From Heterotrichella gracilis (lineage: Eukaryota; Sar; Xanthophyceae; Tribonematales; Xanthonemataceae), in contig JAULBX010015753.1 of assembly GCA_032358255.1 (NCBI GenBank), positions 27,922-91,921 on the forward strand: a stretch of 64,000 nucleotides of DNA. The letters are read 5' to 3'. A program made the position numbers and the translations under genes. The notes beneath the pieces were generated by a model. It did no database searches. It was not told the origin of the DNA and saw nothing but the letters and a program-made list of their open reading frames with translations. This document shows, piece by piece, positions 1 to 64,000 of this stretch. Every line of letters begins with the position of its first letter. Within the stretch, counting starts at the first letter, position 1.

Positions 1-141
1 GATTGACTCAATGTATTACTTTCAGATTGGCTGTTCAGAACCACACTGTGGTGTCTCTTGTCTCTTATTTTTTGGTAAATATACCAGCAAAAGTGGTCCT
101 TCATGTCCTTGCCTGCTCAAGCCCCCTTACATGCCCCGCAG

Positions 142-2387
142 AACCTCGCCACCGAGGCCATCTCGCTAGAGGAGTCTGTTGTTGAGCTGCGGGGCCGCGA
201 GGGGCGCCTGGTGCGTGAGCGCGACGATGCGGTGGCTGACCAGCGCAAGCTGCAAGCCAAGGTGGCTGCCATGCAGAAGGAGCGGGCGGGTCTGCTGGCA
301 ACACTGGAGGAGATGGGGGTGCGTGGGGGGATGGGGATGGTGGTGGTGGCATGGATGGCGGTAGTCTATATGTGGGTGGCTGGGGAGATGGTGGTGGCGG
401 TGGAATGTATGATGATGGTGGGGACGACGATGGTTGCGTGAGGACAAGGTTGCACGGTGGTGTGGGGGATGCATTGGAGGCAGGAGACTGACGGCAAGGG
501 GAGATGGCGGTGGTGCAGTCCACATTGCAGCGCCTGCTGGCATTAGCATGGCTATGGCTGTGCATGAGGAGCGCCTTCGCCTCATGGAGGTCTCAGCTAT
601 CATATCCCAAACCCTAATCATCATTCCTAACTGCGCAGGAGGAGCGTTCCCGCCTCAGCTCACGGCTGCGCCAGATCGAGATGGGCAGGGCGCCCACCTC
701 CACCTCCACCCACCATCCTGTGGCCACCGCCGAGCTGGGGGTGCAAACAGATGACATGGCGCCGCCTTCCCCCACCAGCAGGGGGGGCGATCAAGAGGGA
801 GGCGATCAGGAGGACGGGGATGAGGGGCCCACGCTTGCCTTTGAGGACGTGGTGGATGTGAGCGGTGCAATTGCGGCTGGGGCGATGGCGCGCACTGCGG
901 CGGATCGTGCGGGGGGTGGCGCGGGGGTGCTCACGCTTTCTCCGGGGACTGAGAACCTGCTGCCCCAGGCACTACGCACAGGTGCGTTGCCCTCCATTCC
1001 ATGTGGTAATTTTTGTATGGCCTTTTATTGGGCACTTAGGTGAGGGAGACGATTTTTTTGTTATCAAGAATATCTCTTGTTGTTGTATATATTTTGTGCC
1101 ATAAATTGAAGCTCATTGGTATGTAATTGCCTTCACCTGGCTTTTCTACTCCCCTCCCATGTATACCCAATCTGCCCACCCCCTCACCCACTTGAAACTC
1201 CCCCACCCCCCACCCCCCACCCCTCTGCAGGTCCCTCCCCCACCAGCAGCCTCACCCTCATCCGCCAGGAGCACGCAGCACTGGTGGGGGGTCTGGCCGC
1301 CAAGGCTGCGCGGCTGGGCAGGCACAAGCGCGCGCTGCTCGCTGCACTGGAGGGTCAGGCGGGCGACATGGCGCAGCTGGCAGGGGAGAACGAGGAGCTG
1401 AGGGCGCGGCTGCAGGTGGGGTGTGGGGTGTGGTGGCGGGGGGCACCTGGTTGTACCTGGTAATGATTTAGATCAATTACAGTCGCAAGCTTTTCTTGGG
1501 TGGGAAGTTTCTTCCAACCCACCCGCCTGCACGCCATGCACTCCTGTCCTTGGCTTGTACCTTGGGACTGGAAGTGTTAATGAATACACCCCGTGTTTAG
1601 CAGGAATGCCAGGTTTCAATAGGGGGTCTGACCATGTTTTTAGCACTTAATCAGCAGCAGAACGCTGCCAAAGGGTCACGGCTGAACCCTCCCTCTTGCC
1701 CCCTCTCCGCAGGGTGTGACACAGCGCCTGGAGCTGGCTGTGCAGCAGAACCAGGTGCACCTAGCACGCACACGCACCAGCGGGCAGCAGGGGGGGGCAG
1801 GCAGGCTGCACGCGGGGGGGGCACCACAGCTGCTGCCCAACGGCTCAGATAAACAAGGTGGGTGGGCTGTGGGTTGGGGTGGGCTGTAACCCTGGTGCCT
1901 TGTGGAGGCGTGTGGAGGCGCGGGCAACCCTGCACCATTCTGATAGGAAGGGGAAGCATTGAGCAACCCTGGAAACTCTACCAATAGGAACCCTTTTTCT
2001 GCACGGGCCTCATGCAGGGAGGTGGGCGCTGCTCTGGTGTCGAGCCAGGGGATGCCTGTACATGCGGATCACGGGGGTCCCTGCATGGGCCTATTTAGGC
2101 GTCAAAAGTGTTGTCAAGTACTAGTACGCTGCATGTGCTTGCTGGCACTAGTGATGCTGCTCATTGACATCGCACACCGTTCCGCACAGCACGTCCCTTC
2201 CAACCTGTGTTGACCCTTTGTGCGTGTGTTGCTCCGCCAGGCCCCACCCCCCTCGCCCCCGCCCCCGCCCCGCCCCGCAGCTACTGGTTCTTCCCCACCA
2301 ACGGCACACAGCACCAGGCAGCCAAGCCGCCTCGCCCAGGGGGGCGCAGCAGGCTCAACTGAGATATGGGAACCAAGTCTGCTTTAA
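142..2387 (+). CDS. coiled-coil protein, 3' part (5' end outside window)
   Basis: Five exons fit one frame: 142-318, 639-981, 1231-1415, 1713-1857 and 2281-2387, all with AG acceptors and GT donors and matching phases. The first visible exon encodes a charged heptad-like helix (VELRGREGRLVRERDDAV, then ADQRKLQAKVAAMQKE). The second begins EERSRLSSRLRQIEMG and runs into a Ser/Thr/Gly/Asp-rich linker containing LGVQTDDM. The third is again helical (LIRQEHAALVGGLAAKAARL, ending GENEELRARLQ). The fourth has TQRLELAVQQNQVHLA. The last exon is short and disordered. Coiled-coil segments separated by low-complexity linkers suggest a scaffold, cytoskeletal or basal-body protein, but I recognise no family. 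The start lies before base 1. The last intron's acceptor follows a C-rich tract, so the C-terminal residues are the least certain part. Confidence 0.6.
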
Positions 2388-3844
2388 CAGAACTTGAGCC
2401 TTTGAACTGAGTATTGTCCAACATACAATTGATTGCACCACCACCGGACTTTGCCCAGCTGACAATCTAGCGATGGTGCAGTCTCAGCCGAGTCCTAAAG
2501 GACTGGCGCCATGTTTACCTGCTGCGCCTTGTGACAAAATCCTAGCGCAGGGTTTATGTCGCCAGCATCACACAAGGGGTGGACCCCACAGCAGCTTGAC
2601 AAGGTAGATTTGGTAGATGGGGTGGTGACATTGCGAGGTATGCAACCTTTACGGCCGCCCCAGGGTTAGGTAGGGGGATATAGCACTGCAGTAGGTACAA
2701 GCTATATTAAGTAGTGCACACGACACATGACTTTGTAGCAGACCAGCAATTAAGCATTTCAGCAGAGCACCAACCAATTTGAAATGCTGAATGGATAGGC
2801 AACCGCATAGCCTCCATTTTGTTCACAGACCCGGCAGCATGCCGCCGTTTATCATTATGCACCACTTGACGAGCCTTGCTATTTGCAACCTATTGAGCAC
2901 AGTGCGCTGGCCGTGCGACGACTTGCTTTATTTGGAGAGGTCACAGTGGGTGTATTCCACTGGATGCAGTCCACAACATGTTCAAACTAGCGGCGTATGG
3001 ATGGTTGCAAGACGAGTTCACATGCGCCCATGCCTTGAGTGCTAACGCCATGTAGCCATGTTTTACAATAAACTATGTCAGTACTAGTGACATTCAGTGT
3101 GGATGAGAACTCTACTGGGTCGAAACAAAGTAAAGCTGTGTTGATGGTCTAGTCAATAGTCTGATAATATTAGCACTTATCAGGCAATGATTCAATAAAG
3201 GTGCCACTGCAGAGAGGCGATATTCGCCAGGACAAAACGGTGCGCAGTCACTGAGTTCGATTGAGTGTTGAACCCCTGTTGAAAGGCATTCCTCTGATGT
3301 TCGTTTGTTGATAAACGAAAACTGGTGTCTGCTACAGAACCTTATGTTGAAACTTCGAGCAAGGCTGCCTTGGACCGGGGATCGATAGTCCAAGTTTGTC
3401 TGACAGGGCCCATCCTTCAGGTGAGGCCTTTTGGACTCTCGTTTGTGTCCAACACAGTGAAATTGGGAGCTACTGTCCCTCTGCCAGTGGCAACCAGCAT
3501 ATGTTCGAATACAGCAATGTATGCATACAGCAATGCATGCATACAGCATTGCATGCTTACAGCAAGGCGGGGCACCCCTGCTTGCGTAGCAGTTCTCTCC
3601 CTGTGACAACAACACAGTTGATCAATTGCAAAACTGCACTTTGGTTTTGTTGAACCACTATCTGCCCTGAAAAACCTTCATCGGAGCTTGTTCATGTGGG
3701 AGACACATCAGGAGGCATCGTTTGCATGTACCTAGTGGTACTTGAACACCAACTTTGCCTTTGAATACCAATCAGCAAGCTTGATCCCACGTTCGCTGTG
3801 CAGGTGGTTACCCCAAAGCCACCAGCTTGGAGCCACAACCCACC
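2388..3844. other. intergenic region with F1 5' exon and intron
   Basis: No convincing coding exon beyond the UTRs. The stretch holds the 3' flank of the coiled-coil gene, and near its right end the F-box family leader: a donor CTTCAG|GTGAGG at 3421 and an acceptor GCTGTGCAG|GTGG ending at 3803. Between them lies a cluster of GCATGCAT/ATGCATAC palindromes at about 3515-3560. The small open frames at 3112-3615 (-) and 3325-3653 (+) overlap each other on opposite strands and resemble nothing. Confidence 0.6.
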
Positions 3845-5539
3845 ATGGCTGACGAGCCAGCGCCCGTCCACTCCCTGCCAGAGCCCATCCTGCAGGAGGT
3901 GCTGGGCCTGCTGCCTGTGGAGGAGCGCGTGCGTGCCCAGGCGGTGTGCAGGCGCTGGCGTGAGGCCCTCCAGGAGTCCACCGCGGCGTGGCGGAGCGTG
4001 GCCTGGCCCGCCTTCTTGCCAACCTTTGAGCGAGGGGATCAGCGAGAGCTTGTAGCATTCCTGACAGGCGGTGGGGGCAGCACCCACGGGGCACCGCAGC
4101 CAAGGCTTGTGGCGTTCCTGACAGGCGGCCGAGCCAACAACCACGGGGCGCTGCAGCCAAGGCTGGCCCACACCAGCCACCTTGACCTCAACCTCAACCC
4201 AAAAGCTGACCTGGACACCAACGGTGACGGACCCCCCCACCCCCTTGCCCACCAAGCCCCCTTCCTGCACGTCGTCAGCCCGGCGCACCTCCAGTCCCTG
4301 GCGGGCCTGCTGCTGGGTTCTGAAGGCCGAGACAGCGTGATGCTCGATGACTGCTCCATCCTGGGAGGGTTCACCCGCCTGCACTCGCTGGACGTGACTT
4401 GGAGCGTGTTCAGGAGGGAAACAGACGTGGTTGCTGGCTTTGCCAAAGCAGTGGCGGCGCTCACCAGCCTTCGGACTCTGGCATTGAGGCTGCACACGCA
4501 GGCGAGGGATCAGGGCAGCGTGGAGTACGTAGCGCGCACCCTGCCAGCGGCAGTGACTGCACTGTCCAGCCTGCAGCTCCTCACCAGCTTGGAGCTCTCC
4601 GTTGATTGCGGGATGGAATGTGCATGGTCCCCGCCGCCGCGCGTCCCTCCGCTTGCCAGCCTGTCAGTCCTCTGCCTCACCCTCAGCGGCGTGTGGTGGG
4701 GGAGCCCCGAGGGCCAGGGGTGGCTGGCAACGCTGGGGCGCTTGCCTCAGCTCAGCAACCTCACCATTGCGCTGGAAAGTGACCGCATCCCCGGGTTGCG
4801 CCTGACCCCCATCAGCCTCCTCACCAGCCTCACGCTCCTCCTGTCGCTGCGTGATAGGCCAGCTCACAAGTGGGTCCCTCTGAAGCTCCCACAGCTGGAG
4901 CTACCGGGGTCCCTCAGGGAGTTGACATTCAGCGGCCGGAATTGGGCGCCCAGCATGCCCCAGCTGGGCCTGGCGTTGTACCCGCTGGCGCATTTCACGC
5001 GCCTGCACATGCCGGTGTTCCTAGGGGTAGACCTCCAAGGGGCGCTGATGGGCCTGACACACCTGGAGGAGCTGTACCTGGACGATGAAGTCAGTCCTTT
5101 TAAACAGTACATTCGGGACAGGCCTACCGCGATGTTCAGCCTGCCCCCCTTGCCACGGCTGCGCTCGCTGTCCCTGGGGACGCGCCTGTTCCCGTCGCAT
5201 GACCGGGTGCTGGACCTCTGGCTGCCAGCTGTCATCCCTCGGGGCTTCATCCAGCTGACAAGGAGCGTGTGGCGCGACAGCAAGGTGACGGTGGCGGCCA
5301 GCGCAGCAGCCCCGGGTGACAGGGCGCTCATAGTGATCATGCGGGGCGCGTGTGGCTTGGTCTACACCGTTGACATGAGCCGAGGCCAGCTGGCATGGGA
5401 GCTTGGGGATGGTGCCACGCCTGGGGATCCCACGGAACTTGCGCGCGTGGTGGAAAGCAGCGCGGGTGAGATTGCGGCGGTGCAGGCCTGGCTGGGATCG
5501 GAAACCTTCAAGGCGGATAGCACCACGGCAAGAATCTGA
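3845..5539 (+). CDS. F-box/leucine-rich-repeat protein, copy F1 (intact)
   Basis: A 564-residue uninterrupted frame. An F-box lies near the N-terminus (about residues 9-45: LPEPILQEVLGLLPVEERVR followed by AQAVCRRWREAL). The remainder is Leu-rich with degenerate LRR-like strands such as LTSLELSV, LASLSVLCLTLSG and LSNLTIAL, and a family-specific C-terminal block (VIMRGACGLVYTVD...QLAWELGD...AAVQAWLGSETF). F-box proteins are substrate receptors of SCF ubiquitin ligases; that role here is inference from the domain. ATG 3845 is chosen because paralogues start MADQ/MADE at this point; the in-frame TTG at 3827 is rejected. This copy is on the + strand, opposite to and 11.7 kb away from the other six. 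It lost the stop codon used by paralogues (…ETFRVE or …ETFGLE) and reads on as ADSTTARI. Confidence 0.85.
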   Translation: MADEPAPVHSLPEPILQEVLGLLPVEERVRAQAVCRRWREALQESTAAWRSVAWPAFLPTFERGDQRELVAFLTGGGGSTHGAPQPRLVAFLTGGRANNHGALQPRLAHTSHLDLNLNPKADLDTNGDGPPHPLAHQAPFLHVVSPAHLQSLAGLLLGSEGRDSVMLDDCSILGGFTRLHSLDVTWSVFRRETDVVAGFAKAVAALTSLRTLALRLHTQARDQGSVEYVARTLPAAVTALSSLQLLTSLELSVDCGMECAWSPPPRVPPLASLSVLCLTLSGVWWGSPEGQGWLATLGRLPQLSNLTIALESDRIPGLRLTPISLLTSLTLLLSLRDRPAHKWVPLKLPQLELPGSLRELTFSGRNWAPSMPQLGLALYPLAHFTRLHMPVFLGVDLQGALMGLTHLEELYLDDEVSPFKQYIRDRPTAMFSLPPLPRLRSLSLGTRLFPSHDRVLDLWLPAVIPRGFIQLTRSVWRDSKVTVAASAAAPGDRALIVIMRGACGLVYTVDMSRGQLAWELGDGATPGDPTELARVVESSAGEIAAVQAWLGSETFKADSTTARI

Positions 5540-5825
5540 TGATGGAGCATCTGATGATCACACTTGTGATGACAGCACATCTGATGGTGACACATCTGGC
5601 AACGGTGGGGTGACGGGTGAAGGTGCATGCACATCTGATGAGTCATCTGATGTTTCATCATCGGAGGAAGATGGGGTGACAGGGGAATCATGGGTGGATG
5701 AGGTGGCGGGTGAAGCACGGGTGGATGGGGTCACGGGGGAATCAGATGATGAAGGGGGATCAATTGACTCTCGGGATGGTGTGACGGGGTGCACAGCACC
5801 TAAAATGTGTTGTTCTATTTGCTAA
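5526..5825 (+). repeat. ATCTGATGA-type repeat; open acidic Ser/Asp/Glu-rich frame after F1
   Basis: Directly after the F1 stop the DNA becomes a degenerate repeat of CATCTGATGA, GGTGACGGG and GATGGGGT units. In the +1-shifted frame (open from 5403 to 5825) it encodes a strongly acidic tail with SDDGASDD, TSDESSDVSSSEEDG and several VTGE units, ending in CCSIC. No splice site that cleanly joins F1 to this frame was identified. It may be an alternative C-terminus reached by frameshift or splicing, or a simple expanding repeat in the 3' UTR. The sequence decides only that the frame is open and biased. Confidence 0.6.
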
Positions 5826-7136
5826 TAGTAATGTAGGCTTTTTCTCGTATCTGATTCATCCATACGCTCGCCTCCTGTATTTAACTTGGCAAGCAACGCA
5901 ATGCAATGGCCCACCATGGGTGGGGTAGTAAATGGGCTTTCACAACACCCTTTATTCTGCAGCAGAAATTACATTACCTACCTTTTCTTGCACCATCACA
6001 GTCACCAGACTGGATACTGAGTAGACAATTACCTATTGGCAATAACAGCCCGTCAGATCCATCCGATGTTGATCGTTGGTAACACCACCAATTTGCCAAC
6101 TCTGCCTACTGTAGGGATCACCACCCACAGGTCCACCCCGTCCTCGCCTTGGCACAGTGCGTGACTCACAGCTAGCTTGCCTATTTATTTTTGCTTTATT
6201 TGTAATTATTTTATATTAATTCAGTTTTCATGCAAAACTTTACAGTAGTACAAGCAATGCCAGGACAGGGTTGGGTGGGCGCAAGCTTGTACAAGGCTGT
6301 TTGATCTGATCATCTGGCTTTTGTGTGGAATGCATTTAATCACTTGACTCAATTATTGGTCAGACCAGCAGTCACGGTAACCGTTCTCCTACAGGCGCCA
6401 GCGCTGGTCGGTGGCACTGCCTTGGGGCGAGCCAGTGGCCCCTTACTCCATCAAAGAGTCTTTGTGCGTCCCCTTTCTTTCTTTCTTTCTTTTTTCAAAA
6501 GACTTAATTTAAACGTTTGAAGTGTATTTACAGTGAACACTGTGCCACTGGCAGACACCAATACTGCACTGCAATGATGTCGTGACATGCATGACAGTCC
6601 AGTGCACTGTGGCAGTCAGACTCAGACTCAGCCTCAGACTGGCAATTAACCATGACTTGACTCATGAATGGTGCACCCGGTAGCCACCGCGGTGCATAAA
6701 TAACGAATGGAGATTGCGGTGCAAGCGCCAATATGCCAACCATCAACCTTTCATCTCAAACCCCCCACGCAATCCCCCAATCTCCACAGGCCAGGCAAAG
6801 GTCTAGTAGGCCATAGTAGGGTAGGGTCACAGCCTGTGCACGGCGCTAACAGCTAGTGTGCCGTACAGCCTAGTAGGCTACCTCCTCCAGGACCTGCACC
6901 ACGCCCACCCACAGTCACAGCGATCAAAACACCAACCCATCCCGCAGTCTGCAGTTATCCACCATGCTGTGCATGCTGCACCACACACGCCAGGTGCACA
7001 CCGTTACCCTGCTGCACCCCATGAGGAACCCCAGCTCCTTGCCATCACTATCACCCCAGTGCGCGGGTAACACACCCTGGAGGGTTTCTCCGCCAGCATT
7101 ACCCCGCTGCACCCCGTAGCAGGTACCCTAGTCCAG
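5826..7136. other. intergenic region between F1 and PRXQ 3' ends
   Basis: Convergent 3' flanks of F1 (+) and PRXQ (-). It contains an AT-rich stretch near 6180-6240 and a short TTTC run at about 6475-6495. No coding exon or RNA gene is supported. Confidence 0.5.
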
Positions 7137-7194
7137 GGTTCACGCCGCCACCACCGACTTGATTGCCTTGAGCGCCTCCTCAATGTGCTTCTCG
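7137..7194 (-). repeat. 58-bp exact copy of the PRXQ final exon end, in its 3' UTR
   Basis: Bases 7137-7194 repeat 7225-7282 exactly, a displacement of 88 bp. The copied segment spans the last coding bases (EKHIEEALKAIKSVVAA region), the stop and the first bases after it. It lies just downstream of the true stop, so it is non-coding here. Confidence 0.9.
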
Positions 7195-7227
7195 CTGCAC
7201 CTCTTAACCAAAACCCTAGCTCGGGGT

Positions 7228-9499
7228 TCACGCCGCCACCACCGACTTGATTGCCTTGAGCGCCTCCTCAATGTGCTTCTCGGGGTTGAACTGGTCGTTG
7301 AAGGAAAGCACGCACTTGCCATCCTTGTCAATCACATACGTCTGCAAGGGGTGTGGGAGGATGAGTGGCGAGGGTTTGGGTATGGAGGGTATTGGGTATT
7401 GTGACCACGCAGCCTTGTCAATAACATACGCCTGCAAGGGGTGGGGGAGGGAGGGCGTTGGGTGGGGATGTGTGGTTAGGGGATGCAGAGTACAGTGGCC
7501 ATGCAGATGCGCCATGCAGCATCCCCCCGACGCGACATGCCTGGTGCAAATGCCAGCACAGCGCCACCTTCCGCCACCACCCACATCCAGGGGGCAGCCC
7601 TATGAAGTCTTTCATGATGCCGAGGGCAATGCGCAGCAAAACCCCCTATGGGTGATGTCGCCACTCACCTGCCTGCCGGGCAGCAGCCCCATGAGGTCCC
7701 CCTTGATGCCAAAACCCTTCCCCCATCATTACCTTACCAACAAAACCCCGCTTTCCTACTTCACATTAGGCATAGCTGTTACTCACCTGCCTGCCGGGCA
7801 GTAGGCCCATGAGGTCCGCCTTGATGCCAAAGGCCTTGCGCAAGAAGTTGCCCTGGTCCGACAGGAGCGGGAAGGTCACGCGGTTGGCGGATGCGAACGC
7901 CGCGTTCTCCTCCGGCGTGTCGCCGCTGATGCCAAACACCTCTGCGCCCGCCTTTGTGAATGCCTCGTAGCGGTCGCGGAATGCGCATGCCTCCTTGGTG
8001 CACCCGGGGGTGGCGGCCTGAAGGGAAGGATTCAATCATGGTTCATGAGTCAGTTATAAAATCATTGATTTTATACTAATGAGAGGATTGTGTCATTCAG
8101 CACGACACTTGTTTATTGATTTCATTACTGTTGGTGCACCCGTGGATGGCGGCCTGTGAGGCAGGATTTTGGAAAGAGACACTCATGGAACCAGTGAATT
8201 TGTTACAAATCCCCAGGGAAAAGGCACAGGGTAAGGCGTCGCAGACGCGTGCACCGGTAGGTGAATGGCGAGGTAGCAGTTGCGGAAGGCGCACGCCTCC
8301 TTGGTGCACCTGGGAATGGTGGCTTGCAAGGGGGTGACGATCAGGGTTACTGGTAGGGTTATGGGTGGGGTAGTGGTGCAAACTGGACTGGCGGCCTGGG
8401 AGGTCCTTTACCCTATAGGATAAGGGGAAGGGTATGGTCGCCGCATCGAAGCAGCGCAGCCATGGCCTACTGCTCGTGTACGAGGATGTAGATCATGGTC
8501 AAGCATGCCAGAGCACGTCACGCAGCGTGTTCGGGATACCTTTAGAGGAGCGGGCTGGGAGTGCCCTCGGTTAGGGTTATTAGTGCGCACCTTAGGGTAG
8601 AAGAAGAGCACCACGGGCTTCTTGCCCTGGAAGTTGGACAGGGCCACTGCGCCGCCGTCGGAGGCCTTCAGGACCCTAACAGAACCACAACCAAGGGTTT
8701 TTGGATCCATCGACGTGCACCACATAGGAGTGTGCGAGTGTACTGTATAAGGGTGGGGTTGTGTTGTGCCCAAGGTGGGTCCTTGCCAGTTGACCTTCAG
8801 TGGCAAACAGCAGGTAACTGTGTTGTGGGAAGACAAGACACTTAAAGGGTTTTGCCAAGCGCAAGGGAGAGCATCACGGGGTGCACGCTTAGGATGATGA
8901 ATGCTTGGCGTCCCATGCAGTGCAAAAAAGGGGAAATCAAGGGAGGCAGATGGGACAGGTAGGTGGCATTTTGGCGGAGCCTCACACCTGTAGTAGTCTG
9001 AGTAGTCCTTGAGCTTGTCCCCCACCTTGAGCTCGGCCTGCACCACACGTGGCACTGCTCATGTGTGTGGTCACAATCAGGGGTATACTAATGATTCTAA
9101 CACTTAGCATAGTTAGTATACCCCTGTCACAGTTGTGGTTGCAACCACACCCACGGTGGCATGCATGAGACGTCATGCCACCCATATCCACACCGACACA
9201 CACGACACAACATGACACAGGGACAGCCTTGAATAGCCCACTGAGGCTATGTGCTAACAGAGAGGGGTACTAAGGAAGTGGGATATGGTGTGAATTACTG
9301 AAAAGGGTCTAGCTACAACACTTGAAAACACATTCCTCACTGGGTATTACTGAGGTGCACCTAGGTGGTGCCCCCACACACGTACCGTTACCCTCAGGGC
9401 TGCCCGTCGTGATACTTGTAGCCTGCCCACCTGGCCACGGGGGAGCCTGGCGATGCTTGCTGTGCGGCCAGGGGCAGTGAACGCCTGTGTGCGCAACAT
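7228..9499 (-). CDS. PRXQ: peroxiredoxin Q, plastid-targeted
   Basis: Thiol peroxidase of the BCP/PrxQ family, which reduces H2O2 and alkyl hydroperoxides using thioredoxin; the plant form acts in the plastid lumen/thylakoid. Five exons on the minus strand: 9499-9386, 9037-8988, 8675-8591, 8017-7787, 7341-7228, giving 197 residues. Exon 1 encodes a 38-residue transit peptide rich in Arg, Ser and Ala (MLRTQAFTAPGRTASIARL…VSRRAALRVT). The mature protein begins AELKVGDKLKDYS. The active site is TPGCTKEAC: peroxidatic Cys in PGCT and resolving Cys five residues on, as in atypical 2-Cys PrxQ. It continues GAEVFGISGDTPEEN, LLSDQGN, LLPGRQTYVIDKDGK and ends EALKAIKSVVAA. All intron phases match. Its introns and 3' UTR carry decayed copies of its own exon edges. 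Confidence 0.95.
7413..7450 (-). repeat. copy of PRXQ exon 5 acceptor and start inside intron 4
   Basis: Bases 7413-7450 match 7323-7360 with about three differences, displaced 90 bp. The copy includes the acceptor (TTGCAGGCGTATG on the minus strand) and the TYVIDK codons. It could act as a decoy acceptor; its frame soon breaks. Confidence 0.85.
7592..7720 (-). repeat. two further copies of the PRXQ exon 4 donor end
   Basis: 7663-7720 is a clear copy of the exon 4 end starting at 7781, keeping the donor (CAGGTGAGT on the minus strand) and the GLLPGRQ codons. 7592-7639 is a more diverged third copy of the same segment. Together with the real exon there are three graded copies spaced roughly 70-120 bp apart. 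Confidence 0.75.
8131..8330 (-). repeat. decayed copies of the PRXQ exon 4 acceptor end in intron 3
   Basis: The segment TTGGTGCACCCG..TGGCGGCCTG at the real exon 4 edge (7994-8020) recurs at 8131-8165 and again at about 8281-8330. The last copy also carries the GCGGAA..GCGCACGCCTCC part of the exon. Each sits inside intron 3. Confidence 0.75.
9078..9126. repeat. 14-bp perfect inverted repeat in PRXQ intron 1
   Basis: CAGGGGTATACTAA at 9078-9091 is the exact reverse complement of 9113-9126, with a 21-base loop. Partial complementarity extends outward (GTCACAA / TTGTGG). It lies within intron 1, between the transit-peptide exon and exon 2. Confidence 0.85.
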
Positions 9500-10715
9500 G
9501 GTGACCGAGTGCAAATTTTATTCTAGGGGTGACGTTTCTAGGGATGCCGGTCGGGGCAACAGGAGTAGCAGGCAACAGGAAGAGCAGTTGAGAAGCAGAA
9601 AATGCGTGTGAGATCTTTTACAACGAAGGATGTTGGCGCATGTTTTGCCCGTTTGCAAAAAAGTTGCAAACTTTTCGACGACTCCGTTGCCTGCAAAGAC
9701 AAACGTCATCCGGATTGGCTGGCATCGGATAGGCCAAGCCATGGTTACCCTTTAGGGTTCTTGTACCCTGAAAGGGTTGTTCTGCCCTTCCCAGCCAAAA
9801 ACCTCCGAGGTTGAACAGGGTGTCAGTGATGGTGTGTCTTGCTCAACTGCCAGCAGCCGCCAGTTGCCATTACGACAGGCAACGGCCATCATCTGTCTAT
9901 TTACGCCTTTGGCGTCTGTTTTCTTTTCTTTTCTTTTCTTTTCTTTTCTTTTCTTTTCTTTTCTTTTCTTTTCTTTTCTTTTCTTTTCTTTTCTTTTTTT
10001 TGCAACTGCAAGAGGTTTTACATCTGTCCTAGTGCTGCCCCACATGACAGGTCGCCTGTGGCCCACACGCCTGTGCATCCACATGCCAGGTCGCCTATAG
10101 CCCCCGACGCCTCTCCACATGTCAATGGCGAGGCTGCTGAGCTGCTGAGAAAACCTGCGGTAGCGCTGTGGTAACGATAGGGTGTAATGTGCCCAGGCTG
10201 TACTCCTCTCCACGCGTCAAACCATCCTATCACAGCAACAGCTCTCCCGGTGACTTGCCACCACAAATAACCCCTGGCCACTACATCATGCAACTAATAC
10301 ACCTTGCAAGAAAACAAATTGTGTCCAATGTGCTGCCGCCAATTACTACTGCAGAAGTCCAAACCATGGCACCCGTGGCACCCCAACCGCTTCACAAATG
10401 CTGCATACTGTATATGCCCTTGCGCTGTTCGCTCCTGCCCTGCCCTTGCGCGGTTCGCTCCTGCCCAGCCCTCACCGCCCCCGGCTCAACCACAGCCGCC
10501 CAGTGAACTGTGAAGTGTGCTCCCATGCCACCCTGCGCACCCAGCGCCACAGCCCCGGACAGCACATGCCCAGCTGCTTCAAGTTGCTGCGTATGTAGCG
10601 TGGTGCACCATGCCCCCCCACCCGCCACCACCACCACCACCACCACATCAACCCAACTCGTCGAGTGCATCCAGCTGTGTGCTCCTGTATTCCCTGCGCA
10701 CCCAGGCCCACCCCA
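9500..10715. other. PRXQ upstream region / bL35m downstream region
   Basis: No coding exon is supported. It contains the PRXQ promoter side (reading leftwards from about 9600), the TTTTC microsatellite, and the 3' flank of bL35m. The 153-residue minus ORF here is only the microsatellite translated as a Lys/Glu/Arg run. Confidence 0.5.
9919..10001 (+). repeat. (TTTTC)n microsatellite, about 16 units
   Basis: An uninterrupted pentanucleotide tract of TTTTC, ending in a short T run. It lies about 420 bp upstream of the PRXQ start codon. On the minus strand it is a GAAAA purine tract. Confidence 0.97.
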
Positions 10716-11798
10716 TCACCCATGGTATCGCATGCAGAAGCCCAGCTTCTTCATGGTGGTTGCGTATGTGGAGTGCAGCACCATGGCCTTGCGCAGCTCC
10801 CGGTTGCGTTTGGGGCTCTTGGGGAAGCGCTTGTGCCGGTGGCCCGGCCGCTGGCACATGACCTTGCCCGTGCCGGTGATCTTGAAGCGCTCCTTGTAGG
10901 AGCTGCAAATGGAGATGGAGAGGGTGGGTGAGGAGGGTGGGCGAGCAGCGTTTTGGGCATGCGGTTTGGAGTGCTGTTGGTGTAGGGTTTGTGGGAGTGG
11001 GGGTGGGTGATGAAGGAGAATTTTTGTGGAGACCTTTTTTGCAGAGAGCTGCAACGCGTGCCGGTAGCGGGTCTGTCATGGAGCTGGGCGGCGGGAGGCA
11101 AGTGGACAGGTGAAGGCTGGATGCCATAGTGGCTTTGCCGCGCAGTGCGCAGCATGGCAATACGTGGAAAGTGAAACACGCAGATTGATAGTGGGTCCTG
11201 AAACCTGCTGCTGCTGCTGCTGCGTACTGCCCTTATGCTAGGACTCACTGGCCCTTATGCTAGGACTCACTGGCCCTTACCTATAGGGCTTGAGCTTGCC
11301 ACCCACGTGCGGTGGCTTCAGCTTTGCAAAGCCTCGTTGTTTCTGGAGCAGGTGGTGGATCCTGTGCAGGGTCGTCGCATGCTGCAGAACGGGACAAACG
11401 CCATCAAACAGTGTATGCATGCATTACAATGTGATGACATGCATGCAACTAACCTGCGAATTGCAACAGCCCACACACATGTGTGCACACCCATAACAGC
11501 AGAAGTTATTAGCGAGTACAGGCATGCAATCACAGGCTCGATTACCCGCCAAGGTGGGCGTGCATGCACCGTGGCCACCACCCACCTGGACGTTAATCCC
11601 TTGGGACCCAAATCGTTGCGCTAAGTGATCTGTCAGGGACACAAACCCCCTCCACCCACTACTGGAAGCCTGGGGCAGTCCCGAAGTGGAGGGTACTTGC
11701 CAGATGCGTGTGGCGTGCTGTGTCAAGGCTGTGTGTTTGGTGCATGCGGCTCCTAGCTGGTATAGAGCACTAGGCAGCTGGCGCAAGAGCCTGTTCAT
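10716..11798 (-). CDS. mitochondrial large-subunit ribosomal protein bL35m
   Basis: Three exons on the minus strand: 11798-11586, 11381-11281, 10902-10716, giving 166 residues with matching phases. Exon 1 is a likely mitochondrial presequence: basic, hydroxylated and without acidic residues for the first 34 residues (MNRLLRQLPSALYQLGAAC, KHTALTQHATRIWQ). The mature part contains KLKPPHVGGKLKPYSSYKER, then FKITGTGKVMCQRPGHRHKR and FPKSPKRNRELRKAMVL. This matches bL35 (RFK.TGSGK…K.S.KRKR.LRK); the YSSYK.RFK lead-in and a long basic extension resemble plant mitochondrial L35 rather than the compact plastid form. It is a structural protein of the mitoribosome large subunit. Targeting to the mitochondrion rather than the plastid is inferred from the presequence and from that resemblance. 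Intron 2 contains a short tandem duplication (CCCTTATGCTAGGACTCACTGG twice, 11229-11273). Confidence 0.88.
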
Positions 11799-12472
11799 GA
11801 TGTTACCGACGAGAAGACACAGCTAGACTAGGTTCATGTGGCTGTACTTGATATAGAAGGGTGTAGCATGGGGTTCTAGTTCATATCAACTGTAACAAAG
11901 GACGATGCAAGATCAGAGTTTAATGCTAAGTGGTGGATATTCACGTGTTGTGGTTTGTAAAAACGGACCAGGACATCGATGCTACACAAGCCTGTTTACA
12001 TTCTAGACTCCAGAGTCTAGAGCTTGCCGTGAGTTGTACTTGTAGTCGGCAAGTGTACTCCAATCTGCCCAAGTAAAAATATTGCCTTTTCCCGCGCAGT
12101 CTATTTTTGATACAGATACCATCACCATCGAGTTATTGTCACAAGGCTTTGTCCACCAACCCAGTACAATCTCATCCTGTGCTCGTTGATTGGAGACCTG
12201 CCAGAGACCTGCCCAATTTACGCCTGTCGTTCGTGAAGACTTTCTGCATGCATACATGCATGCATTGGCATGGCATATGGGTGAACGCTGCCTATTGCAC
12301 TCTAGGTAAACACTTCTAGAGGGTGATGCCAGTCCGAGAGGGTGAAAAGAGCGTTTCAATTTGACGTGCCAGCCCTTCACTGCCCGCCTTTGCCTACACG
12401 AACCGACACGAACAGAGCCAGGTAGCAGCCCATGGCTCCAGTGTAACAACAGCCCTGCTCCAATCGACAGCC
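11799..12472. promoter_or_regulatory. divergent intergenic region, bL35m (-) and OS-9 (+)
   Basis: The 674 bases between two divergently transcribed start codons must hold both promoters and 5' UTRs. It carries a CATGCATACATGCATGCATTGGCATGG-like cluster at about 12246-12275. A short upstream ATG at 12432 (MAPV then stop) precedes the OS-9 ATG and would be a 4-codon uORF if transcribed. No TATA box is assigned. Confidence 0.5.
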
Positions 12473-15400
12473 ATGGCGGGTCTTCCGTCCACCCACCTGC
12501 TGTCACTGACGGTTCTGGCCCTTATCACTGGCGGAGGGTGTGGGCTTGTGGAGTTCATACAAGGTATGATGCCTGTCCAGCACTTTAATCCATATCGCAG
12601 GTCACTGGCGAAGGGTTCCATACCCAAGAGCTAGTGCCTGCCTTACCATGAACTCCATATCAGGGAGCTACCTTTAACGGTTCTGATAGCTCAATTTTGG
12701 AACTGCACCATGTACACATGCTGAAGAGGCACACAGCGCACCTCTCCTCAGCTTGGTTGTGATTGCCTGTTGTGTGCAGACCCCAAGCCGAGCTTCATCG
12801 ACGAGCTGAAGGATGCAAAGTATGTGGTTGCTGTGGACCCAGCAGGTAAGGTGGTTGAATTGCTTTCTACCGTGTACAGCAATATGCATGCATATCGGGT
12901 GTCCACTAGTGGAGGCGCTCAGGCGTCAGTGCTGTGGTGACAACCTCTGACAACTGACAAGTGCCTTTATGGTTGATACATGTCGTTTCACAAGAGTTTG
13001 CGGCATTGCACTCCACAGCCTCAACTGTAAGCATAGCCCGCAGCGGTGAGTGCCCATCCGATAACCAGGGCGCCCAATCCCAGTATCCCCCGAAGTGGTC
13101 CCATCTCCACAGTCAGAACTCCTCATCCCCACAGCCAGGCCCCACTTCCCATCCCGACCCAACCCCCATCCCCCACCCCCCACTCCCCACTCCCCCACAG
13201 GTGTCACCGAGCCCCCCCGTGAGAGCAACACCACCCACCGAGTGGTGCAGATGAGGGATGCAAGGGGGAAGCGGTACAACTGCTCGCTACCCACGGGCCA
13301 GACAGACGACCAGCTGGCGTCCAGCGTGAGTGTATATGCCCTTGTGTAGAGTTTGCAAACCCGGCATGTACCCTTGCTTAGGGTTTGAACCCATGTAGGG
13401 CTTTCGTATTCTTGTGCAGGGTTTGCACCCTTATGTAGGTTGCACGTTTGCGTGAGGCTGATAACCATTTGCGGGGGATTAACCCTTGTGTAGGTTTTGC
13501 ACCTTTGTGTGTAGGAGTTACCTGCTGCCAGGCGTAATCACACAACAACCAGCCGCAACTTACGTGGCTCAGCTTAACTCACATCCCCGCAACTGGCCAC
13601 AACATTCCCTTCCCAACCATTATATATTCTGTTGATTTTCCTTTCCCCCTTGTTCAGCGTCCCACTGGCGTGCCTCACGACAAGACACCCTCCGAGCTGC
13701 TGGACGGACTAGGTGAGGCAAGGAAGGGTGGTGAGAGCAACTTGCTATGGTGTTCTTAGAAAACACCATGCCAATCATTTATGCCAATACCAACAGTAAA
13801 AAGAAGCCATGCGAATGCACACAATGCATGCAGCCTGCGGCAGCCGTCCATATAAATTGCTGGGATTATTGGCATTAATCATACCAGCCTGTGCATACAT
13901 CCCTGATGCAGCATGAAACCCCGCATGAAACCCTCCTGAGGAAATTCAAATAATACTGCCTGCTCTAAACTCATCCATTGAGCGGATTCTGCCACAGCAT
14001 CACCCACATATGATTATAGCTTCATCGATGAAATGCATGTAATTGACAAACATCCTCCCCTCCCCCCTTACTCCCGCAGCCAGCCTGTGCTTCTATCGTA
14101 TCGAGGGGTGGTGGACGTACGAGCTGTGCTACCAGCAGCATGTGCGCCAGTTCCACAAGGAGGGGGAGGAAATATCGCAGGAGTACCTGCTGGGGAGGTA
14201 TCAGGAGCCAAGCGCGCAGGTAAGAGGTGTGATAAAACACAAGTAAATTGGAGCGAAATAATGCCAAAGTACTTCGCAGGGTGAATATGACGGTCTCCAA
14301 GGCCAAGGGTCTCAAATAACCCTTAAATATGCACGTTTTTGACATAGAGCAAATCATTCCTTGTAATGAGATCCGATTATTTGCATGTGTGCGTGCGTTG
14401 CGCGTGCATGCCGCCCCAAGAGAGGGGTTGTCTTACTCTGGAGGTGCCTGTTCTTCTTTTAGTAGTCATGTTGGTACTTTCCAGGCGGGTATATTCATTG
14501 ACAACAATATGGGCAGGCTTTTTATCGTCATTGTGGTATTCTGTAGGCAGACGCGGTGCTGCATGACTCGAGTGCCATCATGCCCTGGCGGGCAACCTAT
14601 GTGGCGCAGCTGTACAGCGGGGGGGCGGAGTGCGACTTGACGGGGGAAAAGCGACAGACAGAGGTGGGGGAGAGGGATGGACTTTCTAATGCGATGCAAT
14701 TGCTGGTGTCACACCTTGTGTAGCCCTACCAAACCCTTCATCCACATATGCGGTCACGTCAACTCACAAGTCCACACCAGAAATTTCAACAGAATTTGCT
14801 TTTATTGGCAAAATTCAACACAATTTAGCAAGGTATGTTCTTGTCAACAAAAATGACAAAAACCTCCTGTGCACATTCTCCGCCGTCTCCTCCCCTGCAG
14901 GTTCGCTTCGTTTGCTCCCCTGATGGCAAGGACAGCATCGTTGGCATGGAGGAAGCTGCCACCTGCAAGTACCTGCTCACACTGGCAACAGGCAGGCTGT
15001 GCAGGCATGCAGACTTCAGACCGGTGCGTCCTAGGGTGTGGGTTAGGGTTTGGACTAGGGTTTGCTCTAAGATGTGGAATCCACCTGGGGATTCCAGACC
15101 TTCGGGTCTGAGCCTGGGGCCTAGAATAATGCATGCTACCTGTAGCCGCCGCATGTCCCTTGGGGGCTTACTGAGTTTAGACGGGTGTGCTGCGTTGAAT
15201 GTTTCTGGTTCAGGGTCTGGAGATTGTGTGTTCACCCTAGCCACCCACCGGGTTATCAACCAGATGTTGCACCCTGGAACCTAAGTCCAGCAGTAACTGT
15301 GCTGCACCTGGTCACCTGGTCTTTGGGTGCATACATTTTCTTTGACCAAAAATCCTAAGCAAGGGTTTTGCTTGGCCTGCAGAAAGAAGCGCCTGCCGCG

Positions 15401-15889
15401 CACATCCTGTGCACTGCGCTGGATCCCGACCCACGACCAGCAGCAGTAGGGGATGACTCGCCTCCCACCACGCTGAGAGCCGCCTCCGCCCTCCCATCTC
15501 AAAGCACCCCTGATGATGCCAATGGCGACGATGCCACACAAGGGGTTAACAACCCTACTGGGGTAGATAACCCTGCTGGGGCCAAGAACCCTACTGGGAC
15601 CAAAGACCCTACTACGGCGGTGAACCCTACCAGGGTTGAGGAGGATGAGGTAGTTGATTTGGATACCCTGCTGGTTGGGGAGGAGGCTCAAGAGGTGGAA
15701 GGGGAGGCAATGGTGGAGAAGATGTTGGTGGAGGGGGTGCAGGGGAGCGGGGTGGGGAGCCGGATAGGGGTGGATGTCACAAACCTGGGGAAAGGGGAGG
15801 TGCCTGCACGCAAGCGCAGCTTCTCCCTGGGGAGTGAAGATGAAGGGGAGGACGGGGAGGAAGCTGGCAGGGTGCATGATGAGATATGA
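12473..15889 (+). CDS. OS9: OS-9/Yos9-type ER lectin (ERAD, MRH domain)
   Basis: OS-9 proteins bind trimmed N-glycans on misfolded ER glycoproteins and hand them to the Hrd1 ubiquitin ligase. Eight exons: 12473-12563, 12780-12845, 13201-13325, 13658-13712, 14080-14219, 14547-14663, 14901-15023, 15383-15889, giving 407 residues; every phase matches. A signal peptide is visible (THLLSLTVLALITGGGCG). A lectin lead-in follows (HRVVQMRDARGKRYNCSLP), then the MRH domain. The double Trp is in EGWWTYELCYQQHVRQFHKE, with its Gln. The Arg is in QTEVRFVCSP, and the Glu and Tyr are in MEEAATCKYLLTLATGRLC. These correspond to the mannose-contacting residues of OS-9. The acidic, disordered C-terminus contains five NPTG/NPAG-like units built from AACCCT DNA repeats (15550-15640). 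It ends in HDEI, a plausible variant ER-retention signal. Confidence 0.93.
15550..15640 (+). repeat. AACCCT-based coding repeat in OS-9 exon 8
   Basis: Five units of the form AACCCT(A/G)CTGGG(G/A)… run in frame and encode NNPTGVDNPAGAKNPTG followed by TKDPTTAVNPTRV. The last unit is a dyad, AACCCTACCAGGGTT. It is the same motif that peppers introns in this window, here within an exon. Confidence 0.85.
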
Positions 15890-17280
15890 CCAAGCGTTTT
15901 TCCTTTAATTTTTTGTTCATTTTTTGTATGTCATGTGGGATGCCCTTACCTCTCTAGGAAAGGGAACCGCTCTGCTCTGGGGTGCAGGTGGCACTTTTGC
16001 TCTGTGGTTGGCTTCCACGCTGTTTTATTATCCTGTAACCCAGAGGAGTTGCGGCTGGGTTGGACAGGGGTTTGCAGGCCTATTGGTGAAAGAATAATCA
16101 CATCATGTTTTCAAATGCTTGTTCGACATGGGTGAATTTTGCAACATCCTTCACAGCTCAAGTGGTACATGATGCGGTGCGATAAGGCGAGTGGTGGTGG
16201 GTGGAGTGGGAGCAGGTGGGCCGGTCACCGTGTACATGCTGTGGGTGCCGTCTATTGAAGGGCTGTGTGTTTCTTTGTTTCTTTCTTGAGGCATCCGTCT
16301 ACTCCCATTGCCTTGGGTTACATGGATTATCCTTGGTCTATTTTGTACGGTATCCATGTAGCAGTCACGTGACAGTACGCTGGGTTTGACTCGATTAACC
16401 AGTGATGCTGCCGGGCAGAGCCTTATTGGAGGTATCAGCAGGACAGGGCAGGGGCTGGTGCAAGGTGTGTAATACTGTGGCAAGCAATGTTGTTACTAAT
16501 TGAATTAATCTGCTAAGCAGCTGAATAGCATGGCATCTGTTGAAACCACCACCCGCTGAAGTTGTTGTAATGTGTTCGATTGTCCGCTAATCAAGTCCAC
16601 AACAATCATCGCCTCGCGAGCCTCACCCTGAGGGTGTCGCTGCTGCCCCACTGCCCCACTGAGTGGCCTGGTGTAAGCCTTTTGCATGCATGCTTAGCTT
16701 ACAGTCTGCCTGGGCCAGTGCAGTGCAATTGCGGGTTCCGTTCCATTCAATGGACGTTCCTTGAAATTAAAAAAGAGATTTCCCTCAGAAAATGGGACTC
16801 CCTAATTGCAGAGTGTTAGATTGAAAAGTAAGGGTACAGAGCCACCGGTGCGGCGCAAATTGAATACAATTACAATTTCTGTACAGTAATTGCTCACGTT
16901 GCAGTTAAGGTGGGCAATGATTGGTGGCGAGCGAGAGTAGACAAATGGCGGTGTTTACAACAGTTGGTGAATGGGCTGTCAGTGGCGGTAATAATGGTGT
17001 ACAGAAATATAGAACTGGTTGCCACAGCCTCTGTGTGTGGCACGCATATTATTAATATGTGACATTTCTGACAACACCCAACGACAAACCCTCCCACGCA
17101 TACAATGTCCAGGACATAGCTTAATTGAAATATGGATGCTGAACTGTACAAATAAAGCAACATGTCTACAGCACAACCAGCGCGAATACACAATAAAGAA
17201 ATACATGGCACAATACACGATTTTTTATTTCGGAAATAAAAAACCACAGCACAGCATCACGTCACTCAAACCCCCTTGCT
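15890..17280. other. intergenic region between OS-9 and F2 3' ends
   Basis: Convergent 3' flanks of OS-9 (+) and F2 (-). No exon or RNA gene is supported. TTACA motifs on the + strand near 16870 and 16955 could be minus-strand TGTAA poly(A) signals for F2. Confidence 0.5.
16034..16038 (+). promoter_or_regulatory. candidate poly(A) signal TGTAA of OS-9
   Basis: TGTAA, the usual chlorophyte polyadenylation signal, occurs 145 bases after the OS-9 stop codon. The motif is short, so this is weak evidence on its own. Confidence 0.35.
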
Positions 17281-19094
17281 TCACTCCAACCGAAAAGTTT
17301 CTGATTCAAACCAGGCTTGCACTGCCGCGATCTCTCCCGCACTGGCTGCCACCACGTGCTCAAGTATCAGCAGGTCATCTGACATGTCGCAGTGCCCGAG
17401 ACCCACGTCAGCCGGCCTTGACCCACGTCAACGGTCTACACCAACCCATAGTTGCCCCTCATAATCACCGTTATCGCACTGTCACTCAAGGACGCTGCGC
17501 TGTCCGCCACAGTCACTTTGCTGCAGTCACTCCAGTGACTGGACGTCAATTTGATGAAGCGCGGCGGGATGACACCTGGCAGCCGGAGGTCCAGCACCCG
17601 CTCATTGGCCGGGATCGGGCGGGTCCCCAGGCACAGCGAGCGCAACCTTGGCAAGGGGGGCAGGCTGAACGTCACCGCAGCCCTTCCTTCCCTGTAATGC
17701 TCATCATGGTTGACTTCATCATCGAGATACAGCTCCTGCAGATGTCCCAGGCCAGCAAGCGCCTTGTGGAAGTCCATCCCCGGGGTGACTGGCATGTGCA
17801 GGCGCGTGAGCTGGGTGTGCAGCTGACAAGCCAGGCCATGTTGGGGCAGGGTCAGGGCTAGGGGCAGCTGGGCCCTGCTGGGTGCCCAAAACGGCCCGCC
17901 GATTGTCAATTCCCTGAGGGATGCTGGGAGCTCCAGAAGTGGCAGCTTGGCGGCATGGTATACCGCCTCGTTGTGGCGGCACAAAAAGAGCGTGAAGCTG
18001 GTGAGGAGGCGGATGCTGGCCAGGCGCCACGCATCCAGAACCTGTTCACACTCTACCACGATGGCGAGGCTGCTGAGCTGAGGCAAGAGCTCCAGGGCTG
18101 ACAGCCACCCAAAGCCCTCGGGGCTCCACCAGTTCACGTTGTGGAGCCTCAGTCGGAGGACTGACAGGCTGGCAAGTGGCGGGAGGCAGGGTGACGGGAA
18201 CCACTTGCAGTCCATCCCGCTATCCACAGACAACTCCAAGCAGGAGAGGAGCTGCAGGCTGGACAGTGCAGCCACCGCCGCTGGCAGGTCGTACTCGAGG
18301 GTGCCGTCATCAAATGCCCGCGTGTGCAGCTTCAGTGCCAGAGTCTGAAGGCTGGTGAGCCTGCCGATTGCTTTGGCAAAGCCAGCAATCCCGTTGTCCT
18401 CCCTACTGCGAATGCTCCAGGTGAGGTCCAGCGAGTGCAGGCGGGTGAAGCCCCCCAGGATGCCCAAATCGTGCAGCAAGCTGTCCTTGCCGTTTGAAAG
18501 TTTGGAAGTTAGGAGCATCCCTTTGAGCAACTGCAGGTGCTTCCCGCTGACAGCGTGCAGGAAGGGGGCTTGGTGGGTCAGGGGATCCGCCCCTTCGGTG
18601 TTGGTGGCCAGGTCAGCTTTGGGGTCCAGGCTGAGGTCCAGGTGGCAGGTGTGGGACAGCGGCAGCGCCCCATGGGTGCTACCTCCACTACTGCTGGGGA
18701 GAGTAGCCCCGCTGCTGTTTGGCTGGAACTGGGTGCCACTGGGAATGGGGTTACTGCCCTCGCCGCCAGCCAGGAACGCCACAAGCTGCTTTTGCTCCGC
18801 ACTATCAAGGTTTGTCAAGGAGGCGGGCCAGGCCACGCTCCGCCAGGCGCCGCTGGGCCCCTGCAGGGCCTCCTGCCAGCGCTTGCACACCAGCTGGTTG
18901 CGCACACGCTCCTCCAACGGCAGCAGGCCCAGCACCTCCTGCAGGAAGGGCACCGGCTGGGTGGGTGGGAGTTGGGCGTGGCGGGTTATGGTGGAGGGGA
19001 TCTCAGTGGCTTGACACGTAGAAGGCTGTGGGCCCTCACCCTGCGCAGCATTACGTTTGCGTGAAAGCTTGCTGATGGGTCGCCAGGCGCACAC
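17281..19094 (-). CDS. F-box/LRR protein copy F2, C-terminally truncated by a nonsense codon
   Basis: The open frame 19094-17436 encodes 552 residues with a recognisable F-box (FLQEVLGLLPLEERVRNQLV then CKRWQEAL) and the full family LRR-like body. It stops at GNYGLV with TAG where F1 has TAC (GLVYTVD). Beyond the stop the family sequence continues (TVDVGQGRLTW), then shifts frame, and the terminal block AGEIAAVQAWFESETFRLE is readable to a TGA at 17281-17283. So one nonsense change and one indel removed about 55 residues. The N-terminus differs from the paralogues' MADQ start (it begins MCAWRPISKLSRK), and the usual leader acceptor is not evident, although the leader donor is kept at 19388. 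It may be a recent pseudogene or a shortened but functional protein. Confidence 0.6.
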
Positions 19095-20233
19095 GTGTCT
19101 GGGAAGGCAGACTGCTAGCTATATGCAAAGTAGGCAAACTGTGCCTCACTAGACAGGCAATGGACGCTACTTCTGAAGTGTAACGTAATTGTTTGGATGT
19201 ATATCATTCAAGATAAAGAGTCTGATGGCTGTAGGACGAGCGCTGCATGGTGAGAAAATTATGCATGCACTGGTTGCTGTATGCATGCATATGCTGGTTG
19301 CACGGCAGTCAAAGTGATAGGGGAACAGAGGTCCATGTACCCAACTTTGTTGTTCCAAACATAGTACATGCCAACGTCTCGGCCTCACCTGCGGGTTACG
19401 CCCTTCACAAACGCAACTGGCCTCGTGCCCCCACCAACTGGATCACCTCGGAGCCTTGTAACGAATGCAACTGCTGCAAAGGGGTCCACCTTCTTGCTGC
19501 GATGTTACTCTTCTGGCCCTTTCCCAGTGAAATAGCCGGGCTCCTGTCACAGCCCTCAGAACCTGCTGAGCCCTTGCTCCCATGCCACTTCTGTTGCGTT
19601 TTTCGAAACCCAGTGGTTATCAAGGACGGTCCTCAAGCAGCCTGTGCCACAAGAAGGTGTGGAGCCTGCCTGTTTACAAGAACAAGTATAAAATAGGTCT
19701 AGGCTGTGTTCTTTTGGACGGGCTGCAAGTTTAATATTACAAGATGTGATTTGACAGTCACTTTTCAGTCACTTTTCAGGATAAAAAATAAACAAGGAAT
19801 TCAACAACAATAAAAATAATAACAGCCTACTGGGTTACTATTTATTTAAACTCTATAATATCATGAGTTAAGGCAAATAGATTACATCAGCAGACTACAA
19901 ATCACAGGGTTAAAAAAAGCAGCCTGCAATCCCCAATGCAATCCATCCAATGTGGCAGTAGTATCGACCAACTGGCTAGATAGCGCTTGCCCTAACCATT
20001 CATACCATAGGAATGGGAGCCTAGGCAACACCGTAAATGCTGCTCCACTTATCGCACCAAAATACAAACACTGTCCCACCGTACATTCCACACAAATCAC
20101 GTTTGGAGGTGCTCAGCACAACGTCCCTGTGGTTTCACCTATCAAAGGTAAGTGTGAACAGGTGCGCACTTCAGCAACCGCCGCCCCCACTTGCATCGTT
20201 CAAAGCCACCACAACACAGCAGCATCCCCTCTT
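19095..20233. other. spacer between F2 and F3 with F2 leader donor
   Basis: Contains the F2 leader donor (minus strand CGCAG|GTGAGG, intron side 19383-19388) and GCATGCAT palindromes at about 19260-19300. The stretch 19730-19880 is AT-rich. No other gene is supported. Confidence 0.5.
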
Positions 20234-21865
20234 TCACTCCACCCTAAAGGTTTCCAATTCAAACCATGCTTGCACTGCCGCAATCTCCGCCGCAATGCCT
20301 CCCACCTCGCTTGCAATTTCCAAGGATTTGAGTGACAAGGCACCATCCCGGGGACCCCATGTCAGTTGGCCTTCACCCACACGTGCTGTGTAGACAAAAC
20401 CAGACGACCCCCTCATCATCACTGTTACTTCGCTTAAAGCCAAAGGTCCCGAGATGTCGTTCGCACGTACTTTGCTGTTTTGCCAAACGCTCTCAGTCAT
20501 TTTGATGAAGCTCCGAGGGAGGATTTCTGGCAGCCAGATGTCCAGCACCACCTCGTACATTGTTATGATTTTGGCTCCCAGGCACAGTGAGCGCAGCCTT
20601 GGTAGCGGGGGCAGGCTGAACGTCACTGCAGGGCCGTAAGATGTGAGCGTGTTGCATTCATCATCGAGGTATAGCTCCTCCAATTGCGTCAGGCCAGCAA
20701 GCGCCCCTTGGAGGTCTATGCCGGGGTACACAGGCATGTGCAGGAGCGTGAGCTGGGTGAGCGGCTGCAAGGCCATGGGCAGCTGGGGCATGCTGGGTGA
20801 CAGCTCGTAGTTCCCTCCTTTGATGGTCAATGCCCTGAGCGGCAGTGGCAGCGCAAGGGATGGCAGCTTCAGTTTCTCGGTGAAGCGGATTTGGTGATCC
20901 CCATCACGAATGTCAGACATGAAGAGCGAAAGACTGGTGAGAGCAGTGGCGGTGACCAGCGACAGCAGCTTGGGCATGCGATCAGACCACAGCGCAATGG
21001 TTAGATTGCTGAGCTGAGGCATGTGCTTGAGGGCGGACAGCCACCCATGGCCAGCTGCGCTCACACAGCGGTTCTTGCCATGAACGCTGATTTGGAGGAC
21101 TGACAGGCTGGCAAGTGGCGGGAGGCAAAGTGGCAAGCTGCATTGGACCCTGCTGCTCCAAAAGAGGTCCAAGCTTGTGAGGGCCTGCAGGCTGGACAGT
21201 GCACCCACCGCCGCTGCCAAAGCATCATGAGAGAGCAAGGGGCCATCCATGCCCTCCCCATGCAGGTTCAATGCCAGGGTACGGAGGTTGGAGAGCTTGC
21301 TGATCGCTTCGCCAAGGACGACAGCCTCGGCGACAACGAGTGGGGCGCTAAATTCCCGACGCACGTCGAGCAAGCGCAGGTTGGTGAGAGTGCCCAGCGC
21401 CGCCACTACTCGCGTGCAGTGCGGGTGGAGGTACAGGCCTGCCAGGGACTGCAGGTGCTTGTGGTTGACCGCTTGCAAAACGGGCACAAGCCTGGCAGCG
21501 CAGGGCTCCCTGGCCCCTCCTTGGAGATCAAGGTGGCTGGTGTATGCTAGCCTTGGCTGCATCGCCCTGTGGCCACTGCTGCTGCTGCCACGAGGCAGCG
21601 TGCAACCGCCTACCAGGAACGCCACAAGCTGGCCTTGTTTGACCCTGCTGCCGCTCTCATCGGTATCCCAATGGTAGAGGAGGGGTCCGGGCCAGGTCAC
21701 GCTCTGCCATGCCGTGCTGGGCCCCTGCAGGGCCTCCCGCCAGCGTGCACACACCGCCTGGGCGCGCACACGCTCGGTCAGAGGCAGCCACCCCAGCACC
21801 TCCTGCAGGAGCGGCTCTGGCAGGGAGTGGGTGGGGAAGGGTTCTGGGACTGGCTGGTCAGCCAT
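20234..21865 (-). CDS. F-box/LRR protein copy F3 (intact)
   Basis: A 543-residue uninterrupted frame starting MADQPVPEPFPTHSLPEPLL. The F-box follows (LQEVLGWLPLTERVRAQAVC then ARWREAL), then Leu-rich degenerate repeats such as LASLSVLQISVHG, LSNLTIALWSDRMPKL and LTQLEELYLDDE. The conserved family end is VMMRGSSGFVYTARVGEGQL…EIAAVQAWFELETFRVE. The length and both ends match the family, so it is probably functional, presumably as an SCF substrate receptor (inference). A 5' leader intron is conserved: donor CTTCAG|GTGAGG at 22540 and acceptor CTGTGCAG|GTGG at 21922 (minus strand), so the start codon lies about 56 bases into the second exon. Confidence 0.85.
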   Translation of the reverse strand: MADQPVPEPFPTHSLPEPLLQEVLGWLPLTERVRAQAVCARWREALQGPSTAWQSVTWPGPLLYHWDTDESGSRVKQGQLVAFLVGGCTLPRGSSSSGHRAMQPRLAYTSHLDLQGGAREPCAARLVPVLQAVNHKHLQSLAGLYLHPHCTRVVAALGTLTNLRLLDVRREFSAPLVVAEAVVLGEAISKLSNLRTLALNLHGEGMDGPLLSHDALAAAVGALSSLQALTSLDLFWSSRVQCSLPLCLPPLASLSVLQISVHGKNRCVSAAGHGWLSALKHMPQLSNLTIALWSDRMPKLLSLVTATALTSLSLFMSDIRDGDHQIRFTEKLKLPSLALPLPLRALTIKGGNYELSPSMPQLPMALQPLTQLTLLHMPVYPGIDLQGALAGLTQLEELYLDDECNTLTSYGPAVTFSLPPLPRLRSLCLGAKIITMYEVVLDIWLPEILPRSFIKMTESVWQNSKVRANDISGPLALSEVTVMMRGSSGFVYTARVGEGQLTWGPRDGALSLKSLEIASEVGGIAAEIAAVQAWFELETFRVE

Positions 21866-23248
21866 GGTGGGTGGGACCTGGCTGGGTTGTGGCGTGGAGT
21901 GTGGAGGCTGTGGCTTGCCACCTGCACAGTGTATGTTGGGTCAGTGCTTGCTGTTGGGTTGCCAACCGGAATACTCCCAGTACCGTATGATTGTTTATTA
22001 TCTAGTAAAGATAAATAGTCTATGTTGGTCGAGCGTTGCTGCGCATGTTTGTGGGTAATTATGCATGGGTTGGTTGCTGTATGCTGCTTGTACTGCAGCT
22101 GAACTGATAGGGGACAGAGGTCCCTGTGCGCACGCAATGACATTATAATGCATGTGGGCAACACATGCTTGCAATTGGTGGTGTGCGTCTCCTAACAGTG
22201 ACCATGCGTGCGGCAGACAAGAGTTTAAATTGCAAAGTAGCAGGTAAGTACGTTTTTTGGAAGGGGAAAAGAGGCCGGCGTGGGCCAGCATGCCGTTGCA
22301 CATGCGTGCAAATGATCTACATACATAAAGCTTTCCCCAAAAATATAAACAGTTCGGTTGGCCAACTATGTCTTTGGGGAGGTAAAACGCCTGTCATGCA
22401 TTGTGGGCAGCGCATGCATGCAAACGATATGCATGCATGTGCCAGCTGGAAGTGATAGCTATAAGCCCTAGGGCGCAATAGTCCCCTGTGCACGGACTCC
22501 CAGTGCAAGTCAAAAGCACAGAAGCCTGCCTCGGCCTCACCTGAAGGCTTAACCCCTCACAAGCACCACTCGGAGACTGTTGCACTGCTGCAAACTTCTT
22601 CCTTACTGCGATATTCACCCGTTTGACATTCCAAAGCCCAAACAACTATGTTCTCAGTAATTGTTAAAGACAGGCAGTAGCTTTTTCAAGGCAGGCGGTC
22701 AGTGAGAGCATACTTGTAAGGATGCCATTGGTCAACAAATGAATAACATTTTGGATAACAGCCAATAGCAAAAGAGAAACAATTTAGGTATGGTGGCACA
22801 CCACAGAGCCATACTCCATTTAGTCCTCAAATTGAAGCTCAAATTGAAGTAACCGTGGTATCCTTCACGTATGGCCATGGCGCCCTACCCATGAAGGCCA
22901 TGCGAGGCGGGATGCTAAGAGGCCTTACTGCAGACAAAAGAACATCGCCCGCTGACTGCATACTATTACAGTTCTAATTGCAAACTTCACTTGAGAAGTA
23001 TCATGTGACCACCGCAAAGGTATGGCATAAGGCGGTGTTTGACTTGGAAACCTTCCTTGAATCTGTAAATGTATTGTGTTCATGTGGCTCAGCACCACGC
23101 CACACCACTGCCAGTGGCACTGGTCCATCTTTTTGAACCCCAAGATAGCTACTCTAACAAGGTGCGCACTGCAGCAACCTGCCGCCCCACTTGCCCGCAC
23201 TCAATGACAGTGTCCAATGACACCACAACACCATGCCATCCCCCCCTA
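21866..23248. other. spacer F3-F4 with F3 leader exon and intron
   Basis: Holds the F3 leader intron (22540-21922, minus strand) with TGCATGCATGC clusters at about 22410-22440. The rest is F4 3' flank. No further gene is supported; the 100-residue open frames here overlap on both strands. Confidence 0.5.
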
Positions 23249-24864
23249 TCACTCCACCCTAAAGGTTTCCTTTTCAAACCAGGCTTGCACTGCCTCAATC
23301 TCCGCCGCATTGCCTCCCACCACGCTTGCAATCTCCAAGGGTTCAAGTGGCAAAACACCACCCCTGGGACCCAACGCCAGCTGGCCTTGACCCACGCAAA
23401 CGGTGTAGACCAAACCAGACCAGCCCCTTACGATCACCTTGACAATGCTGCCTAGCCAAGAGCCGGCAGAGAATGTGATGAGGCGAGGTGGGATGTTTTC
23501 CGGCAGCCAGAGGTCCAACACCCGCTCATAATTTGCTGTGCGGCTGGTCCCCAGGCACAGTGAACGCAATCTTGGCAGGGGGGGCAGGCTGAACGTCGCC
23601 GTGGGCCCGTCGCCACTGGATGACGCACCCACACCGCAGATGTCATCTGCAGCTCCGCCAATTGCGCCAGGCCAGCAAGTGCCCCTCAGAGGTCCATTCC
23701 AGGGTACACAGGCATGTGCAGGCGCGTGAGCTGGGTGAGCGGCTGCAACGCCAGGGGCAGCTGGGGCACGCTGGGTGCCATGTGCTCCGCATGGATGGTC
23801 AACTCCCTAAGGGAAGCTGGTAGCTCAAGAGATGGGATCGTCTGTGGCGTACGACTTTGGAAGGGCACTTGCTGATGATTAGATACCATGAGCGTGAGGC
23901 TGGTGAGGGAAGTGACGTTCGCCAACGGGAGCAGCTTGGGCAAGTGGTCGGACCTCATCACGAGAGTCAAGTCGCTGAGCCGAGGCATGCGCCCAAGGGC
24001 TGCCAACCAATCACATGCACCTCCCACGGGCTGCTGCCTGTCACAAATGCCAGTAAAGCTCAAATGGAGCTGGTCAGTGGTGGGAGGCAAGGCGGCGCGC
24101 GCCACCCACTTCCGGCGCATCATCCAATAGAGAAATCCAAGCTGGTGAGGAGCTGCAGGCTGGATAGTGCGCCCACTGCGGCTGCCATGGCACCCAGGCT
24201 GGGGTCATCCGCGTTGCTCAAAGTTAGCGCTAGAGATTGAAGGCCCGTGAGTGCGCTGATTGCTTGTGCAAAGGCGGCGGCCACTGCGGTATACTTTTTA
24301 GTGCCATAAATATTCCAGGTGACGCCCAGCGAGCGCAGGCTGGTGAGGCCACCCAACGCCTTGAGATCGCGCAGCATGATTTCCGTGCCCCGTGATATGA
24401 GGAGCAGACCGGCCAGGGACAGCAGGTGCTTGGTGCTGGCGGCTTGCGTGAGGGCCGCTTGCATATAGGTAGTCCATGTTGACGCCTAGGTCAAGGTGGC
24501 TGGTGTGACTCAGCCTAGGCTGCAGTGCCCCATGGCTGCTGTCTCCGCAGTCTCCGGTGCTGCTGTGGCGAGTAGCCTGGCTGCTGCTGGGCAGGACCTG
24601 GGTGCAGTCTCCCGAGGGAGCAGGACGGATGTCTGTACTGCCTGCCAGGAACCCCAACAACTGCCCCATACTATGATAGTTTGGTAGGTGGTCCGGCAAG
24701 GCTACACTCCGCCATGCCGCGCTGGGTCCCTGCAGGGCCTCGCGCCAATGTCTGCACACCGCCTGGGCACGCACACGCTCCTCCACAGGCAGCCGCCCCA
24801 GCACCTCCTGCAGGATGGGCTCTGGCAGGGAGTGGAGGGGGAATGGCGCTAGCTGGTCAGCCAT
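23249..24864 (-). pseudogene. F-box/LRR copy F4, disrupted by several frameshifts
   Basis: The family sequence is colinear from MADQLAPFPLHSLPEPILQE (ATG 24864-24862) to the terminal EIEAVQAWFEKETFRVE (stop at 23249) but is spread over successive frames: about 24864-24460, 24464-24121, 24123-23690 and 23632-23249. At least three indels are therefore needed to read it. The F-box and C-terminal blocks are well preserved, so the decay is recent. The leader intron is also retained (donor 25263, acceptor 24922). Confidence 0.85.
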
Positions 24865-26506
24865 GGTGGGTGGGACCTCGATGGGTGGTGGCCTGGGAAG
24901 TGGAGGCTGTGGGATTACCACCTGTACAGCACACGCGGGATTGAGCTGCGTAAGGGGCCTTCAGCGGCAGGTGCGAGTGGCGGGGGTACATGGGTAGGTA
25001 CTAATCCAGTATTACTACTACCCAGGACCATTAGTGATGGTGGGTTAGGGGCGCACTTTGTTGGCCACCACCCCTCCCTTTGAAAGTCTGTGGTTATCCA
25101 GCCATGACCAGCCATGTTGTGGCTGTCGCAGGACGCGAGCACCACGCAAGCATGGTGGTCAAGCTTTACACACGCATGCATGCACATTGATGCACATTGC
25201 TGTATGTGACCCCGTGCCTTGTTCCCTGTGGCAGTTCACTGTGAAAGTATGACCCCGCCTCACCTGAAGTTGAGTGGATATCTGGTTACGGCAAACGGGT
25301 GCCGACTAAGAGGAAGTTGGTAGCTCTACAATTGCTCAATTGTAGCACACTTGATGCCCGGCATACAGAAAGGGTGCAGTAAATACTGGCTAAAGCATAC
25401 TCAGATAAAAACCAATACGGTGGGAGCTTGATGTGAACTGCCTCCGCCCACCCAAATAGTAGCTGCTAATTACCCTGTGGACATGTGAAATTCATGATGT
25501 GATATGTCAGAAACTCCTGGAAAAAAGAAAACATGTACTACTTTCTCCAGTAGGTTATTTCCCATCATTACCTGCGGCAGTCTTTTTAAACTCAAAGTGG
25601 TACCCCGGTCCCTGGCAAAAACTGTAAGTAGCCAGCATTTAAATATAAATACAATCTGCAAGCTTTTGATGAGGTTTGCTGCAGTGTTGGTAGCCGCTAT
25701 CACACGATGTCACCACTAATATAATTGCGCCAGGACAGTGTCACGAAGCATGCATGTGCCTGCCAGAGACTTGTACGTGGTCAAAAAGGACCTGACTGGG
25801 ATGCATATTTTAATGGAATACGGTATGCAACCCAGTTGACATGCATCCTAGTTGACTATTATAATGGAACTTCGGCTCAAAGTCAGAGCTGAACATGTGG
25901 AGAGTGGTTACACCCAAGCTGTTTTATGCGTGAATTGTTACCAAGAAGGTCATGCAGCTTTCAGCAGTGCCAACAACGTGGTGGCATTATATTACAAGAC
26001 TGCAAGATTTGTATTCTAGCAATAATATTCAAAATAACCTGAAATAACACAACATTGTTCATTGGCAGCTCCTACATATGCCAGGCGACAACCCAAATCT
26101 CCCCCTCAATGGGAGGAATCTTTGACAGTCACAGTTGGTATACATGGTACGCACGTCAGCCATAACATGCAACACGGCAATTTTGCAATTTACTTCACGA
26201 TAAACTTCTAGCACTTGCCCAGAAATCCCACCATAATTTCACAATTATCGCTGCAACAGAATGAAATGGTTCCAAACTGTTCTGGCTTGTGCACGTCATA
26301 TACTGCCTGTAAAATATCATACAAAAATACAGTTATTATGAATGGAAATAAATCGTGCAACATTTTTGTGTGTATAAAAAGTTCTAGCAACCGCCGTTGG
26401 CCCCAGCCATAGCGATCACAATGCCAATCTACAATGCCACTCTGCAGTAGAACCATATGGTATCAACTACACGGCTCACAGTACACATTGTGCTGCCCAC
26501 CCCCCT
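24865..26506. other. spacer F4-F5 with F4 leader exon and intron
   Basis: Contains the F4 leader: donor CTTCAG|GTGAGG at 25263 and acceptor CTGTACAG|GTGG at 24922 (minus strand). 25300-26450 is AT-richer and carries no supported gene. Confidence 0.5.
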
Positions 26507-28150
26507 TCACTCCAACCCAAATGTTTCCGTGTCCAACCAGGCGCGCACTGCTGCAAACTCCGCCCTCATCTGCGCTGCATTTTCCAGCATCACGGCTGCA
26601 AACTCCATGGGATCATGACATGTGGCAAAGTCCCCGGGACCCCATGCAAGCTGGCGTTGGCCCTCGCAAACGGTGTAAGCCAACCCAGAAGGGGCCCTCA
26701 TCGTCACCGCCAATTTGCTCTCTGTGTAAGCAGCTTCGCCATGAAGCCAGCTCCTGTGATCCCGTAATGAGCTCTTGACCACTTTGATGAAGCGTGATGG
26801 GATGTTCTCTGGCAGCCAGAGGTCCAGCACCCATTCAGCAACCACCGTAGGGTTAATTCCCAAGGAAAGCGAGCGCAGCCTTGTTAGCGGGGGGAGGCTA
26901 AACGTTGTAGTGGCCGTGCTTCTGGACGACGCCGTGTCCCTGTATGCATCATCCAGGTACAGCTCCTCCAGTTGCGTCAGGCCAGCAAGCGCCCCTTGGA
27001 GGTCCATTCCTGAGGCGACTGGCATGTGCAGGCGCGTGAGCTGGTTGAGCGGCTGCAACGCCATGGGAAGCTGGGGCATCTGGGGGGACATTTGCTTCCC
27101 TTGGATGGTCAACGCCCCGAGTGAGACTGGTAGCTCAAGGGCAGGGATCATCACTGCATTCCGGCCTCGCACATCGTGACGATCCAGGCAGATGGTGAGG
27201 CTGGTGAGGGCAGTGATGTTGGACAGCGGGAGCAGCTTGGGCATGTCTTCAGACCCTAGCTCAATGGTCAGGTTGCTGAGCTGGGGCATGTGCTCAAGGT
27301 CTGCCAGCCACCCGTGACCAACTTCGCTTGGCCAGGGCGCACCTGAAGTGCTCATGCGGAGGGTTGACAGGCTGGCAAGTGGCGGGAGGCAAGGCGGTGA
27401 GAGCCACGCTTGGCTGCCAGGTGACAAAAAGTATATGTCCAAGGTAGAGAGGAGCTGCAAGCCGTAAAGTGCGCTCACAGCTGCTGCCAGTGCTCCAACA
27501 CTGAGGTCATCCACACCCCGCACGTGCAGTCTTATTTCCAGCTTCTGAAGGTTTGTGAGCGCGCTGAGTGCTTTGGCAAAGGCAACTGTCTTCGCCCTGT
27601 TGTTTGTACTCCCGTCGATTATCCACGTGAGGCGCAGTGAGCGCAGGCTGGCGAAGTCACCCAGCATTGTCACAACACGTAGCATGGTGGCGGAGCCTTG
27701 GGGGCTCAGAAACAGCCCTGACAAGGACTGCAGGTGCTCTGGGCTTGCGGCTTGCAGAAGTGGGCATGGCACTGCAACCCGGTTCAGGTCAAGGTGGCTG
27801 GTGTGGGTCAACCTTGGCTGAAATCGCCCTAGGCTACTTGCTCCTCTGCTGTTGGTCTGGGCCTGGGTGGCAATGCCTGAGGGAGGGGGGTTGTTGCCCC
27901 CACTGCCTGCCATGAACGCCGCGAACTGGTTCTGCTCTGTAGGGCGGGGGTGGTCTTGTAGGCCCTCCCTGCTTGATGCGGGGCAATTAACGCTACGCCA
28001 GGCGCCGCTGGGCCCCTGCAGGGCCTCCTGCCAGCGCTTGCACACCAGCTGGTCGCGCACACGCTCCTCCACAGGCAGCCACCCCAGCACCTCCTGCAGG
28101 ATGGGCTCTGGCAGAGACTGGAGGGGAAAGGGCACTGACTGGTCTGCCAT
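26507..28150 (-). CDS. F-box/LRR protein copy F5 (intact)
   Basis: A 547-residue frame from MADQSVPFPLQSLPEPILQE. F-box: VLGWLPVEERVRDQLVCKRW. The Leu-rich body contains LASLSTLRMSTSG, LSNLTIELGSEDMPKL and LTQLEELYLDDAYRDTASS. The C-terminal block ends EFAAVRAWLDTETFGLE. Unspliced, the frame is open 58 codons further upstream to 28324, but the leader acceptor CTGTGCAG|GTGG at 28208 lies in that extension. ATG 28150, shared with F3, F4 and F7, is therefore the likely start. The leader donor is CCAG|GTGAGC at 28449, making this one of the shortest leader introns (242 bp). F5 and F6 share the AYRDTA..SRS acidic loop and are the closest pair. Confidence 0.85.
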   Translation of the reverse strand: MADQSVPFPLQSLPEPILQEVLGWLPVEERVRDQLVCKRWQEALQGPSGAWRSVNCPASSREGLQDHPRPTEQNQFAAFMAGSGGNNPPPSGIATQAQTNSRGASSLGRFQPRLTHTSHLDLNRVAVPCPLLQAASPEHLQSLSGLFLSPQGSATMLRVVTMLGDFASLRSLRLTWIIDGSTNNRAKTVAFAKALSALTNLQKLEIRLHVRGVDDLSVGALAAAVSALYGLQLLSTLDIYFLSPGSQAWLSPPCLPPLASLSTLRMSTSGAPWPSEVGHGWLADLEHMPQLSNLTIELGSEDMPKLLPLSNITALTSLTICLDRHDVRGRNAVMIPALELPVSLGALTIQGKQMSPQMPQLPMALQPLNQLTRLHMPVASGMDLQGALAGLTQLEELYLDDAYRDTASSRSTATTTFSLPPLTRLRSLSLGINPTVVAEWVLDLWLPENIPSRFIKVVKSSLRDHRSWLHGEAAYTESKLAVTMRAPSGLAYTVCEGQRQLAWGPGDFATCHDPMEFAAVMLENAAQMRAEFAAVRAWLDTETFGLE

Positions 28151-29459
28151 GGTGGGTGGGAGAGGTTGCAAGTGGATGGTGGCTTGGAAGACTTGTGTGT
28201 TCGCCACCTGCACAGCACAATTGGGGTCACTTGTTGTTTCCCGCATCGCGGGGTTTGTGCACTGCAGATGAAAGCAAGCACTGCACTTTAAAGCAAGGTG
28301 GTTCCCATTTGTCAGACACTTCAAAGATTTACCTATAATATCAAAGTATCAGTGAAGGCAACAAAAGGGCCGCTGAATCTGGGAACAAACTGGAGGGGCG
28401 GAACAGCACATGCATGCATGCCGTTCGTCGGCATTGAAACTGGGCTCACCTGGACTCCGCGCTGGAGGTTGGGCTCTTCAAAAGACACGATAGAAATCCA
28501 ACTGGGGGATTCTAGCTGTTCAATCGGCGCTGTGTCAGCTGTTTACCTTCCTGACCTTTCTTCGCACCAAGCGACGGGGGGGCCCAAGCGACGGGGGGGT
28601 CCACAGACAGTCAACCAGCTGGTGTTTCAAGGGCCCTTGCACCCGTTTAAACCAAAGGCCAAAGGTCATGGCGCACATAATCGGAAGCGGTTTAACCTAC
28701 CAGTTCTTGCCATCGACTTGCAAGTGTATACCAGGGGGACTAGAATAGGTATACATCTGGTTCCTGCCCTGCATTATTTTTTATTTTCCCCTAAAAAATA
28801 ACAACGCAATGTCAGTTCCTTTTTGTTTATAAGACACTTAACATTTGAAGTGGTTTTCCACTGACATATCAGGAACTTTACATGTGATGGATATCTGGTT
28901 CCTACCCTCATCATGACAACTTTGATGCTCCCCGCACAATTAAAACCAACGCTAGCTATAGTTATAAATATATATTTATTTTAATTTCGAATCCTTGACT
29001 TTTCATATGTACAAAGCACTCAATGCCAATGCAGTGTTTTCCGATGGCATAGATCATGCATCTGTTCACTAGTAGGCCTTATCTTTTAGTACCAACCCAG
29101 CGGCGCATCGCGGGGCGTGAAGCTTTTTTTGAGCCAGCTCGAGCTGCAGCATGCCCCATTGGGAATCGTTTCAAACAATTACATACTATGGGAAGATGTG
29201 CGTTGACAGCGCAAGATTCTGCCAAGTCCCTTCTTACAACGTTGCACGCAGATGCAACTCCCAGGCGCGGGAGTGCCACTGGCTGAGCATGGTGGTCATA
29301 AAAGAAGTCCATGGAAAAAGTCCTTTCTTATGTATAAGCAATACCCCGGGCTGCCCCGGCCAACACACACGTCTCGCCGAGGATCTGTTTTCATAAGACA
29401 AGTACGAAAAAAAGGAGGAAAAAGGAGGAATTGACAAATTTTCACCGTAAACAATACAT
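28151..29459. other. spacer F5-F6 with F5 leader exon and intron
   Basis: F5 leader intron 28449-28208 (minus strand), including CATGCATGCATG. At about 28572-28605 there is a short tandem GCGACGGGGGGG(C/T)CC. 28780-29000 is AT-rich. No additional gene is supported. Confidence 0.5.
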
Positions 29460-31374
29460 TTATAATTGACCAACCCAATGTCTGTTCAATTCCAACCCAA
29501 AGGTTTCTGTTTGCAACCAAGTGCGCACTGCCTCAACCTCTGCCCTCACCTGCTCTGCATTGTCTAGCATCACGGCTGCAAATTCCAGAGGACCATGTGA
29601 TATCTCATAGTCCCCGAGACCCCATGCCAGCTGGTTTTGGCCCACTCGTATAGTGTAGAACAAACCAGAAGGGCCCCTCGTGGTCACCTTTACTTTGCAG
29701 TCATTCAACGACACTCCGGCATCACAATAACCCCTTACAAGTCTCCATGCAACGCATTGAATGCTCTCGGTCACTTTGATGAAGTGCGCTGGGATGATTT
29801 TTGGCAGCCAGAGGTCCAGCTCCAACTCAGAAGGCGCCCTGGGGTTGATTCCCAGGGGGAGTGAGCGCAGCCTTGGTAGCGGGGGCAGGCTGAACGTTGT
29901 GGCGACCTTGCTTCTGGATAATGCCGTGTCTCTGTATGCATCATCCAGGTGCAGCTCCTCCAGTTGCGTCAGGCCAGCAAGGGCCCCTCGGAGATCCAAC
30001 CCAAGGGCGACTGGCATGTGCAGGCGCGTGAGCTGGGTGAGCGGCTGCAACGCCAGGGGCAGCTGGGGCATGCTGGTTGAAAATTCATTCAAATAGATGG
30101 TCAACGCCCCAAGGGAGACTGGTAGCCCAACAAATTTAACCCTTCAGATTGATCGACCAATGGGGATGATGATACAACAATTAATAATTTCCAGTAAGCC
30201 AATGGGGATGATGATACAACAATTAATAATTTCCAGTAAGCCTCGTGCAGCTTCCCGTAGCAGCCTGTCCCTGGCAGAAGGGAGCTGCAATATCTCATGG
30301 CTTCGCACATCGTGACGAAGCAAAAAAAGCATAAGGTCGGTGAGGGCAGTGACATTGGATAGCTGGAGCAGCTTGGGCATGCCTTCAGATCTTAGTGTCA
30401 GGGTCATGTGGCACAGTTGAGGCATGTGCTCAAGCGCTGACAGCCACCCATGACCCATAGCCCTTGGCCAGGGAGCACCAGAAACGCTCATGCGGAGAAC
30501 TCAAAAGGCTGGCAAGGGGCGGGGACCAAGGCGGTGAGTACCATTTATCACTCCCGGGGGATCGAAGACCTAAATTCAAGCAGGTCAAGAGCTGCAGGCT
30601 GGACAGTGCCCCAACTGCTGCTGCCATGGCACCCAAGGAGAGGTCATCCACCCGCTTCATGTGCAGCTCCAATCCCAGGTTTTGAAGGGCAGTGAGCGCG
30701 CTGACTGCGCTTGCAAAGCCGCTAGCCTTTGCCCTGTCGTTTGTGCTCCCATCGAGTTCCCAGGTGAGGACCAGCGTGTGCAGGCTGGTAAGAACCCCCC
30801 AACACCATCACAGCGGGCATCATGGTGGCCGCGCCCAGGGGGGTTAGAAATAGGCCCTTCAGGGAATGCAGGTGCTTCAAGCTGGCTGCTTGTAGAAAGG
30901 GGTGCGGCGCTGCAACCCGGTTCAGGTCAAGGTGGGTCAACCTTGGCTGAGCTGCCCCGAGGCCCCTGCCACTGGTACTGGGGTGAGTAGCCCCGCTGCT
31001 GCTGGGCTGCACCTGCCTTCCATCGCCAATAAGCAGCTTGCTTATGAATGATATGAAGGCTGCAGCATGGCTGCTGGGCTGAGCAGCCACGTTGTTGTTG
31101 AATTGGACCTTTGTGCAATCGCCAGGGGAAGAGGGATCTGTGCCCCGCCCGCCTGCCAGGAACGCGACCAGCTGCTCCATATTAGGAGTGTTTGACAGGG
31201 CAGCAGGCAATAAAATGCTCTGCCATGCAGCGCTGGGCCCCTGCAGGGCCTCATTCCAGCGCCTGCATACCACTAGGCGCGCACACGCTCCTCCACAGGC
31301 AGCCACCCTAGCACCTCCTGCAGGATGGGCTCTGGCAGGGAGTTGAAGGGGAAGCGTACTCGCGGGCCATACAT
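29460..31374 (-). pseudogene. F-box/LRR copy F6, frameshifted and interrupted
   Basis: Family sequence is recognisable throughout but broken. The start region reads MYGPRVRFPFNSLPEPILQE and VLGWLPVEERVRA, then stops; the rest of the F-box (CRRWNEALQGPSAAW) is in another frame. The LRR body is split over frames near 30722, 30490 and 30430. A foreign-looking segment of roughly 130-150 bp interrupts it at about 30126-30280. The C-terminal block (30104-29460) is intact but has lost the family stop after ETFGLE and reads on to RHWVGQL. The leader intron is retained (donor GTAAGC at 31656, acceptor TGTGCAG|GTGC at 31434). Confidence 0.85.
30157..30240 (+). repeat. 42-bp perfect tandem duplication inside F6
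   Basis: 30157-30198 is repeated exactly at 30199-30240. The unit is AT-rich (contains CAATTAATAATTTCCAG). It sits in an insertion absent from F1, F3 and F5 and unlike the surrounding GC-rich coding sequence. Confidence 0.95.
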
Positions 31375-32569
31375 GGTGTGTATGACTTGGGAATGCAAGT
31401 GGGTTATTGGCTTGGAGGCTGTGGGTTCAGCACCTGCACACAGTGGGGCCAAGGTTGGTGGTGCATAGTTGGCAAATGTGCATCGTTGAAACCAGTTCAA
31501 TGCTCATCGCAGATTGAGCCAAAGCACCCAGGTGGTGTAAATTAGTTCATTGTCTCAATCACACGTTGAAGCAGTGGCAGGGCTGTCGCAGGGCGAAAGG
31601 TCTGCAATGCTTGTGGGCATACATGCATGCATGCCGAAGTATGAAACTGGGCTTACCTGGGAGATAAGTATACTTCACAGACACGATTGGGCTCCGATCA
31701 GTGCACAGCTCTTCCCCTTCCTGTACTTTGGAACCAGATGGGTGCTCCAGCTGTACCCACCTGAGCCTTCTTTAGAAAAAGGCTCAGTTTTTCACCAGTC
31801 ACGTCGTTACCCAGCACAGGTTTGCAACAAGACCCTGGCAACCGATGGGTGCACAGGAAAAGGTTGTGGCGCATACCAGCGGAGGTCCACAATTAAGTCT
31901 TATGGACGATATCGGTCGCCGTGTCGCAGTGTAGGCCTAGATCTTGCCGTACCTGCCAATATTTGGCAGTATTTATGATACCGCCCCTGAAAGTTTCCCC
32001 CAAATTTCTTTCTTAGGAATGATTAGGGTTTAATTTTATTTATATACTATTTTGCTTATAACAGAGTTGAATGAATTGTCACTCACTGAATGGTTGAGCA
32101 TGTCACACTCTGAGAGGGACTGCCTCTGTCCATCAACAGATCATGGGCTGGCAATTTTCTCACGCTGCTCAAGGTTTACATTGGCAGAAGCTCGAAGCTC
32201 GCTCCATTGCGCGCAATTGCAATGGTGGTCGTAATAATGGATTTTGCAAGGAAGTCAACGTGCACCCTACACCCTAAGCGGTATAAAACGAGCGACAAGC
32301 CGCTGAGGCACCACATTCGTAAAGAAAAGGAATACTTGCCAATCAATGAGTTTCACCATACTCACGCCCAAGAATCTCTGTGCAGCTGTGACATCCCCTT
32401 TCATGCAACCATTCCAGGAAATCAAATACCACATCATCACCACAACCCAAGAACTTCTACTTCCAGCCACGTGCACATTGCCGCAACATGTGCACTCACC
32501 TACTCCTTACTGCCTACCACCACATTTAATGGAATTCATGCAAGAAATTTCCATGTGATACTGTCCCCG
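31375..32569. other. spacer F6-F7 with F6 leader exon and intron
   Basis: F6 leader intron 31656-31434 (minus strand), with CATGCATGCATGC beside the donor. 31980-32080 is AT-rich. No independent gene is supported. Confidence 0.5.
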
Positions 32570-34185
32570 GGACCCCATGTCTGCTAGCTTTGATCCAGCC
32601 AAAGGTGCAACACAGTCAAGACGTGCCCCTCATTGTCACCCTTACTTTGCTGTCAGCCAAGCATACCCCCCTGTCAATAATATGTACTTAATTGTCCCGC
32701 CAAGCACTTGAAGTCACTTTGATGGAGGGCATTGGCGCGTTTTCTGGCAGCCAGAGGTCCAACACCCCCTCATAGGACGCCTCGCGGTGGGACCCCAGGC
32801 ACAGCGAGCGCAGCCTTGGCAGGAGGGGCAGGGTGAACGTCGCCGCATGCCTGTCTTCAATATACAGACAGCATTCATCATCCAGGTGCAGCTCCTCCAG
32901 CTGCACCAGACCAGCAAGCGCCCCTTGGAGATCCATGCCAGGGTACACAGGCATGTGCAGGCGGGTGAGCTGGGTGAGCGGCTGCAACGCCAGGGGCAGC
33001 TGGGGCATGCTGGGTGCCATGTGCTCCCATTTGATGGTCAATGCCCTAAGGGAGACTGGGAGCTCAAGGGAAGGGAGCTGCAGTGGCGTACATACATTGG
33101 TTCCGTACCTCACAGCCGGATTTTTGGACATAAAAAGCACAAGGCCTGTGAGAGGCGTGATGGTGGACAACACTAGGAGCTGAGGCATGCCATGACATCT
33201 TATCCCAATGGTCAGGTTGCTGAGCTGAGGCATGTCTCCAAGGGCTGCCAGCCACCCGTTGGCCACAGTGGTTGGCCAGTTATGTCTGCCAGAAACAAGG
33301 AGCCGGAGGACTGAAACGCTGGCCAGTGGTGGGATGAAAGGTAGTGAGTGCCAGTCAGTATTGCCGATGGAATCATACAACATCTCCAAGCAGGTCAGGA
33401 GCGGCAGGCTGGACAGTGCACCCACAGCTGCCTTGAGGGCGGCGAGCCAGCATGCATCCACCCACACCAAGCTCAGCTTCAAAGCCTAAGTGTGAAGGAA
33501 GGTGAGTGCGCTGATTGCTTTGTCAACAGCGACAGCATGCGCCACGCGGTCACTGCCCCACACTGTCCACTACACGTCCAGCGAGCGCAGGCTGGTGAGG
33601 GCCCCCAGGGCGCTCACAAACTTCACTGGGGAGGCACGCTCTTCTTCGTCACGAGCTGAACAGACCGAGACCTCTGATAGATTGCAGGTGCTTTGAGCTG
33701 ACTGCTGAAATGATGCGTGCTTGCTGGGTTGGGATGGTGAAGGGCCTTCCACCGAGGACGAAGTGGCTGGTGTGGGCCAGTCTTGGCTGCATTGGCAAAT
33801 AGCAGCTGCCTCCACTGTTGGTTACCCCGCTGCTACTGGGTTGGACCTTCCTACCATCGCCATACGGGAGAAGCCCGCGTGTCAGGAAGCGCACAAACAG
33901 GTCTTGCCAAACCCTGACGTACTCATAATGGCTGGCTGGGTTTGCAGTGGGGGTATCCAGGGACCAAGGCCAAGCCACCCTCCGCCATGCCGCGCTCGGT
34001 CCCTGCAGGGCCGGCCGCCAGCGCCTGCACACCGCCTGGGCGCGCACACGCTCCTCCACAGGCAGCCACCCCAGCACCTCCTGCAGGATGGGCTCTGGCA
34101 GCGAGTGGATGTTGGCTGACCCTCGAGCCTCTGGCAGAGGAGGGGAGGGGGGCTGGCAGGCCACGAGTACTAGCTGATCAGCCAT
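32570..34185 (-). pseudogene. F-box/LRR copy F7, disrupted
   Basis: Begins at ATG 34185-34183 (MADQLVLVACQPPSPPLPEA) with an intact F-box (LPEPILQEVLGWLPVEERVR then AQAVCRRW), but the frame stops near 33649. A second frame (33815-33570) covers the next short block. The main LRR body is open only from 33482 to 32688 and ends WRDN with TAA, where intact copies continue with DSKVTV. Decayed family sequence is traceable to about 32570 (CCCCGGGACCCCATG corresponds to the WGPG-type block). The leader intron is retained (donor CTTCAG|GTGAGC at 34608, acceptor CTGTGCAG|GTGG at 34253). Confidence 0.82.
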
Positions 34186-35250
34186 GTGGACGGTGGGTGG
34201 CTACAGGGTGCAAGTAGGTGGTGGCGTGAAAGACAGGTGTTGCTAAGACCACCTGCACAGCACACTTGGTTCAAGGTGGCTGACGTGCTTGCAGTGGCGA
34301 AGTCATGCACTGTGGTGTACATGGCAGACACCTGCCAAGACACCCAGCCCCTCCTATGTGACAGGCACTTGACGCAGTTTCCAGAAGGTACACGTCATGT
34401 ATTATGGATGTTGCTTTGCAAGAAAGCCAAAGAACAGTGTGGTTGTTGCAGGTTGGTGTCAGTGTGTGTTGGCTGTTGTGCACGCACTGCTGTATGTGTA
34501 TACGTTGCTGTATGCATGCATATGTTTATTGCAACTGATAGGAGGATAGAGGTCGCTGTGTCATACTCCCTATGCCACACACACTGCAGACGTGTGAGTG
34601 GGGCTCACCTGAAGGTTAGCCCTTCACGATGTGATGGGACCCGGTTGCCAGATTACAGTCCTCTCCAATGAGGTATTGGCAATAACAGAGCAAACAAACC
34701 CAAGGTTCAACCACCCTGTTGCAGATTCTAAGCTTTTCCTCCCTAAGCATTCAAAAGTCAGTATCATACCACTGGTGCGCTGAGGCAATAAGCCTACTGC
34801 AGTCTCGAGTGCTCACTCCTTGACTTACAATACAATACCTCTCGTTGCCAGCACAAAACACACCAGGCCTGACTTCTCGGAGGGAGTTACATAAGTTTGG
34901 TTGCTGAGCACGTAACTAGATACTCTGAGCACGTAACTAGATACTCTACACTCATTACCCAGTCGCCCAGCGTCGTTGTCGTCAGGTTCCTCATGTATGC
35001 ATGCATGCATGCACGCATATAGCGTGCAGATTGCTGTACCAGTACGCCTCGTTTGCAAATAAACACCTCTGGTAGATCACTGTAGTTGAAAACACATCGT
35101 GACAGCTCCAGGTGACAGAATAATAGGACCACTTTCGTCCTTGTGGCGATAATTAGTGAGAGGGCCACACTCAGTGCACACCAGGGCCTAGCAACACCAC
35201 CTCACCTATACTCTTAACAGCACACAGCCAGCAACGCCATCCTTTGCGCA
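34186..35250. other. F7 leader and TMX1 upstream region
   Basis: Holds the divergent 5' regions of F7 (-) and the TMX1-like gene (+). The F7 leader intron is 34608-34253. A direct repeat GAGCACGTAACTAGATACTC occurs twice at about 34905-34945, and CATGCATGCATGCATGCACGC at about 34993-35014. No additional gene is supported. Confidence 0.5.
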
Positions 35251-38200
35251 ATGCCGTGGCTAACCGGGCTGCCACTCTCACTCTGCTGCCTATTCCTGCT
35301 TGCACGGCCCCACCATGGCGCAGTCTCCAGCCTGCAGACCAGCCAGGTTCAGGACAAAACAGGGGCTGGGCAGAGCGACGTGATCGTGCTTACTGATGAT
35401 AACTTCGACGAGTATACCAGGGAGGGGGTGTGGATGATCAACGTGTTCTCTCCAAGGCAAGTCCACAAGTGTTTGAGGGGTTTTCCCCACACCTGGCATG
35501 CGCCACACTGCACCCTTTGCCAGCGCCTGTTGCAGGCTCGGGTGGTGCTTGGCTGGGTAGCTTGTGCAATGCCAAGGAACACCATTGCGACCTAGTTCTA
35601 GCTCGGAAATACACAGCAAGTTCACACCCTTGGGCGGGGTTTATTCTCTGCATATGACAGCGTGCTTTGCCCTCCTGCACCCGCCACCCTCACCAACCAT
35701 GCCCAGGTGAATTTTCACAAAAGCCACAGTGAACAAACGCTCTGCTGCATGTGCCGTCTGTGCCTAACAGGTGCCCTCGACTCCTGGTCAGCGTTGCACC
35801 CCAACGCACGCTGCAGTGGGCTCACTCATGTTACATCCCGACTACTTGCGACACTTCGTTGGGATGGTCCGTCAGCTGACTGCACAGCCCACTCCTGATG
35901 GTTTCTAATAGTTAGAAATAGTGCTATCCACGTCAAGCTGCGAGACCCTTATCCTGACTGCTGCCCCCCTATGTTGCAGGTGCCCCCACTGCGTGGAGAT
36001 GGCTCCCGCTTGGGAGCAGCTGGCCACAAAGCTCAAGGGGCAGGTGTTCGTGGCAAAGGTGGGTGGGCAACCCTAGCAAAGGGTTGCGGTGGAACCTTCT
36101 GCAGGGTGTGGACCCTAGCCAAGGGTTGTGGTGAAAACCCAGCAGCAGGGGTTTGGAGAGGGTGCGTAAGGGTTGGTATCCAAACCCATATTCTAGAATT
36201 TTGTGAGTATTGACCTAGGGTCTACAGTAGGCTGTGCGTATTCTAGGCTGGATTTGCCATTTGGCCTAGGCCAAGGCCACTCAGCCGTTTTTACTGCACT
36301 GATTGCCCTAGCCCAGGTCATTCACCCTTCACTCACCTGCTCTGCCAATTGCCACATGCCTCCCCATGACCACCGCCCCCGCACCCACCCCGCATGCACA
36401 CACACCCGCAGGTGAACGGTCTAGCGGAGCGCGTCATCCCCGCTCGTTTTGGCGTTGAGTACTACCCCTCGGTGTACCACCTCAAGGAGGGGGTCACGCG
36501 TGCATATGAGGGGGCGCGCACGCTGGAAAGGGTGAGAGGAAACCCTGAATCCCTGCAGTAAACCCTAAAAAATGCTGGTGTACCACCTCAAGAAGGGTGT
36601 CACGTTTGCGTATGAGGGGGCGCACGCGCTGGAAAAGGTTCCGGAACCTCCAGGCCAAACCCTTCAAATTTGGTGGTATACCCTAGATTACTGGTGCTTT
36701 TATAATGTGAAGGGGGACGTGGCACGTGCATGTGTACATGTGCATAGCCCCATTGGATAGATGCACGAATGTACATCCGGGAGGTGCATCATAGATATGC
36801 CTGGGTGAATGCGCACCATTCAGCTCCACCACACGCCACATGAGCACGGCACTCCCACAATCGAGATGAGTCAATCGCCTGCCCAGTTTTTCACCTACCC
36901 CAAGCCGTCCACCGCCCGTCCACCCCATCACCACCGCCCCTTTCTTCACGCATGTGCCCCAAAAGTATTTGCCACTCCACCTCACTCACTGCCTCCTAAT
37001 TAAGCCCTCCACCCTTCCACCTCACTGCGCGTTCCCTGCCTCCCTCGTGTACCGTTTCCCCCTGCATACATCCTCCTATGCCTTCAGCGACTACATGCAG
37101 TTCAAAACTACATATCTTGCTCGATGTTACACCCTAATTAAGGGCCTAAGTGTTACCCCCCTGCTCCCCCAGATGTCCTCCTACGCCATCAGTGACTACA
37201 TCCACACCAAGCCGCAGCCGCTGCTCAAGAGCCCAAACACAATGCTGGGCAGGGCAATCGGGGTGGGGTACAGGTGGGCGGGGGGGGGGGGGGGTTCTGG
37301 GTTTTGTCACAGGACTTGACCCATCTCCAAGAATGGTTGGCAAGGGGTGGAGAGTGGGAGGTGCTGGGGAGGGTGGAGTCACTGGCAATGCTACCAGCAG
37401 CAGCCTGTTGAGCTGCCTCCCCCTGTGCCCCAGAGTGCATCGCTCAGAGCCTCCTTTCTGCTGCGGGCCTGTTTGTATGCCTGATATGCCTGTTGGTAAT
37501 GCACGCAGGCCTGCCTATATGCATCACGGACATTGTAATCTGCGTTACACGCGTGCCTTGCAATGTACATGGAATTACTTACGTGTATAGTATGTGCATA
37601 TGCACGCACACGAGCTGTGGCGCCTCGCTGCATAACTAACCTGCCCCGCTTCCCCACCCGCAGCCTCCCGTACCGCATGTGGCGTGGCTACGAATACCTG
37701 CACAAGGAGCAGCAGTGGTCGGAGCTGGCAATCGTGGGGGGCTTCTTTGGCTCACTGGTCATGATCGGTGCGCAGGAAACCCTAGCACCCTACACACCCT
37801 GAACCCTAATACCCTATAACCCTGTGTCTGTTGCGCATTTTTGGCTCAGAAGTCATGGTGGGTGCGCAGGGGAACCCTAAAATCCTACCAACCTGTGTGT
37901 GCTGGGGTTCGTTTGGTCACTACTGTAGTCATGGTCGGTGTGCAAGGGAGCTTGAAACCCTAAAACCCTTCATATCCTAAATCCTGTGTGCCATACCAAG
38001 TAGTGCTGGCTCCAGGGAAGGGATCCATAAGGATTGCTACCGTATTCAGATTGCGAGTCACTGTTGATCCCCCTGTGAAGGATTGCTATTCATCCATACA
38101 ATCACCCTACTTACGTATCCATAGTATATCCAATTGGTTTAAACCCCACCAACTCATGCAGTGCTTGTATTCCCCACCCCTCCCCCTCCCCTCCCCCACC

Positions 38201-38335
38201 CCTGTAGCAGTACCCATTGTGTGTACTCTTAGTGCTACCTCCGCCCCTGCAGGAATGACCTTCATCTGTGCACTTGATGCCTACTACTCCCGCAAGCCCA
38301 TCCCACACACAATCCACCACCACCACCATGAATGA
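35251..38335 (+). CDS. TMX1-like transmembrane thioredoxin-related protein (ER)
   Basis: A type I membrane thiol oxidoreductase of the PDI family. Six exons: 35251-35456, 35980-36058, 36412-36531, 37173-37273, 37664-37767, 38253-38335, giving 230 residues with matching phases. A signal peptide (LPLSLCCLFLLARPHHG) precedes a thioredoxin fold: VIVLTDDNFDEYTREGVWM, the active site SPRCPHCVEMAPAWEQL, and the cis-Pro loop GVEYYPSVYHLKEGV. RAYEGARTLERMSSYAISDY matches the TMX1 region after the cis-Pro. One transmembrane helix follows (SELAIVGGFFGSLVMIGMTF), then a short cytosolic tail ending in five His and Glu. The residue before CxxC is Arg rather than the usual Trp. Intron 1 uses a GC donor (AAG|GCAAGT) and splits the codon immediately before the active-site Cys. 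Length is close to TMX1 without its acidic tail. Confidence 0.9.
36577..36639 (+). repeat. copy of TMX1-like exon 3 end inside intron 3
   Basis: Resembles 36471-36533, displaced 106 bp, and keeps the reading frame (VYHLKKGVTFAYEGAHALEK) and a GT after the final AAG. Most of the copied exon end is conserved, with scattered substitutions. Confidence 0.88.
37071..37100 (+). repeat. copy of TMX1-like exon 4 start inside intron 3
   Basis: TCCTCCTATGCCTTCAGCGA and the following bases echo 37176-37205 (SSYAISDY codons), displaced 105 bp upstream of the true acceptor. Confidence 0.8.
37838..37948 (+). repeat. two copies of the TMX1-like exon 5 donor end in intron 5
   Basis: The exon 5 end and donor (TTTGGCTCACTGGTCATGAT then CGGTGCGCAGG, 37746-37776) recurs at 37838-37872 and again at 37911-37948, each followed by CCCTAA-rich sequence. 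The copies are progressively diverged. Confidence 0.8.
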
Positions 38336-39443
38336 TAGCGCACCAGGGGCAGGGGTTCAAATACCCCTACACAAGGGTTTTCCATGGGCGTCACCAGCGG
38401 GGGACTGTGCGGCGTTGCAAGAACCCCACGCAAGGGTTTGAAGAGTGTGTGCGTCTGTGCGTGGGGTGGGGGAGGGGTCGGGGGGGGCATGCAGTGGGGC
38501 ACGGTGCTGGGATTGAAGGGGGGCCTGCAGCGGCAGTGGCGGATGCCTGCAGCGGTGGTATTGTGTGGGGATGAATGGAACGGGGGCTGTCAGCTACGGG
38601 AGTGCAATGGCAAGGGAACATGCCCCGGCAGTGTGATGGCATTTTTGCTGGTCTGGGAAGCAGAAGGGGCTTGTGGCAGCACAGCACTGTATCGGATAGA
38701 GGAACTCTGGACGACAAATAATTGAACAGTGCATATTGAACCATGTTGGCTGCAGCTCAATGCGTCTTGTTGGTTGCTTGGTTGAGTGCCACCTGCTCAG
38801 CTTGGGCGGCGTCTTAGGCACTTGGCGGTGCTTGCATTTCCTCAGTTGTTGGGTGTCGACAGTGGGTTTGTCCTCCGCAGCTTCTCTACAGTCGACGCTG
38901 CAGACATTTAATTCCATTCGCAGCACTGGTTTCAACAATTTTGCCACACCACCACCACGCTCCCTACCCCGGAAATAAAACCCTTTGGAAAAGGTAGCCA
39001 GAATATTTTTTCCTTAAGCCATGGCACTGCACATGCATGTCACATGCCACAGGTGCACCACCAAGCACACATGTATATGCGTGGCAAAGGATCTGTGGCA
39101 AAAACGCACCTGTTGTCAGCCTGTTTACATGCGCAAGTGTATTTCGATAAGTAAGTAAGGGTAAAGACCAAAATGTATTCTTTTTTGTAACACCTTCAAA
39201 TCAGCTATTTTTTTACGTTTTGGACGTCTAAGGTTGGCCTTTAGAACAACCAGAAAGCACAACCCTGGTGTTCAACGACAGGTACAAAATGTATTACAAC
39301 AAGAATAGCAATAGCTCTACTGCGCAGCAATACGTCGTGTAGAAAACCTACAGTAGACTCCTGCCCACTTTGACTGCGATGCGACGACTGCAGCAGCACA
39401 CTGACACCGGTGACAAGCGCTGAGAAGAGAGAAAGTGTTTCCC
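38336..39443. other. intergenic region TMX1-like to RRM gene
   Basis: 3' flank of the TMX1-like gene and promoter side of the RRM gene. GC-rich with G runs at 38460-38530, AT-richer after 39160. No exon or RNA gene is supported. Confidence 0.5.
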
Positions 39444-42400
39444 ATGGCTGGCAAACAGGACCCCACCGACACCCTGTTCATGGGCAACCTGCCCGCCAAG
39501 GTCACCAAGCGGCTGCTGTACGAGGTCTGCTTCCAGGTAACGGCAGGGGGTGGAGGTGTTTTTTCTCCTTTCGTAGGGTATTTCTGCTTGGGAACGGGTG
39601 GGATGTTCCGGAATATACTGGGGTTCCTCCAGGTGCATGTGCCTTTTATATGCATGCATATGGGTGTCACATGCATGTAATGTTTATATGCACGCAATTC
39701 AGTATGGTGTGACTGTGCAGCATGTTTGCGTTATCTTACTATCCTTTTCTTTGCCACAACACAAGGTCGATGCTCAGTTCACGCTTAGGACCAATCGCAG
39801 CAACCATATCCCCCCCCCCCAAGTCATGGCAGCAACTGTTGAAGGTCCTCCAAAATCCTTTCTTTTCAATATAATGGCCAACCAGTAACGGCAAATGGTG
39901 TCCGCTCCTTCCATGAACCCCTTCCCACTCATCTCGACCCCTAAACCCTAAACCCCAAACCCTAAACATTTCACCCTAATACCCTTCATATGAGGGCTGA
40001 CACGCTCCCTCATCCTGCACCCCTTCCCATGCAGGCCGGCCCAGCAGCGCGTGTGAGTATCCCATGCACGCCGGCACCTTCCCTAAACCCTTAACATTAC
40101 ACCCTATACCCTTCCCACGCAGGCCGGCCCAGTAGCGCGTGTCAGCATCCCCAAGGATGGCGAGGGCGTGTCCAAGGGCTTTGGCTTTGTGCAGTTCCAT
40201 GACCTGGTGAGTGTGGAAACCCTACACCAGGGTTTGTATCTTGGGTGGACGGGACAGTTGAATAGGGGCAGAAGGCATTGGTAGGCCATGAGGAAGTCCT
40301 CGATCTGGCGCTCCATAGACAAACTTGATGGCCATCTAAAATGCCATGCATGTACACTATACTACAGTAACAGTGCTGAAGTTTGTGTGGTGTCACTAAA
40401 CGACAACCGCTGACCTTGAGTTGCCTGCCCAGGAATCCGCCAAGTACGCACATGCGCTGCTGAGCGACAACGTGCGACTGTTTGACCGCACCCTCAGGGT
40501 GGGCTACTCCAACCAGGGCAGGGGCGAGGCGCCAGGGGCGGATGACAGCGTGGTCAAGAGGAGGAAGAGCACTGGTGGTCAGGACCCCGCCCCTTCACCC
40601 TACGCTGGTACGCACGCTCCCCTGGCGATCGGGAAGGCTGGTCGACTGGTTGCAAGCATGGATACATTCTTGATTTTTACTCTGTACAGTGACTGGCACT
40701 GACTGGCCGGTCTCTTCCCTTTAACCCTAGCCAAGGGAGTACCAATACGTCCCTGAAACCTAGCAAGGGGTTACCGCCAGGCTGGTTTCCCCTCCCTGAA
40801 CCCCAGCCACTAGACCCTAAATCCTAAACATGCACCCTGAAACCCTGTGGCGAGGGTGTACCGACAAGGCACGTGTGATCCCCTCCCCCTGCGCGCAGGC
40901 CTCCATGCGCTGGCCAAGGGGGCCGCGTCAGGCGCTTCTGAGGGTGGGGGCGCCTCCACATTCACGCTTTCAAGGTGGCTGGACCAGCCCACTCCCCCTG
41001 CACCCCCCAGGTGAGCTCCGCACATGTCCACATGTATACAAGGGTGGGCCCTATCCCTGCACCATCGCATCACCTACTGCCGCACCAATTCATTTGGACC
41101 AGCCGACTCCCTCTGTTGCTACATCATCCATTCCACAGCCGAATTTGCGATAGTGCACATTACACCCATGTGAGCTCCCCATTTTGCACCATGTATGCAG
41201 AGGATGGGCCCTATCGCTGCACCCATGCATGGCCCACTACGGCATCCATTCAAGTGGACACACATACACATAATGGTTGATATACGAGATCGGGTAATTT
41301 ACAGGGTATACTGGTCTTCTCTGTATGAATAATTTACACACGGGGAATTTATGACGTCCATTCCAGCCTGACACATACCCTCATCTTACAATTCTTCGCA
41401 CCTCGGATCCCCCCCACACACCTGAACACCAGACATGGACAGACACCTCACATGTGCTTTGCACAATGCTGACAGGGCCCCTGAACGTTTGCACAAGGAT
41501 GGCCGAATTCCTAAAATTTTGCACATCGCTGGTCAGACCCTCGAAAATGTGCAAACTTGTGCAGGGACCCTTCGCCCCCCCCGGCACCCGACACCAACCC
41601 TTTGGCGGTGCCTCGCGAGCGGCGGGTACTCAAGGCGCGCAGGAACCGTCCGGATGGCTTTTCTTCGCGGCAAGGGGGTGAAAGCCCTTTCCCTGGTGAA
41701 AACCCTAACGAGGGTTTGCAGTCTCCTCAACCACAGCCCGCTTCCAACAGCGCCTTTGCGGTTAGTAGCCACACAGGAGGGGCCAGCCAGCCCCACCACC
41801 AGCCTCACCACCATGAGCCACCCAGTCATCACCACACCCACCAGCACGACCCACAGCCACAGCCACAGCCACCCCACCAGCACCAACACGACCCACAGCC
41901 GCATCAGCACCAGCACCACACGCTGCCCCCCCACCTGCAGCGCCAGGCGGCCAATGGCGGCGCGTCTCACGTGCCATCTGCTGGCGCACCACCACCACCA
42001 CCACCACCGGCGCTGCCGCCAGTCAGCCTACCACCCCCCCTTGGCGGCATGCAGCAACATGTGGCAGGTGGGGGCGCGCAAGACAGCATGCATCAGCACA
42101 TGCCAGGTGGCAGCGTGCTGCAGCAGTACATGCCAGGTGGCAGCCAACAGGAGCATAACATGTCAGGTGGTGGCGCACAGCATATGCCAGGTGGAGGCCC
42201 ACAGCAGCAGCACATGCCAGGTGGAGTTTTGCAAGGCAGCGGTGCGCACTGCAGCATGCAGCATCAACTGCCAGGTGGCGGTGCACAGCGACAATTGCCA
42301 CCTGGTTTGACGCAACAGCACATGCCAGGAGGGGGCGCACAGCAGCATGTGTCAGGTAACAGTCCACAGCAGCAAGTGCCACCTGGTTTACTACAACAGC

Positions 42401-43167
42401 ACATGGCAGGTGGCGGCCAGCAGCAACACATGCCAGGTGGCGGCATGCAGCAACACATGCCAGGTGGCAGCGCAGAGCAGCACATGCAAGGCGGCATGCA
42501 GCAGCAGCAGCAGCACATGTTGGGTGCTCAGCAGCAGATGCCAGGTGGCAACGCGCAGCACCACATGCAAGGTAGCGGCATGCAAGGTAGCGTGCAGCAT
42601 CACCACATGCCGGGTGGCGGGGCACAGCAGCACACGCTAGGGGGTGGCACACAGCAGCAAATGCCACCTGGGTTAACGCAGAAGCAGATGCCAGGTGGCG
42701 GCGCGCAGGTTGGCGGCGACGCACTGACCTACTCCCCCACCTATGCCGGGAACGCCAGGGGCTTCATGCCCGGGGCACAAGGGGGGTATATGAGTGGGTA
42801 TGGGGAGGGGGCGCAAGGGGGGAATGGGAGGGCGCCACAGGGGCAGTATGGCGGGCAGTTGGCGGACGGGCACCCTAGCCAAGGGTTTTCCACCACGGCG
42901 CAACTGCAGGGCGGGGGCGGGAACCCTGGGCAAGGGTTTTCCTCCGCGGCGCAGCTGCAGGGCGCGGGTTTGATGTCCCAGGGATGGGGCCATGGGGTTA
43001 GTAAAATACCGCTGAAAAGGTCAGAGAGTGACATGGATGCAGAGGAGCTTCCGCCTGGCCTTGGTGTGGGTAGCGGGGGGGGGAGTGGGGGGGGTCAAGG
43101 CTTGGGTGGTGGCGGGGGTGTGCCGGCTGGCATCTTGCCTGACATGCAGTACTGGCATCGGCAGTGA
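39444..43167 (+). CDS. RRM protein (RBM7/SF3B4-like RRM) with long His/Gln/MPGG-repeat tail
   Basis: Five exons: 39444-39536, 40123-40206, 40433-40607, 40899-41010, 41565-43167, giving 688 residues with matching phases. One N-terminal RRM occupies about residues 8-85: RNP2 is LFMGNL (TLFMGNLPAKVTKRLLYEVC) and RNP1 is KGFGFVQF. AGPVARVSIPKDGEG is the connecting stretch, resembling RBM7 and RRM1 of SF3B4, in which AGPV..V.IPKD is characteristic. The rest is disordered: a His/Pro/Gln block (PHHQPHHHEPPSHHHTHQHD), a Pro run, then roughly 25 units of QQHMPGGGA type, then Gly-rich segments, ending MQYWHRQ. An RNA-processing role (NEXT adaptor or spliceosome-related) is inference; the tail suggests a condensate-forming domain. 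Two in-frame HPSQGFSTTAQLQ and NPGQGFSSAAQLQ units derive from the AACCCT/AGGGTT dyad. Confidence 0.85.
40021..40063 (+). repeat. copy of RRM-gene exon 2 acceptor inside intron 1
   Basis: 40021-40063 matches 40109-40151 with about four differences, displaced 88 bp. It includes the acceptor (CATGCAG|GCCGGCCCAG) and the AGPVARV codons, so it is a potential decoy 3' splice site; a GTGAGT follows immediately. Confidence 0.9.
41011..41564 (+). repeat. decayed copies of exon 4 end and exon 5 start in intron 4
   Basis: After the exon 4 donor the segment GGACCAGCC(C/G)ACTCCC(C/T)CTG recurs at about 41096, and the intron start GTGAGCTCC…GGGCCCTAT recurs at about 41171-41215. Just before exon 5, TTTGCACA(A/T)(T/C)GCTG..CAG(G/A)(G/C)CC repeats at about 41458-41495 and 41519-41545. 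Confidence 0.7.
41840..42720 (+). repeat. coding tandem repeat, His/Gln then (QQHMPGGGA)n
   Basis: From about 42050 to 42710 the exon is an imperfect 24-30 bp tandem repeat built on CAGCAGCACATGCCAGGTGG. It encodes M/L-PGG spaced by 4-10 residues, about 25 times, with PPG-LTQ variants. The preceding 41790-42000 is CAC/CAG/CCA-rich (His, Gln, Pro). Confidence 0.92.
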
Positions 43168-44310
43168 GGGGGTTACGGTGGCGCTCCCCGTGGGGATGGG
43201 GTGGAGGAACCAGGCATGGTCTGGACATGAGTGAATGAACCACGTTCTTTCTGTGCAACTGGCAAAACCCCGTTTTAGAAGGCCGTAGGCCTGGGGAGCA
43301 ACATGCAATGCATGCTGCCTCTGTTGATAATAGGCTGTGCATTGGAACACTTTAAGGAGAGGCAGCAAACGATGCCAATTATCTGGAAGGGTGCCAACCA
43401 CACGCCGCGCCGCCGGTGCTTTTCCCTATGCGCATCACAACGGTTGGCAACTTGAAGCCAATAGATGAAGGCACGTCATGGGCAGTAGCGGACCGTGCAT
43501 GCAAACCGGGCCGCTGGTGTCACAATTTTGGGATCCGTTGACGCCCAGTGCGTGGTGTGCATGACCGCCATTTATTAACAGGAATTACGCCTTTTATGCC
43601 TTTTACCCTAACAATTTACCCTAAACCCTTACTGCCAGATGGGGGATGGCCAACCGTGTGGAGCCGCCTGCCGCTCAATGGGCCGCTTGCCAGGTCAGGT
43701 TTCGGAGATTGCGAGAATTTTTTACGGGAGGCGACGTGCCTCAGGAAACAGAGCTATAAAGGCAAGCTGAACATGCTCACATCCACCACAACTGATATCG
43801 CGGACCACTTGAGTGAACCAACCAACTGTTTTGCTGAACAAGCTTTGGAACCAAGTAAACCTTGTACACATCGGGAAAGAGACCATCAAGGTGTGTGCCC
43901 AAAGAACACCCATCTCAAGGGGAAAGCCCAGCGGTAGCCCTTGACGACATATTGCACTACCAGTTGCTTCCGGCAACCCTGACTATCACCGTCTACTACC
44001 TGGAGTCGCACCCAAGGCGTCGTCGTTCAGGTGAGGGGTGGGCGCATATGCATGTGTCACGTAACCGGAAGGAACCGTGTGCCGTTACGACCTGCTGTGC
44101 TTTGGGAAACCCACGTTGGCAAACTTGAACGGGATAATCTCAAGTCTCGCTGTCAAGCTGGTGCCCTAGCTGCTTGCAGGGTTCAACTGGGTTTGCATGC
44201 ACGGAATTTTGCCGCCATCTCGAGGTCCTGTCGGTAGTTGCACAGTAGTCGTAACCCTTTTTACAGCAGCCCACAACTTGCCTGAAAATGCCTGCCGTCC
44301 AGGTGTTAAG
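43168..44310. other. intergenic region RRM gene to USP gene
   Basis: No coding exon is supported. The 129-residue open frame at 43548-43937 has no recognisable domain. A possible 5' UTR splice acceptor (CCGTCCAG|GTG) lies just before the USP start at about 44301. Confidence 0.5.
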
Positions 44311-45510
44311 ATGAACGGAAGCGGAGCAACAACCGAAACCCAGACCCCAGTAATGAAGCAGCGCAACATCCTTGTCGCGGTGGATGACTCCGATGTAAGC
44401 CCACCCCTGCTCTTGGTCTCGGTGCTCTTGTTTGTGTGCCCAGTTGAGACGTCTTTGTACCGTTGGAATCACACCTCGTGTCTGTGTTTGCAGGCTTCTG
44501 AGAGGGCGTGTGACTGGGCTATCAAGAACCTGTACCGAGACGGTGAGCTAAAAATACCCTGCTGTGCAACCACTGTTTGTGTACTTGCCTTGATGGTCAG
44601 CGCCTGTGTTCAGCAGGCCACACTAGCTGCAGAATGTCGCAATATGAGTCACCCCCTGTTGCTGTCTGTGCGAGCGCACGTGTGGCCAGTGCCAGTGGAA
44701 GCCTGTAGTGGAAGCTTCTAGTCTAGAAGCCCTTGGCTGTGATATCAGTAGCAGCACCAGTACCAACTTACAGTGACACCTCTGCAGGCGATGAATTCCA
44801 CTTCTTCCACGTCATCCCCATCCCCATGCCTCAAGTGGTGGCCGGCTACACTGGCATCGAGGGCATCGTGACCGTTGACCCCGACCCAAAGGAAGACCAG
44901 CAGCATGTGCGTGCTTAGGCCTCCTTGTCTAGCAACTGCCGTGTGGGCAGACTCTGTCGCACTGTTTGGGTAACTTGTGCCTCGAGTTCTTCTGTCTGGG
45001 CCTGGCGTGGCTGTTCGGACCCACAGAAGAAGCAGGGCGATGCCAAGCACTCGCTTTCTTACACCACCCACGCAAGCCAGTCCACCCATATTGTCATCAG
45101 CTCACCCTCCTTTCCCCTGCTAGTCTCCTCTCACTCTACCACCATGGAGACTAGAATACTCCTATTATAGTCCCCCTGCTAGCACCTCCCCTCCCCCCTC
45201 CCAGTCTCCTCTCACCCCATCCCCCCCGCGCCCCCCCCTGTAGATCGAGGACGCCAAGCAGTTCCTGGCCAAGCGCTTTGTGCCCCTGGTGGAGGCTGCC
45301 GGCGTGCCCTTCAAGGTTGAGATCGTGCGCTTCCTGACCGACAACGACTCCATCGGGGAGGTCATCTGCAAGCGGGCGGAGGCCATCAACGCCGTGAGCG
45401 TGGTGATGGCCAGCCACAACAAGGGCGCCATCAAGGAGTTCTTCCTGGGCTCGGTCACCAAGTACGCCACCCACCACTGCAAGCAACCGGTGCTGGTGCT
45501 GAGGGGTTAG
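44311..45510 (+). CDS. universal stress protein (USP/UspA fold)
   Basis: Four exons: 44311-44394, 44494-44542, 44788-44906, 45244-45510, giving 172 residues with matching phases. The N-terminal strand KQRNILVAVDDSD carries the Asp that starts the USP nucleotide pocket. SERACDWAIKNLYRDGDEFH is the first helix and second strand (FHFFHVIPIPMP). IEDAKQFLAKRFVPLVEAAG and VEIVRFLTDNDSIGEVICKR follow. ASHNKGAIKEFFLGSVTKYA matches the G-x2-G-x9-G(S/T) ATP-binding motif of USPs only in part: the GS pair is present, but the preceding Gly pair is reduced to KGAI. It ends HHCKQPVLVLRG, as in most family members. It is a cytosolic stress-associated protein; whether it binds ATP is uncertain because of the changed Gly. 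Confidence 0.92.
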
Positions 45511-46857
45511 ACGAGCACAAGGATGTAGGGTCGATTCAGCGTGCTGTGGGGGGGGGCTGTGACCGAGGAGTGAAGAGCTATGTGTCTCGGAGGGGACCAT
45601 GCCCATGGCAGCATTGCCTGGTGTGTGGGTGGTTGGACAGCAGCAGCTCTTATCGGTGATTTGTCAGCTGTATAGCGGACTGTGCTTTCTGCTGCCGTGT
45701 GCAAATAGTGGCGTGCAATAACGGGGGTGCATCTGAACACAGTATGATCAGGTTTAGGGTTTAGGGATCAGTCCGCATTTCCCTGCTGTGTTCCTTTTGT
45801 GGGTCAACCCCGAGGCTTTCATTGTGTGAAGTGAGTAGTATCTGTTGGTGAACTAGTGTACATAAATATTTAAGCCGCCTCCTTGGTGGTGCAGTTTTTC
45901 CTTTTGCAGCAATAACGCCAACAATTCCCGCTCTGTCATACTTGGCGCCAGCCGTTGGCTTCTAAACGTTATGTTAGCCTATGTTTCTCTTCATGAATCG
46001 CCACCTTGGAGCAACTAGTTGATTGATTGGTGGAACCGTTGATGGACATTCAATGCAATTTGGTCACGGTGTAACCAAATCAAAATGTTTCAACACTTTG
46101 GAATTGCAACAGAGTTGTGAACTCGGCTGCCAGACTCTAGAACTGGTTGTGCCTTATCCCTCCCCCTGTGACTTTCCTTGGCCAAACATGTTCCCGGGAG
46201 GGTGGCCCACCCAGTGCAGGGACTCTGAAACCACTGGTACTGAACGGCCTAAACGGCGGCCTGCCACCTTGCGCGGCCACCTACAGCCGCGGGCGGGCCG
46301 CTGGTCCCAGGCGACACCTGGCTTCCAACTTCAAACTTCAGCGTTAAAGCTCCTCTCACCGCCAGATAAACACTTCTGTTCAACTAGCTTTGACCATAGG
46401 AGTGGACTAGAAAGGTTGCGAGGTTTGTTGGTGTCCTAACTAACCGCTGCGTTTCACCTAGCTGAGTACTCGCCTAATATTGAATCGTGCATGCCGCCAA
46501 ACGTGCACACACCCGTTGAAGCTCCGTAAAAGGCTGTCTGCCACCAGTCAGCAGTGTTTGTACTGTTCATGTTAATAGACTGGTTCTCGTTCACCGTTAT
46601 ACGGTAGTCCAGTACCGTTGTTGGCCAGCGCTCGCCTTCTACTACATACAGAGTGCAAACCACGCTCAGCCTGGTGGTTCTGGCGCCCTGATTGGGCTCA
46701 CTCGAAAAAGGAAGGTTGCCTCCTGTGACATACGTTGTCCAAGTGGGTGTTGTTGCCCACCAAGGGCAGAGCGGGGTTGAAAACTCGTGGGTCCCAGCGA
46801 GTGGGGCTAGACCAGGGCCTCATGGGCGCCCTTCATAACTCCAGTGCAGTGGCAACA
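45511..46857. other. intergenic region USP to cupredoxin gene
   Basis: USP 3' flank and cupredoxin promoter side. It holds a telomere-like GTTTAGGGTTTAGGG at about 45750-45766. No exon is supported. Confidence 0.5.
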
Positions 46858-49800
46858 ATGAGCGTCTCCGCAAACCAAGTCGCCTCGGTACTGATACAGG
46901 TGGCGCTGCTTGCTCGTCTCGTGGACGGTAAAGGTGAGCTTTGCCAGCCTGGGGACAACCTTCCACCTGCGTTTCATAGCCTCCCAGCCCGCCGTGCTGA
47001 ACAGCGTTTTGGCGTTGCGCTGCAGGCCCCAAAGTGTACCAATGGAGCCCCGCCAACGCGGCATCCCTGAGGAAAATAGAGCTCAAGTGCGGCAGCCAGA
47101 TTGCAGTGCAGTGGTCTGAGCAAAAGGTGAACCGGGACGTATGGCGACTGCCCAGCCATAGCTGCCCAGCCAACTTTGGGATCAAGGCAGCCCTGCCACG
47201 GATGCTGGCCAGGCCCAGCAAGACGGGCAGCTACCTACTCTCCTTCCCAACACAGGGAGTGGTGAGTGCCTTACATTGCAGGGCATTTGGGTCCCACTGG
47301 TGTACAGCTATGTGAAAGCTTGACATGCATGCCACCTGGCCACCTAGTGATCTGTGTATTGATGGATGTCACTTCAAATACTTGCATTGCAGCAGTACAA
47401 CCAGTTGGGCAGTCGGCCTTGCACCAGCCTGCGCCATAGTTGTGTCCTGTGTTCTGTGAGTGCACATACCAGTTCTGATGGTGTGTCTGCTCACGCCTTG
47501 CCTGTGCAGTGCACTTCCAAGTCTTGCAGTGTCACCAGTATTCCTATACATCCCTGGTGGTGCACAGTGTTGAGGCCATTGTTGTGCTTGCCCTGAGTGC
47601 TATTTGGCAAGCTCTGATGGTCTAAGTAGCATGCCACAAACCATGCCACCTGGCAACCGCTACTGACCTTGCCTGCTTCTCCATTCCCTGCAGTATTTCT
47701 TCACCAGCTCGCAAGGAAAGGAGTGCGCTCGTGGAAGTAAGTGCCGCACAACCAACCTATCACTTGGAGATGTTGCAGTTGGTAGTCATCTTTCAGCGGA
47801 CTGCGCATGCGCACAGCACCTCCCCCTGCTGAGGCTTGGGGAACCGAAACATGTTGTTGATGAATTGGGGAACCATGCCTTACACCTGCAACGCATGTCC
47901 CACACGAGCATCATGCCTACGTCAGTACGTACCCACTCCCAGCACCAGTTAAGAGTTTTTATTTTAGGGTTTAGTACCGGCATGGGGACCTCAAAAGGTC
48001 GTTTGTAAGTCGAAAATTGGCTAGTACATGCTTTCACCTGCAGCAATTTGCACTGGCGTATCAAACTGGAATGGTAGTTAGCACCCGTCAAACCACTGGT
48101 CGCTATCTCCCTTGCCAACTGTGCTGTGCTCCCCGCAGTGCTGATGACAGTGGTGGTGACGTGCCCATGGAGCGTGCAAGGGGCTTTGCCCAAGCCGCCG
48201 CCAAAGGGCGCGCGCAAGCCTCCGCCGCGCAAGCCTCCGCCGCGCAAGCCTCCGCCGCGCAAGCGCGCGCCACCCCCGCGCAAGATATCCACATCATCAA
48301 GTAAGTCCAAAGCACGCCCACATACCTTACTCAGCAGCCACTTGCAGGCGGGCACAGCTGATAGCAAGGGGTTGCCAGTCACCTAGTGAGGACCACGGTG
48401 ATTGTTCACAATACAGCTACTAGGAAGGAGTTCAAGCCGGATTCTTGGATACCGTACCCTGCCTGAAAAACAGGCTAGCACTCAGCAAGGTGCATGCAAC
48501 ACACTGCATTGTTTTGCATGCACCTTGCTGAGTGGTGGCATGCAAACCACTGCATGGCATGGCACCAGTGTGTTGCATGTACCCGGCAGCTGTTTACCAC
48601 TCCTACCACTACCATGTGCTGACCTCTACCACCCCGTCTCCCCCGCAGCTCCCCCCGTGAACAAGGTCATCTTGCTCCCCTGGGTCACCGGCAGGGGCTA
48701 CTCAATGATGGAGGTCACTTGCGGCACCAAGGTGATCTTTAATTGGTCTGGCAACAACGTACGTATGCCTGTGGCGCAAACCCTAAACCCTTTACCCTAA
48801 AACAGTGCCTGTGGCGCATATTCTGCATGAGCTGCAGCATTGGGTTGGGGAACAGTAGACATGTTGCTATGCAGCCTGACGCAGGCCTCTGGCGCTGCTT
48901 TTCCGTTATCTTTGTTGTAGGTACGGATGGTATCTTTTATGCTGCATCTGGCAAGCATGTACCTATGGCCTTGACCATGCAACCCCTTGCACTCCCGTCC
49001 ACTTGTCCAACCACCACCACCACCACCATCCATATATGGGGAATTGGGGGACTTCTGCAACCTCCCCTATCCTCTGATTCACCCCCCCGCCGCCTCCCAA
49101 TACCCCATTCCTCCCCTCCCACAGGCCCACGGCCTGTGTCGCATCCCCCCTCCCCTGGACCCCAAGAACCCCACCTCCACCTGCTCGAACAGCAAGGACA
49201 CAACCCACGGCTGCAACGCCTTTAACTCCGCCTCCTTTCCTTTCGAGGACTGCTACGAGCTGGTCAATGACACGGGCAACTTCACACTCACCTTCAAGAA
49301 CAAGGGCACGGTGCGTTTGGGGTTTAGGGTTTAGGCCACGGGATGCATCCCAAGGGTTTAGGGTTTCCAGGTCCTGCATTGCACAGGGGGAGTACATGCT
49401 CGCCATCAAGAAGAAGGGCATGGTGGGTGCGTTTGTGTAACGAGCTTGACACTCTATATTACTGTAGCGTACCTCCTGGTCCAAGGGGCATGGATCCTGG
49501 ACGGGTACTAAACTGATGCGCTGTAAGAGGCCCGCAACTGTACCCTAGCTTGTTGTTGTATTTAAGCCCATGGCACAGAGAGACGACCACCATTTGCAAG
49601 TCAATCAACCTGCAAGTTCGTTATATTGTGGGGGGCGGGGGGTGCATTGGACAGGGGGGATGCACGGTCACATTTAACAACAGGGGCAGAAGGGGTGGTA
49701 GGAGAGTGGGCGGTGGGGGGTGCTTACGCAAGGGTAGTGGCGGGTGAGGGTTGCGTAGCACAGGTCACCTTACTGGCTGAGGCGATCAGGCGGGACTTCC

Positions 49801-49963
49801 CCATCACAATTGCTGCACACCCTCCCTTGCACACTGCCGCTCTGCCCTGTTCTGACATGCTGTGCATGTGTGTGTGCAGTTCTGGTACGGCTGCCCAATC
49901 GGCGTGGGCGCCAACACGCACTGCTGCTACGGCCAGGTGGTGGGGATCAACGTGGTGTGCTGA
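46858..49963 (+). CDS. secreted tandem cupredoxin (phytocyanin-like) protein
   Basis: Seven exons: 46858-46933, 47026-47261, 47694-47736, 48139-48300, 48649-48758, 49125-49310, 49880-49963, giving 298 residues with matching phases. A hydrophobic N-terminus (VASVLIQVALLARLVDG) looks like a weak signal peptide. Domain 1 begins KVYQWSPANAASLRKIELKC, contains CGSQIAVQWSEQKVNRDVW and ends GVYFFTSSQGKECARGMLMT. It has the phytocyanin outline but lacks the His and Cys copper ligands. A basic hinge follows, (K/R)PPPRK repeated three to five times. Domain 2 (VNKVILLPWVTGRGYSMMEV, KVIFNWSGNNAHGLCRIP, GTFWYGCPIGVGANTHCCYG then Q) retains His, Cys and His plus Gln where blue copper proteins have the axial ligand. 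This resembles stellacyanin-type sites. Probable extracellular or wall protein; redox function is inferred from ligands only. The start codon is the least certain part. Confidence 0.82.
48198..48288 (+). repeat. 15-bp coding repeat encoding KPPPR linker
   Basis: CGCAAGCCTCCGCCG repeats three times in tandem, flanked by degenerate units, and encodes (R)KPPPRKPPPRKPPPRK between the two cupredoxin domains. Confidence 0.9.
48479..48534. repeat. 20-bp perfect inverted repeat in cupredoxin intron 4
   Basis: CACTCAGCAAGGTGCATGCA at 48479-48498 is the exact reverse complement of 48515-48534, with a 16-base loop. A further partly complementary GTGTGTTGCATGTA lies at about 48568-48581. Confidence 0.93.
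49383..49434 (+). repeat. copy of cupredoxin exon 6 donor end in intron 6
   Basis: Echoes 49270-49320 (FTLTFKNKGT codons and the GTGCGTTTG donor), about 113 bp downstream. It sits just after a telomere-like GGGTTTAGGGTTT. Confidence 0.75.
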
Positions 49964-51983
49964 CACCTGGCACATGGGGGGGCAATGCGCCGCCACGTGG
50001 CGCGCCCCCATGCGAGGGGTTCAGGGGCCATGGGCCGTCCCATGGTCCCGCATTCAGGGGCGATGAGCTGGCACATGGTGCATGCCATGTGGCGCATTGG
50101 GACGGTACGCTTTGGTGGTATTGAGAACCGCTGCGCTGCTGCTTCGGTCAGGTGGCAGTAAGCAAGCTTTAGACTACTATCCGTAATAACCACCTTGGTG
50201 TATCTGCAACTTTTTTGGAAATGATTCCACGAGTGTGTAGGCTGCCTTTTCAGCTGCAGCTTGACAGAGCATATATTTGTTTTTTAAGCTAGTCCACACA
50301 TGCAACCTCTTTTAGACATTTCCACTTATTTACAAGTGTTACCTGCACACGCATACATTCCATTGTTGTTGTACACAAATAAATCAGTTGCAGCATGTTG
50401 CTAGGCTAGGTTTGTGCCGTGCCACTGCCTATTTTCTACGACGCAGTTTGGTTCCAGCTACTTCGGTGTACCCACACCACGTGCCCCTTGGTGGGTGGTT
50501 TCATGTTGGGTTCAAATTACAGAGACAGTCCTTCATGCAGTATCGCGTTGGCAGCTGCCAACTGGGTTGTGTGTTGCAGGCATGCGCCCACATAAATGCC
50601 TTTTCCTATCTAGCGCAGCAGTGCACATGGTATGTAGTGAACAATTACACACGCAAGGCATTGTTTCATAATGACTGCCATAATGAATAACAAATTCCTC
50701 TTCTTTTGGATTACCAGCAGTAAACCAGCAGGGCCTGGCCCAATACATCATTCTTGTTAATACGTTTAATAAGTGACTTATAAGCGTGGCTGTGCAAATC
50801 ATTTCTACTATGACTTGACAATATCAAGTGCCACTGACAGTGCGCTGCATTGTAACCAAAATTTCTATACGACGTGCACGTGGGGTTCCAACTGACCATC
50901 GTATCTGCTAACAGCATCCTTGGCCTGCGCGATTGCCCCACTGGGGCAGGCCCCGGGCCCGTTTTGCAATTCTTGTTATTGATACGAGTGGAGGCCCGAC
51001 TGAGTCTCTGTGCATATTTGGCGTGGCGCCATCATGTCGTACATGTTTCAAGCTGAACCCTGGTAGGGGCCACACCAGGGTCCCTCAGTGCAGCCTGCAG
51101 TGCAAAAGGTCGCAACCTGCTGTAGGGTTTAGGGTTTGCAAAAATACAAACCCTAACTTAGGGTGATCCAATTGGGCGGCCAGTTGGCGCCAAATTGTGA
51201 CCATCCAACCCAAACCCTAAACCGTGCCTGCTTCCAACCTTTCAGGAGATACTTATGGGCGGTGGCTGCCGATGCAGACCTTACTCACTCGGTTGCTTAG
51301 CCAGGGAGCTGTCACTGAGTTATTATCCTTCTTTGTTGTGGTCACGGCATCTCGCGATATCGCGCTACTGGGAAACTGCAGATACGTGCACCAAACTGCA
51401 GATTCGTGCGCTGGCAGTCCCTCTCTATACCATCTGAGAGGACCTGGCGCTGTCTGTGTATACGATCTTACTGGATATCGCCTACTGGCAAAGTAAGGTG
51501 GGTGTGGTGGAGTGGTTCACTCTTGAAGTCCACTTTTGAAGTGCACTTTTGTCAAGCCACGACAAGTGCGGTCTCAAGCCGTGTGGGTTTGCGCTCGCTC
51601 TAGGATTTTGGCAGAGGATTACTAGATTGCCGTGTCACTATCGTAGCTCGATTGGCCTAGGGATCGCGCTTGTGGGGGACATCAGTTGGACAGACGGCTG
51701 ACGCCCTATTAGTAATATCTTCCAGATCTTGTCGCTCTTTCCCTCCAGCGATCTTCTGCCAAATGCCGAGCTGACTCAACATATAGAAAGCTTGTTCTGG
51801 TTCAAACCAAGGTCTTCCTGCTTTGCCATTTGGGTGAACTGCAGTATCTTTAAACCGACGCCACTGATAGCCTGAAACGCTGTTGCCTGCTGTTGGACTG
51901 GCAACAGCCCATACCTTCACTAGTCTGTTTCATACAAAGGCTTGACCGTATCCTGCCTTCCCACGACTATATTTTACCTGCAG
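49964..51983. other. intergenic region cupredoxin to starch synthase
   Basis: No supported exon of either neighbour. It includes a degenerate GGGTTTAGGGTTTGCAAAA / TTGGGTTT...AAACCC-rich patch at 51120-51230 and the minus-strand open frame described separately. Confidence 0.5.
51657..51920 (-). other. unidentified 87-residue open frame, possible gene relic
   Basis: The open frame contains GYQWRRFKDTAVHPNGKAGR and PWFEPEQAFYMLSQLGIWQK. Its Trp-rich, globular-looking composition and lower GC differ from neighbouring algal exons. No family recognised and no splice context assigned. It could be a fragment of a mobile element or of an organellar or viral gene; I cannot tell. Confidence 0.25.
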
Positions 51984-54900
51984 GAAACTGCCTCTGGAAA
52001 GTGCTCCTGGAAACCTTCTGCTTCGGCTGCCCCGCCATGCTGTCAGCCTTGGCTAGCTGCTCAGGGGAGCCCTGCTGCTCCACCCAAGCCCATGGCAGCT
52101 GGACCACCATGGTACCCTCCCGCCCCCTCGCACGCCACCCACCCGCCAGCCACCTCTCAGCAGCAGCACCCAAGCTGGTTAGCTGTTCCATCCCCAGCAG
52201 GGGCTTCTTGGGACACCAGCTCCTGTCCCAGTCCCAAAGAAAACACAGCACGTTCAGGGACGGCAGCGGCGCGCGGGTAGTCGCAGACTTCACCTCCTCA
52301 GAGGTAATTTTCAGTCCTCACTGGCCATGTAATAGCCTAACCCCAAAGCCTAATTTTTTACCCTTGCAGGGTAGTTGCAGACTTCACCTCAGAGCCTGGC
52401 CATATGAATTCCTAATCCCTAGGTTTCAACCCTTGCAGGGAGCAGGCGTCCGGGTGCCCCGCTGGGCTCCTGCACCGCTTGCTCACCCCCCTTACAGCCT
52501 AAACCCTAAACATCTATGCCCCTCCTTGCTGCACCAGGGGCTGTGCTTCTGGCCACAATACTGTTTGCTACTCCCCCACTGCTGGCTCAGCTGCACACAA
52601 ACATTTTGCAAGAGCTACCGCCACTCCTTCATACTCCCTCCCATGAAGTACACACCACTGCCCCCACACCCCACACCACACACCACACCACCACCCACCC
52701 CGCAAACCCGGTATACCTCCCACAGGGCCTCCTGGTGCCAGCAGATGACTTCAAGGCAGAGGAGTGGGTGACCACAGTGGACTGGGGCAACGTGCTCACA
52801 CCCGTGGCAGATGGGGTATCCATCCAAGTGTGCCAGCCAAACTACGAGGTGCGGCGTTGAAAGCAGCACCCGGCATCCACTTTTGCACAGATGGGTTGCC
52901 CCCATGCGGGATAGCAGCAGTGCGTGGTTGCATTGGTTGTGCAAGCCTGGGGTGGCATGCTTACCAATACTGCGTCGAGTACTGGAATAGCTAGCCACAT
53001 GGTTCTGCTTGGTGTGGCAATGGTACCTTTACTATCCTGGCTGTGGCACGCTTCTGAACCAGGCAACTCCCTGTGCGGAATCTCTACACAGCGGGGAGGT
53101 TCGCTCACCTTGAGAAAAAAGCAAAGTTTCCACAAAGCTCGTCGCACTGGGTGTAGTGTCCACACTCCAAGTATGTGTAAGTCCACACATACTTGGAGTA
53201 TGGACACTACACCCAGTTGCAGGACCATGTGGGGCGTCGCAATTTTCCCAGGCTTGGGGAACCCCTGCCAACACCCACAACAAACCCAGAAGCGCGAAAA
53301 CCCTGATCAAAACCCTCATGACAGCCCTGCCACCCGTCGCAGGTGCGGTTCGTATATCGCGCGGTGGGCCGCCCCCTGGAGCATGCCAAGACCATCCTAG
53401 CGCACGTGGGCCATTCCGGATGGCAGGACACGCAGGACATCTCACTGCAGGTGGACAAGCGGAACCCCGAGGTAGGGTTTGGCTGGCTGGTGCACCTGGG
53501 CCCCGTGAGGGGTTGCTGGCGCAGGCCATGCATGTGTATGGGCACAGGCTGGCGGGAATGCGGGGCACGGACTATCCTCCTTTGTGCATATGACATGCTG
53601 CATTCGAAGGCAAGGAACCTGTGTGTCGTATGCAAATGCGATGTCGAGCATCTCCACATGCGAATGCATGTTATACATGGATCGCGTCAAATTCCGTAAC
53701 CCAAGGTCAAGGAGCCTGCGTGGCGAATTCTGGATCCCAGCTCAATGCGTGCATGCTATAACCGGATCGTACTCCCGTCACTGATGCGCCTGCATGCTGC
53801 ATGCAATCCCCATCCCCATCCCCGTCCCCGTCCACTCCACCATTGACCCTATCTAGGGGAGATACAAATCACTTCCCCCCCTTCCCCCCTAGGTGTGGTG
53901 GGGCGTGTACCGCCTGTCTGCTGGCAAGTTGCCTGCTGCCTGGCACCTTGAGATGCAGGTTGTGTTCAAGGGGTTCATGGACAACGGGGTGGAGAGGTGA
54001 GGGGCGGGCTAGGGGATACCTTGCCTGTCTAAAGCTCAATACTACTGTTTTGGGCTTGTGTAAGTGGGGAGGCGTGGGCTGAGGGGGAGACATGTGGAGC
54101 CTATATCCTCCAGTGTATACTGTGCAAGGGGCGTAGTCGTTTGTGGGACTGCATGTAAGGACACTACTTGAAACTGTGTGCATGGGATGCATGAGCCGCT
54201 CGGGGGCACACCCTTACAATGAATCATCGCCAACCCCCACTGTCCGCGCCGTGCAAGACAAATCACGTGAGCTGCGCAGCTCGCTATTAATATAGGTTAG
54301 CATGATGGCAACTGTGCCATGCACAAATGCATGAGGGTTGGCATCATATTCTCCAGTCCCTCTCAAAAGTATTCAGTGCCACCATCCCTGCCACCCCGCC
54401 AGGTGGGACAACAACGGGGGCCACAACTGGACGGTGGAGGTGGAGCTGGCGCAGGGCGAGGGGCTGGTGAACGCACCCACCGCCTCCGCACCCGCCTCCC
54501 GCTCCCTGGTTTCCTCGCTGCTGCTGCGCATCGACTCGCTCATCGCCACGCGCAAGCTGACAACGGAGCAGGGGGCGGTGCTGCGCACGCTGGCCTGGCA
54601 GAAGGACTTCCCGCTGCTGAGGATGTATGAGAAGGTGGGTGGGGTGGGCGAGTGACTTGGCAGTGGTGGCGGGCAGCTGAGGAGTGCGAGGGAACATGCA
54701 CGGGGATGGGGCATGCGGTGGGGAGTGCGCGAGGGTCAGGGCATGCGGGCGAGGGGGGTGAAGGAAGGGGTTGGTGAGTTGTCATGGCGCGACAGAGAGA
54801 GAGTCATTTGGGAGGGGACAGCAGAACGTGCAGGAGTCAATATGCCTCAACGGCCATCCACCCCAATAGCTACCATGTCTGCACATTCTGACCTCGCCCT

Positions 54901-57900
54901 CCCTCCCCATCCCAGGTGCAGCATTGGGACGACTGGGGCGTGCGCGCAGCGCTGGCCCGCAGGGCCCCCTTCCTGCGCCGGCCCGGGCTCCACGTGGTGC
55001 ACATCGCCAGCGAGATGGCGCCCATTGCAAAGTGCGGGGGGCTGGGCGACGTGGTGACGTCGCTTGGCAAAGCGCATGCGGCCACAGGCACCCTGGTGGA
55101 GGTCATCATGCCCAAATACGACTGCATCAAATACGAGTGCGTGCCTGGGGGGGGAGGTTGTGCAGGGAAAAGGGGGGTTGTATTTATGTGGCCCAGTTGG
55201 GGTACGTTCATTGAGAAGTGGCTGTGAAGCGTGCGCTGCTGTTTGTTTTGGGGGACTGGGCTGTGAGTTGAAGATGGCGGGGCCTCTTAACCTGCACCAA
55301 CATTTCATGGACAGTTGATCAAAAACACGAAAAGTACCACCAATAGGACGCATTGAGGCAGGTCTCTGGGGGGCCATGCACACATCAGAACCCTACCAAC
55401 ACCCTTGCAACACAGGGGCGTGGGCGAGCTGCGCCAGCTGATGGAGTTCTCCACCCCCTTGGGGCAACACACACATCAAAACCCTACCAAGAACCCTATC
55501 AAAACCTTAACAAACCCCTGCTGCGCAGGGGCGTGGGCGAGCTGCGCCAGCTGATGGAGTTCTCCACCCCCTGGGGCGACGCGCACATCAAGACCGTCGC
55601 CTGGTCGGGCATTGTGGACGGCCTGCCCGTGTACTTCATTGAGCCCTACTCCTACGAGGGCTTCTTCTGGAGGGGCCAGGTGTATGGCGAGCACGATGAC
55701 TCGCTGCGCTTCATGTTCTTCTCGAAAGCAGCGCTGGAGTTTCTGCTGCAGGCGGGCAAGCAGCCTGACGTGTTGCACATACACGACTGGCAGGTGGCGG
55801 CCGTGGTGCGTACAGCGCTGGTGGAAACCCTTGCCGAAACCCCAGGGGCACCATGTGAACATACATGGCTGGCAGGCGGCGGCGGTCGTGCACTGCCCCA
55901 TACCTAGCAAATTCTGCCAAAATCTTAGCAAATTCTCTGCCCCCCTCCAAAACAATTCGCTGCCCCCCTCCAAGCACCAGGGACTAGGCGGCGGCGGTGC
56001 CCTGCTAGAATATAAAAGACAAATAGTCCCTGGCGTCCCTCACATGTATGCATGCCAAACCCTATCCCTTGCACCTCTCTGACCACAGCTGTGCGACCTC
56101 GCTCTAACACCCCCCCAACCCCACTGCAGGCGCCCCTGCTGCGGGAGGTGTACCAGCCGCGCGGCCTCACCCGCCCCGGCGTGCTGCTCACCATCCACAA
56201 CATTGCCTTCCAGGGCTGGATCACGCCGGACTACCTGGAGCTGCTGGGCATACCCCGGGATAGGGTTTTCCATGCCGAGTGCATGCTGGAGGACACACGG
56301 CCTGGGTTCTTCCAGGACCAGCCGGATGCTAACCTGCTCAAGGGGGCGGTGGTGTATGCGGATAGGTGGGTAGGACATCAAATGGGGAGGTTGTGGGTGG
56401 GTGCATGGGTGCGAGCTTGCATGTACCCTTAATCTTACAGTTTTGCATGCGGAGTGCGTGCTGGCCACTGGAAACAGGCAGGTGTGGTTGAATGCATGGT
56501 GCATAGTCCCATTTCATCACCAGCGTAAGGCACCATCTCTCCCCCCCAGAGGGCAAATACACCCCTCTCACAAGCCGAATACCACTCCCCCTTGCAGGGT
56601 GACCACTGTCTCCCCCACCTATGCACGCGAGGTGTTCACCCCCCTGTATGGCATGGGCATGCAAGACATGCTGGCCAAGCACGCCTACAAGTTCACGGGG
56701 GTGCTCAACGGGATAGACCACGAGATGTGGGACCCGGCAAAGGACACGCTCATTCCCGCCAACTTCACCGCAAAGGTGCGGGCAAGGGAAGGAGGGGGGG
56801 GACATGGGTGTGGTTGCTGGCGCATGGGGAAGTTGGGGAGGGGGGGAGGGCAATGCGTATGAGCGAGAAGCAGGGTATATTACTGTACTAAATACCTTAA
56901 CAATTAATTCTGGCTTCAATCATACAGTAAGTTCTGCAAAAAGCGTTATGGTAGTTTGTGTCTCTTCCCGTGGGTATATCTTGATAAGTTAGGGTATTAG
57001 TACACCCCTGGAGCAAGGAAGCACTGGCGGCGGCTATCTCAACCATCTGTGCACACTCCACCCCACGCCAGCACAACGCAGCGGTTTCCTCCCCTCACCC
57101 GCACCCCACCCACCTTGCAGACCCTGGAGGGCAAGGAGGCCTGCAAGAAGGCCCTGTGCGAGGAGCTGCGCATGCCCTACGGCCTGCACCCTAGCCTGCT
57201 GGAGTCCAAGCTGGGCAAGGAGCGCACCGCGGCGGCGGCGGCGGGCAAGGACGGGGCGGGGATGCCCCCATCGAAGCCCATTATTGCCATTGTGTCGAGG
57301 CTGACTGAGCAGAAGGGCCTGCCGCTGCTGATCCACGGGCTGTACATGGCGCTGCAGAGCGGGGCACAGGTGGGGTGGGAAGCTGGGCTAGTTCTATTTT
57401 GGCTTTATTGCTAGCCAAAACCCTCACTTTTGGGGTGAAGAGTGCATCCCACACCCGTGATATATGTGGGATTTGTGGGATGGCTGACTACTGTGGATTA
57501 TATGAGCAAGCTCTGAAGCGATGGCTCATTGATCCCATGAGTCATGGGATCTCTTGTCTGGGCGGGTTGCATGTTGTGCATGGAACGGTGCAAATAATAA
57601 AAACAATTGCGCCTCCGTTCTTGCAGGTCATCCTGCTTGGCTCTGCGTCCGACTACGCCACCCAGTGCGAGTTTGACCGCATGGCGCACGAGTTGTGGCA
57701 GGGGCCAGACGCGCGCCTGGTGCTGCGCTACGACGAGGCGCTGAGCCACAGGATCTACGCGGGCGCCGACATGATCCTCATCCCCTCCTTCTTCGAGCCC
57801 TGCGGCCTCACGCAGCTCATCGCGCTGCGCTACGGGACCATACCCGTGGTGCGGGAGACGGTGTGTGTGGCGAGAACGGGGGGGTTTAGAGAGGCATGGT

Positions 57901-58804
57901 GTAGGCCAAGTGTACATGAGGGCCAGGTGTACCGCATGTGTACAGAAGCGCCAGGAGCGAGTGCCCACACCCTAGCGCAAATTGGGAACAACGTCGCAAA
58001 TGCCGGCATGCACATTGACAATACCCCAACAATTCATGAACAGGAAAATACTGCGCCACTGCCAGTACACTGGTGTATCCGCCCTGTTGGATTTCGCCCA
58101 TTTTACAGTGGCTAACTAGCCAAGGGTGCACACCCCACAATCCCTAGTGGGAGTGTGGTAAAATTCCCCTAAAACCTAACCCTGGTCGGCAGCAACCCCC
58201 CTTGACCCTTGCCATTACCCTCCTGCAGGGTGGCCTGGCTGACACCGTGAAGGACGTGGGCCACTCCGATGCGCCCCTGCACGAGCGCAACGGGTACACC
58301 TTCACCAGCAAGGATGCAGGGGGGGTGAATTATGCGCTAGGGCGGGCAATCGACGACTACTTCTGCCAGGTAAGGAAGAGCCAGGCTGCACACCTCCCAA
58401 CACTCGTCCCATGCACCCCCCCTAAAACAAATACAAGGGCACACTGAGGCAAAGGTCTGACCTCGTGGAGTGTACCCGGAGTGCATAAATGTACAATTAC
58501 CGCTACAATTACATGGAATGGCGGATTGTAGTGGTAGGGGGTTTGCCCTCACCTCTCATCTGCTGAATAAGACACACGAGTGCGTGCTGGGTGCATCCAT
58601 AGCACCCAGTCTGCAGTCACCCATCTACACCCTCCCCTGGTACCATCCTAAACCTCGCTTACCCACCCTCCCCTCCCACAGTACCCCACATGGCGCCGCG
58701 ACCTGGTCCCCCGCGCCATGCTCCAGGACTGGTCGTGGTCCAGGTCAGCACAGGAGTACATCAACATCTACAGGTCATTCGCAAAAGTGGAGGCGCAGGC
58801 GTGA
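51984..58804 (+). CDS. SS3: starch synthase III (CBM plus GT5/GT1 catalytic domain)
   Basis: Plastid ADP-glucose:alpha-1,4-glucan glucosyltransferase that elongates amylopectin chains. Firm exons: 52726-52848, 53343-53471, 53893-53996, 54403-54634, 54916-55136, 55529-55805, 56130-56365, 56598-56775, 57121-57369, 57627-57860, 58229-58369, 58682-58804 (748 residues, all phases consistent). An upstream exon, 51984-52303, is tentative; the true start and transit peptide are not located. A starch-binding module comes first ([53 protein letters not shown]). The catalytic part has the ADP-glucose loop [20 protein letters not shown], then [68 protein letters not shown] and VRETGGLADTV. The last exon ends [16 protein letters not shown]. 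Introns hold tandem copies of its own exon edges and a 32-bp hairpin. Confidence 0.9.
53147..53216. repeat. 32-bp near-perfect hairpin in starch synthase intron
   Basis: Arms 53147-53178 and 53185-53216 are reverse complements with one mismatch, separated by AAGTCC. The arms begin CTGGGTGTAGTGTCCACACT. The hairpin lies between the exons ending at 52848 and starting at 53343, and would fold as a long stem in the pre-mRNA. Confidence 0.95.
55413..55479 (+). repeat. copy of starch synthase exon start ([10 protein letters not shown]) in the preceding intron
   Basis: Matches 55526-55591, displaced 113 bp, with the first 46 or so bases identical including the CAG acceptor. One extra base in the CCACCCCC(T)TGGGG run breaks its frame relative to the real exon, and later bases diverge. 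It is a credible competing 3' splice site. Confidence 0.92.
55858..55896 (+). repeat. copy of starch synthase exon end (HDWQVAAV) in the following intron
   Basis: ACATACATGGCTGGCAGGCG and following bases echo ACATACACGACTGGCAGGTG at 55787 onward, about 70 bp downstream of the real exon end. Confidence 0.75.
56441..56464 (+). repeat. copy of internal starch synthase exon sequence in next intron
   Basis: TTTTGCATGCGGAGTGCGTG and CTGG echo 56266-56289 (VFHAECML codons) with three differences. The copy directly follows TTACAG, a potential acceptor. Confidence 0.75.
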
Positions 58805-60739
58805 GGCAAGGCGGGGAGGGACAATGAGGGAGGCCAAGCGGCGGTTGCAAGTGTAGAGTGTAGAAAGGGGGGTGGGGTAGGGAGGGGTTGTATTGGGGGG
58901 TTTGATTCTTGTAGGTGTTAGTCATTTGTGTTATTGATGGTGTTAGGTCAATTTATACCACCGCTGTCAATATTGACAGCAGTGAGATGTGGTTGTGACC
59001 ACATGTGAATGTGCAGCTGTGGGATTCAGCCACAGGAGGCAAACGCCCTGCCAGGGTTTAGGGTTTAGGGTTTGGGGATTGTCGCCGACCCTTACCAGAT
59101 GAAGGTAGCTGTTTGATGTCACCCAATTCCATTTGCTCATTGGGATGGTCATTCGATTGTCCGTAGTTCATGGGCGCAAATGCGATCTGGCGCATGTTTA
59201 TTCTCTCCCATTCCAGTTTCCCATGTCTTTCAGCAACGCATCCCCCGTATTATAATTTAAAAAGTGACAGGTTTGCTGAACATGTTTGCTTACCTTGCAC
59301 TGCAACATATGCCATTTATATTGATGAATTTCACATATATGCCATTGCTTTTATGATACCAGGTATCAAGCCTGCTTATGTGATGTATGTCCTTTATGCA
59401 GCAGCGGCATGCAATCCCAGTCCTGATTAGCCTAGGGCCATTTTTTGCTCCATTTTTTTGCTGCATGGTGTATATATGCTCACACAATCATTGGCATACA
59501 TGGTATGCAATGAGCACCCAAAAACTCACACATATTCAGGAGGGTATGCCAGACTGGAAGTATCAGAATGCAGCCACATTGACACAGCGGCAAGGCAGCG
59601 CGTGGGTGACGGTGGCATGGGTGCGTGGCTGCAGCTGCGCGTGTAAATTGAGCAGCCTCAAATTTGCATGCCTGGTATCGTTGGAATCAGCGTGGCCCAG
59701 CCAGTACTTGGTCCAACTTTGCAGCTCGCACGACGCATGGCATTGCTTTTTCCAAAAGAATTTGTTGAACAATGCCATGCGGCTTGCGAGCCCCACCCCT
59801 GCTCTCACCTTCTCCATATATACATGGAACTCCTTTTGCACCTTGACCCAAAGTGTAAAGGCTTGGGGTGGAAACTTTGAGGGGAGAGCCTCTCCGAGAG
59901 GGCATGGACATTTCAGACATTCTGAAATGGAAATATTACTGGGATGCACAAAAATAACATCGATCCCGAAAATGATGATGCCAGCTCCTCCTGGGGATAG
60001 GTGCTTGACAGCTGCTGCCGGAACAAAAGTGTTTCGAGAGAGTGACAACTGCCTGTCGGGCACGGCCGTTGCCTGTCATAAGGAGGCAGCGCCCGAGACA
60101 GAGGCCAAAACTGACGGCGGCAACGTGCTTTGTAGCAAGACTTGTTGGTGGACAGCATCACTCATAATCGTGGTACCTGGTTCTTGCATGCTTTCCGGCA
60201 CTCATCTTGGAGCGTTCAAAATCGTAACTTTGGCCCTTCAGCAGATGATTCTGCGACAACACTGAGCTGTTTCGAATACCTTATCGTGTTTCTCGCTTCT
60301 GCTGTCCAATCTGGGGCTGTGGAGAAGTACAGGGCCAGTATACCGGATTGCTCATCCAGGTGGGGCCAGTGGGAACTCGAGCTGGATCACTGGGAACTTG
60401 TCCAGCTAGGGTCGTGCAACCTACTTAAATTACCATCCCGGAACAAACAACGTGGTACCAGGTCGTGACGTTGGAAGCCTGCTGTGTGCAAGCGTAGATT
60501 TGAACTTTGCCAGGTGTTTCGAAAGCCGCATTGCACGATGCAGTAGCTTGGTAGCTGGCGACCTTTGAAGCGCATTGGCGCCCCTCACGATAAAACATGC
60601 ACCTAGAGATATGAACCTTTATTGCGGAACAGTTGCCTGTTTGCGTTGACTACACCAGCTTCCGATCAGCGTTCCCCTAACAGCCTCTGCAGCCTAGTAA
60701 ACGTTTGCACGCCCTGCTGCCTACAGGAACTTGCCAACC
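58805..60739. other. intergenic region starch synthase to KH gene
   Basis: Starch synthase 3' flank and KH promoter side. It contains AGGGTTTAGGGTTTAGGGTT at about 59055-59075. Long open frames on both strands (59387-60265 + and 60063-59563 -) overlap and show no recognisable motif, so neither is called. Confidence 0.5.
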
Positions 60740-63145
60740 ATGGGGTTCGAGTCACACCTAGAAAGGAAGCTAAAGCAGCTGGTACGGTAACATTCTTGCT
60801 TCTGCACTGCTTTTGGTGCACCTTCTGCTGCTTGTTCACACAGCCTGGGGCGCCTCACTGTCCCTGACACCAGCACAACACCCTGCCCAGGGTTTGTCAA
60901 CGGAGTGCACCAGCAGCGGCAGCCCCAAAAAGGTGACCTTCAAGATCTACTTCCCTCGGCGCCCCTACAATGGTGTTGAGTACCGCGCAGCCAAGTCCAA
61001 AGATGGATACAACTTTGTGGTACGGCCCTACAGCCCGTGCACCAAAGCATTACCATCCTGCTTCACCATATTTTGTCATCAACAACTACACCTGCAACAA
61101 ACCTGCATGTGGCAGATTGCTCAGAAATATTCCCGGGCCTTAATCCATATCATCCAAACCCTGGTAAAACCCTAGTCTAGGTCTGACGCGCGCCTGCATC
61201 CACGCCTGACACCCTACCCCATACCCCTGAAATCTACCCCTGAACCCTGTAGTAATTCTCAAACCTGTGCTAGACCCTAACCCTGAACCCTGCGCAGGGC
61301 CTTGTGCTTGGCCAGCAGGGCGCCACCATCCAGCGTGTGCAGCGCGAGTCAGGTGCCAAGGTGGAAGTGCATGACAGGAACGGGAACCTCAACGGGGACC
61401 ACCCAGTGCTCACTGACCCCTCACTGCACGTGCTCATATCGGCAGACAACAAGGTGGGCGGCCGGGGCGGGGTGCAGGGTTCAGGATTCGGTGCAAAAAT
61501 AGCAAGGGTGCAAGGGGTTGGGTGCAGGGGTTGGGTGCAGTGTGTACGGTGTATGGCATAGTAACCTCAATGGGCCCACCCTTCGTCTAATAAAACTGCG
61601 CTGCATGTGCTTCTTGGCAGACAGCCATGTGCGGCTGGGGCTCTAGGGTATGCATCCTTGTCCTATCCAATTTCCTACCCAATTTTGTACATTTTCTAAA
61701 AACACTGTGTTGGTACTTGCCTGGGCTTTGTAATCTCCGACCCAATTCCCTACCTATCCTTTACCTAAAGTCCATACCTGACCCTCCTGTTTGCCCCCCA
61801 GGAGCGCCTTGAGAAGGCTGTGCGCCAGGTGACCCAGGTGCTTCAGCCACTCAATGCGCAGTTTGAGCCATTCACCATCAAGCCAAACGGCGCAGCACTG
61901 CTCAAACCCTGCCAAGGGTCCGCCACAGACAGCGACCTCCCCCACCACCATGCGGAGGGGGACCAGGAGGTTGAGCAGAGGGAACACTTCCCCTGCCTCC
62001 CCAACACAAGCAACAACAACACCCACAGCCACCAGCCGACGGCGGCGGGGGCACCACCCCCAGCGCCACAGCCTGCGCACAACCCCTGGCACAAACCGCA
62101 GTCCGCAGCACAGGTCATCACGGGCAGCCCCCCACCAGCGCTGGCCCCGCCACATTCAAACTTAAATTTGGTTTTGAAATCGAATTTGAAAGTGAATCTG
62201 GGTTCGAAGTCCAGCTCAAATGCAAGCCTGGTCATGGGCTCGCCACCAGGCATCGTCAGCTGGAACAGCAGCACTCAAGGGTCTGCCCCGGAGATGGTTT
62301 CAGATGGCGACAGCCCTCACGCCACCAGCATGCTGCGGCCTGAAGGCGCAGGTTGGGCGGGCAACACATCCCCCCCACCCCTCACGCCCCCCGCAGTAGG
62401 GGTGCAGGGCCTGCGATACTCCCCCCAACCCCAGCAGCAGCAGCAGCAGCAGCAGCAAGGGGATGCAGCAGGGGGCGACGGGTACAAGGGGTGGTCCCTG
62501 TGGGCTGAGGGTGGTGCCGACAACTTCCATGAAGAGGTGGTGCAAATTGTGGCGCAGAGCAGCCCGCTGCAGGTGGGTTTGCAGGCTGGGGTGTTGGGCG
62601 TGGTTGCACGAGGAGGCCACAGGGCCTTCATCGCCATGCATGCCCTGTCAATGTGGTCAGCATCCTGGAGACTATGGCAATTCACCCCAAGAACTGCTGT
62701 AACACAGACATCATTTTTCCTTTGCCTCGCAACCTTGTTTGCTGTATGAATATGTTACCTGAGCACATCCCACCGTCGATGTACATTCACAAGCATACCC
62801 CGTTATTAACCCCACCCCCTCTCCCCCCAGGCCTTCCATCCAATGGCCATGTGCCAGCTGGGGCGCCCCGGGCCGTACTGGGACGTCCCCTTCGCACCCC
62901 CCTACCTGCACCCCCCCTTGGTGCACATGGTGCCGTCGCCGACCTCCCCGTTCCCCGGGGCATTCTCCTCCCCCCTGCCAGGCTTTCCCCCCTCCATGCC
63001 TGGCCTCGGCTTCCACGACAGCCCCATGCTAGGGTTTCTGTCCAGCATGGACAGCGACCAGGGTCTGGGCCTGGACCCTTACCTAGGGTTTGACGATGCG
63101 GGCTATGACGCCATGGCGCTGCTCCCACAGGGGCTGGAACCCTAG
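60740..63145 (+). CDS. KH-domain (STAR/SF1-type) RNA-binding protein
   Basis: Five exons: 60740-60781, 60891-61019, 61298-61453, 61802-62572, 62831-63145, giving 470 residues with matching phases. It starts MGFESHLERKLKQL. VTFKIYFPRRPYNGVEYRAA leads into one long KH domain: DGYNFVGLVLGQQGATIQRV (GQQG is the GxxG loop), QRESGAKVEVHDRNGNLNGD, LHVLISADNKERLEKAVRQV. A long variable loop between the GxxG helix and the last strand, plus FVGLVLG, resembles splicing factor 1/BBP and STAR proteins. No QUA2 region or zinc knuckle is evident. The remaining 300 residues are disordered: Pro/Ser/Asn-rich, a run of eight to nine Gln (62431-62457), then a Pro/Gly/Met/Phe-rich end (YLHPPLVHMVPSPTSPFPGA, ending LLPQGLEP). 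Role in splicing or translational control is inference. Confidence 0.87.
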
Positions 63146-63734
63146 AGGGTTAGGGCATTGTGGGGGTGTCTCAGAGGAGGCCTCCCAAAGCTGGTACACA
63201 TGAGGCGTGGGTTGGGGGTTCAACCCCTTCAACTTGAGGCTCAAATGGCTGGGTGTGCTGGTTGCCTAATGCTGAGGTGGAGTGTGTTGTACGGGCCCGC
63301 TCGTTGTATATTGGAAACAGCTGGACGCCCTTTGTGGTTGTGGTTGAGGTTGAGGTTTTGGGCGAGCGAGCGACCCGCCCCTCCGCTGATTGGGTTTGTA
63401 TTGAATGAACACGTAATGAGTTGACAATGTGAGGGAAAGAGAAGATTTTGCACTAGTTGTTTACAAGTTGTAGGTTACAGCGCTGGCCACACCAGATATT
63501 TACGTAGTGTTGTCACATGAGTAGGGTTGTGCGAATGCGTATAAATTTGGGCCATATACTGCCATATACTGGTATATACCAGTATATACCGTATATACTG
63601 GTTAATAAAGCGTATATGTTTTGATTATTACAGTTTTGAATCAAATAAGCTGAATTGAACAGCTAAACAGCCCATGTAAACCCTGCCAAGGCACAGCCAT
63701 GCCAAAGGGATGCACACGTGTCCATTAACCACCA
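63146..63734. other. KH gene 3' flank with TATA palindromes
   Basis: No gene is supported. At 63550-63602 there is a run of overlapping palindromes described separately. Confidence 0.5.
63568..63601. repeat. nested palindromes of ACTGGTATATACCAGT type
   Basis: ACTGGTATATACCAGT (63568-63583) is a perfect 16-bp palindrome. It overlaps CCAGTATATA-CCG-TATATACTGG (63579-63601), a perfect 10-bp inverted repeat. Two direct CCATATACTG units precede them. Confidence 0.9.
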
Positions 63735-64000
63735 TCAAAAATCCAGTTTGCCGCAGTTTGGTACGTTAAAAAAAGGTTGTAGCTCCACAAGGCAGTGAAA
63801 ATCTGTTGTACGTACATACACAGCACAGAAATGTAGACCAATGTAAAACCAACTTAGTGCAACTGCTTCACTCCTCCCAGTGCTGCCCAGTGCTGCATAT
63901 GACGCGACCAGGTCCTCGTCCTCAATCAGCAAAAACCCTATGGGGTTCTTGTAGAAGAAGTTGGTGAGGTGGTGGACAGCTTTGCGAGCTTGGCTGGCTG
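63735..64000 (-). CDS. 3' end of an unidentified gene running off the window
   Basis: On the minus strand a frame enters from the window edge, reading ASQARKAVHHLTNFFYKNPI, GFLLIEDEDLVASYAALGST and onward to a stop at 63735. The first 35 residues look like a folded, conserved protein; the part after about 63870 may be intron or 3' UTR read-through. Family not recognised. Confidence 0.4.
   Translation of the reverse strand, partial: ASQARKAVHHLTNFFYKNPIGFLLIEDEDLVASYAALGSTGRSEAVALSWFYIGLHFCAVYVRTTDFHCLVELQPFFNVPNCGKLDF

What the first reader, a model, noticed from the sequence alone, without database searches (positions are those of the whole stretch)
7137..56464. Exon-edge echoes: introns carry decayed tandem copies of adjacent exon ends in at least five unrelated genes
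PRXQ, the TMX1-like gene, the RRM gene, the cupredoxin gene and starch synthase III each have intron (or 3' UTR) copies of their own exon boundaries, usually including the splice site. The displacements are 88, 90, about 119, 106, 105, 88, 113, about 113, about 70 and 175 bp. Copies range from exact (58 bp in PRXQ) to heavily diverged, and some edges are present three times (PRXQ exon 4 donor, TMX1-like exon 5 donor). This looks like a continuing process of short tandem duplication centred on splice junctions. It would lengthen introns, create decoy splice sites and could seed new introns, as the tandem-duplication model of intron gain proposes. The number of cases in 64 kb suggests a genome-wide habit.
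Basis: partly seen in the sequence, partly recalled or inferred. Interest (0 to 1): 0.9.

Follow-up and report, generated by a model that had tools for sequence, protein, structure and literature searches.

The report
Telomere-patched exon-edge copies in introns
In this green alga many introns begin or end with a dead copy of the neighbouring exon edge, often joined to it by a short stretch of telomere repeat, as if breaks at splice junctions were patched with chromosome-end DNA; this points to an overlooked way in which introns grow.

Summary
In 284 kb (window plus 22 ten-kb stretches of its 68.5-Mb genome, picked by contig number; an unnamed, probably trebouxiophyte green alga) 68 of 449 donors and 60 of 450 acceptors have a copy of their own exon edge in the adjoining intron. 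Mismatched exon-intron pairs give 3 of 2932 and 6 of 2915. The intronic copies are dead. Events are 5-8 times denser at junctions than in intron interiors or other noncoding DNA, and 21 of 31 donor copies end within 14 nt of the exon: the process is junction-centred.

Only 16 of 82 pairs abut. The gap is rich in the organism's own telomere repeat, TTTAGGG: 29 of 54 spacers against 7.5 expected. Conversely, telomeric tracts within 45 nt of a donor are flanked by direct repeats in 45 of 90 cases, against about 10% of controls. No clear intron birth by duplication was found.

Best reading: breaks at exon-intron junctions repaired with telomeric filler and long target-site duplication. The anatomy is shown; break and telomerase are inferred.

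The parts
7228..7341 (-). Last coding exon of the PRXQ-like gene, with stop codon
   Evidence: Stop codon and frame read by eye; the gene model put the exon at 7247-7341 and a false one on the echo at 7140-7194; Pfam PF00578 1.6e-33 for the joined protein
7105..7194 (-). Echo of 7193-7282 (end of PRXQ coding region plus start of the 3' flank), displacement 88, 89% identity, no spacer
7410..7450 (-). Echo of the PRXQ acceptor edge 7320-7360, displacement 90
7663..7719 (-). Echo of the PRXQ donor edge 7781-7837, displacement 118, 91% identity; intronic overhang 6 nt
7572..7621 (-). Third, weaker copy of the same donor edge (87 from the second, score 20)
8273..8331 (-). Echo of the PRXQ acceptor edge 7967-8025, displacement 306; a further partial copy at 8131-8168
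36471..36533 (+). Real donor edge of the thioredoxin-domain (TMX1-like) gene
36534..36576 (+). Spacer holding telomere-type repeat in CCCTAAA orientation
36577..36639 (+). Echo of the donor edge, displacement 106, 87% identity
37071..37099 (+). Echo of the acceptor edge 37176-37204, displacement 105, score 21
37835..37893 (+). Echo of 37741-37798, displacement 94, 76% identity, telomere-type spacer
40021..40063 (+). Echo of the RRM-gene acceptor edge 40109-40151, displacement 88, 91% identity
40064..40108 (+). Spacer with telomere-type repeat (CCCTAAA orientation) between the two copies
49274..49428 (+).
55384..55483 (+). Echo of the starch-synthase acceptor edge 55498-55595, displacement 114, 87% identity, telomere-type spacer
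55856..55891 (+). Echo of the starch-synthase donor edge 55774-55809, displacement 82, score 24
56440..56464 (+). Weak echo of 56265-56289, displacement 175, score 19; could be chance

Best explanation
DNA breaks (or stalled ends) arise preferentially at exon-intron junctions, most often a few bases inside the intron, and are repaired with a patch. The stretch next to the break (median 63 nt, mostly 35-110) ends up on both sides of it, as fill-in of long staggered ends would give. A short run of the cell's own telomere repeat, added by telomerase or captured, is often sealed in between. Because the outer exon edge keeps its splice site, the patch and the second exon-edge copy become intron and decay neutrally. 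Each event lengthens the intron by about 40-230 bp, rarely more. SHOWN: junction-centred direct repeats, telomeric spacers, neutral decay of the inner copy, recurrence across the genome sample. INFERRED: that breaks are the cause, that ends are staggered, that telomerase does the addition, and that junctions are targeted by the break rather than only favoured by survival.
For: Junction echoes far above mismatched and next-intron controls. Density 0.85 per kb of junction opportunity against 0.17 in interiors of short introns and 0.10 in other noncoding DNA; at id >=90, 17 edge events against 3 and 1. Edge against interior 53:9 with 0.60 expected interior, p 3e-13; for id >=84, 30:4. Donor overhang skewed, 21 of 31 at 2-14 nt (KS p 4e-7). 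Telomere 7-mers are in 27 of 59 spacers while the best of 19 same-composition motif families reaches 7. Telomeric tracts near donors are flanked by direct repeats in 45 of 90, against about 10% of positions without telomere motif. The motif lies between the copies (28 of 63), less often just beyond them (6 and 4). Genome-wide, (TTTAGGG)2 lies 0-30 nt after CAGGTRRG 217 times but 57 times at 60-90 nt, and the other orientation 121 against 44; long tracts can count more than once. Of 20 places picked only for donor plus telomere motif, 11 have an echo. The repeat is the real telomere: contigs C70 and C140 begin with arrays of it, about 70 bp. Insertion of telomeric repeats in break repair, sometimes with target duplication, is established in mammals (passages of PMC2246262; PMC7215372).
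Against: No empty orthologous site could be examined, so insertion in one step is not shown. Break-site nucleotides in register with the repeat, the telomerase hallmark in mammals, could not be decided: at the side predicted for G orientation five readable cases gave 6, 4, 2, 2, 0 matching bases, but the opposite side gave much the same (7, 4, 1, 1, 0). The motif's orientation is not tied to either copy. 12 of 40 pairs with id >=84 have no telomere motif; six of these are in a second displacement class (193-213 bp), and the two of their spacers that were searched are single copy and of unknown origin. Among older motif-free pairs the edge bias is weak (11 edge, 9 interior). The donor excess over acceptors holds for young pairs (22:8, p 0.016) but not over all pairs (31:22, p 0.27), and acceptor overhangs are not skewed. 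One of eight loci picked for (TTTAGGG)4 alone (L030) has flanking repeats where no gene was predicted. Target-site duplications of this length are long for staggered breaks. Exon calls rest on a self-trained model, which calls some echoes exons.
Confidence: 0.56

Rival explanations
1. Survival filter. Telomere-patched duplications happen anywhere, but those in exons are lethal and those deep in introns are removed because TTTAG|G and CTAAA act as cryptic splice signals; only those within about 45 nt of a donor, too close to be spliced to, persist.
For: Telomere motif coverage is 5.0% in the first 45 nt against 1.5% in interiors. Sense TTTAGGG, the orientation with an acceptor-like TTTAG, is rarer than CCCTAAA in interiors. 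Among older motif-free pairs the edge bias is weak.
Against: Other noncoding DNA, where no such filter should act, has few pairs (6 in 61 kb), and telomere tracts in introns over 1000 bp are flanked by repeats in only 1 of 33. Young motif-free pairs are also mostly at edges (7 edge, 2 interior, 3 exon-internal).
Confidence: 0.18
2. Uniform head-to-tail tandem duplication plus purifying selection: exonic ones are purged, so survivors look edge-centred. This is the plain null.
For: Edge events are expected even so: about 40% of viable placements in short introns. 16 of 82 pairs are true tandems. PRXQ's 88-bp copy spans the stop codon.
Against: Edge excess p 3e-13, skewed donor overhang, spacers in most pairs, telomeric motif in the spacers.
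Confidence: 0.08
3. Telomere-like tracts near donors came first, for another reason, and are fragile; slippage or fork restart beside them makes the local copies.
For: Tracts without echoes are also denser near donors (10.4% of 144 echo-less GGTRRG donors have the motif within 40 nt, against 2.1% of 96 pseudo-donors). Some pairs carry the motif inside the copies and not the spacer (14 of 82).
Against: A duplicated tract should follow both copies, but the motif lies next to the real copy and not beyond the decoy in 10 discordant donor cases against 1 (p 0.012).
Confidence: 0.12
4. RNA-templated filling: a reverse transcriptase (possibly telomerase itself) copies telomerase RNA and then the nearby pre-mRNA into a break; a protected 5' splice site would explain copies ending just inside the intron.
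For: Donor-copy ends cluster at +2 to +14; telomeric and local sequence occur in one insert.
Against: Copies that include flanking intron show that the template was genomic DNA or unspliced RNA (e.g. L021:697 and 3031). Copies across a spliced exon junction were not searched for systematically; none was noticed.
Confidence: 0.05
5. A mobile intronic element (introner-like) with long target duplications.
For: Insert lengths bunch near 106 and 200 bp (post hoc).
Against: Two motif-free spacers searched against the whole genome are single copy; the only shared sequence seen is the telomere repeat. Other spacers were not searched.
Confidence: 0.02

Closest known systems
Interstitial telomeric sequences inserted during double-strand-break repair in mammals (PMC2246262, PMC7215372; passages seen)
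   Same: The organism's own telomere repeat sits inside unrelated sequence, sometimes with target duplication attributed to staggered breaks.
   Different: There plain duplication is a minority outcome (6 of 130 rodent, 4 of 25 primate, 3 of 66 horse loci, with more inside complex rearrangements in horse) and intronic placement fits random insertion (31% of human loci). Here it recurs at splice junctions with copies of median 63 bp.
New introns in Daphnia with direct repeats from staggered breaks (PMC4202315; passages seen)
   Same: Direct repeats flank inserts, and repeated breaks are proposed to lengthen introns.
   Different: Daphnia exon-intron repeats are 4-12 bp and mark intron birth; the word 'telomer' does not occur in the main text. 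Here existing introns grow.
Short telomere motifs (telo boxes) in plant genes (PMC3022908; passages seen)
   Same: Single telomere units in genes, with a model of telomerase acting on transcription-linked free 3' ends.
   Different: In Arabidopsis and rice they are enriched in 5' UTRs and not in introns; no link to splice junctions was in the passages seen, and 'splic' does not occur in the text.
Direct repeats near intron borders (PMC11782384; abstract and passages seen)
   Same: Repeats at intron-exon borders attributed to break repair.
   Different: 4-30 bp, mean 11.4, in about half the cases separated by the intron's length; here the repeats flank a patch within one end of the intron.
Tandem-duplication model of intron gain (recalled; PMC3443670 seen in a search listing only)
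   Same: Duplication at AG|GT sites.
   Different: The model's signature, an intron equal to one duplication unit, was not clearly found.

Membership tests
Interstitial telomeric insertion by break repair | Insert consists of the organism's own telomere repeat | tested here: met
   TTTAGGG in 27 of 59 spacers, next-best same-composition family 7; contigs C70 and C140 start with it. Not all spacers carry it.
Interstitial telomeric insertion by break repair | One-step insertion shown against an empty orthologous site | not testable with these tools
   The genome search states that the assembly has no relatives here.
Interstitial telomeric insertion by break repair | Target-site duplication or other end processing at the insert | tested here: met
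   Tracts of 14-25 bp (n=74): 40% flanked by direct repeats, against 5.9% of random noncoding and 9.3% of random intronic positions
Interstitial telomeric insertion by break repair | Break-site nucleotides in register with the repeat | tested here: inconclusive
   Few readable junctions, and the predicted and opposite sides look alike
Staggered-break intron growth or gain (Daphnia type) | Direct repeats flanking filler | tested here: met
   66 of 82 pairs have a spacer over 2 bp
Staggered-break intron growth or gain (Daphnia type) | Short (4-12 bp) repeats at the two ends of a new intron | tested here: not met
   Copies have median 63.5 bp and lie at one end of the intron. The search could not see repeats as short as 4-12 bp.
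Tandem-duplication intron gain | Intron equals one duplication unit; its ends match the flanking exons in register | tested here: not met
   0 of 429 and 2 of 429
Head-to-tail tandem duplication | Copies abut | tested here: not met
   Met in 16 of 82 pairs only
Introner (mobile intron) | Multicopy element family | tested here: not met
   Two of two spacers searched genome-wide are single copy; the others were not searched

The most novel reading that the evidence does not exclude
Splice junctions are mutational hotspots at which telomerase itself seals breaks: the cell repeatedly patches exon-intron boundaries with telomere repeat and long target duplications, and this patching is a main source of intron growth in this alga.
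Probability: 0.3. Interest if true: 0.88.

Novelty: new variant of a known kind. Interest (0 to 1): 0.75.

Why it matters
How introns gain length, and whether DNA breaks preferentially at splice junctions, are open questions usually approached with faint traces. Here the traces are long, dense (82 pairs in 284 kb, about 20,000 if extrapolated to the genome), graded in age and often tagged with telomere repeat. About 5% of short-intron DNA in the sample is still recognisable as such inserts. That makes the link between transcription or splicing, DNA breakage and telomerase testable in one organism, and it supplies a natural set of decoy splice sites of known origin.

Tried and rejected
Uniform duplication with purging of exonic cases was my first expectation and was rejected. 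Assembly artefact was judged unlikely: the inner copies differ from the exon equally at codon positions 1 and 2 and about twice as much at position 3 (21, 20, 44 differences over about 370 sites each, id >=86), and in pairs with one coding copy 45 of 52 gaps break the frame. Alternative coding exons were rejected by the same result. Mobile element. A middle copy explaining the 172-244 bp class was significant in only 7 of 18 (one search was the same test with a bug and is void). Motif polarity towards one copy: none. Register microhomology: undecided. Intron births. A first gene-finder run over-predicted introns and was replaced. One search stopped on an error and was redone.

Rows dropped before counts: L007 (all N) and L002 (bacterial contig) in all junction statistics (the 264 kb still held them); coding or simple repeats at window 42000-42800 and 9900-10010, L009, L004 and L025; displacements over 450; redundant pairs. 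The spacer test did not yet mask L025 and took displacements up to 320. In one search, 20 of the 82 pairs fall outside the edge/interior comparison (6 interior outside short introns, 3 donor pairs with the decoy on the other side, 7 exon-internal, 4 with both copies coding). The gene finder was trained on the same sequence. To check it, 20 of the 24 echo-bearing exons printed were sent to Pfam and 10 matched a family at E <1e-4.
Full report
WHAT WAS CHECKED. The window lies in a 68.5-Mb assembly of 903 contigs. A protein predicted from the window has its closest named relatives in Chlorella and Micractinium (59-61%) and an unnamed relative at 90%, so I take it as an unnamed trebouxiophyte green alga. 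To test 'genome-wide' I took 24 further stretches of 10 kb chosen by contig number. One was all N and one was a bacterial contig; the other 22 plus the window make 284 kb. A self-trained gene model gave clean splice consensus (CAG|GTRRG...TGCAG|G) and 467 introns.

IS IT MORE THAN CHANCE? In the first 264 kb 191 near-diagonal pairs were found, against 0 in one Markov-1 local shuffle. Exon edge against own intron (score >=20): 68 of 449 donors, 60 of 450 acceptors. Mismatched pairs: 3 of 2932 and 6 of 2915. Exon edge against the next intron: 1 of 222. Where the gene model calls an echo an exon, one pair is counted at both ends, so the two tallies overlap.

THE COPIES ARE DEAD. In pairs with one coding copy and id >=86 the differences at codon positions 1, 2 and 3 are 21, 20 and 44 over about 370 sites each, and 58 in 583 noncoding sites. 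This is what a neutral decoy plus a selected exon predicts. Most gaps break the frame.

ARE THEY CENTRED ON JUNCTIONS? Of 82 non-redundant pairs, 53 span a junction with the decoy on the intron side; 9 lie inside short introns, where 60% of the 62 would be expected. Per kb of opportunity the densities are 0.85 at junctions, 0.17 in intron interiors and 0.10 in other noncoding DNA. Young pairs (id >=84) favour donors over acceptors, 22 to 8 (p 0.016); over all pairs it is 31 to 22 (p 0.27). Donor copies reach only 2-14 nt into the intron in 21 of 31; acceptor overhangs are spread evenly.

NOT TANDEM, BUT PATCHED. Only 16 of 82 pairs abut. The spacer often carries TTTAGGG or CCCTAAA: 29 of 54 spacers against a control mean of 7.5 and maximum of 16 in 500 draws; for spacers up to 70 bp, 17 of 25 against 1.9. 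Among 20 seven-base families of the same composition the telomere one is in 27 of 59 spacers and the next in 7. In 28 of the 31 spacers with the motif all copies of it point the same way, but both orientations are about equally common. The motif is the true telomere: contigs C70 and C140 begin with arrays of it of about 70 bp.

THE CONVERSE. Telomeric tracts within 45 nt of a donor are flanked by direct repeats in 45 of 90 cases, near acceptors in 22 of 62, in interiors in 18 of 133, in introns over 1000 bp in 1 of 33; positions without the motif give 8-10%. Donors with the motif within 45 nt have an echo in 35 of 76 cases, donors without it in 33 of 373. Of 20 places taken in order from the list (20 of its first 22; one at a contig end and one duplicate left out), chosen for donor plus motif only, 11 have an echo (in one of them, L047, the matched stretch lies upstream of the donor and does not include it). 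Genome-wide, the doubled motif is 3.8 times (217 against 57) and 2.8 times (121 against 44) more frequent 0-30 nt than 60-90 nt after a donor-like CAGGTRRG, in the two orientations (long tracts can count more than once). The motif is a property of real junctions: it follows 10.4% of echo-less real GGTRRG donors and 2.1% of pseudo-donors. Of eight loci picked for (TTTAGGG)4 alone, five have flanking repeats at score >=18; one of these, L030, lies where no gene was predicted, and L028 shows four copies of one exon end joined by telomeric stretches.

HOW IT MOST LIKELY WORKS. The order exon edge - telomere patch - exon edge, with a patch seldom found beyond the decoy (10 discordant donor cases against 1), fits insertion at a break with duplication of the target. 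It fits less well with duplication of a unit that already held the patch. I infer a break or stalled end just inside the intron, fill-in of long staggered ends, and addition or capture of telomere repeat. Telomerase is likely but unproved: the in-register test was undecided, the predicted and the opposite side looking alike. Why junctions are hit is open; a survival filter may contribute (older motif-free pairs show little edge bias), but it does not explain the scarcity in other noncoding DNA.

UNEXPLAINED. Displacements form two groups, about 41-136 (mode near 106) and 172-244 (mode near 200), with few at 124-171 (5 against 14.3 expected when spacers are shuffled among the 66 spaced pairs, p 0.0002; thresholds chosen after seeing the data). 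Among young pairs of the second group six lack the motif and one that I could find, L012:8942, has it.

INTRON BIRTH. The signature of the tandem-duplication model of intron gain was looked for and not clearly found. The process lengthens introns; that it seeds them is not shown.

WHAT IS KNOWN. Telomeric insertion in break repair is known from mammals, with target duplication as a minority outcome (passages of PMC2246262 and PMC7215372). Staggered-break repeats of 4-12 bp are known from Daphnia neointrons (passages). Short repeats near intron borders were described in 2025 (PMC11782384, abstract and passages). Plant telo boxes are enriched in 5' UTRs but not in introns (PMC3022908, passages). 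Eight paper searches listed, among the 6 to 20 papers shown by each, nothing whose title or abstract start joins telomere repeats, exon-edge copies and splice junctions; unlisted hits were not looked at, and that library lacks most subscription papers.

The sample is called picked by contig number, not random; the opposite-side result, the all-pairs donor-acceptor ratio, the older motif-free pairs, L030 and L047 were added. For these the confidence went from 0.58 to 0.56 and the survival-filter rival from 0.17 to 0.18.

Noticed in passing
window 16606-34322, minus strand: An array of paralogous genes with a recurring LPEPILQEVLG.LP..ERVRAQ..C.RW motif (F-box-like by eye, recalled, no search) followed by leucine-rich stretches; another copy at 3804-5527 on the plus strand.
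   Followed up: no
window 30157-30242: An exact, abutting 42-bp duplication (44 matching bases) in sequence called noncoding; the only 100% identical pair among the window's near-diagonal pairs; probably very recent.
   Followed up: partly
window 42042-42726: A coding minisatellite (unit about 27-30 bp, Gln/His/Met/Pro/Gly-rich in one frame by eye) in or beside the RRM gene; masked in the statistics.
   Followed up: partly
window 9919-10001: TTTTC microsatellite of 16.6 copies.
   Followed up: no
L002 (contig C1, 894 kb, 36% GC): Long intronless ORFs that look bacterial (Bacteroidota-like by eye, no search) in the assembly: an associated or contaminating bacterium. Its 10 kb has none of the local pairs.
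   Followed up: partly
284-kb sample, all loci: Two displacement classes near 106 and 200 bp. In the longer class copy length and spacer length vary inversely (correlation -0.86, 20 pairs), though cutting the class by displacement makes part of that automatic; could reflect nucleosome- or Okazaki-sized tracts.
   Followed up: partly
L028:1300-1730: Exon end plus 9 nt of intron present four times with telomeric stretches between: repeated rounds of the same event.
   Followed up: partly
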